Positions 1-64,000 of a stretch of DNA of 64,000 nt are shown here, in pieces (within the stretch, counting starts at the first letter, position 1; the number at the start of each line of letters is the position of its first letter). The notes beneath the pieces were generated by a model. It did not search any database. It was not told the origin of the DNA and saw only the letters and a list, made by a program, of their open reading frames with translations. The stretch covers positions 80,111,556 through 80,175,555 of the forward strand of contig CM055899.1 in the NCBI GenBank assembly GCA_029582155.1, written 5' to 3'. The position numbers were made by a program, and so were the translations under genes. The DNA is from Panopea generosa (Eukaryota; Mollusca; Bivalvia; Adapedonta; Hiatellidae).

Positions 1-1898
1 GTCTACATTGTAACCATGCATGTAGCTCAATTACAACCCCACATTTACAAAATGTCAACATTATAACCGTGCATGTAGCTCAGTTTCTACCTCACTTTTA
101 CAAAATGTCTACATTGTAACCATGCATGTAGCTCATTTACAACCTTATATTTACAAAATGTCTACATTTAAACCGTGCATGAAGCTCATTTACAACTTCA
201 TATTTACAAAATGTCTACATTGTAACCGTGCATGTAGCTCAGTTACAACCTCACTTTTACAAAATGTCCACATTTCAACAGTGCATGTAGCTCAGTTTCA
301 ATCTCACATTTACAAAATTGCTACATTGTAATCTTGCATGTAGCTCAGTAACAACCTCACTTTTACAAAGAGTCTAAATTTGAACCATGCATGTTGAATA
401 GTTTCAACCTCACTTTTACAAAATATCAATATTTCAATAGTGCATGTAGCTCAATTAAAACCTCACTGTCACAAAATGTCTACATTTCAACCGTGATCAA
501 TTCACTTAGTTTCAACCTCACCTTTACAAAATGGCTACATTGTAATCGTGTATGTAGCTCAGTTTCAACCCCACTTTTACAAAATGTCTACATTTCAACC
601 GTGCAAGTAGCTCAGTTACAACCTCACTTTTACAAAATGTCCACATTTCAACCTAGCATGTAGCTCAGTTTCAATCTCACATTTACAAAATTGCTACATT
701 GTAATCGTGCATGTAGCTCAGTAACAACTTCACTTTTACACAGTGTCTAAATTTCAACCATGCATGTGGAATGGTTTCAACCTCACTTTTACAAAATATC
801 AATATTTCAATAGTGCATGTAGCTCAATTAAAATCTCACTTTCACAAAATGTCTACATTTCAGCCGTGATAAATTCACTTAGTTTCAACATCACATTTAA
901 AAAATGGCTACATTGTAACATTGCATGTAGCTCAGTTTCAACCTCACTTTTACAAAATGTCGAAATTGTAACAATGCATGTAGCTTAGTTTCAACCCCAC
1001 TTTTCAAAAATGTCTACATTGTAACCATGGATGTAGCTCAGTTTCAACCTCAATTTTACAAAATTTCTACATTTCAACCGTGCATGTAGGTCAGTTAAAA
1101 CCTCACTTTTACAAAATATCTATATTTCAACCGTACATGTAGCTCAGTAACAACCTCACTTTTACAAAATGTCTACATTGTAATCGTGTATGTAGCTCAG
1201 TTAAAACCTCACATTTACAAAATCTGTACATTTCAACCGTGCATGTAGCTCAGTTGCATCCTCACTTTTACAAAAAGTCTACATTGTAATCGTGTATGTA
1301 GCTCAGTTTAAACCTCACATTTACAAAACGGCTACATTTCAACCGTTCATGTAGGTCAATTCCAATCCTACTTTCAAAAAACATAAAACATTTCATTAGT
1401 GTATGGAGGTCAGTTACAACCTCACTTTTACAAAATGCCTACATTGTAGCCATGCATGTAGCTCAGTTACAACCTCACTTTTACAAAATGCCTACATTGT
1501 AGCCGTTCATGTAGCTCAGTTACAACATCACTTTTACAAAATGCCTACATTGTAGCCGTGCATGTAGCTCAGTTTCAAACTCACTTTAACATAATGTCTA
1601 CATTTAAACCGTTCATGTAGCGTAGTTTCAACCTCACTTTTACAGAATGTTGTCATTTCGACCGTGCATTTAGCTCAGTTTCAACCTCACTTTTACAAAA
1701 TGTCTACATTGTAACGTGCATGTAAGTCAGTTTCAACCTCACTTTTACAAAATGCCTACTTTTCAACCGTGCATTAAGCCCAGTTTAAACCGCACTTTTA
1801 CAAAGTGTCAACATTGTAACCGTGCATGTAGCTCAGTTACAACCTCACTTTTACAAAACGTCTTAATTTTAACCGTGCATGTAGCTCAGTTTCAACCT
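1..1898. repeat. 53-bp tandem satellite
   Basis: About 36 head-to-tail copies of a 53-bp unit containing catgtagctcagtt and cacttttacaaaatg. Successive anchors at 1,508 and 1,561 give the period. The array enters from outside the left edge and ends abruptly near 1,898 at a MITE-like element. Monomers differ by roughly 10-20%, with occasional deletions. Open frames across it are artefacts of the repeat. Confidence 0.95.
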
Positions 1899-2128
1899 AG
1901 TCAGTAACACGGACCAAATGGGCCCGAATGGGCCCTTTAAAAAGCAATGTTGGGAAAGCCTCATATGAGCTCGTTGATTGGTCAGTTGCTTTAACCGAAA
2001 GTTTGAATGACACAATTTACTAAACGTTCAATTGCTATACGTTGTGGGAGTGACATAGAATTCCCTTATCTTTCATTGGTGGTTAATAGACCTGATTGAA
2101 GATATATCAGGTTCTTGGATAAACTAGT
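1899..2128 (+). mobile_element. MITE-like repeat, copy 1 of 3
   Basis: Shares gttgattggtcagttgct, cattggtggttaatagacct, atatcaggtt and a gggataaactag-type end with copies at 18.84-19.02 and 19.93-20.15 kb. Ends are short inverted CTAGT motifs. No coding capacity. Family not named. Confidence 0.6.
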
Positions 2129-2520
2129 TTCAACCTCACTTTTAAAAAAAGTACATAAATGTTTATTTCCTTTTGACCTTCACTTCAACATGTTTATATT
2201 TTAGGCAGCTACCCTGCATATGAATTTAACAATTGCCGCTTTATATTTTCAGGGTCAATTGATTGAGCAATATAAATCAGTAGCAAGTTTAAAACGTAAA
2301 TGGGTTCAAAGCATGTATTCGAACTTGAATCGTGTCAAAGCATGACAATGTTATAAAACTACATTTGTAAGCAACAAACAAAATAACTGGCAAGACACAA
2401 ACATAAAATATTAAGTAAATAAATCGTAAGACATATCACCCATTCTTTACTACTTTACCGTCAGTTATGTAAATGCAAGACTATCACTTTGACAAATTTA
2501 TTTTTGTAGTAATAATTTTA
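2129..2520. other. Non-coding stretch, nothing recognised
   Basis: AT-rich sequence without a supportable ORF, RNA gene or repeat landmark. Confidence 0.5.
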
Positions 2521-2529
2521 AGATGTTCA

Positions 2530-3420
2530 CTTAGCGTTAAATGATTTGTCATCATTGAGCATTTTGAAATAATCAGGATGACGTTCAAAATAGCCGCCAG
2601 TTTGCTCAAATGCAATATGTGAATGAGAATTACTATTAGATATAACATTATCTATACTAAAGGACTAAAGGACTATGTATCTTATCATTATTTGACATTT
2701 TGAAATAAACAAGATGGTGCTTAAAATCGCCCTAAATTTGCTCTAAATGCAATAATTTAAATGGAAATTTCTAAAGGTAATTATTCATACATGAGAATGT
2801 ATAGTAATATTTTTTTGCTAAAATGATAGTCTATAATAATATATAGTTCTTTGATGTTGGATGACGTTTTGTCATCGTTGAGCATTTTGAAATAAACAAG
2901 ATGGCGTTCAAAATGGCCGCCAATTTGCTCGATATTCAATATTTAAATGTGAATTACATACATTATATACAATTATTCACACATGATAGTGTATAGTAAT
3001 ATTTTATTACTAAAATGATAATATATATATAGATCTTTGATTTTTATGTTGGATGACATTTTGTCATCTTTGGGTATTTTAAAAAGAACAAGATGGCGTT
3101 CAAAATTGTCGCCAATTTGCTCGAAAAGCAATATTCAGATAAGAGATATATACTAGATATAAAGATATATAAAAAATCCATACCAAAGGATAATTTTAAT
3201 GTGTTTGATGTTTAGGTGACATACTGGGTTGAACATTTTAAACTAAACAAGATGACGCGGCGTCCAAAATCGCCTCCAATTTGCTAGAAATGCAATATCG
3301 AAGATGGAAATTACTATAAGTATAAGCTATTCATACGCTTGATGAGTTTGGTGTTTAGGTGACAAACACAATTGCAATTAAAAGCACATGGCCTTTAAAA
3401 TGACCACCATTTTCCTAAAC
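2530..3420. repeat. Diverged long-period tandem repeat with AAGATGGCG motif
   Basis: Five to six irregular units (starts near 2,557, 2,694, 2,880, 3,072, 3,230 and 3,380; spacing 137-192 bp) each contain gacatttt/gagcattttgaaata, aacaagatggcgttcaaaat, gccgccaatttgctc and a gtatagtaatatt tail. An inverted copy of the core lies at 5,697-5,775. Origin unknown; the inverted copy hints at an element whose ends are these repeats. Confidence 0.75.
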
Positions 3421-5845
3421 AAATTTGATTTGTTTGAATATCTAGCGTCATGTTTATGCTATCGGATGTTAACATTTGATCATCTTCAATTATTCTGCAG
3501 GAGAACATGCTAACTTTGTTGGAACTGCCTTAGGAAAGTGCTTGGGTATCAATATTTGGTTGGTCAGAATCCAGTGCATGTTTCCATATATATGCCTGTC
3601 TGTGAGCTCTTTTTGCATTTCCAGCAAAGTTTCAGAATATGTTGTTAGTGGTAAAGTATTTAAAATATGCATTGGTTTACAATTACATCGCCTGCCAACT
3701 TTAGTGACTACTAAAGCCTCATATTTTTAAGACTATTCCTTTTCAGATACCACAATACCTTGTCATGTTATTGCAACCAGACAGCTCATGGTCGTTATAT
3801 TTATGTATACAGTTCCTTAACATGTGATCCCCTTGGCACAGATTTATTAGGGTTTCCTGAATACAATTATGAGGTTAAAGTACAAATACATCAGTATCAA
3901 TTGAAATTGCTGTTATACCTCTGTTTAGTTTATGTGCTGCTATGATCACTTGTGCATGGTATTAAGATCTGTCTCCTCGTGTGTAATTTTAATGTCATCC
4001 GTTTCAATAACAATATATCTATTTATCTCAGTTGGTGTGTCATTTTCTCAAAGACATGTAACAACAAGATTATGACCGTGTCTATGTCTTTCTAGGAACT
4101 ACTTGATCGCTATCAGTTGACATCATTTCAGTAACTGTTAAAATTAGTGTCGGAGCTGGAATTGACATATTAAGGTTGAGTTGTTAAGGTGTATCCTGCA
4201 TGCCTCTGTTTTCGCTACAAGAGCCTGTGATACATTTTGTGCTGAATGGCGAATATCTGTCGAAAACTAGGTAAACATCTTAGTTTCTATGTATTAGACC
4301 TTAAAGTTCTCAAAATAGTATTTCCAAAAACATTTATTGGCCATTACAGTAAAGCAGACTTTTCTATGAATATGCTTAAGTGTCTGTTAGTTGATTTGAG
4401 TTATGTCGCTCCAATACTTCTTTCTGCAGTAATGTCGTTGATTTCGCAATTCTGAGATATCCTGTATCTTTAAAAAATGATGTCGGTACAGGTTTGTAAT
4501 ACCTATATAACGTGAACCTGTCTGCACTCCTTATCTTGAGTATATCAGGGACTATCAAATAATTTAGCATTTCCTGCCTTTATTTGTCTCTTTGACACAG
4601 CCTTTATCTCAAAAGGTTACGAAATAATTTGATAGAAACTGCGAAAATTTCTTTTTTTATATTTGCTTACTACCATGGGCAACTGCTTTATCAGCATTTA
4701 CTTTTGTGGAGTTATTTAACTGCTGAATATATTAACATAATAGAATATAGGTGTTAAGTTTAGTTGCGTGTTCAATACATGTTTATAATCGTGATTGGAT
4801 AGGTCTTTGCATTAATCATCATTGGGACTCATACTTGACAAAATATCTTTAACTCTTCTGCAACTATGCACACTCAGTCTTCATATTTCCTATTTCCAAT
4901 CATTCTGACTTCAGAACAATCCCAAGTATTACCCTCTTGTCATGCCTATATCTCACGAACGTGGTTTCAATTAGCATATCACTCTTCATAAAATTATGAA
5001 AGTACTTTCCATGGACTTGACGTTGTAGACTCCTTACCATGCGTAATTTATATGGCTAGCTGCGGATAAAATATGGCATCATAAGCTTAACTGCTACCAA
5101 ATGCAAAGGCCAGTCAGCTTTTCTCTCAGCTCTGATGTACATACCCATTATAAATAATATTTTATTACATCATCTACTCATTACTTCTTGGTTTTACTTC
5201 TCTCAGAGAAATTGTTTTGATCAGTTTCCAACTCTTAATATTAAAATGTTTCGCATAAACAACTCCACTGCTTAAATAATGATATGACATTCACAGGGAA
5301 CTTCTTTCAATCCAACATGTTCGCTACCACACCAAATTATAGCATGTACATTATGATGAAAACTGTCTACTTATCATTAACATGAACATTACGTTTACCT
5401 TTTTGTCTTTTCCACGTGAAAGTTATTTACTAATTATAAATTATGTAGTTTGACAAGAGTAGTAAAACAAGACAGACTGCACCAGATATTACAACAGCTG
5501 TATATATACCTTTATCGTTGTAGTGGGAAATTTGGACACATTCCGACATCATTTAAGAATATTTCATTCGCATATATTGTCAATTGTGTATTTTTTATTT
5601 ATTTGAAATGGTAGTGACATATTTACTAAATACAATTTATTAATAAAAACATTTTATTTGCGCTTATAAAAAAAAATGTGCGAAAAACAGCATTTTCAAT
5701 TCATTTGCCGCCATGTTGGCGGCCATCTTGAATTTATCAAAATGCTCAATGATGGCAAGATGTCATCAAGCTGATTTTGCATAAGCAATGACTAAGCTAC
5801 CATAATCACCAAAAAATTACTATACACTTCCATGCAAGGTTCAGT
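3421..5845. other. 2.4-kb non-coding stretch with one inverted repeat core
   Basis: No recognised gene. Small ORFs of 60-84 codons near 3.5, 3.8 and 4.25 kb show no known motif. The inverted partner of the AAGATGGCG repeat sits at 5,697-5,775, where atggcggc/gccgccat forms a local palindrome. Confidence 0.5.
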
Positions 5846-6477
5846 GCTTTATCTGCCGGACTAAGTACCCCATCACTGCACTCCGTTTGCTCTCCATTTG
5901 TGTTCCGTTTGCGCTCAGTTTGCACTCTGTTCGCGCTCCGTTTGTGTACACTCATTTAAGGCGGTTAATTAAATGCACTCACAAACTCAAACATTCGCCC
6001 ACGAGCTATGTAAACTGCGTATCTGAATGTTCTATACTATCTTTATTTAGCACTCCGTTCTTCGTTCGCTGCGGTCGTTCAGAGGTCGCTCAACCTGCAA
6101 TCCGCTCAGTTCGGTTTCCTGCGTAAACCTAATAGCAACATCTCAACTCGTTAAAAGATTATATAATGAATTCTAATTCAAGCTGTTCATTTAGGGCAAT
6201 AAATAAATTCATACATGGATAATTTGATTCATAATCCGATTGCTTGCCTGCATATTGTGTCGCTCGCTGAATTTATCGGAATTTATCTTGATTTATCGGT
6301 TCATTGACCACGAAAGAACCCTGCCGGTGTGCAAATATTGCTTTGGATGTAACTTGTGCCAGGTGAATGATTTTTCATTTCACCCACGACATGTGATTAT
6401 ATAAGAAACATATGTCTAAATCAATACTAAAAAAATGTAGTATCTTTAGAAAATATTTTATAACTATTCACTATTAT

Positions 6478-6650
6478 CGTTGTTATTATTATTTTTATTA
6501 TTATAATTATTATTATTATCATTATTATTATTATTATTATCATAATCATTATTATTATTATTATACAGTATTTTTCTTTTAATAATACTATTATCATTAT
6601 ATTATCATTTTTATTATTATTATCTATTTATTATTATTATTATTTTTGAT
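6478..6650. repeat. ATT/TTA microsatellite inside transposon copy A
   Basis: Imperfect (ATT)n with interspersed ATC. Copy B carries a similar tract at the same internal place, so it probably travels with the element. Confidence 0.9.
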
Positions 6651-6962
6651 ATGATTATTGCAAACTGCGTCATTTCTTACCTCTTGACCCTTGTTACAGC
6701 TTTTATGTTGGATAAATTGTTACGTGCTTATGTGTTTATTTCAATCTTCCGCATGATCAATAGCTGTTTAAAGGATCTGTGGTCAACATACAATCAGAAC
6801 ATCAAATCGCAAAATTACAAAAAAAATAAAGAAGAAATTTACGTTTCGTAGTCGATAACCTAATATACGTATAGTCCGTTTATGTTACTTTCTTGTAGCT
6901 TTATTGTCAAGTAAGCTTGGATCTTATTAACATCATTAGCTAGTGCATTCCTTTATTAGATC

Positions 6963-9900
6963 TGTCGCATAATCGACTCAACAACTCTTGTATATTATAA
7001 GTAAATTTTATTCGCATAATTATAAAGTTCTCATAAGTTCAAAGTCCCAAGCTAACATTTTTAAACTCGCTACTGCTCGTTTAAACTAAACCTAGTCTAA
7101 CTAACATCTTACTCTGACCGTGGCTCAAACTCAACTCTCTGTCCACTCTATGCTAAAATCAGTCCCTGAATGAATAAACAGCTATTCTCTCATTGGACAA
7201 TAAATTCCTACATTATTATTGGTCAATGAACCAATTACCGATCTTAAAGTCCAGCCCACAATTACCTTGACAGCAATACATCAAGATAACTCTAGGCTAT
7301 CATTTATCTCCAGTAAACTGTCATCCTATCTCATTAAACTGTCATAGATTCAAGATTCAAGTTTTCTTTATTTATACGTATAATGTTTCTCAATACATAC
7401 ATATATCAATATATTTATTTATGTCAAATGAAGTATCTTCAATTCTAACATCTCACTAGCATCCCATAATGTTACATTCCTTCCATATTTAAGATAAAAC
7501 ATATATTTACTAAATTAAATATATTTTTCTCTAATGTAGTCAGATTATTTTTTGATTACACTTATCTCAGTTCTGCCACAGACCTGAATACGGTAACTGG
7601 CAGTAAATAAGCGACAATTACTTTCTCTCTGAGGTGTCAAACATAGAATATGCCTCAAACAGCGGATATGCCAATCAGTGATAAATCTCTAATTACTCTA
7701 GAATTTCCTGGTTTGAGTTCAATCAAGATATGGCAATTATTTCTTGCTCTCTAGCTGGTATATATATTTTCCAAATTCTGGATCTTATCATAAACACTTC
7801 ATTGTTTAAGACAGATGTACACAGATATACACTGAAGTAAGATTTTGCAATTTTTTACTTTAAATCACTTTGATTAGATTCTTAACTTGTGACAATTTAT
7901 TGTTTCTTCTATTATATTCTTTCTACCTTGTTCTATCAAAACTGATATTTATTATATAAATATTATACGCCCATATCAAATAAGAAAATATTTAAAAGAT
8001 GAATATATCTGAACTTCTATTTCATACTCTACTCTCTACTTTAATATCAACTTGAAAACAGGAAAATTAAATTCTTGTAATTAATAAACTCTACCTAAGC
8101 AATACTATCTTACCGAACAATAACAATAATAATCATGAAATCAGTAACAGTATAAAACAACCCTTCACCACAAAATGTAAATATAATCAAATTTAAATGT
8201 CGACACAAAATCAATAATGTTCTTTGTAGTATAACTGATTATCTTATTATTGTTCATATGTCTCTTTCTGCGTCGCCTTCATTGTTCTTCTTCGAAGTTT
8301 CTGTATAAGTTCATATTTGAAGTTTGCTGCTTAGCGTTCATATATTGAAATCAAAGTATCAAAACTACCGGAAGCCATGCTTTGAATTTAATTTTGTAAC
8401 ACCGTACATTTAATATTAATTGATAACACAATTTGACAGATTGTAATGCAATTGATTTTTTGTTTAGTTTCGGTACATTGCGCAAAGAATGATAAATCCG
8501 TCTATGTAATAATGAAATTTCCGCTCCAGAATCAACTAACGACCTTATTCTTATCCCATTAGTTTTCAAAATGCATGAACATGGGCTGCCTGCAATCGAA
8601 ATTTTGTACGTAGGAACGTTCTCTTTATCTCTCTCCGTAACGGCCTGCTTATACGAAGAGAACATTAATTTCCCTGGTTGACCTCAGATTTTGATCTGCA
8701 TTGTCGCTTAAAATGACCCTTCTTCCTACATTTCCAACATGTGACTTTGCCTTGAGCATGACTTCTTTTGTAACCTTTCGATCTTTTACTGATAATCTGA
8801 TTTTCCCTTGCCATTTTTAGAGCTTATCTGTGGTCTATTATGAAAATCAATTCCTGAATTTTGACTTGATCTTAACTTTTTGCCTTGAGCATTGATTGTT
8901 TGTAACCTGTTGATCTTTTACTGATAACCTGGTTTTCATTATCATTTAGCAATTTCATCTGATTTCTCTTTTGAAAATTATTTCTTGAATTTTGACCTGT
9001 TTTTAATTCTAATGTTTTTCTAAGATTTTGTTCTGTCATGGCCGAATTGACTGCTGCTTGGAGAGTTATGTGATTTTCTCTCATTAATCTCATTTTCATA
9101 TAATCATACAACAATCCATTTATGAAATAACCAACCAACATTTTTTCAATAAATTGTAAATCTCCCTGATATTCTTTGAATGCATCTTGACCCAAATCTA
9201 GCAATCTTTCTGCATAATTTTGTACATTTTCATTTGGTTTTTGCAAAATCGTACCCAGTAACATTAACGAATGATGAGAATCGATTACCTCAGCGTATTG
9301 CTTTGTAAGTCCATTTTTCAATTGTAACCAAGTTGTACTAGGATTATTAATTATCCATCTTTGAATGAAATCGCTTACTACCCCCTTACTGGCTTGTAAT
9401 GCTATTAGTTTGATTTGACTTTCATCTGTTTTTGTAAAAATTGCATATTTTTCAATATTTTTGACCCAAGTTTTAAATTGTTTCGAATCTCCATCAAAAT
9501 GTTTTATGAATTTTCTAATTCCCTGAGCTCCAACATGAATTATTTAATTGTGCTAATTGATCTGCTAAGTTTTTAAATACAGAAGCAACATTTTGGTCTG
9601 TCATTTTCGTAATTGTAAGAAAATAAATCACATAAACACACTCACCGGTTCTTTCTTCATCTCCATATCGTATACGTGGTCTATACTCTGCGTTGTGTTA
9701 ATCCAATCCAGTCCTGGAATAGCGGCACCATTTAATATACCCATGTCGCATAATCGACTCAACAACTCTTGTATATCATAAGTAAATTTTATTCGCATAA
9801 TTATAAAGTTCTCATAAGTTCAAAGTCCCAAGCTAACATTTTTAAACTCGCTACTGCTCGTTTAAACTAAACCTAGTCTAACTAACATCTTACTCTGACC

Positions 9901-10257
9901 GTGGCTCAAACTCAACTCTCTGTCCACTCTATGCTAAAATCAGTCCCTGAATGAATAAACAGCTATTCTCTCATTGGACAATAAATTCCTACATTATTAT
10001 TGGTCAATGAACCAATTACCGATCTTAAAGTCCAGCCCACAATTACCTTGACAGCAATACATCAATATAACTCTAGGCTATCATTTATCTCCAGTAAACT
10101 GTCATCCTATTTCATTAAACTGTCATAGATTCAAGATTCAAGTTTTCTTTATTTATACGTATAATGTTTCTCAATACATACATATATCAATATATTTATT
10201 TATGTCAAATGAAGTATCTTCAATTCTAACATCTCACTAGCATCCCATAATGTTACA
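6963..10257 (-). mobile_element. Short Ty3-type LTR element, gag and protease only
   Basis: Two 514-bp LTRs (6,963-7,476 and 9,744-10,257) begin TG and end CA on both strands and are flanked by a 4-bp GATC target duplication. I counted only a handful of differences between the LTRs, which implies a recent insertion. The interior (2.27 kb) reads on the minus strand: gag capsid-like sequence (about 9.6-8.9 kb), a CCHC zinc knuckle (CWKCRKKGHFKRQC, near 8.7 kb) and a protease core (LVDSGAEISLL, near 8.5 kb). Reverse transcriptase, RNase H and integrase are absent, so it would need another element's enzymes. The coding part is broken in a few places. A purine-rich ggaagga precedes the 3' LTR. It sits inside DNA transposon copy A. 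Confidence 0.9.
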
Positions 10258-10261
10258 GATC

Positions 10262-10380
10262 TTGTAAAGATGCATGCTTTGAGAGGTCATCGGGTAGAGC
10301 CCGGAATCTAACTCACGACCTCTGGCGACCTCTGGTGTCAGAAGCCAATACTCTATCCATTGCACTAAACACCCACTTAA
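10262..10380 (-). mobile_element. tRNA-like SINE head within transposon copy A
   Basis: On the minus strand, tgcaatggatagagtattgg (box-A-like) and gtcgtgagttagattccggg (box-B-like) mark a tRNA-derived head. The homologous segment in copy B is at 47.34-47.45 kb, so it was probably part of the transposon before the two copies separated. Confidence 0.6.
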
Positions 10381-11789
10381 TATTCAGGAATTCATTTAAT
10401 CTGGTACTATTAAATGAATAATTAAATGAGATATGCATAAGTATACTGTATTCCCTTTAATTGCAATAAAACAGTTGTTTGTTTGTTTCACGCATACATT
10501 GATTTTATTTCTATTTTATATGTTGATGAACTATATGTTCTTATGATATTTGTTCTGTATATTCAATAACTAATTTATATCGAAATAGCAAGGCATATTA
10601 CATCTTTTCGATTTGTAATTTATATAATATATAAAATTACTTATACTTGTGGTGCGTAAAAGAAACCATGTTTAAATATGCCACTGCAAGAAGAATTGAT
10701 CTTTAAGCTGTAGTTAAGCACTGAAGCGCCGTCTATTGTATAAAAGCTATGTTTAACACTATATTTATAACTAAAATATTGATATTTATGTTAATATAAT
10801 TGCCAAACTGATGACTTAATCTTAAATTTTATAATGCATTACACCAACAGACATTAATAATTACTACATGGTTTGTAGTTATGTGAAAATGAAATTTAGC
10901 TTTAATATCGATTTCAATTATGGACTTAACTCTCCTATAACGAAGAAAAAAGAGTGTATCCAAATGAACGACTGCATTCAGTAACGCACGAATAGTTTTG
11001 TTATCAGTTACCTTACTGTGTGTGGCGTATATATTCAGCGTGTCGGAGTGCACTTAGTCTATTTGTTGCGTGCAGGAATGCGTTTATTATTCAAAATTCA
11101 GCGTTCGCTCACTGTCCAGGTCCGCACACTCCGCGCTCCGTTCGCGCTCCGTCCGCACTTATTCTGCGCTCCGTTACTGATCTGAATGTTCTCCGTTTGC
11201 GTGCAATTGGGGTACTCAAGCGGTTTAAGATTTGCATATTTCACCACAAATACAATGATACAATAACAAGATAACAAAGACAACAAAACTTCTAAGACTG
11301 CAAAATAGAAATCACATTACATGGTTTTACTTAAGGTATTATATAGTTACTGTAATAAATCTTCACTCATTTTTATTTTTGACTGATGCTAAGAAGTCTA
11401 AGAAATTAGTTTATGTAATTATTTTGTTGGTTTCGAAAAATTTCAGAGAAAAACACGTGTGTTATAGTACACTAAAAATCAAACAACTCAATTTTCTATT
11501 ATTTGGGGATAACTCCAACATTTATTTTCCAATTTGGCAAATTCAAAAACTCTTCCGAATAATTTTCTCTATATAAGTTAACTAATGTGTAAGTTTGGTG
11601 ATGACGATAATAATAATACGTGAGATAGAGTGCATACAAGGTCAATTTGTGCATTTTCTCATGACGACGGTCGACTGGCACAGGGCTATCAAAGCTCAAT
11701 ATTTGCTATACTCAGTTCAGCTAAAATGGTTTTGATTGATTAATTTAACATTCAGCGTCATTTTTATGCTATCTAGGGCTAACAGAAGA

Positions 11790-12022
11790 TCAGTTAACTT
11801 AACCACTATTTCCTGGGATTAACAAGTATTCGAGCACACCTCATCTCCGCAAGTAACTGATAACTTCCCCAACTGAATCAGCCATGAGAGACGAATGATA
11901 ATGAGACACCATGTCTATATCAATAATCACAGAGACTGTTGTCTGGTGGGGATTCGAACTCACGACCTCTGGATGATAGCCAGACGCGTAACGTACTGAT
12001 CTAATCGGGCCCGCCAGCTAAA
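11790..12022 (-). mobile_element. tRNA-derived SINE
   Basis: Minus-strand head ggcgggcccgattagatcag, then gtcgtgagttcgaatcccca (box B) at 11,945-12,020, followed by a roughly 150-bp body. The intact box B and clover-like spacing indicate a tRNA-derived SINE rather than a functional tRNA gene, because no acceptor stem closes. Confidence 0.7.
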
Positions 12023-12349
12023 AATGATCTAAAATACGATAAGCGAATAGCAAACCGTAAACCCGACGATTTGTAATGGCTGTAGTACTGTATATAGATC
12101 TTTATATATATTTGAATGCACTTTAACTGTATAAACTATAATGAAAAATTAATAATTATATTCTTTTAAACGATTTTGCTTTAATTTACTAAATGCTTAC
12201 TGGAAAAATAAAAAAGGAAATACAAATCTAATTAGAGATAGCATTAAAGGGACACATACTCATAAGACCTTGACACGATTAATGTAAAACAAATGATTGT
12301 AATAATATGCAAATTATATACATAGATAAGAATCAGCAACATTAAACAC

Positions 12350-12626
12350 TGCCTTGGTACGATCGGTAACAAAAGACGAACTGGGAATCTTTAACCTGAT
12401 TAGCATGTGTATACAATTTTGCATTTCCCCCGTCATCATATCGTAAAATAATACACTATACTTAGACAAATCACGTTCGAAATCTTCCAGGATAGAACCA
12501 GTACTAAGTATATGAGGAAATGTGTCTTGCTCAAGGACACCACACATAGCCTTGGCGGCGGATCGAACCTTTGACCCTCCGATCATGGGTTCGGTGCTCT
12601 ACCATTGGACCACGTGCTCCACATTG
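12350..12626 (-). mobile_element. tRNA-derived SINE, family 2 copy 1
   Basis: The head cgtggtccaatggtagagca and aaggttcgatccgccgccaa are followed by tgtgtggtgtccttgagcaa, a tail word common in invertebrate SINEs. A second copy is at 29.62-29.89 kb, sharing ccttgagcaagacac, cttagtactggt and gaagatttcgaacgt. The ORF across it is not a gene. Confidence 0.75.
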
Positions 12627-12639
12627 TTTTGTCTCTTAT

Positions 12640-14400
12640 AAATACGGCACCATTCATTTGTGGATGTTGTAAAATACATAAATAAGTATTTCCATATGAA
12701 TATGTTTACTATAAAAATTCATTACAGTTAAACATATTACTGCTATTGTAATTTGATTTTTTCTCTCATTGTTTTGCATTTTCAGGTTTAAGCTAAACAA
12801 CTTTTGTCTTTTTTATGTAAAACAGTGTTTTTTAGATGAATATGCTTATTTTTTATGTCTGCAGTGAACTTTGGTCAAGGATTCAAAAGCCGCTTAGAAT
12901 GTTTAAAAAAAACCATCACAATTTGAGTTTTATATATCATCCGAAGTACGTTTGCAGGTAAATCACTTCCATTTTCATTAAAATACGTATTATGAAGTCG
13001 AATACTATTGGAATGAAAACGGTTTAGATGGTTGCTTCACATATTCAATAAATGAAATATAGGGTTTGATGTTCGATATATACAAAAGTAGCTGGGTATG
13101 TGTGTACTGGTATGGTTTCGAATTTCATATTGAAGACCGCTTGATTCCCGTTTGACGGTCTGGTGTATTTCATTACTCATAGATCTGTACACGAGCAGTC
13201 ATTATATTAACGATTATCGTCACACACGTGCACACTGTGGGTAGTGGGGTTGTCGCACTGTTCCAGTAATCTAAAAAGAACATACCTATGATTATAATGA
13301 TATAAGAAAATATCATGACACTCCAACTAATAAATGATAATATTGACAACATAGTAAATGCCATATCCATTGGCCTTTCATTAATAATTTCATAATTATA
13401 TGTCATTCGTGTTCAATATAATTAACATTACAAGTACATATAATTCTATATTCATAAATTTTGAAAATAGATGTACAAATAATGTAAGTAGGTCACACCG
13501 TATTATTCCTTTAGATATGAAATAGTGATATGATTTTTGATATTAACCTAGTTTAAAATCACTTCCGATTCATCCCTCGGTGTTTTCTGTATAACTCGGC
13601 ATTCGTACGTTAAGTGTCGAACTACTTGCACGAAACTATAAATGACGTTAATCTGACCTGGTAAAATTATGCGTGCATAAATCACATGCAACTATGTCTA
13701 GTGTTACGTTGCTTTTTTACCGTAACGTTCTGTGTCTACGTGTCACAACGTTGGTTTATTTGACTGACAGCTACAGCTATGTTCACAGTGTTACTTTGTT
13801 TAAATATTTGTCTGTTGTTGTGTTGTGTAGTCTGGTGGTATGGTATAACAACTACATTTTAGTGTGCACAATTCGTCACAGCATGGTTTTGTTTAGTTAC
13901 AATTATCATGTACGTTCCACTTTTTTATCTATGAATATTTTATTTCATACATAAACATACTTGTTAAAAGCAACACATTATTAATAACACAATATTGAAG
14001 ATAAATGTGGAAAGTATACTAGTATTCTAGGATATACCACTTTAATATTAACATATATATTGATGCTATGTACATATTGTATCCGTATTATAATTAAACA
14101 TTGTCACAATGGGTTATATAAATATTAATTACCTTCATGTATACACTGAGAAACAAGTTGGTGCATGCCGACATTAAAGAAAGTGAATGAGACAATAGAA
14201 GGAATATAGGATTTAGAGGAGGAGTACTTGACATCGTAGGTCTGAAATCATTTTGTTGAAATCATTAAGTCAGTTGTAGTTTGTCACGTTCGCCGTTATG
14301 CTGTCCAAGACTATTTGTTGAGAAAGGTGTGCTTGAGCACTTGTTAATCTTTCCGGATCATTGGAAATAGTCGTTAGGTTAACTGATCGTCTGTAAGCAT
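12640..14400. other. Non-coding stretch left of the 108-bp array
   Basis: Apart from the possible membrane exon at 13.3 kb, no gene was recognised. From about 13.68 to 13.85 kb words such as gtgttacgttgc and cagctatgttcacagtgtta resemble decayed edges of the neighbouring satellite. Confidence 0.4.
13268..13359 (-). CDS. Possible transmembrane-coding exon
   Basis: Between aatgaaag and ATCATAG|gtatgt an open frame encodes MAFTMLSILSFISWSVMIF followed by SYIIIII, about 28 uninterrupted hydrophobic residues on the same strand as the EGF-kringle gene and downstream of it. The donor is good; the acceptor is poor (no pyrimidine tract). A receptor-like gene would need such an exon, but AT-rich DNA readily encodes hydrophobic stretches by chance. 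Nothing else links it to the gene. Confidence 0.15.
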
Positions 14401-14431
14401 TCCAAGGCATCAGAATGACAAACCAACAAAT

Positions 14432-17400
14432 ATTAGCAGTAACGTTGTCGTGTTTACATGTCCATCGCACAGCAGATGTCCTTAGTTTGGCGTGGTTGTG
14501 TTGTGTACGTAAACGTAACACTGTGGGTCAGCTCAGATTAGCAGTAACAATGTCGTGTTTACATTCCCGTCGCACAGCAGATGTCCTTAGTTTGACAGTG
14601 ACGTTGTGTTGTGTACATAAACGTAACACTGTGGGTCAGCTCAGATTAGCAGTAACGATGTCGTGTTTACATGGCCGTAGTACTGTGGATTTGCTTAGTT
14701 TGACGGTGATGTTGTGTTGTGTACATAAACGTTACACTGTGGTTCAGCTCAGATTAGCAGAAACGATGTCGTGTTTACATTCCCGTCGCGCTGTGGATGT
14801 GCTTAGTTTGACAGTGACGTTGTGTTGTGTACATAAACGTTACACTGTTGTTCAGCTCAGATTAACAGTAACGATGTCGTATTTACATGGCCGTAGTACT
14901 GTGGATTTGCTTAGTTTGACGGTGACGTTGTGTTGCTAACATAAAAATTACACAGTGGTTCAGCTCAGATTAGCGTTAAAGATGTCGTGTTTACATTCCC
15001 ATGGCAATGTGGATGTGCTAAGTTTGGCGGTTACGTTGTGTTGTGTGCATAAATGTTACATTGCGGTTCAGCCCAGATTAGCAGTAGCGTTGACGTGTTT
15101 ACATCCCCGTCGCACTGTGAATGTGCTTAGTTTGACAGTAACGTTGTGTTGTGTACATAAATGTTACACTATGGTTCAGCTCAGATTAGCAGTAACGTTG
15201 TCATGTTTACATGCCCGTCGCACTGTAGATGTGCTAAGTTTGACAGTAACGTTATGTTGTATACCTAAACGTTACACTATGGTTCAACTCAGATTAGCAG
15301 TAACGATGTCGTGTTTACATGGCCGTCACACTGTGGATGTGCTTAGTTTGATGGTGACGTTGTGTTGTGTACATAAACGTTACACTGTAGTTCAGTTCAG
15401 ATTAGCAGTAACGTTGTCGTGTTTACATGGCCGTCGCACTGTGGATGTGCTTAGTTTGACGGTAACGTTGTGTTGTGTACCTAAACGTTACAATGTGGTT
15501 CAGCTCAGATTAGCAGTAACGTTGTCGTGTTTACATGCCCGTCGCACTGTGGATGTGCTTAGTTTGACGGTAACGTTGTGTTGTGTACCTAAACGTTACA
15601 ATGTGGTTCATCTCAGATTAGCAGTAACGTTGTCGTGTTTACATGCCCGTCGCACTGTGGATGTGCTTAGTTTGACGGTGACGTTATGTTGTATACATAA
15701 ACGTTACACTGTGGTTCAGCTCAGATTAGCAGAATCGATGTCGTATTTACATGGTCGTAGTACTGTGAATTTGCTTAGTTTGACGGTGACGTTGTGTTGC
15801 TAACATAAACGTTACACTGTGGATCAGCTCAGATTAGCAGTAACGATGTCGTGTTTACATGGCCGTCGCACTTTGGATTTGCTTAGTTTGACGGTGACGT
15901 TGTGTTGTTTACCTAAACGTTACACTGTGGTTCAGCTTAGATTAGCAGAACGATGTCGTGTGTACATGCCCGTCGCCATGCGGCTATGCTTAGTTTGACG
16001 GTTGTGTTGTAATGTGTACATAAACGTTACGCTGTGGTTCAGCTCAGATTAACAGTAACGATGTCGTGTTTACATCGCCGTAGAACTGTGGATTTGCTTA
16101 ATTTGACGGTTACGTTGTGTTGTTAACATAAACGTTACACTGTGGTTCAGTTCAGATTAGCAGAAACAATGTCGTAGTTACATGCCCGTCGCACTGTGGA
16201 TGTGCTTAATTTGACAGTTACGTTGTGTGGTGTACATAAATGTTACATTGTGGTTCAGCTCAGATAAGCAGAAACGATGTCGTGTTTACATGCCCGTCTC
16301 GCTGTGAATGTGCTTAATTTGACGATTAAGTTGTGGTGTGTACATAAACGTTACACTGTGGTTCAGCTCAGATTAGCAGTAAAGTTGTCGTGTTTACATG
16401 GCCGTCGCACTGTGGATGTGCTTAGTTTGACGGTGACGTTGTGTTGTGTACTTAAACGTTACACTGTGGTTCAGCTTAGATTAGCAGAACGATGTCGTTT
16501 GTACATGCCCGTCGCCATGCGTCTATGCTTAGTTTGACGGTTGTGTTGTAATGTGTACATAAACGTTACGCTGTGGTTCAGCTCAGATTAGCAGTAACGA
16601 TGTCGTGTTTACATCGCCGTAGAACTGTGGATTTGCTTAATTTGACGGTTACGTTGTGTTGTTAACATAAACGTTACACTGTGGTTCAGCTCAGATTAGC
16701 AGAAACAATGTCGTAGTTACATGCCCGTCGCACTGTGGATGTGCTTAATTTGACAGTTACGTTGTGTTGTGTACATAAATGTTACATTGTCGTTCAGCTC
16801 AGATAAGCAGAAACGATGTTGTGTTTACATGCCCGTCTCGCTGTGAATGTGCTTAATTTGACGATTAAGTTGTGGTGTGTACATAAACGTTACACTGTGG
16901 TTCAGCTCAGATTAGCAGTAACGTTGTCGTGTTTACATGGCCGTCGCACTGTGGATGTGCTTAGTTTGACGGTGACGTTGTGTTGTGTACATAAACGTTA
17001 CACTGTGGTTCAGCTCAGATTAGCAGTAACGTTGTCGTGTTTACATGGCCGTCGCACTGTGGATGTGCTAAGTTTGACGGTAACGTTGTGTTGTGTACCT
17101 AAACGTTACAATGTGGTTCAGCTCAGATTAGCAGTAACGTTGTCGTGTTTACATGCCCGTCGCACTGTGGATGTGCTTAGTTTGACGGTGACGTTATGTT
17201 GTATACATAAACGTTACACTGTGGTTCAGTTCAGATTAGCAGTAACGATGTGATATTTACATGGCCGTAGTACTGTGAATTTGCTTAGTTTGACGGTGAC
17301 GTTGTGTTGCTAACATAAACGTTACACTGTGGTTCAGCTCAGATTAGCAGTAACGATGTCGTGTTTACATGCCCGTCGCACTTTAGATTTGCTAAGTTTG

Positions 17401-17620
17401 ACGGTTACGTTGTGTTGTGTACATAAACGTTACATTGTGGTTCAGCTCAGATTAGCAGTGACGTTGTCGGGTTTACAAGCCCGTCATACTGTTGATGTAC
17501 TTAGTTTGACAGTGACGTTGTTTTGTGTACATTAACGTTACACTGTGGTTCAGCTCAGGTTAGCGGTAACGATGTCGTGTGTACATGATCGCCGCACTGT
17601 GGATGCAATTAGTTTGACAT
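14432..17620 (+). repeat. 108-bp satellite with higher-order structure and open frame
   Basis: About 29-30 copies of a 108-bp unit (anchors attagc at 14,645 and 14,753). Because 108 is a multiple of three, one frame stays open for up to about 280 codons and encodes a 36-residue repeat (TLCCVHKRYTVVQLRLAVT, then SCLHGRRTVDVLSLTV). Stops break the frame in several monomers, monomers diverge at all codon positions, and there is no start context or splice signal, so a satellite is likelier than a protein. A block of five monomers is duplicated: cgatgtcg...cgtcgcc variants recur at 15,951 and 16,490, period 539 bp. Confidence 0.92.
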
Positions 17621-18200
17621 ATACTTTGAAGCATGTACTTACCTGTTATTTATTTGTTTTACTTTTAGAGCTATGGTGCGACATTGACTGACCCGTCACA
17701 CTATTTTTTATTATATTCGACAGCTACGTTGTGCTGTTGTCTTCATACACGTAACACTTTGGTTGCCTATTAAATGACGTTGCGGTGTGCGCCTTTCCGT
17801 TACAGGGTTGTTTGGCTGTTTTGGCAGGTATTATATTGTGTGTACTGACCCTTCACATTGAGGTTTTGTTGAATTCAACAGCTGCTACCTTGTCGAGTGT
17901 ACTTACCAAAGGTATGGGCAGATTTATGTACGTACCTGCTATAAAGTAAGAAGTCACATACTCTGTTAGAGGTTCGTCTGTACCTTCTGTTGGTGCCACT
18001 GTAAATTACAATATTTATTAATTAATCAATTAATTAAGATATCTTTATATTTAAGATGATGAATTTAAATTCAAAGTAAAGAGCCTGGTTTTGTTTAAAT
18101 ACATCCTTTTCAATCTTTTAAAAAGTTACTGTAACGTATGAATGACACTTTGCACGAATATGCCGAATGAAGATAAACAATGAAATACATGAAACACGCA
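17621..18200. other. Degenerate satellite edge and non-coding DNA
   Basis: To about 17.9 kb words such as acgttgtgctgttgtcttca and cacgtaacactttggttgcc recall the 108-bp monomer, suggesting older array edge. Beyond that nothing was recognised. Confidence 0.4.
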
Positions 18201-18340
18201 AATGTGTTGTCCGTAAGGATTCAACTTGCACACATTACTATTTGCAAACATGATCGAGGGTTGTAACGCCTTCTCTGTACAGCTATTCGTAAAGTCGATT
18301 TAATTATGTATTGATATTTTATAGTAATACCACTGTTTAC

Positions 18341-18402
18341 GTTACGGATATGCACGGAATATTCATGAGTGCCAGATAAATCCAAACGCCCAAGAACGCA
18401 TT
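18341..18402 (-). CDS. Possible short, diverged kringle N-half exon
   Basis: A 62-bp open segment lies between cttacaag (phase 1) and a gtaaac donor (phase 0), the same phase pair and the same donor hexamer type used by kringle exons here. It translates to ECVLGRLDLSGTHEYSVHIR. ECVLG copies the ECILG start of the 58.5-kb kringle N-half, and SGT may correspond to YRG, but the second Cys and the Trp are absent. No following C-half was seen. It may be a decayed exon or a chance match. Confidence 0.3.
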
Positions 18403-18564
18403 CTTGTAAGTTAAAAATAACCGTATAAGAATATGCAGCAAGTGTTATTCGTGGTCCAAAGTACTTGTTTAACAACATAATCGTTAATCAAACAATTATA
18501 GAATTTGACTATTTCTCTATATGAGAAACATCAAATATAAACAGTTAAGCGGGGCGCTAATTTA

Positions 18565-18730
18565 ACGCTATATAGTGTTGGCCGCTCACGCCAGAGGTAG
18601 CGGATCTTCCGCTCAATCCGATGTCTCTCATAAAACAGTACTCAGTACTGGTTCTACCTAGGAAACGAGCTCGAGAGCGGCTCAAGTAAGCTTTGAGCTT
18701 TCATCGCAATTGAGCTTAAATAAATAAGTA
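18565..18730 (+). mobile_element. SINE fragment
   Basis: gccgctcacgccagaggtag and a cagtactcagtactggttct / gagcggctcaagtaagcttt tail resemble tRNA-derived SINE parts. Boundaries uncertain. Confidence 0.45.
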
Positions 18731-18839
18731 TAAACTAAACAGTTGTACTATACAATTACCAAATACAACAATCCAACAGAAACATATCATAACAATTACT
18801 CATACGAAACAGTGTAGAACAATTGTAATATTACGTTTT

Positions 18840-19022
18840 CCAATGTGTTACTGTCAATTCCAGTCTGTTTAACGATTCAACTCTCTCGATTGGGTCCGTT
18901 CAATAGCAATTGTTTCTATCAAGCTGATTTGTCAGTTGCTTCAGGGAAATTGTGAATTTATTTTTTCCATTGGTGGTTAATAGACCTGATTCGGGAGATA
19001 TCAGGTTCTGGGATAAACTATG
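18840..19022 (+). mobile_element. MITE-like repeat, copy 2 of 3
   Basis: Shares gggtccgttcaatagcaatt, ttggtggttaatagacctga, ttcgggagatatcaggttct and a gggataaacta end with copies 1 and 3. It is internally shortened. Its right end lies about 60 bp from the kringle exon at 19.1 kb. Confidence 0.65.
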
Positions 19023-19082
19023 TCAATTCTGATAAACTAAATGTTAATTAGAAACCTTGAACAAACTAAATCAAAAGTTTAC

Positions 19083-19212
19083 CCGTCTGTTCCGAGCATT
19101 TTGGAATATCACAAAATTTTAGTTGATGGTTGACGACGCACCAGAAACCATTTCCGTTCAATGGATTACGGCAGAAATTATGATTGTAGCCAAACACCCA
19201 ATCCAAACCATC
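19083..19212 (-). CDS. Kringle domain, C-terminal half exon
   Basis: The 130-bp exon (tgtttcag acceptor, phase 0; G|gtaaac donor, phase 1) encodes VFGYNHNFCRNPLNGNGFWC, then KFCDIPKCSEQT. HNFCRNP, FWC and FCDIP.C define the second half of a kringle. This is the most downstream secure exon. The reading frame continues open upstream of the acceptor to about 19,446 (with an LCHFELPCSRELCE stretch); that part would be intron if the acceptor is used. Downstream exons carrying the C-terminus were not recognised. Confidence 0.88.
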
Positions 19213-19449
19213 CTGAAACAATAAGTTCCAATATAAAATATAAAATTCTGCTATAACGGATACACATTTATCATTTTCGTATATTATCACTACTGAAATG
19301 AAATCGTAATGAAATGCCTCGCATAGTTCCCGCGAACATGGCAACTCAAAATGACAGAGCAAGTCTTTATGAAGCCTCATGAACTCGGTAACAACATCTA
19401 GAGTCATGTAGATAAACGCAAAATTGAATACAAGAGTTACTAACATGTC

Positions 19450-19925
19450 ATGTTACAATATTTATTGTTAACAGTGAGTTACATTTAACTGGAAAAAAAG
19501 ATATAATTTGTCAGACAAAATAACAACATTAATTTTGTTTGTAAAATAAAATCAGACGTTTTTTTCATAACGCAATAAAGATACATGAAGATACACATAT
19601 ATGGTAAGTGTTTGCATACATATTGAGTTTTAATTTCAATTCCGTTTCAAATTTTAAAAAAAAAGTTAACTGCACACAAACTAAAGAAATTTGTCATAAA
19701 ATACCATGGTGACATCAACATTCTGGAATACTGCAGTTGGTAAGGATAGTCGTCAGACTGTATTTATATGGACAATAACTTTAAAACTCAAAAAAATCCA
19801 TATCTATTACAGTTGGTTATATAAGTAGATACTACTAATATTGTTTCATGATTTTTAAAGAATTGTTACCTTTAATATATATTATCTCAAAATACCATGA
19901 ATCGAAAATTTTGCTTAATGTGGCG
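19450..19925. other. Intron sequence, nothing recognised
   Basis: AT-rich with no repeat or exon landmark. Confidence 0.4.
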
Positions 19926-19930
19926 TTGAG

Positions 19931-20154
19931 CTAGTCTGTAGAACGAACCCATCTCTCCAGACTGGGTCCGTTCAATAGCAATTGTTACGAGCACGTTGAT
20001 TGGTCAGTTTCTTCAGAGAAAGTTTGAATGACGGCATAATTTAGAAAGCGTTCATTTACTGTGAATTATTGGACAGGCATATAATTCCCTTCTTTTTCCA
20101 TTGGTGGTTAAAAGACCTGATTCGGGAGATATCAGGTTCTGGGATAGACTAGGC
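19931..20154 (+). mobile_element. MITE-like repeat, copy 3 of 3 (best preserved)
   Basis: Begins ctagtctgtag and ends gggatagactag, giving short inverted CTAGTCT ends about 224 bp apart. The interior matches copies 1 and 2. No coding capacity. Confidence 0.7.
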
Positions 20155-20339
20155 GTTAAGCTAACAGTGCTATGAACAACTGGGCACAGATCGTCGTTTG
20201 TTCAAAACGCATCAATAGAGACAAATTTAGTAGTTTTATATAATTTATACAATTATCAAATTATAAAGTAAAGTATGTGTGCAAATAATATTAAGAACTT
20301 TCTCTTCAACGTGAAAAAAATACCGGCCTGACATTAAAA

Positions 20340-20480
20340 CAAATTAAGTATTCCATTGCTATTTGCAGATTTTGCTGTTATCGTCTCAGAAACAGCAATC
20401 GGACTTAAAACGCCATTAAATGATCTAGATGCATATTGTCCAAGATGGAAACTAAAAGTAATTGTAAATATTGGGAGGTT
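20340..20480 (+). pseudogene. LINE reverse-transcriptase fragment
   Basis: Encodes PLLFADFAVIVSETAIGLK and DAYCPRWKLKV, matching the catalytic-loop region of non-LTR reverse transcriptases (usual LLYADD..L.SET..GL, then YC..W.L.VN). The second catalytic Asp is Phe. Only this piece survives, inserted in an intron of the EGF-kringle gene. Confidence 0.7.
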
Positions 20481-20927
20481 CATTTCAAAATGCTACAAAC
20501 TACAATTGATAGATAAAGTTGGCACAGCTCGTTACTCAACTATTTTTCTCAGACACGGATATGCTATGAGGAATTAATTGATGCACCATCATATAATTGT
20601 CATGAAATGTTGATGTACTAACATGTCTGATTTTGTAGAACTATGTTTAATAAAAATAACTGATTACCCGGGTTTAGTTAATATTGCCCCAAAATTTCTA
20701 CACATTTACAGATGTAACCAAGTCCACTCATGCAAAACCATTGATATTATTCCACTGGTCAAGTCTAATGCACATATCGGCAAATTTAACATTTTTTTAC
20801 GATAAACAGCGTTATTTTGCGCCCGATATGATCCAGTCAAATTTTACTACTGATTTTACTTTGCACATCGTGAATATTGTGTTCTCTGGATGATTCTTCA
20901 AAAATAATTTAAGCATGGTATTTTAAT

Positions 20928-21022
20928 AGATCCAGACGCCCATGATGCACATGTTTCACCGTCAGCGGTAGTATGCCATGTTCCGCGGTACGAAAAAACA
21001 CCATCAAGCAAACAGTAAGTTT
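20928..21022 (-). CDS. Kringle domain, N-terminal half exon without an evident donor
   Basis: After a good acceptor (attctaacag, phase 1) the frame reads ETYCLLDGVFSYRGTWHTTA, then GETCASWASGS. SYRG and C.SW are kringle N-half hallmarks, and the GAA junction codon matches the preceding EGF exon at 23.3 kb. Past the Trp the frame runs to a TGA with no GT donor at the expected phase-0 position; only a weak GC dinucleotide (in CCATGC) is available. Either a non-canonical donor is used or the exon has lost its 3' splice border and is skipped. The end given is where similarity stops, not a splice site. Its C-half partner is at 19.1 kb. Confidence 0.65.
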
Positions 21023-21486
21023 CTGTTAGAATATAGAAAATTTTAGAAGAATTGAAATTGATCAGTTTGAATTAACATTGAACATTAGGTATTCCTAACT
21101 TTCAAACTTTTAACAAGAAGAATGAAGACAACTTCAAAAATATTATTGATTTAAATAACAATAATTTAGAATTTATTTACATGTCCATGTAATAATACAC
21201 ATTTGGAGGTTAATGAAGGCACATGAACCAATGGTGTGATTAAAATACACATCATTTTGGAATACGCTTTGGATCTGCATATACAAGATCTGAAAAGATA
21301 AAAAAAATCGGAAATTCCCTTGTTTGCGAATAAAATTATCTCCCTTTATGAAATAAAATACATATGGATTCACTGTATCTTCATGATCCAACGGTTTTCC
21401 AAATATGTCCTTTATTTAGCATGTGAGTACTCATGAATCCTTTACTGGATCCTAATCATATAAAGCTATCGATTCATGTATGTAAA

Positions 21487-21652
21487 TTGTTCGTCCAGTC
21501 CAGATGTGTTACATGTAAAACTATAGTATATAAGTTATGGTTGACACCAAATTCATTGGTTTCGCAAAGGCCTCGGTATTGTCTATGGTTTGCATTGTAG
21601 CTAGGCGTGCTCGCCGTAATCGGTTCTGTACATTTATGTCTGGTTATTCACA
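21487..21652 (-). repeat. Interspersed repeat, inverted partner of 60.81-60.96 kb
   Basis: The reverse complement reads gaataaccagacataaatgt, then attacggcgag, ctacaatgcaaaccatagac, aacttatatacta and acacatctggactggacg. The same order occurs on the plus strand at 60,807-60,963. Non-coding; family unknown. Confidence 0.75.
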
Positions 21653-21877
21653 CATAGATATCTCCATATCATACATGAATGAGCATCTGAAAAAGATCCC
21701 AAAAAATCGGAAATTCCGTTGTTTGTGAACTTAATTTATCACTTAATATATTTTTTATATATCGGTAACATTATAAGAAGTTTGTTATAACTGCATTTAT
21801 TGGTGTAAATAATGAGTATTGTATTCTCAACAGTTATACCAGATCCAAACAGAGAATAACACATATATAATAATCCA

Positions 21878-21968
21878 CCCGTTGCATGTTCATCTAGACA
21901 CCAATGTGCATTAACGATATTATCACAGCACTTAAAAATAAACATGTCATATATTTTCTCTTTTTCTT
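21878..21968 (-). other. Low-confidence exon-like segment with kringle-like Cys-Trp-Cys
   Basis: Between atttttaag and TCTG|gtataa the frame reads CCDNIVNAHWCLDEHATGG, then YMCYSLFGS. The HWC and the Cys spacing vaguely recall a kringle C-half with matching 0-1 phases, but the CRNP and final C..P.C are missing. It could be a very old decayed exon copy or chance. Confidence 0.15.
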
Positions 21969-22189
21969 TGTCTTGTTTTGTACATTTTATCATTTTCGAA
22001 AGTTTGTTTATCTCTTCATTTCTTTCGGTTGTTAATTTTTGTCATGAATCATGCTGTCATCTTCAATAATGTTATTTCTACAGTGAAGGAGAGAGCAATA
22101 CACGTAACTAAATGAATGTGACAAGAAGCTGTGGCGTAACCCGTTTGTGTGTCAATTTTAAATAAATAAAACTGGTTAAACAAGTGCAT

Positions 22190-22490
22190 CTTGACTTCAA
22201 TTTGTGTTACAGTTGTCTTCAGTCCTCCCAGAAGAACAACCATATTTGCACTATTTGCACATTCCGGCAACAAGATTGTTACAACTTGACTTTTCTGGAA
22301 AAAAATATTTCTTTCGTCACACTTCTTCTCCTATCTAACCAGAAGATCACGTATTTCGGATGCATTCAACAACTACATTTCTTCTCGTGTAAAGAAGCGT
22401 ATTTTCGTCACTCTTGTCTTTACTCAAGCAAGGAGAATAACCGTCTGTACACTTTAAGGTTACATTACAACACGTCTTTTAGAGTTCCTA
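22190..22490 (-). repeat. Highly decayed copies of the EGF exon 3' half
   Basis: About three degenerate units keep the order seen at 23.25 kb on the plus strand: cgtcac, a T/C-rich run, a ccag/ccaag..ag-aga stretch, then cattccgg or acactttaaggttacatt and acaacacgtc. They look like older members of the tandem duplication found at 22.83-23.25 kb, now separated from it by a SINE. Confidence 0.45.
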
Positions 22491-22574
22491 TTGTTGTATT
22501 GTTTTAAGCATCGTTTTAACAATTTTTCAGTTATATCGCGTTCGTATCTACACATTGCAGTATTCTAAGGTATG

Positions 22575-22752
22575 TTACTCCGACCAGCCAAATTATACTG
22601 ACACCGAGCCGACCAGACCTAGAAATGACCTCTTAATGCCGATCACCATATGAGGAAGCTTCTAGTAAATTTGTCCAAGTATTTTATATGTCTGTGATCA
22701 AATCCCTTTCACGTACGAAGCGGATGCTCTACCCCTAGACCACCGATATGTC
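22575..22752 (-). mobile_element. tRNA-derived SINE
   Basis: The minus-strand head ggtggtctaggggtagagca, catccgcttcgtacgtgaaa and a box-B-like gggatttgatcac are followed by a body ending ggtgtcagtataatttggct. The layout is typical of molluscan tRNA-derived SINEs. It separates the older and younger EGF-exon duplicates. Confidence 0.7.
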
Positions 22753-22829
22753 TGACTGGATAGGGTATTATACCATGATTCTGCGGCATGATACACCAGT
22801 GTGACCGCGTTTACAATATTTTCTCAAGT

Positions 22830-23249
22830 AGACACCGTTACGATATGACGGAAAAAGTGTTGAAAGAGATGATTAACTCTGATTATATTACAACACGTCA
22901 TGTACAATTAGACTTGTCACTGTATAAAAGAAGCCAGCCAGGAGACATCCTTCTGTAAACATTCCGTTACAGTACTACACGTCGGTAAAAACAAAATTAG
23001 TCTGTGTATAAAATAAGATTACCTTTACTTTATTTTTGTCCAGTTCAGCCAAAATAACATCCTTCTGGACACATCCCGGTTACATTTTTACACGTATGTT
23101 ACAACAAGACTTGTCTGTGTATAAAAGACGTTTACCTCCATCACATTTTTCTCCAGCCCGATCAGGAAAACTGTATTTTTGGACACATTCCGTTTACATT
23201 ATAAAAGGTCTATTACAACTAGACTTGTTTGTGTATAAAAGAAACTTAC
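22830..23249 (-). repeat. Tandem partial duplicates of EGF exon plus donor and intron start
   Basis: Units of about 113 bp (anchors gtgtata at 23,004, 23,117 and 23,231; a shortened unit near 22,920) repeat the 3' half of the EGF exon, its donor region (rc of cttacc) and the first 35-40 bases of the intron. Identity to the live exon falls with distance from it. The copies lack the first half of the EGF domain and an acceptor, so none is a complete exon. Confidence 0.8.
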
Positions 23250-23387
23250 CTTCGTCACATTTTTCTCCAGCCCAGCCAGGAGAACATCCGTCTGGACACT
23301 TTCCGGTTACATTATTACACGTCTGTGTACACCGGTAGCATTCATACTGGCATAATTTTCCATAGTAGTATTTCGGGCAAAGAGATT
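23250..23387 (-). CDS. EGF-like exon (eight-cysteine)
   Basis: The 138-bp exon (ttgaag acceptor, donor G|gtaagt, phase 1-1) encodes ESLCPKYYYGKLCQYEC, then CNNVTGKCPDGC and GWAGEKCDEG. It has eight cysteines in the MEGF-type spacing and the same NVTG sequon as its paralogues. The acceptor has a poor pyrimidine tract. Immediately downstream, inside the intron, are several decayed tandem copies of the exon's 3' half together with its donor (22.83-23.25 kb). They may act as decoy splice sites, or are simply dead. It joins in phase to the kringle N-half at 21.0 kb. Confidence 0.85.
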
Positions 23388-23389
23388 CT

Positions 23390-24940
23390 TCAACATATAT
23401 AATACAATCTAAACATTTGAACTCGATAATACAACTACAAAAACATAAAAGTTCTCGAAAAAGCAACAAAACTAAAGGGCGATGCAGCGGCAAATAGAAA
23501 AGTTGATTAGATAAAAGTTTAATTTACTCACTACTTAATACTAAACTGAACATCACTTCTTCAATTGAACGTTCCACTCGCAAAATACGTTTCATTTATT
23601 ATGTTATATTTATAACGGCATCACGATTGTGATTTACATTTTCTTTAAAAAAATGAAGTTATATTATAATCCTCATATTTAAGTATCATAAATCACGGCA
23701 AAATTATCAATGCATATAAAGACAATTATTGCAGCAGTTACTAAAAGGTGTGAATCGAGTCAACTCGAATAAATCTCTATTTTACACTTAATTAAAAGCA
23801 TATACCAAACTGTTATAAGTCATAATAAATACAACTGCCTTACCGAAATAGCGATGAGGCAGAAGAAAAAGAATATTTTATCAACTGTTACAGTTTCTCG
23901 TTACAAAACATAACTATACAATAAATATTTACATGTCAGTTATCAGTATATAAATATCACACAATTATTTATGATTATAGTATTAAGTATGATATTAAAT
24001 CTTAGCATTCCCTTATTAAAGTATCACTCATGATTCGCCTAATATACTGAACGGAATATCTAATCTGTCACCAGACATTCTATGTACCAGACAAATTAAG
24101 TATTTTCCAAAATATTTTAAAGCAAATTCTTTAAAAATTGGACTTGAATAGAAAACAACATTTGGTTATGTAAAAGCAATACAAACTTGCCTGCTAATGT
24201 CGTTTACAAAGTTTAATAACGTTACTCAACAGTTTAACGAAGATATTGGAAATACAAAAGTGGCTGGTTAGCTGTCCTGTTCAGTAAAGTAAAAGCTTCC
24301 TCAATAAATTTACCTAAATTAGCAAGATAAAGTTAAGTTATTAATAGTGATAGAAATTTAAACAAACTTAGATGACGGATATAAAACTGACGAATAGATA
24401 TGTTTCTTATGTCATTATAGGCAGAACAAATAAAAATAAAGTGAAATTCGTCTTCTATATCGTTAGAAATACATATTTAACAAATACCGTTCATGTGTCT
24501 CTACTCGTAATTTTGCATACCTGCTAATTCCAATCCTTAAGCAATGTGATGATAACCGTAGCCTGGCAAAAGCAATTCGAAGACGTCTTGTACTTAATAT
24601 ATTAAGATAGTTTGAATAGCATAAATGAAATTTAACTTTTTTATATAAAATCAATACCCTGTTGCTATTAAGGTCAGCCAACCAATTTTAAGTGAATTTG
24701 TCAACCAAACGATGCCTGAACAAAGACAGAAAGCTCCCGGCTTGTTGATATTTAACTTTTCATTCGATATGAACATAAAACATACGTGTATAAATAATGT
24801 TTTACTTTTGCCACCCTGTTCTTTAATCTCTTTTAACTACCAGTAAGAGCGCGTTCGTAAACAGCCGTCACAATGATATTGTCTATGTTAATAAACTTCA
24901 GCCAATATATAACAATCCTAGCAAATATACTAATACATAA
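23390..24940. other. Intron sequence, nothing recognised
   Basis: AT-rich with scattered ORFs under 75 codons and no familiar motif. Confidence 0.4.
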
Positions 24941-24949
24941 TGGGTATCA

Positions 24950-26335
24950 CCCTAATTCTCCGTAAACACCTGCATTACATATTGTTGTTTTTATCCCTAA
25001 CATGTGTTTGCAAAAGCGTATTTCTAAGAGGATTCTTTCTATTTCTTTAGATTTAGTAACACCCTACATTTCGCATCTATAGTTTAGAAATGACGATACA
25101 AATACACGTCTAACAATTGAAGCGATGACTTTGGGCTCAACTCAAATTTTTTTCATATTGAATGTCAATACATTCATTGCTTTAAGATATTTGCCACAAA
25201 TTGCTTGCTGGCTTAGACAAAACGATCAGGTATAATTTAAAATAATACCTAAATAGTGAAAAATTATCTACTACTTTAAGTGAATAACCATTATAAAAAC
25301 CACCTCTTTTACTTAATTCATTTTTCCAAAGACGACAATTTTCGTTTGATCTGTATTCAATTCTAATCCCTATTCTTCACAATAAGTATAGACATAATTT
25401 AATCTTTATTGTAATTTATCTGGACTCGAACCTATACCATCGGAAAAAAGTAAATGGATCAGCGTAACGTCATTAAGAATTCACGTATTGTCTGAACTGC
25501 TTTTCAAAGTTTCAAGTCTTCACTGTATAGTGCAAACATTATTGGCGAGATTATCTCGCCTTGTTTTAGGCAAACCGAGTCTATTTTTTTTTTCAATAGT
25601 TTGAAGCATAATGCCAGCGTCAACTGTTGATTTCCCTTTTCTGTGTATAATGTTCTCTGCTTTTGTACCAATTACTGTTACGTCTATTTAGTACACTTGT
25701 AAATAATTTCCCCATTCTGCTTACAAGAGAAATACCCCTATAAAAGTTTTCCTTATCGTCCTTTTTATGTAATGTATAATAACCCCACTAACCAAAACCC
25801 TAGAAAAAAAATCCTGAATAAAATATTATGTTAAAAATGTCTGTTATATGTGCAGATAATATGTCACATGACGAGATTAGATATTCATTTAAAATGTCGT
25901 CAGACGTGGCCTTATTTATTTTTAATAAATAATGGTGATTCGACTTCTGATATAGATATTTGCCTATCCAGCTCATTATCATTAACCTCATGAGTATCAT
26001 TAACATCGTTCTCATCATTATGATAGTTAGTTTGTATATCCTTGTATAAATTATCGAAGTACGTACGAAAATCGTCTAACGAAATATCGGGTGTCTTCAG
26101 CTTATTGGAAGAAAAATGTTTCCAAAAATCATGCGGTTTTAAATGTCGCATATTTTCCAATTCTTTCATTTGTTTCTTTTTTAACAAATAACTTAAATCC
26201 TGCCTTAGTATCCGCGAGTAAAATTCGCTCTGATTTATTTCTATTGAAATTAAACAATGCGTCCCGATACGCTATTTTCGCTTGTTGGCATGAAGTGTCA
26301 AACCATTTATAAGTATCAGTACTATACGATAAAAA
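24950..26335 (-). pseudogene. Decayed non-LTR retrotransposon (endonuclease C-end through RT)
   Basis: Read on the minus strand in order: WFDTSCQQAKIAYRDALFNF (endonuclease-RT linker, about 26.3 kb), LKPHDFWKHFSS (26.1 kb), KATSDDILNEYLISS (25.9 kb), YRGISLVSRMGKLFTSVLN (25.7 kb), GEIISPILFALYSEDL (25.5 kb) and NTDQTKIVVFGK (25.35 kb). These are consecutive conserved blocks of a LINE polymerase, close to those of CR1/Jockey-like groups, though the clade is not settled. Several stops and frameshifts separate the blocks, and the catalytic FADD block is unreadable (LFSDG). The 5' end is missing. Confidence 0.82.
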
Positions 26336-26439
26336 GCCGCATTTTACAGAATACAGAATACATATATTGTATTTGACTTTAGCATACGTGATCGAGTATA
26401 CAAGTCAGCTCTGTATACTTTTGAGACGTTCTCATCAAA

Positions 26440-26875
26440 CGCATGACTATCGTTCTAAACTTAGATATGGAATGGGTACCGGATCTTGGGAATTATCTTG
26501 GAGATTTGACGAATAAAGTACCTGACAATCGAATACTGACATTCGTTACAGGGGGTCCATAAAATACTATTACAAATTGGAAAAACCTGATGAAGATGGA
26601 AAATTAATCCATTGTAAAGTAAGGGGTATCACTCTAAACCACAAAAACTTAAAATAAGTCAATTATGACACCCTGAAGAACATGGTTACAAACAATCCTA
26701 ACGAAGTTGTGACGGTGACTGACTGCAATAAGTTATGTAGAGACAGGGGTCAAGCAAAACTTTTGACTGTACAACAAACCAAAGACTATTGCGTATTGTG
26801 TTTGACAAGAGAGTGCGAAAGGGTCATGTGTCTTAACCGTATGGTTACTGAAATATGAACTGTCTGCTTTAAATG
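26440..26875 (+). pseudogene. Polinton/Maverick-like DNA polymerase B fossil (C-terminal part)
   Basis: Blocks reading LGNYLGDLTNKVPDN, LTFVTGGP, HCKVRGITLNH and VNYDTLKNMV, in that order, match the C-terminal part of protein-primed family-B polymerases of Polintons (usual G.YLGDLTDE, FVSGGPKNY, CKVRGFTLN). It is a broken fragment of a few hundred bases. No capsid, integrase, protease or terminal repeat of such an element was found around it. It appears old. Confidence 0.65.
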
Positions 26876-26879
26876 CGTA

Positions 26880-28620
26880 ATTCTTAAATGTGAATAATGT
26901 AAATAAAACATGACATGCATAAATGTAGTACCTTGTTGAATAAAAATAAAAGACTGAAACGTATATGCTGTACAACATTGACTCCCTTAAATGGACATGA
27001 TAAAACACTATGGAGATTGCTGAAAGTATGGAGATATTATATAACTAACTTAATGCTACGGATGAGGTGATGTATGACGGAGCATTAGGAACCGCTTTCA
27101 GTTTTCACGAACCGCTATAAGCATGGGAAAAAACAGGAGTGACCCCGTCTAATAAGAGGACCTGACCTGTTAATGTCCGCTCGTACTATTAATTATTTCT
27201 GGCGTTATCTCTTGTCTGAGAATCACAAATAATGATCTCATAAAAGATTAACTGAAAATTCCCTCCTTCAAAAATCCAAAATATCGGCTTTATATAGAAC
27301 ATATAGTAAAAAAAATACCTATAGTGAGGGCCTTCACTGCTCACACGTCATAACGTCATACATACGTACGTAATAAATATGCACGTCATAACTATACACG
27401 TCATAAATATATATCACATTCATTGGAGAAAAAACGTTTGTCCAATTTTAGCCATATCATAGTATCATGATTATTTTTAATTACTGATACGCTTTTATTT
27501 CACAAATGTATCATTGTTATAAAACAAACGAAATAAAACATGATGATGTTTATATGAATTCTGGTTAAAATAATATGTATAAGATTCACAAATGTTATAC
27601 ATATCAACACAGTCTCCATAACTAATAACATCTCGATGTTTATGCCAATAAGAAAAAAATCGACTTATGATGATTTTATGATAAAAAGAATATCTTATTT
27701 TTTGTTAAAAAAGAATCATAGAGAAAATTAATGTGATTATTTATCAACAATCATATGGTTACCGACTTATAATGGAGAGAGTGAAAAAGAAAAAGAAAAA
27801 TGTAATTGCATCACTCATGTCAATATTGTTAATATTTCATAAAAGCTTTTTCAGTTTTAAATGATATTTTCTTTTTTTATAGTTTAAATGATAAAAAGTC
27901 CCCATTTTATTTCATGTATTTCTGGTTTGTCATGTGAAAGAACTATATTTCGTTCTTTTTCGAGTCTCTTCCATATACTTTATGAACAAATGTATTTTTG
28001 GAACATATTTTGTGAGTTGCTTTCAAATATACACTATTTTGCACAAATCATTAATTGATTCTATAATTATTTGTTTAAATTCCAAACGAAATTGTGTCTT
28101 TGCATTAATAAAAGTTTAAATATATCCCTTATTCTGTCCAAAATGTCTGCACATGAAAGCATTTCAAGAACAAGTGACCAGTTGTTTCTATATAAACTTT
28201 ACAAAATCATCACAGTTTGAATTTAATATTTTAAATTTCATCAAAGAAATTATATGTACGAATACATGTTTTTAATAAAAATACAACGGTAATAAAATAT
28301 ATTGAATAAATACAAGTAAATATACAGAAATACGCGATAAATCGAATAGTTTACTTAAGATACGCATTTATTTCACAGTCCAAAATGTTGTATGTTTAAT
28401 TTAGGTTTATCTACAGAAATACTAATGTCATAGCTAGCAAGATCTAAATTATATGTTATTTGTGACAATATATAAAATCGTTAAGCCGACATGTTTCGCA
28501 ATATAGTTTTATTGTTTGATATGTATCATATATGAAATACTAGTAAACATGAAACTAGCTTGATAACGCTGATATAAACAAGGTTATATCTTTGGCATAA
28601 AACCTAGCTAAATATAATTT
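26880..28620. other. Intron sequence with a short CACGTCATAA repeat
   Basis: About four to five copies of cacgtcata(a) words cluster at 27,335-27,415. Otherwise it is AT-rich with no recognised gene. Confidence 0.4.
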
Positions 28621-28630
28621 GTATACTTAC

Positions 28631-28781
28631 CGTTCTTACGTGTCCGAACATTTCCTGGGCATTCATCAATACTGCATAAATCGATATCAATAACACCTCG
28701 CCCCTTGTCAACATAGCATTGTGGCGTATCAATATTATTCCAACTACGGCAGAAGTTATGATCGATTACTTGTCCATATAG
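28631..28781 (-). CDS. Kringle domain, C-terminal half exon (divergent)
   Basis: The 151-bp exon (ttatag acceptor, phase 0; G|gtaagt donor, phase 1) encodes VIDHNFCRSWNNIDTPQCYV, then DLCSIDECPGNVRTRKN. The HNFCR, CYV and C..(D/P).C landmarks of a kringle C-half remain, but the usual NP after CR and the Trp before CYV are replaced, and the exon carries about nine extra residues after the last cysteine. Open frame and good splice sites suggest it is still used. Its expected N-half partner was not found upstream, where 20 kb of mobile DNA intervenes. Its phase-1 end fits the EGF exon at 23.3 kb. Confidence 0.8.
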
Positions 28782-28789
28782 CTATAAAT

Positions 28790-29615
28790 ATAATGCATGA
28801 ACAAATAAACTAAAAATTGATATGAAAATTGATAATTCATAAGTGACATTTGCATCAATTCAATGTCGCTTCCGTTAAACTTACGCCACTCATTAACTCA
28901 TTTATTATTTGATATAACTGATCTCTTGCTACTATCGTTACCCCCACTTGTCACTTGGCGATGTATGTCCAAGTAAATACAATGTAATGCAATGTAGTTA
29001 TTCCTAAGAGACATTTCGCGTGTCTAAGGATACTGTCAGTAAAGCAACCAATACAGCCATACGTAACATGTTGACTCTGAATTCAAAATCAATATCATAT
29101 TAGAAGATGCAAAGTTTTCATTTGCCAATGTTGGCTCTATCGTTTTATTGACATTAATCATACATATATATACACATTACACATTACACATTCTATGTCT
29201 AGTATTTGTTTTATTCCCTATAGCCCAAACAACTTTACTTGGGTATTCTAGTCTGATCAAGTTTACATGGGTATTAATACAACGGGACGGGTGGCACAAC
29301 TCGGCTTAAATCTAAGGTTACGTTATCACACTATATTACCGGCCATCGGGAAAGGACAATCGAGCTATTGCAAATACAATACATGTTTTATTTAATTTCG
29401 AGTTTTCTTTATTTTATCTCATACATTTATAGCGATTTAAGAAACGAGATCATATTAGAAATATCTGTAATTGATTTATATGTACATAACTTGTCAACAA
29501 AGTTGTGTTCAGAAGTGTTTTCAAACCGTAAGGTACCAGGGGCTTAGACTGAAGCTATTTTAAAGTTTAATCTTATATGTAATTGCTTTACATTGACTTT
29601 AAAATAAGTTCTGAC
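28790..29615. other. Intron sequence, nothing firm
   Basis: Searched on the minus strand for the kringle N-half that should precede the 28.7-kb exon; none with both YRG and C..W was found. Confidence 0.4.
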
Positions 29616-29619
29616 AACT

Positions 29620-29893
29620 TGAACAAATGACGTTCGAAATCTTCCTTAGTAAAATCATTGAAATATATCTGTATAAGCATATTGTAGTTGGATACCATTT
29701 CTAAGTTTAAACTGATGTATTTTACTTCGATGGTGAAACAAGTTATTACAACTTATACAAGTCACACCAGTACTAAGCATATGCGTAAAAAGTGTCTTGC
29801 TTAAGCACGCCACACATATCCGTGGAGGAGGAGCGAAACCATGGTCCTCCGATCCTTGGTCCGAATCTTTATCACTAGACCACGAGCTGTATT
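29620..29893 (-). mobile_element. tRNA-derived SINE, family 2 copy 2
   Basis: The minus-strand head gctcgtggtctagtgataaa and ccatggtttcgctcctcctc are followed by gtgtggcgtgcttaagcaag, cttagtactggtgtgac and a gaagatttcgaacgtcattt end. It is homologous to 12.35-12.63 kb and carries an extra internal stretch of about 100 bp. Confidence 0.7.
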
Positions 29894-30659
29894 CAAATCT
29901 AGCCAAACCTATTCTACAAATCGCACTGTCTGTATATGCTTCTAATGTTTGGACAAATTCACCGTACATGTTAAACATGCATCTATTTTTTTAGTTATTT
30001 TCTGTGTCTAACGCAGATTCGAAAAACTATGATATATTGATGACTCTTACTGACAAAGACCTAACATGCCGAATGTCATTAATTTGTTAAATTCAGAAAA
30101 CAACATTTTTTATTTAAATAAGAAATATAGCAATATATTTATGATACACATGTATCTTCCATTACAATAGTTTTGGTAAATAATATCATGTTGTATACTC
30201 CGATGAGTGAATATTCTAGACGACTCTGGGTTGTTACGGTCAATTCGAAAAGGCCGTTTCTCAAGAAAATCATTGTGTATCATATAAGTATTGAAATAGG
30301 TTTTTAAATGAAAATAAAGTATCCAACTATAATTCATAATTGAAATAAGATTGATATGGATTTTCAAATCCACCTTCAACGTGACACATGTCAAATGATA
30401 TTTTAATCGGTTAAAGCGAAATGTAATGTCATCTCTAACACTAGCATGGACGCACTGTTAGACGACGCCCACCTCTTCATACAGGCTGCTTTTATGATAA
30501 ACCAAAGTCTACAGCATGTAATAAATATGGCTGATTCAAATCATAATCTTGTTTCGCACAATCAAAAATTTTGTTCCAACATCCTAACATACTGCCCGTT
30601 GAAGTAAACATTTTGTTACATTGAAACACACAACCTATTTAACTGCCAATGCCATGAAG

Positions 30660-31010
30660 CACATTTTAACTTGTCAATGCGGTCACCTCTTATACGCGGT
30701 CACCTGTGTTAAATGGCCACTTCAACACCCCCACCCCGTGTTAATTGCCTCTATAAAGTACATGTTTTAAACGGTCACCTCTTGAACCTGGCCAGCGGCC
30801 AGTCTATTTCATCCCAAACAGTCCCAGTAAGCGGTAAACGGTCACATGTGACTGCTGATCCTTTATCACTTAGCGGTCATATCTTTTATCTGGCCCTATT
30901 TCAATCATATTGTATTATCCCGGGTATAAAGCATTTCACTACCACCATATCATACCGTGTGTTCTATATGTTTAGATCGGAAGCGAAGCCACGATAGACA
31001 AGTGTAGCCG
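30660..31010 (+). repeat. GGTCACC-rich repeat block
   Basis: Repeats of (g)cggtcacctcttatac, ggtcacctgtgttaaatggc, cggtcacctcttgaacctgg, cggtcacatgtgactgctga and agcggtcatatcttttatct occur within 250 bp, forming a degenerate tandem pattern with a 25-60-bp step. The composition is more GC-rich than the surroundings. Possibly part of an interspersed element; family not identified. Confidence 0.55.
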
Positions 31011-31474
31011 TTAATTGTTGTTGAAAGATTCCCCCTGTAGGATAGTCCCTCAATTAAGCACTCTGTAATGAGAAAACAAAGATGTAACGTGCTTGAATAT
31101 AGATATTGGAACAGTTTGAAACATATACATGTATAATTAATTTATTTATGTTTTATTGGATCAGATTTTGACAAACGTTAAACAATTTTATAACAAACTC
31201 GTTTTTAATATATTTCGACTTTTAATACAAATGATAATTTTAACAGAAAAGTAATACTGTTGATGTTATTGCTACTACATTAATTTTTTTCTTAGTATGA
31301 GTGTTGATTATTTGCTACTACTGTTGTTATAAGTGTTGTTAATAGCATTGATGTCATAATTTATCTTCAGGCTACTTATTATTGTTGTTATCATTAATAT
31401 TCTGTTTATGATTATATATATAACTTTATTATCATTAAAATGTTATTATTATTATTTTTATTTTTATTAGTGGT

Positions 31475-31690
31475 TTGCGGGATCGTCTCCAGATCGTTAC
31501 CTCTTATCGCTAAGGTAGTAGGTTCGAGTTACGCTCGCTCCTTTTCATCTATGAAGTTACTGGTTACTTGCGGAAGGATGGTGGTTCATTCCGATTCATT
31601 TTGAGTTCTTGCTTCTCCAATAAAAATGGACATGCCACATGCATGTTTAATGTGAAATGTGTCGGAAATGGCGTTATATCACATTCAAAA
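31475..31690 (+). mobile_element. tRNA-derived SINE, family shared with 63.1 kb
   Basis: gatcgttacctcttatcgct and aaggtagtaggttcgagtta (box B) are followed by tacttgcggaaggatggtgg. The copy at 63.12-63.27 kb has ctaaggtcgtaggttcgta and tacatgaggaaggatgattg. The SINE's 3' end runs into an (ATT)n tract. Confidence 0.65.
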
Positions 31691-31769
31691 AATATTATCG
31701 TTATTATAATAATCATTATCATTAATACCATTATTGTAATTATAACTATAACTGTTATTACTATTACTG

Positions 31770-31863
<94 letters not shown>
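31690..31863. repeat. Long ATT microsatellite
   Basis: Nearly pure (ATT)n for about 100 bp after an imperfect lead-in. Poly-isoleucine ORFs on both strands derive from it. Confidence 0.97.
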
Positions 31864-31864
<1 letters not shown>

Positions 31865-32351
31865 GCAAAATGAACATAGACCGACAACTCACGAGTGTAG
31901 AATACAAGTATACTTAAAATAAAATTTACAATTTACATTTTTTATTTTATATGAATAAAATTACGACTATACAATTATACAATATATACAATTTAAAGCA
32001 AATTACTCAACAAAATAACACAGCTGCTTAAAAATGTCCTATGATGGAAATAACACTTTTTTACACAGTTCTTTCTCCTACACGTTCCGTTTATCTATAT
32101 CAAGTTCCAAACTGCTTACACCATATGAATGTTCAAACTGTTATAAAAATACACTAATAGTGTATTTAAGATACTACTACCGCGTCCGGACTATCGTTAA
32201 TTTAGCGTCAGTCGTCCCTCGTGGCGATGGCTATATAAACAGGATTATCGTTCCTAGAACTCTGTACTGAGTTTCTCTGGCTTTACGTCGCCTCGTACCG
32301 ACTGTCTTCGATCGTACTCCGACACCAGGATCGTCAAGTCGTACATATGAC

Positions 32352-33539
32352 GAGTATGTGGGTTGCTGTCCTTATGACGGTACTACTACCAGCTGACTTC
32401 ATGTCACGTCTACACGTCATTAACGTAGCGAACACATCTCTTGCTAACGCCTAAAAACCGCTACAGTTTATATATATATAAACTCAGATTTACAAGATAC
32501 TCAATATGTATTAGCATGGCGTTTATTACTTACCATCTATCAATTTCTTGGTATTTTATCAATATATGATAACAGTTCGTTCAGTTCTTACTATCTGCAG
32601 TTCATGGTAGTTTAAACATCTCATATATGAACTTCCGCCAATCTCAAAGTAGCAATTATATATATACATAGTTTCTCATTTATAATATAAACAATTACAG
32701 ACCAATTCTGTATCTATTCACTTTGTGAATATAGGAATAAGCATGCAAATTTAATAACACATATCAATCAATGCTAACATGATGAATTTCAATATTTCAT
32801 CGTAAACACGATTTCAACAGCTCAAAATACGTTCTCAGATTCCTCGGCCTATATTCTAACAAAACAACTCTCAATACCGCAGATGTGAAATAAAATTACA
32901 GACAATCTCGTTGGAATGGGTATGAACAATTTATACACCTTTAATTAGATCTGATTACATTAATATTATATATATATATATATATCAGCCATTTAAAAAA
33001 CTCAACCATATACAACAAAATATTAAACTCAACATACCCATCTGCCGTTATGTATTGGAACAGTAACATTCTCAATCCTTCTCGTCACGACAACTCCAAA
33101 AGATGTTTCTGCTAGACTGGACAGTGTTCCTTAATACAGTCGGACATATATAGCAAAACACTCCACATACCTTAGTGAATTTCGTGCAAATTATGAAACA
33201 ACAAAATTTCAGTAAAGCGTACGATATGGTACTTTGCGGATTTTACGCTATTCGGCCAAATGTAAAATTAAATTAGTTTTATGACAAATAAACCAGTTTG
33301 ATTGTTCTAATTTTCTTAAAACTAAATGCGATTTGATGAAAAAAATGTCAAAATGATTTATTCTTTAATCAAAGAATGAATATGTAAAACAATCTTAAAA
33401 ACGTTACTCCTATCGAACTATCAAAACGTTTTAACACTTCCACGCTACCTGTTATAAATAAAGCCTATATCATTCCAATAGACACGTACTAGCTGACACT
33501 ACTAAATTAGGCCACAACAACCTAACTATTTTTGTCACA
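32352..33539 (-). repeat. Left LTR of the Gmr1-like element (3' LTR)
   Basis: Shares gagtatgtgggttgctgtcc at its low end and ggccacaacaacc...gtcaca at its high end with the right LTR. It preserves the uninterrupted target of DNA transposon copy B at 33,049-33,050 (gccgtta|tgtattgg). Confidence 0.85.
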
Positions 33540-35919
33540 GCACGTTCCCCCTAAGGAGAGAAGTGGTTACACTTTTTATAACTTTCAGAGTAAATTCACA
33601 AATAAGATTCCCTCTGTTAATTAGCATTTTACTAGTTTATATTTACTAGTTACCTAATTAAATATATATTTATATACAATTTACACAGCTCCTAAAACAT
33701 AGACTTCTCTGACCTTATTTACTAAATCTATATAATACTTGATTTAGTACAATTAAAATAACATAATTCTGAAATAATGAACTGAACTTATACTACTAAC
33801 ACTTCACTACTCAGTCTCTGCTTTACTCACTAATCTAATCTGCCTTTACCTCATTCGACAATCTACTTAGATAATCTGCTCCTACATTATCTCTTCCAGG
33901 AATTACTTGAATTCTCATCCTATATGGTTGCCCATCTTATCAACCTAGAATTCGCCATCTTCGACTTATTCAAGTAGGTCAGAGGTGGTGATCAGTTTCT
34001 ACGATGAACTCCTTTCCAAATAAGTACTGGTGGAATTTCAAAATTCCCCAAATCACCTCTAGACACTCTTTCTCAATAACGGAATAGTTCTTTCTTTTGT
34101 CTAGTAATTTATTGCTCCCATAAGCCATTAGTAATTTCTCACCTTCCGTTCCTGGAGCAATACCGCTCCCAATCCCACATCGGAAGAGTCCGTTCTGAGT
34201 ATGAACGATTTATAGAGATCTGGTAACTTCAATATAGGAGGTCCCACCATGTCTGAAATGCATTCTCCTGACTCTCTCCCCACAATACCTTATTTATCTG
34301 GCCCTTCTTTGTAAAATCTGTTAATGGTACCCCAATAGCAGTAAAAAATAGGAATAAACTTCCTGTAAAATCCTACTACACCTAAGAAAGATCTTACCTG
34401 CTTCTTAGTAGTCGGTCTATCCGCTTTTAGGACTGCCTTTATCTTTTCTTATTCTGGCATCAACGTCTGCGACTCACAAATTTCATGTCCCAAAAACTCT
34501 AATTTGCAAAACCCTATAAAGCACTTACTTTGCCTAGCTGGTAGACTAGCTACCCGTAGTCTGTTAAATATTTTACGTAAAGAGATAACATGCTGCTCCC
34601 ATGTACTCGTGAATATTAAAATATCATCTACTAAGCTATCGGCATAGGCTATATCTTTCAATACCTTTCTCATTAACCTACATAATATACTTCCGGCACA
34701 TACTAAACCAAATGGCATCTTATTAAACCGAAACAATCCTTTGGATGTTTCAAAAGAAGTCATATCCTTTGCCTTCTGTGTTAAAGGGACCTATCAACAA
34801 CCTTTACTAAGATCTATCTTAGAGAAATACCTAGCTCCTGACAATTTTGAAAAAATATCCTCCATATTTGGCATAGGCTGTGCATCGAATACAGTTACCT
34901 TGTTTAGTTGTCTAAAATCAATACAAAATCTTATGCTATCATCTTTCTTTCTCAACAATACTGCTGGGCTTGAGAATGGTACATTTGAAGGCTCGACTAC
35001 ACCTAACTCTAACATTTTGCTTACTTCCTCGTCGACTGTTGCTAACGACTGGTATGGTATAGGATAACATCTAACTGGTTCACTGGTATTAAACTTAATA
35101 TCATGTTCAATGAAAGAAGTAGTTCCTGGTATGTCAGTTAAAAGATCAGCGAACTCCTTCAAAACATGATCTACCTGCTTTTGCTGTTTCTCAGACAACT
35201 CCTGACATATATGAACATCTTCTACACTTTCTTAGCCTACCACAGATGGGCACCCTAATAGTATATCAACATCAATCCATTTTACCTCCGATTCATCTAT
35301 CTTCCTGTCTTCCTCACTTTCTATTACTGCAGCACGAACAACTGCCAATATACCTTTACCTTCAATGCGATCATCTACTCCCCTCTCATTGAACTTCTTC
35401 AGCATATTGGCATGAAATGTCTTTTCATTACCATTCATATCAATCCTATAATCCATCTCGTTCATGACCTTCAAAACAGTAAATGGACCTTCCTATGCAA
35501 TAATAACTTGTTGTTTACTGGAAGTAATACTAGGACCTTCATGCCTTCTGTAAACTTTCTCAACCTTGCCTTTTTGTTATAGTACTTCTTTTGTCTTAAC
35601 TTAGCCTTGCTTAATTGCTCTTGAGCCATCTTACATGTTTCTTCAAGTCTTTCTCGTAGATCTACTATATACTGATAAGTCGACTTTACCTCACTATCAC
35701 TGACTTCTCCTGACCATAACTCTTCAATATACTCAACGGTCCTCTTACAGATCAGAGTAATTCGAATGGTGAAAATCCCAAACTTTCCTGAGGTACGTCT
35801 CTATAAGCAAATAACGTAGCACAGATGATATTATAGTTGCCGTTGACACTAAAACTGACCTTTCGAAGCCACTTGTTCAAAGTCAGAGACAGGGAGCACA
35901 TAGAACCGTACAGAGGCAA

Positions 35920-38900
35920 TAAATTGCAGAATAAAAATAAAATAACTATTTGTATATTTTTAACTCATTATCAGAATATTTCAAAGTTTGTGGAGTTTAT
36001 TTACCCTTTTTTTAAGCCCAACAAATTAAGATCAATATTATGTATTGTGTTATATTATGTAAAAATAATTAAAAATAACGACCTCTTGTGATAAACTGTA
36101 CATGATACAGAATTAAATACACCAAACACTCCATTGACAGAACATGTTTGTTTACAATCTTCATAATTGGAAATCCCGATATCTAAAAATAAACCATTGT
36201 TTAAAGTGGTAAAGCCGCTTACATCATGAAAAATTCCCAGATGTCAGGGTCAGTTATAGTCCTTGTCCCCTTCGACGCCAGTGTTCAATTTTATCTGTAC
36301 AGAAAAAGTGAAACTGGATTCTTTCAGTGCCATTTTGATTCATCCAAATGAAATTTGGCACAGGTATAGAGAGTACTGCTTCAACAGATCGGTTAGAAAT
36401 GTTAATTTATATTTTTCTTCGTTCGATCACTTTTTTTTATTATTATCTTGGATCATCTTGGGAATATATCATTTTAATCTAATTAATAATAGAGACAGAG
36501 CATCAGCTATGACCGTTGAATATTTTTTTATTGTTATTTAATCATATGCAAACATAATTGTTGTGGACAAAGTTCGTGTCTGTAAATATTAGACGCCTTG
36601 GCGTAAAGATGCGTTGTATTCTCGAATGAGCGAGCGCAGGTGGTGACCAGGATGAGATAAATACCGCTGATAGCTATGACAAAATTATGAAACATATCAC
36701 TGGTTTTCTTTTTCGTTCATTACAAAATTCGTGAAACGGGCACCGTTAAAACATTTTGTTAGACTTCCGGATTGACGAAAACGGCATGTCACAGTTGCAG
36801 ATTATAATATTGTATCCAGATACAACTTCAAGTTTATATAGAAATAATTTTGCTGTTTACGATAAGTATTCAACCTTTCAGTAACACTCTGCCATTACAA
36901 TAATTAGGCTTAAATACAATTTATCTGATATGATATGCACAGAATTAAAAAAATATTGATTGGACCTTAATTGCATTCGTATACAAATTTATTTGTTGTT
37001 TCAGACTTTGTTTTTCGAAGCTAGACGATATTTGATAATTTCATTGATTACACAATAATGTTTTCGATTTGCAAAAAAATTAAATTTTTGTTTGTTTTGC
37101 ATGCTTGAAGACCATGGTGTTTAATATTCTGTTTACCATGTTTTGTATATCCTTCATTATGTGGCACACATGTATAAACATGTTAACAAAAAATATATTT
37201 TTTTTGTCTGTTATTATTTACTTAATATAATGGCAAACAATCTTCTTTGTAGGCCGGTTTGTATGGTGGCGGGTGAAAGAAATGAAATGAAACTACATTT
37301 ACATATAAGTATCGCCTGTGTGCTGTTGCCCTGGTTACAATCAATAAAATAGGTATTTACTTGATTTTTTTCTCTCTAATTTTTGTCAGTATGATGTAAC
37401 CTCTGCATTGATATAGGCTATCTTTTATATGTTATATTTCTTTCAATATGGCGCAACATTAATTCTATAAATATATAGTTAATATATTGTCTATAGATAT
37501 ATTCTATATATATTCATTCTCGTGGTTTACTTTCGGCGAGAATGAATAAATGAACGTTAATAATTTGAAATATGGCACAACGCTGGATAACATAATTATT
37601 GTGTAAGCATCAAATATTCTTTCTCGTGTTTTATTTTCGGCGAGATCGAAAAACGGGATAAAACTAGAATTCAGTCCTAAGCGGCAACAATAGAAACTAA
37701 CGAAGATGCTGTTATTTATGTTGTGATTATGTTCTTTCTTACTTTCATTTGACTTTACACATTTATTAAGATTGTGTTGCATATATCTGCTTTAATATGA
37801 TATAAATGGAAAGTTTACTTTGTTTAGAAGGACTCAGGTTTATAAATTGAAATATTGAAATAGTATAGTGAATATAATATGAATACATGACTGTTGATTC
37901 AGTTTTCTTCCAGAATTACAGATTTTACCAAGTGCATGTCTCTGTGAGAGAGGAGGTATCACATGCTCCTGAATCATACATACTTACAGGAGAAATGAAC
38001 TAACACTGCTGCATGTAAAAGGTCTTCGTGTAAATTATTATTTGAACATTACCGCACTCGTTAAAGTTGCAATTATGAACATGGATGTTTTGGAAGTACG
38101 GATAGTAAACAACTTTTATTGAATCATGCATGTATATATACTTTTTTGCTTGATTTTATTTTACTTTGCTGTTTGTTTGTTTTTTCTATTTTACTTCATT
38201 AGATATATCTTTGGTACATACAAGTAAAGTATCGTAATTTTATACAATAAATTATAAACAATATACTATTACAAATAACAGTATAGATAAAAACATTGAT
38301 AACGAATAGAAATCAAATACATATCTATTTTCTTTATGCATCTTGAATCTTGTTTTTATTTCAATTTCGTAGAAATTCGAAAGAAAAAGTTTTGTACTAA
38401 AATAACGTATTATCGAAATTGCCAAAATTGTTATTATTTCACTGTATTGTGCCGTATGTAAAATATAAAAAAATCAACAACAACAAAACAACAAAAAAAT
38501 ACAACACAATTTATGTTATAGTTGCATATATGTAAAGTGTCTTCAAAGGCAATCATAGATTTAATGATATAAGATACAAGTTGTGATTGCACAGAATGGT
38601 ACCAAAAATAGAGTCTTGGGAGGAAGTGTGTGAGGTAACTGTGTGTGTTTTTGTTGTGGCCTTTATTTTCTTTTTTTAATACGATATGTTTATATGAGTA
38701 CATTATGTTTTGGGTGCGAATTGTGAAATTAATTAAATGTTTTTCACATGTGAATGCATATGGGCAGGATACAACATGACATGTGTTTTTCTTTTATGCA
38801 TTATAAATTCTTCTTTCGATATTTATATACAATGTTGACTTCTCCACTTTGAAATTTATTGAATCATGAATCCCAAAATTACTTTATGAATATTGAAATT

Positions 38901-39120
38901 TCCATTAAATATACCTTAGGCTTTTCATTACAGACATGATTTTTTTTTCAAATTTTGTAACAAAATTTAATAATATAAAATGGAACATTAACATGCAATG
39001 GTATGATGAATATTTTAGGTCTAAAATGTCCACTTTTTCAATTATATGTTGCGGGTCCTTGGTGTCTGGAGTGTTGATGATAAGGGTAACATGCAGCAAA
39101 ATTATTATACACTCACCAAA
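35920..39120. other. 3.2 kb of unassigned sequence inside the LTR element
   Basis: No retroelement motif was recognised. A minor direct duplication at 37,450-37,650 repeats tatggc(a/g)caac and ttctcgtg.ttta.tttcggcgaga about 120 bp apart. A minus-strand NYEDCKQTC frame near 36.15 kb follows a tttttag and looks Kunitz-like only over its last motif; too little to call. The stretch replaces expected integrase/protease sequence, so it is probably another insertion or the result of a rearrangement. Confidence 0.4.
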
Positions 39121-39125
39121 ACAGT

Positions 39126-42100
39126 ATGACAAATAATATAACTATATATTCTATAAATGTACAGGGTCTTAGCGACACAAATAAAAGAAGGGATACCTTT
39201 AATTTTTTTCAAAAGCAAAAATGGATCAATATTCTTTTTACGAGATACACATTTTACCGAAAAAGATGAAAACAATATACATATTGAATGGGGGTTTGAA
39301 TGTTTTTTAGTAACTAATGTAGTCAATCTGGAGGAGTTGCCATTCTTTTAAATAATAACTTTGATTTTAAATTACATTCAGAAACCACTGATAATTATGG
39401 CAATTATTTAATTTTAAACTGTACCATCAATGATAAAATATTTAACTAAATAAATATATATGGTCCTTATAAAGATGATCCAGACTTTATAAACAATTGA
39501 AGAACATAATTAAAGATTAATTTACCTTTAATCGCAGGTGATTTTATTTTAATCTTAAACCCACAAATAGACTGTTATGATTATGTTAATCTAAACAACC
39601 CTAAAACAAGGGAAGTTGTTCTAGAAACAATTGTTGATTGTGATTTAGTAGATTGCTGGAGAGATCAAAATCTAGAAAAAAAGAATAAACATGGTTTCGA
39701 AAAAACACTAATAAAAAAGCTAGATTAGACTATTTTCTTATCTCCCAGCAATCACTTATATTGATATTAAAATATTTCCAGGTTATAAAACTGACCACTT
39801 TTTTATTCTTTTAAAATTAGATTTTATTAAATTTAGTAAACGCAATCTATACTGGAAAATGAATAATTATCTGCTGAAAGACACTAACTATATAAATATA
39901 ATCAAGCAAACTATTAAAAGAGTAAAAATACAATATGTTAAAAAAGATCAACTCTCGGATAAAAATATAATATATATAAAAATATAATTAGATATTGATA
40001 ATCAATTGTTTACTATATAAAAAACGTGAAAACAATGGAAGGTGTCAAAATGGATTGAAGAATGAGAAAAAAAAAAATTTTCTTTTGCAATTTGGAAAAT
40101 AAAAATCTTGTGTCAAAAGTAATGCTAAGTCTTATGTCTAAAAACAATGTTCTTATTGATACTCAAGAAGGAATCTTGATGGAAACTATGAATTTTTATA
40201 AAAACTTATATTCTTTACATAATACTGAAACAATTAATTTGTTTGAAATTCTCTCAAATTTTAATAATCCCAAATTAAATGAAAATGAAGAAATCAATGG
40301 AAGGGCAAATATCATATGAAGAATGTTTTTACAGTTTAAAGAAAATGTAAAACTCAAAAAGCCCTGAACACTCAGGATTCACAGTTGAATTTTACAAGTG
40401 ATATAGGACATTTTTTGGTAAGATCTATTAATGCCGGTTTCATTAAAGGATAATTGTCTATATCACAAAAACAAGGTGTAATAACATGTATCCCAAAGGC
40501 AAACAAAGATAAAAAATACCCATTTCATTACTAAATGTGTCACATAAAATTGCATCAGCAAGTATTGCGAATAGATTAAAAAAATATTTTGGGAGGTATT
40601 ATTAATGAAGATCAAACAGGTTTTATCCCAAACAAATATATAGGAGAAAATACAATACTTTTATATGATTTAATGTTATATATTGAAAAGAATGATATAA
40701 CTGGGCTATTAGTGTTAATTGACTTTAAAAAAGCCTTTGACTCGGTTGCATATTCACCAAGTATTAAATTTTTATAACTTTGGTCCAGATTTCAAAAAAT
40801 GGATATATATATTTTATACATTTTGTAAATGGACATCTCTCAGAATGGGTTTTTCTTCAAAGAGGATGTCGTCAAGGTGACCCAACATCACCATACATCT
40901 TTATTGTGTGTGCTAAAATACTTGCTGCCCTTGTCAGGAACAGTCCAGATAGTAGGGGAATAAATATAGGATCCACAGAATATGTGATATCTCAGTTTGC
41001 GGCCGATACATCTTTAATATTAAATGGTTCTAAAAATAACTTAGAAACGCAGTAAACGTGTTAAAATTCTTTGCAAGAATCTCCGGCCTTAATATCAATA
41101 TAGATAAACTAAAGTTGTATGGATAGGTGCAACACGAGACTGCCAATCAAAATTATGCAGTGATATACAACTAAACTGGGATAATAAATTTACTGTATTA
41201 GGTATAAACTTCTCAATAAATCTTGACTCAATGGTAAAGCTTGATTATGACAATAAGATTCGAGAAATCAAGAATCTGTTTATTACATGGTCAAGAGGGA
41301 AAAATTATAGTTATTAAAATTTTGGCTATTTAAAAAAATATTCATCTTATTTTTGCATTGCCTAACCTAGATTCTGAAACTATAAAAGAACTTAACTTGC
41401 TATTTTTTAAATCTTTATGGAATGTAAAACCAGATAAAATAAAAAAGAACAATTATGTATAAAGACTTATCACTAGAGGGACTTAGAACGATAAATCTTG
41501 AATCATTTATTGCAGCATTAAAAATCACATGGATACGAAGAATATTACAAGGTGAAACAAAATATATAGAAATCTTTAAAGTTTCATAAAAGTCACTTAT
41601 ACATTTTAACACATTTGGAGCTGTATTGAATGAAAAACAGTTAGATAAAGTTTAAAGTCCCTTCTGGAGAGATGTTTTAATTGTTATTTGATTTTTTTTA
41701 AAACAAGTTATGCCATATTCATGGCATGAGTTTCAAGTGATACCACCATGGCATAATCCTAATATTAAGGTTTGAGGTTCGAGTGTTTTTATTGATAGAT
41801 ATTTTTAGAAACACATATGCTTTATCAATGGTTAATTGAACAGTAATGGAAATTTTATGACACTTGCTGAAATGACACAACAATATGGTGTTGTAACACA
41901 CTTTTTAGAATACTCTGGACTCATATCTGCTTTAAGGACATATCTAGGTACTTTTCTTTTTCACACTCTAGCTCTAAAGCAAAGAATCCATTATTTCCTT
42001 TGCCAATATCAATTTCATTTAAAAATAAAAAAGGATGTAGATACATAAATGATAGGATTAAATCAAAACATGAATCTCCATTAACATCCAAAAACAGGGC

Positions 42101-42635
42101 AAAAGAATTTAACTTAAGTGGAGAATCGGTCATAACTAAGAGATCTAATATCCCTTTTAAATGCAGTAATGACACTAATCTACAATGGTTTCAATGGAGA
42201 ATAAATCATCGAATATTGGGTACAAATCATCTTTTCGAAAAAATGAACATTAGTACCTCCAACATTTGTTTACTTTGCAAAACACATGATGAGACAATAA
42301 AACACGTATTCTGTGAATGTAGGGTCACAAAATAATTTTGGGCCAATCTTGAACACTTTTTAAAAAACAAATGCCCAACAAAATATATAAAATGGCAAGA
42401 TATTGATATAGTTTTTGCAAAAAAAAAATTCGATAATGTTATTAATAATATACTGTTTTCTGCAAAGTATTATATATTTAAACAAAGATTAAAAAAATCA
42501 GAGCCTGAGATAACACAGTTAAAAAAGTACATTAGGACACAATACAACATAGGAAGATGTATCGCTCAGAAAAACTTAGAAGTACAAAAATTCGAAAACA
42601 TGTGGATTACATATATGAGCATTCTAGATTGATGT
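39126..42635 (+). pseudogene. Tx1/L1-like LINE, near full-length ORF2, decayed
   Basis: Starts MTNNITIYSINVQGLSDTNK (endonuclease opening). Next come RGVAILLNN-type endonuclease residues near 39.35 kb, PEHSGFTVEFYK (40.37 kb), INEDQTGFIPNKYIGENT (40.6 kb), LIDFKKAFDSV (40.72 kb), GCRQGDPTSPYIF (40.87 kb) and SQFAADTSLILNGS (40.99 kb). The C-terminal region has HRILGTNHLFEKMNI with a CLLC...H.FCEC knuckle (42.2-42.32 kb). These blocks match L1/Tx1-group ORF2. The catalytic FADD reads FAAD, and many stops and frameshifts are present, so it is dead. ORF1 was not recognised. It lies in opposite orientation inside the Gmr1-like element. Confidence 0.85.
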
Positions 42636-43827
42636 TAACACTATATATAAACATATTCAACATACCATAGTATAAGTCTCTGTCTCTGTTCTCGTTCTTT
42701 CGCTTGCTCCTCTCTAACAAAAGTTCCTTACCTTCACAACCAAACTCCTTTTCTAATTCTGTTAACTCTTTCATACTAGTCATGATTAATTATTGTGTAT
42801 GACCTACCACAATATAATTTGTACTACAATATTTTACCAACAATACCAACAACAACAACTAATGTACAATATACAAACATTATTAAATTATATTAAAATG
42901 TAAACTCAGTTTAACCGCAAGCGTCTATTAATAACCCCTTAGCATTACACTACTTACTACACAACGTGTGTGTAAATAACAACTTTAAAGCTACATACTC
43001 CGATTAAATATCGCAAAGTGCTATTCTTCTATGCGTACTTTATAGCTAACTTTTAATTATATATATTCTGATCCAATATCGCAATTACAATTAAACGAAT
43101 GCACAAAGGTTACGGTACACTTCACTCATCGTTATACACGGATCTCATAAAATATGAATACTAGATATAAATACTTATCTTACATACATTTACATGTTGT
43201 ACTGACTCTCATTGACTTTAACTGGCAAACCCTGCTCAGATCACTTTTATATATCTTTCACGTGTTACGTAACGTAACGTTATAGAAATTCTCTTCAATT
43301 TACAATAATCAAAAAGCAAAAATAAGCTCAAAAATTTAAATCAAATTTAAAGCTGCACAAACAATGCAAAAAAATCTATGTAATTCAGTCACCCCTAACA
43401 GGTATACACCCTGTACAATACCCACAGTTCCGCGCTTTAAAACGGAACGCTTACACAAGCGACGCTGTGTCACATCACAGGGTAATTATTTTCTAAAATT
43501 ATGACTCACCCAAGGTACATGGATGCTTTATTTACTGACTAAACTCCGTCACAGTTGAGCAGATACCACCCCGGGGTCGTCGTGACTGAAATAGAAACCA
43601 CTTAAACAAATATCAAACAATTTTGAACGAAAATTATAAATGCTAGTTTAAATAAAGTTCTTTGATCAAATTTTGATTTACTTATTTTAAGAATTCACTT
43701 TTGAAAACAACAATAAACAATTTAAAGAGGAATCTTTACAATCTTTCAACATTATTGTAGTCTGCCAGGGACAATAAAATACCCACCAACACACCTCTGC
43801 CCGGAACAATAAGACCTCAAGCTCGAG

Positions 43828-44637
43828 GAGTATGTGGGTTGCTGTCCTTATGACAGTACTACCACCAGCTGACTTCTTGTCACGTCTACACGTCGTTTAC
43901 CTAGCGGACACATGTCTTGCTTTCGTATAAAAACGGCTACAATATGTCTATAAACTCAGATTTACTAGTTACTCAATACGTAACAACATGGCGTCTATTA
44001 CTTACCATTTATCAATTTCATGGTATTTTTATCAATATATGATAACACTGTATTCAATTCTTACAATCTAACAGTTTCATGGTAGATTTATCAACATATT
44101 ATAACATTGTATTCAATTTTTACCATCCAACAGTTTCATGGTAGATTTATCAATATATGAAAACAGTTCATTCAATTCTTACTATCTGCAGTTTCATGGT
44201 AGTTTAAACAACATCTCATATATGAACTTCCGTCAATTTCAAAGTAGCAATTATATCTCTACATAATTTCTCATTTATAATATAAACAATTACAGACCAA
44301 TTCTGTATCTATTCACGTTGTGAATATAGGAATAAGCATCCACAAAATTTAATTACATGTATCAATAAATTCTAACATGATGAATTTCAATACTTCACCG
44401 TAAACACGATAACAACAGCTCAAGATACGTTCTCAGATTCCTCGGCCTATATTTTAACAAAACAACTCTCATTACCGCAGATGTGAAATAAAATTATAGA
44501 CATTCTCGTCGGAATAGATATGAACAATTTATACAACTTTACTTAGATCTGATTACGTCAAAATATATCTATCAGACATTTAAATAACTCAACCATATAC
44601 AACAGAATATAAAATTAAAAATACCCATCTGCCGTTA
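43828..44637 (-). repeat. Right LTR, first segment (left of transposon copy B)
   Basis: Matches 32,352-33,050. It differs by extra copies of a roughly 66-bp unit (tttcatggtagatttatcaa) at about 44,010-44,205, present once in the left LTR, so the LTR length changed by tandem duplication after or before insertion. Confidence 0.85.
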
Positions 44638-46754
44638 CAGACCCTAAACCGCTCAAGTACCCCATAATTGCACTCCGTTTGCGCTCAGTTTGCACTCCGT
44701 TCGCGCTTAGTTCGCGCTCCGTTCGCGCTCCGTTTGCGTGCACTCGATTAAACGCGGTTAATTTAATGCACTCACAAACGCAAGTATTCGCTCACGAGCG
44801 CTGTATAGCTAAGTGCTGTATTTAATACTCCTTTTAGCGTTCGCTTCGTTCAGCGTTCACTCAACGTTCAGTTCGCTCAGTTCGGTTTCCGGCCCATAGC
44901 CAATCGCAACATCTCAACTCTTTAAACTGATTCTATATTGACTTTTTAATTTAATCTGTTCCAATGGAGCAATTAAATGTATCCATGGGATTTTAGTCAA
45001 GGTAAATTAATTCATAATCCGATTGTTTGTCTACAGATTATGTCACCCGCTGGGCGATAGGTTGAACAAGTATCGATAGTAGGCATGTTAAACGGAAGTG
45101 TCTATGTTTTGATATGTGATCAGTGGTCTTGGTGATCAAAGAATATCGCACGTTATACCGGCTTCTGTTATCCAAACACCGACGTTTGTTTGCGTCAGTA
45201 TCTTCTTTGATATACCGTAAGCTGTTTGTTACAGGAAATCAATAAAGTTTGTCCACAAAATTGACATATACATCATCAACATAAACTAAATAAATTGTTA
45301 TTTATAATTAAATTTAATTAATAATTCCATACTGTTGATACCTCATTGGCCTTATGATAATCCATAAATCTGCTCAGTGTAAGCAGTGACTTAACAACAT
45401 GTGGATATATCACTGGTTTTGTTAATGTTCAAACTAAAATAAGCTTTATAATCAATAATATGCACTGCATGGGTGATGAAAAATTTATTATAATCTGTGC
45501 GATGCAATTCGACATTATAATCAATGATTTTTGAAAAATTATAATCTTGTAGTGTTTTTTCTCGATTTGGGTCCAAATGTGGCTTCACTAAACTTAAAAA
45601 AAGATATTCTGATATTTTAAGTTTTTTATAATTATTTTCGTTATCATTATGTATATAAATATACTTGCAATAAACTTTTTTCAGTGGGTTTCTCAAATTA
45701 TTCTTTTGCTGATAGTATGCTTTATGTTAATATATTATTTAAAATGACAAACTATATTTAACTTGTTTGAAACTACACCCACTGTGCTATACCACTAATT
45801 ATATGACACGCAGCAACACACCCATGGTGTTAATTACGTTATGTCACATGCCAGTGAGAGCCATGTCAATTAGGTTATATGCTAAAGCGGTGACTTATCG
45901 GTCTATTGACCACGGAAGATATGTATGATTTCATTTTGATTGTAATTCGTGCCAGATGGATGAATTTTAATTGAGCCAACATTATGTGATTGAAAAGAAA
46001 AAAATAAGAAAGAAAAACTGCCAGCCAATTAACAACAAATAAAAAAATTATTTAAGATATTGGTTATTCGAAGTTTCAGAACGCTTTAGTATGTAAATAT
46101 CATGATGTTAATATCATTAAATTAACGAACCGAAAACCCCACGCCAGCTCTGAGTGAATGGTAGAAAGTGTGACATACACGTATAAAGGGATGTGTATTC
46201 AGGGCTGTCATTTTACCACAGCTGCCATAGCGATTTCGTATAAAAACAGATCAGAATTGTTAATTTACAAAATAAAACAATCCTACAATTTTAAAACTAA
46301 TAAAAATTAAAGTAATTCCTTGTAAAAATGTAGTATTTTATTTGTATTATTTTTTACTTTCATTATTTGTTTTATTTTTTTTGAAATATTATTATCATTG
46401 GAGCTATTATTATAATATACATATTGACTTATTGATTTGTTTACAGCTTTTATATTGGATACGTGCGTATGTGCATCTGGTCAGTCGTTCACAATTAATA
46501 TAACAATTAAATTACTATAATGAAGGCAGAGTTGCATGGCAATCATCAAAACAGATACGCATGATGAGAACCACATATGTGTCAATAAATAGTTAATTGG
46601 TGATTTATCGGTCCATTGATCACAACGAACCCTGCCGGTGTGTAATTTTCATTTTGATTATAATTTGTGCAAGATGAATGAATCTTTATTTAACCCGCGG
46701 CATGTGATTGGATAAGAAATATATAGTCAAAATCAATACTTAAATATGTAGATT

Positions 46755-46914
46755 TTTTATAATTTTATTATTATCATCATTATTATTAATATCTATTGTA
46801 TATTTTATTATTATTTATTACTATTATTACTAATAGTATTGTTATTATTGCTATATTACTTTATTATTATATTATTATATTATCATATTATTATTATCTG
46901 AGTATTTTTTCTTC

Positions 46915-46947
<33 letters not shown>

Positions 46948-46950
46948 GTT
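46755..46950. repeat. ATT microsatellite inside transposon copy B
   Basis: Imperfect (ATT)n; the counterpart is at 6,478-6,650 in copy A. The plus-strand ORF with Ile/Leu runs here is an artefact. Confidence 0.9.
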
Positions 46951-47339
46951 GTCATTTCTTACTTGTTGCCCCTTTCACAACTTTTATAGTGGCTTAATTG
47001 TTACGTGCTTACGTGCACGTGATCAGGCGTATCGATTTTGTAGGAAAGCGGGAAAACAATATATTTACTTTTTTATAGGCAGTGAATACATGTTCTTTTT
47101 TGTTTATTTAAACCCTCATGATCAAAAGCTGTTCTTTAGTCAATATAAAATCACAACCTCAAAAAGGTCACCTAGAAATTTACGTTTGCTAGTTTTTATT
47201 TCCTATGTCTAATGTGTTATTTCGGTCTGTCTTGTTAATTTGGCATACATACATTTATTTTACATTACTTTAATTTAGCTTGATTGTCAAGTAAGCTCGG
47301 AGCTTATGCATATCTTTCTCCAGTGCATTCCCTTATTAG

Positions 47340-47447
47340 ATCTGGTACTGAATTGTGTTTCGAGAGGTCGGGTAAAGCCTGGGTCAAACTCGCGACCTCT
47401 GCCGTCTGAAGCCAGCACCCTATCCGCTGTACTACTGACCCATTTTA
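47340..47447 (-). mobile_element. tRNA-like segment within transposon copy B
   Basis: On the minus strand, agtagtacagcggatagggt and gaggtcgcgagtttgaccca resemble tRNA boxes A and B. It also preserves, uninterrupted, the ccttattagatctgg site into which the LTR element of copy A inserted. Confidence 0.65.
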
Positions 47448-48393
47448 TATTTTAGAATACAATTAATTTATTATTATTATTTTAATGAGATGTGCTCGAG
47501 TATAATGTTTCCACTTTAATTGCAATATAACAGTTTACGTAAATTTGTTTACAACTAAGCACAAACTCAGTGTAACTATGTTTGGGGAAAATATAAAACT
47601 AAAGTCCAAATTAAATTGAAAATTGGTAATTTTTATTTTGCCGAAATACCCAAACAAATAGAATCATAATCATATAATTTTACGCATATCTATGTTTTGT
47701 TTGATTCACGCATGCTTTGATATTTTTGTATTAGGAGCAGTATACGCTTAAATCGAAATAACGTACATGTTTTGTATGTTCTATAACTAGTTTATATCGA
47801 AATAACACGGCAAATTAGCCTTGAAACCGTAGATAACCAATGATGTGTCGTCTATTGTATAATAGGTGTTTTAAACATTATTGTATTGATCAGCTAAATA
47901 TTGATATTTATGTTATAATTGATAAATTGTTGACCAAAATAAGGTTTATCATGCGTTTTACAGTAAAACATTTATTATAACTACATGGTTTATATTCATT
48001 TGAAAGAAAATTTATTTTTATCTCGATTTTAAGTATCGACTTCACGATCAAATAATAAAAAAAGAGTATATCCGAATGAACGAGTGCACTCAGTAGCGCA
48101 CGAAAAGTTCTGTTATCAGTTTTCTTACTGTGTCTAGCGTATACAGCGCTTCTGAGTGCACTCAGCGTATCTGAGTGCATTCAGCGTGTCTGAGTGCACT
48201 CGATCTATTTCATGCGTTCAGGAGTGCGTTTATTATTCAAAATCCAGCGTTTGCTTACGGTCCATGTCCGCTCCGTCTGCGCTCAATCTGCGCTCCGTTC
48301 GCGCTCCGTCTGCGCTACGCTCGCGCTCCGCTTACGCTCTGAGTGCACTCCGTTTGCGTGCAATTGGGGTACTTGAGCGGTTTAGGGTCTGTA

Positions 48394-48811
48394 TGTATTG
48401 GAACAGTAACATTATCAATCCTTCTCATCACGACAACTCCAAAAGATGTTTCTGCTAGACTGGAAGTGTTTCCATAATACAGTCAGACATATATAGCAAA
48501 ACACTCCACATACCCTAGTGAATTTTGTGCAAATTATGAAACAACAAAATTTCAGTATATCGTACGATATGGTACGATGCGGATTTTACACTATTAGGCC
48601 CAGTGCAAAATTAATTAGTTTTATGACAAATAAACCCGTTTAATTATTCTAACTTTCTTAATACTTAATGGAATTTGATGACAAAACCTGTCAAAATGAT
48701 TTATTCTTTAATCAAAGAATAAATATGTAAAAATATCTTAAAAACGTTACTCCTATGGAACTATCGAAACTTATTAACACTTCTATGCTACCTGTTCTAA
48801 TTATAGCCTAT
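48394..48811 (-). repeat. Right LTR, second segment
   Basis: Resumes at tgtattggaacagtaac exactly where the left LTR continues after its empty TA site, and runs to ctaattatagcctat. Confidence 0.85.
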
Positions 48812-49803
48812 TGTTACAAAGTAAACATTTTTACACATAAAATGACTACATATAACCCTTAGGCTTTCACAATACTCTTCATGTACAGGTAATTACATGT
48901 AATTACATAAATGATAGTGAGTACTTTTTATATGTAGACTGTACAGTATAACTGGTCAGTTGTATTGTTTTTGTTTGAAAGAGCAAGATGTGTTGTGTTG
49001 CAAAAAAGGTCTGGGACCTGACATAGAGATAGGAAAATGACTTGTTGAAGTGAAGTTGAATGCAAGATGAGGCGAGAATGATGATATGAAGTTGATGATC
49101 AAGAATTCTAATGAAGTTCGTTGAGTGATACATTGTAAATATTTAATATTACTGGAATTATGTTGTTTGTCTTATATTGAGTATCGCATGAATTCAAATG
49201 TCTTTCGCGATGTAATACAATATTGATATGTAAATACGATTTACGCGAGAAAATCATTATTAAATTCATCAATACCATTTCTCTATAGTAAAAGCAATAT
49301 CCTTTTACTTATAGAAATATCTCCTACTCTTTGGTCATGGTGAACAATGTGTGGAATGCTGATTCATGGACTATAAAATTATGAAGCAACCAAGATACAA
49401 GATTCAATAGTACATATTGATTCTATGGTAGACAAGAATTTCCAAAACGTCAGTTTGTAAATAAATGGGACTATGAGATGTGAAAAACAGTTGATGTATA
49501 TATACTTGGATGCACGACGTATATAGATTCCATAGTGACGTGAAATTCCACGACTAGATATGCTATAACATAACATTTATTCAATAAAAATGTGAAGTGC
49601 ATACATTATAAGTAATATAAAACAATTATACGGGAGTTCAGAAGTGACATAAAGACTAACATTTTACGATGTATACTACTAGTATTTGTGTTTTTGTCTT
49701 ATATAGAGTATCGCATGATTTCAAATGTCTTTCGCGATGTAATACAATATTGATATATAAATACGATTTACGCGAGAAAATTATTATTAAATTCATCAAT
49801 ACC
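48812..49803. mobile_element. 1-kb unclassified insertion in the right LTR
   Basis: Interrupts the LTR between agcctat and tcaatagacacgtactag; the left LTR has no counterpart. It contains two direct repeats of about 116 bp (49,166-49,281 and 49,693-49,809; gtatcgcatga, ttcaaatgtctttcgcgatg, acgatttacgcgagaaaat), 527 bp apart, the second reaching the right junction. No coding region. Ends uncertain by a few bases. Confidence 0.7.
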
Positions 49804-49867
49804 ATTTCTTTCAATAGACACGTACTAGCTGACACTGAATTAGGCCACAACAACCTTACTACTTTGT

Positions 49868-49968
49868 TACAATTATCATTGTTATTATTGTTATTATTAT
49901 TATTATTATCATCATTATTATCATTATCATCACAATCATCATCATCATCATAATTATTATTATTTAAT
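49868..49968. repeat. ATT/ATC microsatellite
   Basis: Imperfect (TTA)n and (ATC)n adjoining the outer end of the right LTR. Confidence 0.9.
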
Positions 49969-50479
49969 TATATTATGAAAATCATTACTTGTAATTATGT
50001 ATAGATATGGGGTTACACATGTGGATGTATTTACCAATACATTGTAACGAGAAAAAATGCATTGTAAGCAAAAGTCCGGGTTTACACGCGAAATATAGCA
50101 AAACCTCATTATCATTAAACTTAACTTTTATGATTTTAATGGATGCATAAAAAATGTTTCTCTAAAATTTGGTTTTATATGAATCATACAAATTGTATTA
50201 CACTGTATTATTGAGTTTATAACTGAATGAATGAGTAAATTTAATAATATATGATTCAATTTTGTGTATAGAAGCTGTTTATGCATATATATGTAATAAA
50301 TGTACACTGGCCGCTGACCTTTTTGACCTAGATTTGATAAGAATAAATAGGTTTTAACCAATTTTTCATTTGCATTCTGTTGATAATTCATACTAAATCG
50401 TAGTAGTATTTACATAATTAAAATAAAATTCTATTTTTATATTAAACCACTTTCTATTTCACTTTGTAAATGATACCAC

Positions 50480-50611
50480 CTTTGTTGCACCGATCACCAG
50501 TCAATCCAGGTACGCATCCATCCATGCATAACCCCGAAACATTTAAACACGGTTCTGGACAGAAATAGCACAGTTCTGAACAATTCTCGCCATAGCGGTA
50601 AGGCAAGCATT
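50480..50611 (-). CDS. EGF-like exon (eight-cysteine)
   Basis: The 132-bp exon is bounded by tttcctag and AAAG|gtggta, phase 1-1. It encodes ECLPYRYGENCSELC, then PEPCLNVSGLCMDGC and GLTGDRCNKG. Eight cysteines and the NVSG sequon align with the EGF exons at 60.2 and 23.3 kb. The aromatic Trp of the GW.G motif is Leu here. The donor gtggta is weaker than the other donors in this gene. Upstream is the kringle C-half at 54.7 kb. The next recognised exon downstream is the kringle C-half at 28.7 kb, which starts in phase 0, so a phase 1-0 exon (a kringle N-half) should lie between them but was not found. Confidence 0.85.
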
Positions 50612-50777
50612 CTAGGAAAATCAATTAAAAAATAATATGTGTTTATAGCAAATTAACGTATGTACTAAAATATTAGAGGCATGAAAGATAGGCCGAACTA
50701 TTTTGTTTACTGAAAATTACAATTACCGAATAATAATGTTCCTATGAAAAAGACGATTTATACCTAACATACTTTTA

Positions 50778-50917
50778 CGGTGTTTTGTTAGGGTCATATT
50801 GCTATTGCTTTGTCAACAGGCACACCCGATGCGACGTGCCATCGTGTTATTGCTTTGTCAACAGGCACACTCGATGCGACGTGCCATCGTGATGATCCTA
50901 ACGGAACACCGAACATT
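50778..50917. mobile_element. Small TIR element with internal 47-bp tandem repeat
   Basis: cggtgttttgttagggtcat at the left and the inverse of cggtgttccgttaggatcat at the right form imperfect 20-bp inverted ends. Between them lie two tandem copies of attgctttgtcaacaggcac plus gatgcgacgtgccatcgtg (about 47 bp). The cgatg...catcg inside each copy can form a hairpin. MITE-like; no coding capacity. It sits in an intron about 170 bp upstream of the EGF exon at 50.5 kb. Confidence 0.75.
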
Positions 50918-51067
50918 TTTATATTATGTAGTATACTGCTTATTTAATTCAACACATTTTATATTTTTCTACATCCTTTGAATAACATCTTCTCAACATC
51001 AGATTTTCAATGAGCTGTAAATAGTTTAATTTATAATGCAATTTATATAATTTTAATTAATTCAATT

Positions 51068-53603
51068 AAAGCGGAATATACCTTTTAAATTATTTTATAT
51101 TATAAGTCAGTGGTATAATTAGTATATTATGAAAAAGTAATTTCCATTGTGAATATGTATTTTTTGCAGGAGTAAATACAACATTTATTTATATATGACA
51201 TCGTAAACATGGCCATGTTCAATCTTTTTGACGTCCCAATTTATAGCAGCAAAATCGCGTATTTTTCGACCTCCGTTGAGTTATAACCTAATGTACAGAA
51301 TAGAAACATATATCACCAAGTACACATCCGACGGATGTATTGATTTACAAATGCAAAAATTACGACGAACGCCAAATTCTGAAAATACTAGCGAAACTAT
51401 TTTTTCTCTCGATTTTTTCTAAAATCGGTTTAATAAAAGAATACATAAAAAGCAAACCGAGAGATTTCGGCATAACTTTTATATGATTTTATGCAATATA
51501 TTGTATAATTATGCAAGAGTTTAAGAGAAATTGACAAACTACAATTTTCATAATTTTCAATTATTTAACCCTACCCTTCATCACAAAACGCTTTAAAGCA
51601 AAACGACAACGTTGGTATAGCAAATTAAATGTTGGGTTTGTGATTATTAATAAAATTTGATATGCAGTGCATAACCTTATAAATGTGTTGAAAATGACGT
51701 TAAACCTCATTCTACAAAAACTAGTATTTTGTGCACACAAGTTATATCTACTATTGCACTTCTGTTTAGTGGCATATTATTTTGAGCCAGTCGACAAACG
51801 TTCCACATAATCGTCCATTACTAGATCGTGATCAACATCATCGTAATAAAGAAGCAAAATATCATCATCATCATCATTGTTTTCATCATCGTCATGGTTA
51901 TCGTCATTTGGTAAGACATTCTTAGCATCCCTTGTTTTGTTTTTTTATTTTACATAAATGCCGCTCTAGATTCAATACTACGTCTTTCCTTCAACCGACA
52001 ACGTTTTAATTTACTCATATTTCTATTCTCTTTTGAACATCACCAGTATTATGTAAAAATCAGATTGCAATAATGTGTAAATAATGTCGGCTATTTGCAC
52101 GGCTGTGACGTTTTTGTCTGCTTGAAGCTTTTTGTTCGCAACACTTTTATCTACATAAATATAGAAATACGTCGACTTTTGTCTCGATGCGATCAGAAAT
52201 ATTCATTGTCCTAAATTTTGATCAGACAAAAGGCGACATGTTGACAAAATTTGATCAACCAACCGGAAACTTATGGGATTTTTTACTTATTAAGTCAAAT
52301 GTGAAATTAAATACCTCAGTATAAAACACGTTTCTAGTTTGCTGTGATTCTCTTAAAGGGCACGATACGTTCTACGAAGAGTGGGAGCGCAGCTGAAAGA
52401 GTGTTGACCGCTTACTCCAAAGGTCGCGGCTTTGATCGTCTTAATGGCCATACAAATTACCTGTCCTCGTCAGTTCATTCATCATCAAAATAGCCAATGA
52501 ACCGTACAACATAACTAATTATATGTCTTTGAAACTTATATGACTGGATTAATTAAATTGCTGTTTCGAAAAAAAATTAAAACTTAAAGTGCATTTCCAT
52601 CATAATTCTTTCAAATATTAAATTTAACTTTGACACAACTTAATATTTTGGAAAGGAATAAAGGTAATTTAACCAAAACCGCTTGCCCACTTGTGTGTTT
52701 TTGCAGAAAAAAAATACAAACCATAGTAATATCATTTAATGGAACTGGTTGGAAGGGTGCTCCACCGTACGTTCAACGGCGATATACATGGATCGTGGCT
52801 TTTTACTGCTAATCATAGCGGGTATTGTTTCAAGCTCGTTTTATAAATGTGTATCATTTTGCTCCGAACTTCAAAAAAGCCAGACATGTTGTTCTAATAA
52901 CTGACAACCATAATGTCCACATTTCACAAGCAGTCGTGGTGGTAGTCAGAAATGAGAATATTATTTTGGAATCATGTTCCGTGTAAGTGAAATAAAAATG
53001 ACGGTTTTGTACGTGTACCAAACAGATTCGCTATTATAATGGCTATAAACGATTAAGTTTCCACTTAACAGCAGTAGTATATATAAATAGTTGACGTTGA
53101 CGTTTGCTTTTAAATGTTTTTTATAACGTAGGATAGGATTAAATAATAATAATATTTGTACCATATGTAGTATAAAATCATATTAAATTATGCAAAAATC
53201 GCTCTGTTTGTTTTTTGGTAATTTTGATTTGAAGTGTTTTTTTTTCTCGAAAAATCGAGAAAAAATAGTTCCCGTTTTTCGCTATTATTTTCAGAATTTG
53301 GCGTTCGTCGTAATTTTGCATTTGTAATTCTATACATCCGTCAGATGTGTACGTGGTGATATACGTTTCGATTCTGTACATTTGTTATAACTCAACTGTG
53401 GTCGAAAAATACGCGATTTCGCTGCTATAAATTGGGACGTCAAAAAGGCTGAACATGGCCATGTTTACGACGTCACATATAAATATATGTTATATTTGCC
53501 GCTGAAAAGTATACATATTCATATTGGAAATTACTTTTAGTTTCATAATATACTAATTATACCACTTATTTCAAAAATAATTTAAAAGGTATAATCCTCC
53601 TTA
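51068..53603. mobile_element. Long inverted-repeat element (430-bp arms, 1.65-kb centre)
   Basis: The arm at 51,068-51,505 matches the reverse complement of 53,165-53,603 along its full length. Shared words include ataccttttaaattatttt, gtggtataattagtatatta, aacatggccatgttca, tttttgacgtcccaatttat, atcgcgtatttttcgacc and gacgaacgccaaattctga. It could be a DNA transposon with very long TIRs or two copies of one repeat inserted head to head. The centre shows no transposase and holds a SINE head at 52.37 kb. Confidence 0.75.
52370..52485 (+). mobile_element. tRNA-like SINE head
   Basis: gtgggagcgcagctgaaaga, gtgttgaccgcttactccaa and aggtcgcggctttgatcgtc follow tRNA box A and box B order. The tail is short and unclear. 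Confidence 0.5.
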
Positions 53604-53848
53604 ACATGTGTGTAACAACGTTAGAAACCAACAGGAAATGTCAAAGCCTAAAAAAAAAAATGTACACAATTTACATGTATAAGCAAAATGATTGAAAAAC
53701 GAAACTACTGTAGTTGCAAACAAGGCTCGCCTCCTTGGAATTATCAGAAGCAAAAGAAGTTACTTAGGAGCTCAAACATGAATAACGTTTGGGGCACCCC
53801 GCTCCTCTCTGACTATTTTCTTACAAATAAAGTTTTGCAGCTTACTTA

Positions 53849-54534
53849 GGTGCCGATGCGGACAGCGGACTACGAACTAAATTCGGGGATTTTCTTAAAA
53901 CAACTTTGTCATAATTCTAAACCGATGAGCATGATCATTAATGTAGTTGCGGATACTTTTTTAATTGTTAGGAGTAATAGTAGAAAACATATTATAAAAT
54001 TTAAGAAAAACGCAGTTTTCAATATTTAAATATTTAATAGTCATCCGAGTCCGAACTGCTGATTCCTAGTTTTCTTAAAATGTTAGAATTTTTTATTGAT
54101 TAATTTGTTCTAAGGAAACTGATTGTCGGTTGTTAGCGGCATCATTTGCTGGCCTGTTAACTTCAGGTCCCTGTTGTTGCTCTGGCTCACTCGGCCGGTG
54201 CGTATATAACACATATCGGCACATGTAGAAGTATATATAGCTGTACTTGCCTGGGCATGTGTAAAGTGTGTATAACGAGCCGCGAATCCATTCATATCGA
54301 CGCCGAGCGTGTACTGCCTAACCGCATGGTTATTTTGTCGTGTGTCTACATGAATATACATATATATGGTGTCTGATTATGCCTCGGACACAGTATTGAG
54401 CCAATATCTCGATATGTACATTTTTTTGTTATAATTATTTGAATAAAGTTTCCTATTTGAACTTCTCAATAAAATAAGTTTTTGAGAAAGAAAAAAACGA
54501 ATTTAGTCCGTCGTCCGCTGTCCGCAACGGCATC
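53849..54534. mobile_element. TIR element, 686 bp
   Basis: Left ggtgccgatgcggacagcgg and right (inverse) gatgccgttgcggacagcgg begin inverted ends of about 40-55 bp that continue with gac.acg.actaaattcg. The interior is non-coding; an 83-codon minus-strand ORF has no motif. No target duplication was recognised. It lies just downstream, in the gene's direction, of the kringle C-half exon at 54.7 kb. Confidence 0.7.
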
Positions 54535-54656
54535 GATGTTGTATAATATATATTAGATTGATTTATATTTTGCTGAGCGCTGATTGGAAGGAAATAATTA
54601 CAGATATACATGTATCAATACATTTCTGCAAATGTCATGAAATCAAAATGCCATAC

Positions 54657-54780
54657 CTTTAATTTTGGTAGAACAGTTTGGCAAATCACAATAATCAATT
54701 AAATCCCAGGCAACATAACACCATGGCCGCAATTCAATCCCTCTTGGATTACGACAATAGTTATGATCGAGGGATAAATC
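54657..54780 (-). CDS. Kringle domain, C-terminal half exon
   Basis: The 124-bp exon (cttttag acceptor, phase 0; G|gtatgg donor, phase 1) encodes DHNYCRNPRGIELRPWCYV, then DYCDLPNC. HNYCRNP, PWCYV and YCD.P.C are textbook landmarks of the second half of a kringle. It pairs with the N-half at 58.5 kb and passes to the EGF exon at 50.5 kb by a phase-1 junction that again makes a GAA codon. A decayed copy of its 5' end and the adjoining intron lies just upstream at about 54.9 kb. Confidence 0.9.
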
Positions 54781-55075
54781 CTAAAAGAGCACAAATGCAG
54801 AGTATTATGTAATTGTGGATATTTGAATAATAGTACTGATTCACTGAAAATGCACGATTGGATATATCCATTATATTACGCTTCTTATTGTATAATGATG
54901 ATATCGGTTATTGGATAAATTCTAAATAATAACAAATGCATATCATTATGTACATTTTAAAAATTTGAAGTATAGTACTAATACATTTAAGGGATATGAA
55001 AACGCAACTCATGAAGATATATGAAAAAACATATTCTGCACGAGCGGATATATCCATAATATTACGGTCGTTGTT
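54775..55075 (-). repeat. Tandem duplication covering the kringle C-half exon's 5' edge and intron
   Basis: The segment beginning ggataaatcctaaaag (exon start plus acceptor, plus-strand view) recurs at 54,916 as ggataaattctaaataataa, and both are followed by cattatgta, atagtact, gcacga and ggatatatccat blocks in the same order. The second copy keeps a tttag acceptor and a few codons resembling the exon start, but no kringle cysteines. Confidence 0.65.
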
Positions 55076-55079
55076 GTCT

Positions 55080-58000
55080 GATGGTAGTATTTGTTGCTGA
55101 CATGAGCTGTTACTACTCCCTACATTCTGATGTCGTTTGTTCTTCAAATATGAAACATTCATTTCATGGTACTTTTAATGGAGTTGAACACAATTTTAAC
55201 GCATGGCAGTAGGTAACTGGCAAATGTGCTTACATAAAGTGTTTGCACTGAGCAGGGTATTAATCTTCGGCCATTTTGTATTTTATAAATAACATGCATA
55301 TATGCTACTATTTGATGTTTTGAACATGTGAAATTTGTAAAAGAATATATTTAATTTAAATCGTCATTAAACTAGGACATCAGCAGTCAGATGTTAAGGG
55401 TCATTCAACAAGGCCCAAGACCACTACTCTGTCACGGACGGCCCAGATAAATGTATGTATTGTTTTCGTTAATGCTGTTGTCGTGGATGTTAAATTCTAC
55501 TACTCATGTAAGACCTAAAGTATTCATTTAACCTGCATACAGAAGCCAGTCTTAGTATTGATCATATGCGACGCTTGCTTTTCTAAAAGACAAAAGTCTT
55601 GACAAGTTCGGTCGAGAATAAAATCATTTTATATATCGAAAATCGATTAACGTTTTTGATTGGTTGGTTTAACAATCGGACTGGCTTGGAGATTGCCATA
55701 GTATTTCAAAGAAGTATATGTTGGATTTTTATTTCTATATTCATTATTTTTATACTATTAGATATTTTCTATGACAAAGATCTTGTACGAGATAACTGCC
55801 ATGATTTCTATCCGAATATATATTTTTAAATTTTATTATAACATAACTATTGCAGAGTTGTGTTTGTTTCAGCCAGTCAGATCTTACTTCCAGCTCCAAA
55901 CGTTTCTTCTGTACAACTTGTCAAGACGTTTGTCTTTAAGATATGCAAGCTTCGCATATAATTAAGACTAACGCTAGTCTACGTATTTTCACTGTGACTC
56001 CTGCTACAGAGTGAAACTGAGCGTGCGTGTAGTCGCTACTTCTTGATAATCAATCGGAATTCTTCTTTCATGTTCGCAGATTTGCATCGCAGTTGCGGCT
56101 GCGTATTTTATCCGGCATTCAATGTAAGATTGATATGGATCTGGAAATCAGAAGTCAAACAAAATGATTTCGAATGCAGGAGTGTAAACTTTTTCCGCAT
56201 CGGAAGTATAGCATAGCGAACCAGTCTGGTGTGTGATACATGTATGAGTATTCAAAATGTTATCAGAACGAGCGTTAATTTGTTGTAAAGTTATATAATG
56301 TTTGATAACATGTCATTTATTTCAATTTGTTAAACGAAAGTTTTAGTAACTAACAAATAATAAAAGGTGTCGAGGTATATATATATATATATTTATATAT
56401 AATTTACGGGCTGGACAGTCAGATTTTTAATGGTATATGAATCGATACGAGGATCGGCTGACTGTTTAGTCCGTATACTTACATTTGGACAGAAATCATG
56501 TACTGGTGTTAAATATATATGATATATTTAAACACAAAATGAAAAAAAGCAAATTTGTTCGTTCTATTGTCACAACAGACATTTGTTTGAAAATAAAGAG
56601 TGCTGCAACTATGCGCACATAAACATAACATCAGATAAATATACTTTACTGCAGATGTAAACACATGATATTTATTTCGCTGCACTTAAATTATGTGTTG
56701 ATGTTTAAATAAATATAGATCACATATACAAATAACGACATGGTGAGTGCCTAATAGTCTAAACTTTATCAGGTTTGACTCGCCAAACACGTGCCTACCT
56801 CATCTGATACAGTTCATATTACCAGGCACTAACATTTTCAAACTCCACGGACTGGTTCACTCTACTTCCGGAATACCGGGTATAATATTCAGCCCTAAAT
56901 GCAATGCAAAACTGCGAACATTATAGAGGAATGCCGATTGCTTATCAACAAGAAGCGAATACACTCACGCTCTGTCCTATTCTGGCAGGTATTTCCTGCA
57001 TCAAAATTTAAGACTGTTTACATATATTTATGGGGTCAAAATGCTTATTTGGGCTTCAATGTTTATTCATGCATGAAAAGTGTTTTCACAAGGCTGCTCT
57101 AGCCTCTATCTTGAACTTTATCCAGGTGTAACCAATAAAAATCATTCGTGCTGAATTTCCGGCCCATATATTGACATTCTTAGATAAACTAAGTATTTTT
57201 CAAAAATAAGACAAACATTTAAACGTTTTAAAACCTTCTTAAAGATTAATATGTGCATCAAATATTATATTATATGCCCAACGGAAATGAACGCCAAAAT
57301 GCAGCAGGATTCACAGTCGCGATAAGTAGACTTGCTATTGTATGCAGGTTATAATATTTTATTATCTCTTTCTAACGTTGATATCTTACATGTATCTGGC
57401 ATTCTCATATATCCATGTTACAAGCATGACTTCAGAATACCCTAATATGTTTGCAGACCCTTAAAATTGTTGTTATTTTGAAAAGGATTTTAACCCCTGT
57501 AAATAGTAAATACAATCCCTATAGTAGCCAAAATGTACTAAGATGTATGTTACTTTTATTTGGTTTTGTCTGTATTACAGGGATACATTCCTAATACATA
57601 ACATTTTGAAAAGCTTTTAAAACGATTACTAATAATTTCAAAACTAGTGTGATACAACTAATTTTAGAAATTTAAAAAATAAGGTAGAAATGTTTTATAT
57701 TCAACACTTAATAGAAAATCAAGGACTTTATTTCGTCAAAATATAACCCAGTGTAAAAACTGTTTCCTTTTTCTCTGAGTTCAATTCCGTGATTATGTGC
57801 GCAACATTTCATGCACTTTTCTGTAAAGATTTGTTTACATTATTTATAACAAAATGTCAGTCAAACTGAAGAAAAGAAGGTTATTTCGTCCAAAACAAAA
57901 TAAGAAATTAGCATACAGTTTTATTCTTGATTTCATTTATCTGTTGAAAAATCGCGATTTTCTCTAATGATTAAATAATGTTGTTTTTGTGATTCAGACA

Positions 58001-58425
58001 CACATTTTAGACGGACAAATTGACGGACAATCTGGTGACTATATGCTCATCCTTGTCATGAGAAGTCCGTGTAATGCTTTTTATAATGGATATATATATA
58101 TATATATATATATTTATGTATATATATATATAATTTATTTCAAACAAATTGAACTCGTGTATTACCTAAGAAGTAAATACTTTACGGGTATGGGCTGTTG
58201 TTCCTGCCATCTTTCGGTCTCTATTGCGAGTATATTTAAATAAACTCATAATCGGGTAAGCGTATACCTAAACTGTTTTTCTGTGGCAAAGTCTAAATAA
58301 AGTTTTGAAAGTAAGTAATTATAGGTATTTACCCAACTAGAAGCATGTTTAGGTTATTTAAAGAAACACTTGGATAATATTTCCTGTTTACTTTATATTG
58401 AGATAATTGTGATAATAATGTGTAC
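55080..58425. other. Intron between kringle halves, nothing recognised
   Basis: Phase-0 intron linking the two halves of the best kringle. It contains a (TA)n run at 56,373-56,402 and one at 58,089-58,132. Short ORFs with hydrophobic runs (for example 55.7 kb) show no known motif. Confidence 0.5.
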
Positions 58426-58429
58426 ATAC

Positions 58430-58548
58430 CGATCCTCGAAACAAATTCAAGCTATAATAAAAAGTTTCCCACCAGTATAGGCAGGTCTTCCCTGTGGATA
58501 CTTCTGACATATTTCCACGGTATGATTCTCCATTTCCAAGTATACATT
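58430..58548 (-). CDS. Kringle domain, N-terminal half exon
   Basis: The 119-bp exon (ttacag acceptor, phase 1; gtatgt donor, phase 0) encodes ECILGNGESYRGNMSE followed by STGKTCLYWWETFYY. This is the kringle opening: first Cys, GNG.SYRG, then SG..C..W. Kringles are about 80-residue triple-disulfide modules used for protein or ligand binding outside the cell. In many animal genes they are split by a phase-0 intron roughly in the middle, as seen here. It joins in frame to the C-half exon at 54.7 kb and together they make a full kringle with all six expected cysteines. This is the best preserved kringle in the window. Confidence 0.88.
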
Positions 58549-58559
58549 CTGTAAGTAGC

Positions 58560-60150
58560 GCAATTATGCAACGAAATCGTATAAAAAATCGTTTCTGCTA
58601 AAATGATAGTCAATATTAATCCCAGTGAACTCTATTTCACTCAGCTTATGTTTATAAGGTAACGTAATACTTATAAGACATACTTGTGTGAAGTAATTAC
58701 TCGTTTAGTTTAAGTAATTTGTTTATATTTGTATTTGTTTTTTGTTGTTGTTTTTTTTGGAGACAAGGAGGACATTGTTATGGTAAAGTGTATCTGTTGA
58801 AATTTATTTTTTACCAAGTTTATACAGCTTTCAAAAAAGTGTAAAGAGTAATTTGCGAAGCTCATTTAAACTGCGTGATTGTATTTGTATTGAATGTTTA
58901 AGCATTATGCGAATCCCTGTTTTATATTTTTGTATCGTGCCGCGAGTTTTGTTGGCAATACAATTATACTAAATACAGAAATAGCTTGATGATCATCATA
59001 TATAATATTTTTCCGTCTGTAAAAGTGATTTCTTCAAATGACTGGATAGATATATTTGGTTGCAATAAATCAACTATCAATTGACATGTAGAAGCCATAA
59101 TAAACGCCTCGTCATTTAATGACCTTCAGTCGAGCATGATAAACTTTTATATACATGCTTTACTACAGTTACACCGTGTCGTGGATTCTAAACCAACCCA
59201 GAACCCATTGACGCTTAACATCAGTCGAGCCTGGGGCAACCATCTACTCAAGAAACCCAGTGTCTGTGAATAAGCATTGTGACAATAACTTTGTTCCAGT
59301 CTGTATTTGAGAGCAGCAATGCAACCCGTGCAACGGATACATGTAGCTTACTATTATCCTTTACGCGCTGGGTATCTGCAAATATTTTATCTCTAAAGTA
59401 ATTGTATTTCAACTAACAGTCTCACTGCATTTCAATCCCGAGTATATTTATGGCACATGGTGTCCTCGGACGACAAATCACAGAATTACCGTTATTTGTG
59501 ATTCTAAGGTTTTGAATCCCTTCTCTAAATAGTGTAACAACTCGTTAAGGCTACATCGCTCTTTTATACAAGTTGACTGTGGCACCCACGGCACAATTAT
59601 GAATATAGTATGTGCACAAAACAACGCTTCAAACATTGTTTCTTTACTCCTATAGCATAACCATACAATTTCCGTAAAAAGAGAATAACACAATTAATAA
59701 TCATAGATAAGACAACTATGGTTGCATTTAAAATAGCATAAGCAAATTTGAACATCTTAACGTTATGGTCTACAGTTTTAACCACAGCCTCATTTCTTTA
59801 ACTTAACATATCCGTACACATTTGTACTGTCTATTTTCAGCCAAAACAAGTATTGTGCTTGTGAAAAATGATATTTCAAAATAATGTCTAGCTCTTGTAT
59901 TGTGACGAATCGGCCATAACCCGGAGTAGTTCCCTTATCGTAAATATTTACTGTACAGGTAAAGCACCAGCCACGTTGTGCTTGAGTTCATATTCCCGAC
60001 AATACGAGACGTATATCATATTTTTTATACAAACTATTCATCTGAAAGTTACTCCATCTGCGTTTAGTGATATCTAGGTAAAGTATGATTTTGTACTGTT
60101 CAAGTAGGTACGTTTATACCATTTATTGCTAACTAATATATAACAAAAAT
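58560..60150. other. Intron sequence, nothing recognised
   Basis: No repeat or exon landmark; a minus-strand hydrophobic ORF at 59.6-59.8 kb lacks splice context. Confidence 0.4.
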
Positions 60151-60156
60151 ACCTAC

Positions 60157-60288
60157 CTTCGTGACATCGTTCACCCATCCAACCAGGAAAACAGCCATCC
60201 ATACACCGCCCCGTAACATTGTAACACGGCTCGTCACAGTTTCGACATTCCTTGTTACACTCATCGCCATAAACATATTTCGGACACA
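60157..60288 (-). CDS. EGF-like exon (eight-cysteine, MEGF/laminin-type)
   Basis: The 132-bp exon is bounded by aacacag and G|gtaggt, phase 1-1, and encodes one 44-residue domain beginning CPKYVYGDECNKEC and ending GWMGERCHEG. Eight cysteines, the YG after the first cysteine, the central NVTG, and the GC.PGW.G..C ending match the EGF-like repeats of MEGF10/SREC-type proteins. NVT is also an N-glycosylation sequon, and it recurs at the same place in all three EGF exons here. The phase-1 end supplies the G of a GAA codon completed by the kringle N-half exon at 58.5 kb. Domain recognition is strong; the parent gene's identity is not known. Confidence 0.88.
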
Positions 60289-60806
60289 CTGTGTTTTGTT
60301 TTAATATAAAACATTATACGAAGATAAGGTTTTGCTTAATGCGATTAGTAAAACATGTAATGCATTAAAATAGGCAGTGTTTAGATTAAACCACCGTACC
60401 AAATAAAATGGAATTATTTCTCATCAACGTATACATGTAATATAGCATAGTGGTGTTTTGGTCCGTGTTTGTCTGTAGTACGTAAGCAGAAATAAGCACA
60501 ATGTATCTTCTTTTTAGAGCAAATTATTTATTTAACTTTAACTTTTGCACAGATATTTAAATTATGTTTTCATCAGAAGCCAACATGTACTGGTATATCC
60601 TTTCGGAGATTTCAATCAATTTGCTCGTCGATGTAAGATTATAATCTATCATTAAAAAATAAAAATGAATTGATTCTTGAAGTAGTGAATACTTTGCAGG
60701 CACTTTCTATCATGGACCATTTCACTAAGTTGTTAATAGACTTTTTATCAAATTTCTTTTATATGTTTGGGTGTATATATATATATGAAAATATATGAAT
60801 ATGAAT

Positions 60807-60963
60807 AACCGAAATATAAATGTACAGACCAGACTACGGCGAGCTACAATGCCAACCATAGACACAATACCAAGGCCTCTGCCAAACCAATAAATTTGTT
60901 GTCGACCATGACTTATATACTATGGATTTACATGCAACACATCTGGACTGGACGGACAAATTA
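60807..60963 (+). repeat. Interspersed repeat, partner of 21.49-21.65 kb
   Basis: gaataaccgaaatataaatg, actacggcgagctacaatgc, gacttatatactatgg and acacatctggactggacgg match the inverted copy 39 kb away. Flanked by (TA)n runs on both sides (60,772-60,783; 60,962-60,981). Confidence 0.75.
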
Positions 60964-61338
60964 TATATATATATATATATACGTACATGTTAACACTATT
61001 ATTAATGTGCATTAGTATTGTTTATCTATTAGGACAAAAAATATGTTTATTAATAAAAAATGAAGTAATAGATATCATAAAACAAAAATATCTTACTTAA
61101 AATAACTAGTACAAAATAAACTGACTAGTCAACAATATGGTTATATTTTGCGCTGTCAACTAAACTTATAATATTTATCATATATTAAACAAATTAGTTC
61201 AAATTTTAATTAACTAAACATCAATGCATTTGATTATGTTTCTTTTAATGATATCATTAGTTAAGGAATGTATATGCGTTTCTTCATGCAATTCATACAA
61301 ACAGTCTTTAATAAAAACTAGTAGATATTTGTGTTTTG

Positions 61339-61513
61339 TTATTCTAATTTAAATGTTTCAAAACAATATTTTGGTTTAAGTTTAACAAACATTAAATTAA
61401 AAAAACTTGGTATGAAGTTAAGACAATGTTGATATTTTTTATAATTATTACATTTTGATAAATGTGTTGACATCGACATTCTCACGACAAGCAACAGTAA
61501 TACAGTGACACTC
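61339..61513 (-). CDS. Candidate signal-peptide-like exon or short secreted ORF
   Basis: The sequence tttttgcag is followed directly by ATG and an open frame of 58 codons starting MSVTVLLLLVVRMSM, then a short lysine- and cysteine-containing tail ending at a TAA. The hydrophobic start looks like a signal peptide or membrane anchor. No convincing donor with phase 1 was found inside the frame, so splicing to the EGF exon at 60.2 kb cannot be shown. A short intronic ORF that is open by chance is equally likely in this AT-rich DNA. No family was recognised. Confidence 0.2.
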
Positions 61514-61670
61514 ATCTGCAAAAACAATAAAAGAATAAACAAAGGGGTGTGTGGGAACAGATATTCGGCATTCTCAATATTAATAATAAAAACACGAAAC
61601 AAACATGCGCAGTTTGTGCTTAGCATTGAGATGTAGTGACTATTCATTATATGGATGTTAGTTTTAACTA

Positions 61671-61730
61671 ACAAGTATGTTATTGTTATGTTGTTGTTAT
61701 GTTGTTGTTATGTTGTTGTTATGTTGTTCA
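61671..61730. repeat. GTTGTTAT-type minisatellite
   Basis: Four to five copies of a 13-15-bp unit (ttatgttgttg). Confidence 0.9.
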
Positions 61731-62899
61731 AATGTTTGTAGAAGCGGATCTTATATGACTGCTTATTTATAACTGAGTCTATCAAACGAGTTGAAAATCA
61801 TTATGCAAGACTTTGTCGAGCATTATATCATTTTTACAATGGAGTTTAGTAAATTCAATAATAAATGCGCACGACTATGGTTTTCGTTTTATCACATCAC
61901 TCAGGAAATAATAACATTTACTGTTCTTGAAACAGATCACCTCAGTTGGGAACGAGAAAAAATCGGGCATCATATGACGTAACGTCTCAAAATAACGTCA
62001 TTTAACCATGACAAATCGATGTCATTTATATATTCGGGCAAGTCGTAAAAAAATACTTCGGTTATTTATGTTCGAGAGCTGAGATATACGAAAAACATAA
62101 AGCAATCGTTTGTTATAATGTGTTTGTTACAATGTGTTTGGCCTCCTGTATGGAAACTAATAACAATTTCCAGGTTTTATAAAATGACACTTAAATATCT
62201 TTTTCTTTTCGGACATAGAGTAAGTCAGCAACTGTCGACCATAATAGTATTTAAGGCATTTCAGTTATTAAACTGTTTTAATTCTTAGGCATCGACACAC
62301 GTCAGACAAGTATTTACATTAAATAGTTTCAAGATAAACTGAACAAATAAGTTGACCAAAGGATAAATTTGAATATTGTTCAGAAACCGAAATTTGCATT
62401 TTTTTATGATGAAAAGCAAATTTTATGTATAATAAATATGCAACTGCAACTAACTTCATGAACTGGAATAGAACAGAATATATTTTTTTCTGTAGTAAAG
62501 AATAAACTAACAATTTATGTTTTTATGTGCAAAAGAAATGTCCTTTAAGACCTTCGAAGTTGTTAAAAAAATATGTGTTATACCTATTATTACAAATAAT
62601 CAAGTCATTGTTACACAAATCTATCTCCAGAATGTAAATCTCAATTTAATACAAAACTTTAGCCATCATTTTTAAAGTGCAGGTTTGATTAGGTATTAAA
62701 AAATGATGCCATAAATTATCATCTTTAGCCACAAGATTTGCTTTTTTCTGCATTGTCCATGCATTTCATGGTAAAAAAAATACCAAAAAAATAAACAATT
62801 CTCACAAGAAAAGACACTGTCAAGAGGTTTTAAAGGATGAGTTTGAAGCTGCCACATATTCTGTCGTGAAAGTAATGAAATACGTAAGCAAAAACTTAC

Positions 62900-63024
62900 C
62901 TTTTTTTATATTGATGTTTTCGAAATAAATGTCGCACCGCCAGGCCGGCTTGTCAATCGACACAGTGCTACAGAAGCTAATATTTCGTTTGATACCAAAT
63001 TTGGCAGTATGAAATGTTGAAACC
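62900..63024 (-). CDS. Candidate exon, F5/8-fucolectin-like or degenerate kringle C-half
   Basis: A 125-bp open stretch is bounded by a tttttag acceptor and a strong donor (G|gtaagt, phase 1). The translation includes ISFCSTVSIDKPAWRCDIYF. The C...PAW.xD.xF pattern resembles the core of fucolectin / F5-8-type-C-like domains that sit N-terminal to EGF repeats in some molluscan proteins. The two cysteines are also spaced as in the kringle C-halves of this locus (11 residues between), but the later kringle cysteines are absent and the acceptor is phase 2 rather than 0, which argues against a kringle. The phase-1 donor would splice cleanly into the EGF exon at 60.2 kb, so it is a plausible upstream exon of the same gene. 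The domain identity is inference. Confidence 0.4.
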
Positions 63025-63114
63025 CTAAAAATTCGTTATATAAACCCATTTCATCGGTATATTTTCTCTACTATATACTCGAAGACATTATAAATGAACT
63101 CGTTCACAGTAGTC

Positions 63115-63275
63115 CTATGTGGCCGAGTGGTCTTTGGCGCCTTCCAGGATCACTAAACTGTCACCGCTAAGGTCGTAGGTTCGTATTCCGCACGCTCCAA
63201 AAATCATGATGTGAGAAAGTGTGCCAGTTACATGAGGAAGGATGATTGTTCTACTCAGTTATTTCCCTGAAACTT
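63115..63275 (+). mobile_element. tRNA-derived SINE (Leu/Ser-like head)
   Basis: tggccgagtggtctttggcg (box A) and gctaaggtcgtaggttcgta (box B) are followed by ttacatgaggaaggatgatt. Related to 31.48-31.69 kb. No closing acceptor stem, so it is not a working tRNA gene. Confidence 0.7.
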
Positions 63276-63279
63276 TAAA

Positions 63280-64000
63280 CGTCGGCAATTTAAACACGAA
63301 CAATGATATAGCTTTTAAGTTAACGTAATTTAATATTAAAATTCCTTACAGTATTAAATGCATATTATTATATCATATGATTGTTATCCATAAAATGTTT
63401 AAATATGAATTTAAATTAATGAATGCTACAAAATATTAATAATTAATTAACTAAAATGCAATACCTCGTTATTTAACATCTCGTATACACTTTATTATAA
63501 GGAAATAACAATGGTTAACATATATGCATGTTTTCCGCCGACTTCAAGTATAAAAGACAGAGTGAGGCTAGAACATTTAGAACTAAGATATTAAACCACT
63601 TAGTAACCTTGGAAACAGTGTAGCATTTATACAGATATTAATAAAATATTGATAATACAAATACAGGGTAAGAAGAGATGCCATGCAACTAAATATTTAA
63701 GCTGTGGTCCGCCGTCGATTAAAGGACGTCAAGTCATAGTTGAGTTGAGTGTAAGCTAGCATGTCTTCGTTGTTTTAAAATATCATCATGTATCCTTATT
63801 CCATATTAGCAACCTCTGTATGGAGAAAAAATATAAAACTGATATTACGATAAACTCTGATACGGTTTAATTATTTCGTTGTTTATTCTATGCTTTTTTA
63901 TAGTAATTTGTCACTGAAATATTTTTGGTAACTTAACAGTTTAAATAATTGAAATTGTAAATGGCAATTTTAGCGTTTCCATTTATGAAATAAAATAACA
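63280..64000. other. Right edge, nothing recognised
   Basis: AT-rich DNA without exon or repeat landmarks. Confidence 0.4.

Follow-up and report, generated by a model that had tools for sequence, protein, structure and literature searches.

Exons at the locus

The 64,000-nucleotide stretch of DNA that we analysed (the window) holds nine exons on its minus strand, running from position 60288 down to 19083, in which an EGF exon, a kringle N-half and a kringle C-half (E, KN and KC) follow one another three times over. The first-pass annotation had claimed three EGF exons, two or three kringle N-halves and three C-halves on one strand and in cassette order; all of these were recovered, the N-halves numbering three. 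The predicted introns between the nine exons measure 1.6-19.4 kb, and the longest, between EGF exon 2 and KN2, holds retroelements and so leaves room for alternative readings. The exons, together with decayed copies and two candidates that were not accepted, are as follows.

60157..60288, minus strand: EGF exon 1 (eight-cysteine pattern), phase 1-1; acceptor weak (-3.4), donor strong (10.3)
58430..58548, minus strand: kringle 1 N-half, phase 1-0; read-through Pfam Kringle match 2.3e-4, profile 1-34
54657..54780, minus strand: kringle 1 C-half, phase 0-1; read-through Pfam Kringle match 4.8e-7, profile 43-79; joined kringle 1 8.2e-19
50480..50611, minus strand: EGF exon 2, phase 1-1; copy similarity and splice sites
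30956..31062, minus strand: kringle 2 N-half, phase 1-0; missed by Pfam alone; joined kringle 2 8.8e-12
28631..28781, minus strand: kringle 2 C-half, phase 0-1; best stretch of a read-through Pfam Kringle match, 3.4e-4
23250..23387, minus strand: EGF exon 3, phase 1-1; acceptor picked by phase, weak and not top-scoring
20940..21022, minus strand: kringle 3 N-half, phase 1-?; its end rests on a hypothetical GC donor that fits the consensus poorly
19083..19212, minus strand: kringle 3 C-half, phase 0-1; joined kringle 3 2.1e-8, 34.8 bits against a cut-off of 34.3
23000..23249, minus strand: EGF exon 3 repeated in tandem as broken copies of its 3' half and donor (unit ~114 bp), with in-frame stops
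22369..22477, minus strand: another partial copy of EGF exon 3, from its 3' half, also decayed
62900..63024, minus strand: candidate exon, not accepted (weak ribosomal protein L27a match)
18341..18402, minus strand: candidate '1-0' exon, not accepted (no kringle signature)

The identity of the kringles emerges most clearly after joining. Pfam Kringle (PF00051) matched the joined product in three stretches (4.7e-35), and the individual joined kringles (K1, K2 and K3) scored 68.2, 45.6 and 34.8 bits, all above the gathering cut-off of 34.3, with the K3 score depending on the hypothetical GC donor. All six conserved kringle cysteines are present in each, and the PDB relatives of the three were plasminogen, HGF, prothrombin and other kringles (best 60 of 89, 80 and 71 matches), with plasminogen and HGF foremost. 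In unspliced read-through frames Pfam placed three of the nine exons by themselves (KN1, KC1 and KC2) and returned no match for KN2, E1, E3 or E2, the last scanned without 11 bases; KC3 fell in a gap between scans and was not covered whole. The read-through match at 3.4e-4 has a second, unplaced stretch that may or may not be KN3.

Eight cysteines are invariant in all three EGF exons (C1, C10, C14, C17, C21, C28, C32 and C41), a pattern shared with laminin, DSL, stabilin and the MEGF/SREC proteins, whose EGFs are of the eight-cysteine type. The exons differ from those eight-cysteine EGF proteins in having a kringle between successive EGFs and in falling below the Pfam cut-offs: EGF_laminin, whose cut-off is 21 bits, scored 18.3, 15.1 and 17.8, and DSL and stabilin EGF were likewise sub-cutoff matches. 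Among solved structures in PDB, the EGF profile came closest to Delta-like proteins (E 0.048-0.24), not to a MEGF or scavenger receptor. The earlier description of these exons as MEGF-type holds for the cysteine pattern but not for the closest solved structures, and the profile search of the spliced product that it had proposed bears out the three kringles while leaving the EGF exons under threshold. All three EGFs have an N-glycosylation sequon in one shared position, as do kringles 1 and 2. Elsewhere in the window, an Rfam scan at the gathering threshold gave 0 matches, and a kinase-type motif scan gave only two DFGL strings, on opposite strands.

Copies, phases and the third cassette

Several lines of evidence bear on whether these exons belong together. 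With copy 1 of each exon type as query, the other two copies scored 169 and 147 (EGF), 74 and 56 (N-half), and 77 and 66 (C-half). The highest scores in 100 dinucleotide shuffles were 51, 48 and 47, and the reversed window gave at most 49, 49 and 45; as every copy score exceeds both, the copies are not due to chance. Differences between copies at first, second and third codon positions numbered 15/12/24, 16/10/23 and 21/13/26 for the EGF pairs and 11/12/17, 10/8/14 and 9/5/17 for the N-half pairs (the C-halves were left out), an excess at third positions that fits the expectation under protein-level constraint. We used the position counts alone because dS was undefined in three of the six pairs and ranged from 1.46 to 3.09 in the others. 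The nine accepted exons have a G+C content of 37-48% compared with 32.4% for the window; as the two rejected candidate exons are G+C-rich too (38.4 and 43.5%), composition does not discriminate.

With EGF exons of phase 1-1, N-halves of 1-0 and C-halves of 0-1, the EGF (1-1) and the kringle pair (1-(0)-1) are each class 1-1 modules in cassettes 1 and 2, while cassette 3 is incomplete. Kringle and laminin-EGF are both named as class 1-1 modules in the available text of PMC3927616. The top-scoring splice site was of the expected phase at 8/9 donors and 7/9 acceptors (15/18). The phases had previously been called perfectly matched, and most sites agree; the wording is nevertheless too strong, because KN3 lacks a phase-0 GT donor and the fitting acceptors of E3 and KC3 are not the top-scoring ones. 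The joined reading frame is open over 413 codons, a join that takes in a 5' exon later dropped as well as the hypothetical GC donor for KN3.

Order, strand, open joined frame and splice sites together support a single predicted transcription unit for the EGF and kringle exons, with compatible phases. That the exons are instead divided among at least two neighbouring genes, or form a degenerate cluster of fragments, strikes us as very unlikely: the large introns (1.6-19.4 kb, one with retroelements), the presence of fossil exon pieces and gene ends lying out of sight of the window would suit such an arrangement, but the E-KN-KC order is kept strictly three times on one strand, the phases match and the frame stays open across the joins. 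We consider it highly probable, judging from the sequence, that the window covers the middle of a minus-strand multi-exon gene, in all likelihood from an animal, whose secreted or membrane-anchored protein would consist of tandem EGF-kringle units built from shuffled class 1-1 modules. Within this gene, cassettes 1 and 2 are sound and cassette 3 is doubtful.

KN3 has no canonical phase-0 GT donor, the single GT there scoring -0.1; the E3 acceptor is weak, as is that of E1; and at KC3 a competing phase-1 acceptor at 19247 outscores the phase-0 one and would link E3 directly to KC3, skipping KN3. In the joined model, the segment of kringle 3 from the Trp to the His-Asn preceding Cys3 is 8-9 residues shorter than its counterparts in kringles 1 and 2. 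Kringle 3 also hardly clears the Pfam cut-off (34.8 vs 34.3 bits), and next to the cassette lie broken, incomplete copies of EGF exon 3. It is a serious possibility, though not the reading we favour, that only cassettes 1 and 2, or parts of them, are live, and that cassette 3 is either passed over in splicing as a pseudo-cassette or marks a decaying gene end. Against this, the domain halves in E3, KN3 and KC3 are free of stops and frameshifts and retain all their cysteines, and the differences of E3 and KN3 from the other copies are biased to third positions.

Gene ends and the protease question

The outer limits previously given for the gene, 18341 and 63024, were not supported as exons belonging to it. 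At the 5' side, 62900-63024 had been considered as an F5/8-type (discoidin-like) exon; with the E limit set at 5, Pfam gave no family for it, a weak test over 41 residues. All 19 of its PDB matches up to E 10 were ribosomal protein L27a/uL15 (one labelled L27; best E 0.037), and tblastn with L27a gave 0.009 over 35 columns with no further extension. We dropped this exon from the gene model, its sole match being a weak one to ribosomal protein L27a. At the 3' side, 18341-18402 has fitting phases (AG before AATGC, GT after AAC); as a fourth kringle N-half it was rejected, lacking YRG and C..W and, under the same E limit of 5, having no match in Pfam, again a weak test over 21 codons. A hydrophobic stretch at 5433-5552 was tried as a transmembrane exon but runs into a stop, with no splice-site tie to the gene. 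A signal-peptide scan of 60290-64000 yielded one candidate first exon, 62938-63049, which ends in phase 1, would be in frame if joined to EGF exon 1, and contains a mild hydrophobic stretch (2.09 over ten residues). None of the nine exons could be linked, within the window, to a signal peptide, a transmembrane segment, a start or a final stop.

The minus-strand Pfam scans found no protease families, those of 2000-14430 and 17600-19080 gave no match to the trypsin family, and neither strand of the window contains a GDSG(G/S) or (S/T)AAHC motif. As neither end of the gene was located, this absence holds for the window only. EGF-kringle serine proteases, among them uPA and tPA, carry EGFs of the six-cysteine type. 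In the text seen of PMC9643190, the EGF module stands directly before the kringle in FXII and HGFAC, the order also found in the cassettes here. This likeness, and a gene 3' end that was not found, would be in keeping with a serine protease or other enzyme at that end; the gene would then be related to the EGF-kringle proteases, as an invertebrate form in which the EGF-kringle part has been multiplied. We think this improbable, given the missing trypsin match and motifs and an EGF of eight-cysteine type, unlike that of the known proteases; the repetition of the cassette is a further difference from them.

Relationship to known kringle proteins and possible origin

The kringles share with plasminogen, HGF and apo(a) the six cysteines and the YRG...TC..W and N(Y/F)CR motifs, and differ from these proteins in alternating with EGFs rather than standing in a tandem run. 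In human LPA, too, two exons share the kringle and the outer introns are in phase 1, as far as PMC4378929 was available; from the 160/182-bp kringle exons and c.392 given there, our own arithmetic places the inner intron in phase 2, whereas cassettes 1 and 2 have it in phase 0. Lysine-binding kringles, such as plasminogen K1, K4 and K5 and apo(a) KIV10, carry a pair of acidic residues, at positions 54 and 56 (PMC11555715, excerpted text). In our alignment, the D-x-D site of plasminogen kringles 1, 4 and 5 reads RGI in K1, NNI in K2 and LNG in K3, so the pair occurs in none of the three; other known kringles likewise lack it, HGF K1 for instance having RGE at this site. A kringle family tree of 14 rows grouped the three kringles weakly (74/50), and as none of its 11 inner branches was well supported and long branches were flagged, we draw no conclusion from it on the history of the cassettes.

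Kringle pattern searches of two collections not meant for animals gave 2 loci from 8 pattern matches in the genome contigs, one a clear bacterial kringle protein (L001) and the other a weak match (L002; 18.1 bits vs a cut-off of 34.3), and no loci in the viral contigs. Among molluscs, the limpet adhesive protein P-vulgata_14 lists one kringle alongside M12A peptidase, ApeC, CUB, two sushi, C-type lectin-like and ShKT domains (PMC7333891), and a mussel 'MAC/perforin- and kringle-dom-cont prot' is annotated with a kringle (PMC4581086); in the passages seen of these sources, an EGF-kringle alternation is described for neither. No alternating EGF-kringle repeats were announced among the literature matches listed, partial texts that are no proof of absence from print.

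The alternation looks like an uncommon extracellular design that nonetheless follows ordinary exon-shuffling rules. Each EGF-kringle unit was probably assembled by recombination within phase-1 introns and the assembled unit subsequently multiplied. The proposed duplication of a three-exon unit is likely on the basis of order and phase, although the closest pair of copies is not the same one for the EGF, N-half and C-half exons. The resulting chain would be a disulphide-bonded, probably N-glycosylated binding rod, whose kringles, all without the acidic pair, may bind partners otherwise than through a plasminogen-type lysine site; the third cassette is probably decaying or differently spliced.

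More tentatively, and with less confidence than we place in the gene model itself, we suggest a protease-free extracellular family in which the three-exon EGF-kringle cassette is the multiplying unit, the phase-0 inner intron arose separately from the vertebrate plasminogen/apo(a) lineage, and lysine binding was lost or never had. Kringles are mostly discussed for vertebrate clotting, fibrinolysis and growth-factor proteins. A protein in which eight-cysteine EGFs alternate with kringles that lack the lysine site would represent another career for the kringle, that of a simple binding module. The inner intron, being in phase 0, offers an easy marker of whether split kringles had one origin or several.

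An array of EGF and split-kringle exons

A motif scan of the 64-kb window (32.4% G+C), followed by six-frame local alignment with domain halves, identified three copies each of the EGF core, the kringle N-half and the kringle C-half, on the minus strand only. The core observation of the first-pass annotation, EGF and split-kringle exons in cassette order, was right; both of the outer exons implied by its coordinates (62900-63024 and 18341-18402, minus strand) are to be taken out of the gene model. A short resemblance to ribosomal protein L27a (KRN-SFC-TV--DK) lies at 62895-62999 on the minus strand, possibly a retrocopy fragment. In transcription order the exons are:

Exons of the gene model (E, EGF; KN and KC, kringle N- and C-halves)
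60157-60288, minus strand: E1
58430-58548, minus strand: KN1
54657-54780, minus strand: KC1
50480-50611, minus strand: E2
30956-31062, minus strand: KN2
28631-28781, minus strand: KC2
23250-23387, minus strand: E3
20940-21022, minus strand: KN3, ended at a hypothetical GC donor
19083-19212, minus strand: KC3

Joined in this order, the nine exons form an open frame from end to end, and subtraction of coordinates gives introns from E1 to KC3 of 1.6, 3.6, 4.0, 19.4, 2.2, 5.2, 2.2 and 1.7 kb. The length of the 19.4-kb E2-KN2 intron is due in part to the retroelements inside it, a Gypsy-type reverse transcriptase/RNase H (33982-35231, minus strand) and a LINE-like-looking reverse transcriptase fragment (40768-41052, plus strand; Pfam 26.2 vs 29.6 bits). 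Together, the retroelements and the split modules would point to an animal as the source of the DNA. Repeats in inverted orientation, 155 and 69 nt long and about 90% complementary, lie some 2 kb apart (51133-51358 and 53314-53538) in the intron between the first kringle and E2 and may mark a DNA transposon.

Searches of the window with copy 1 recovered the remaining copies at scores of 169 and 147 for the EGF, 74 and 56 for the N-half, and 77 and 66 for the C-half; the best scores over 100 dinucleotide-shuffled versions of the sequence were 51, 48 and 47, respectively, and those in the reversed window 49, 49 and 45. Pfam, a test independent of this gene, matched Kringle to the joined kringles K1, K2 and K3 at 8.2e-19, 8.8e-12 and 2.1e-8. 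Because joining involves choices, read-through frames were also scanned. Here the K1 C-half (4.8e-7, profile 43-79) and N-half (2.3e-4, profile 1-34) matched complementary parts of the Kringle profile in different frames, and the K2 C-half heads a frame match at 3.4e-4 that includes a second stretch without a placement in the output. These scans missed KN2, E1 and E3, as well as E2, for which the query was 11 bases short; KC3 was not wholly within any of them.

Splice phases and the history of the third cassette

Candidate splice sites around the cores were scored against a general-purpose consensus table made for this analysis. The top-scoring donor was in the expected phase for eight of nine exons and the top-scoring acceptor for seven of nine, with all failures confined to cassette 3. 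The phases had been described as perfectly matched, which holds for cassettes 1 and 2 and fails for the KN3 donor and the E3 and KC3 acceptors: the only in-frame GT of KN3 is in phase 2 and scores poorly, the fitting acceptor of E3 is weak, and a competing phase-1 acceptor of KC3 scores slightly better than the fitting one. The sole acceptor of E1 is also weak (-3.4).

K3 could be shown only by using the hypothetical GC donor for KN3. So joined, it keeps six cysteines, only just passes Pfam Kringle, and is 8-9 residues shorter than K1 and K2 between the Trp and the His-Asn before Cys3. Nearby, Tandem Repeats Finder identified a 114-bp unit in 2.8 copies (23000-23322), comprising the 3' half of E3, its donor and some intron; the downstream copies are decayed, with in-frame stops, and a more diverged partial copy of E3 lies at about 22369-22477.

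Differences by codon position (1/2/3), counted for EGFs and N-halves with C-halves left out, were 15/12/24, 16/10/23 and 21/13/26 between EGF pairs and 11/12/17, 10/8/14 and 9/5/17 between N-half pairs. This third-position excess fits protein-level selection after duplication, E3 and KN3 included, though a recent loss is possible. The duplications are old, as dS is undefined in three of six pairs and 1.46-3.09 in the other three. The cassette may have been copied as a unit, but the closest copies differ between exon types: E1 and E3, KN2 and KN3 (by a narrow margin), and KC1 and KC3; a kringle tree places K1-K3 together with support of just 74/50.

Searches for a protease and other domains

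Minus-strand Pfam scans (E limits 0.1 to 1) covered 2000-14430, 17600-19080, 19200-29100 and 30900-64000. Beyond kringles and retroelement domains, the regions covered gave only sub-cut-off matches: Caudo_bapla_RBP (0.082), B129_C2H2-zf (0.25), Ndc80_HEC (0.0076, on one ORF) and, on a gag ORF, PNMA, BCDHK_Adom3 (0.011) and Na_H_antiport_3 (0.07). We take all but PNMA, which is gag-related, to be chance. Neither strand of the window contains a GDSG(G/S) or (S/T)AAHC motif, although absence of a protease is unproven, as the gene's 5' and 3' ends are outside view.

An LTR retroelement occupies 6963-10257 on the minus strand, with 514-bp LTRs (6963-7476 and 9744-10257) that are 99.4% identical, gag, a zinc knuckle and a protease-like DSGA stretch. 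Pfam over 7000-10050 found no reverse transcriptase, and the element looks young and without pol. Two satellite arrays are present: at 14432-17618 a 108-bp unit recurs some 30 times, with long plus-strand open frames kept, and at 1-1898 a 53-bp unit recurs some 36 times.

Domain identity, inner intron and architecture

K1-K3 each retain the full set of six cysteines, and each EGF has eight. The nearest solved structures to the kringles are those of plasminogen, HGF and prothrombin, with apo(a), ROR and KREMEN lower in the lists; the best solved relatives of the EGF profile are Delta-like proteins (E 0.048-0.24). Kringles are also present in a bacterium: a Pseudoalteromonas amylolytica locus (L001, 645-2462, plus strand), from a contig pattern search, encodes a 605-aa protein that carries a pair of kringle domains close to the C-terminus (Pfam 1.6e-31).

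According to an excerpt of PMC11555715, a kringle must be acidic at positions 54 and 56 to bind lysine in the manner of plasminogen. In our alignment, columns 54-56 read RGI in K1, NNI in K2 and LNG in K3; since all three lack this acidic pair, their sequences make lysine or fibrin binding unlikely, and we infer some other binding partner. An N-x-S/T sequon occurs at one shared place in all EGFs (NVT, NVS and NVT in E1-E3) and at another in K1 (NMS) and K2 (NLS). The protein may be a glycosylated extracellular rod for binding.

Kringles and laminin-type EGFs are class 1-1 modules, the class of exon shuffling, in the excerpts of PMC3927616 and PMC8001218. Like the kringles in the window, each human LPA kringle IV-2 is encoded by a pair of exons, 160 and 182 bp long, in a set that begins at c.392 (excerpts of PMC4378929); arithmetic on these figures gives outer introns of phase 1 and an inner intron of phase 2. 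In contrast, the inner intron here is in phase 0, 8 (K1) and 10 (K2) residues ahead of the third cysteine; one reading is a separate gain, another a shifted intron. As far as the tools used here reach, the EGF-kringle architecture is unusual, and the gene encodes a variation on a well-known kind of modular protein.
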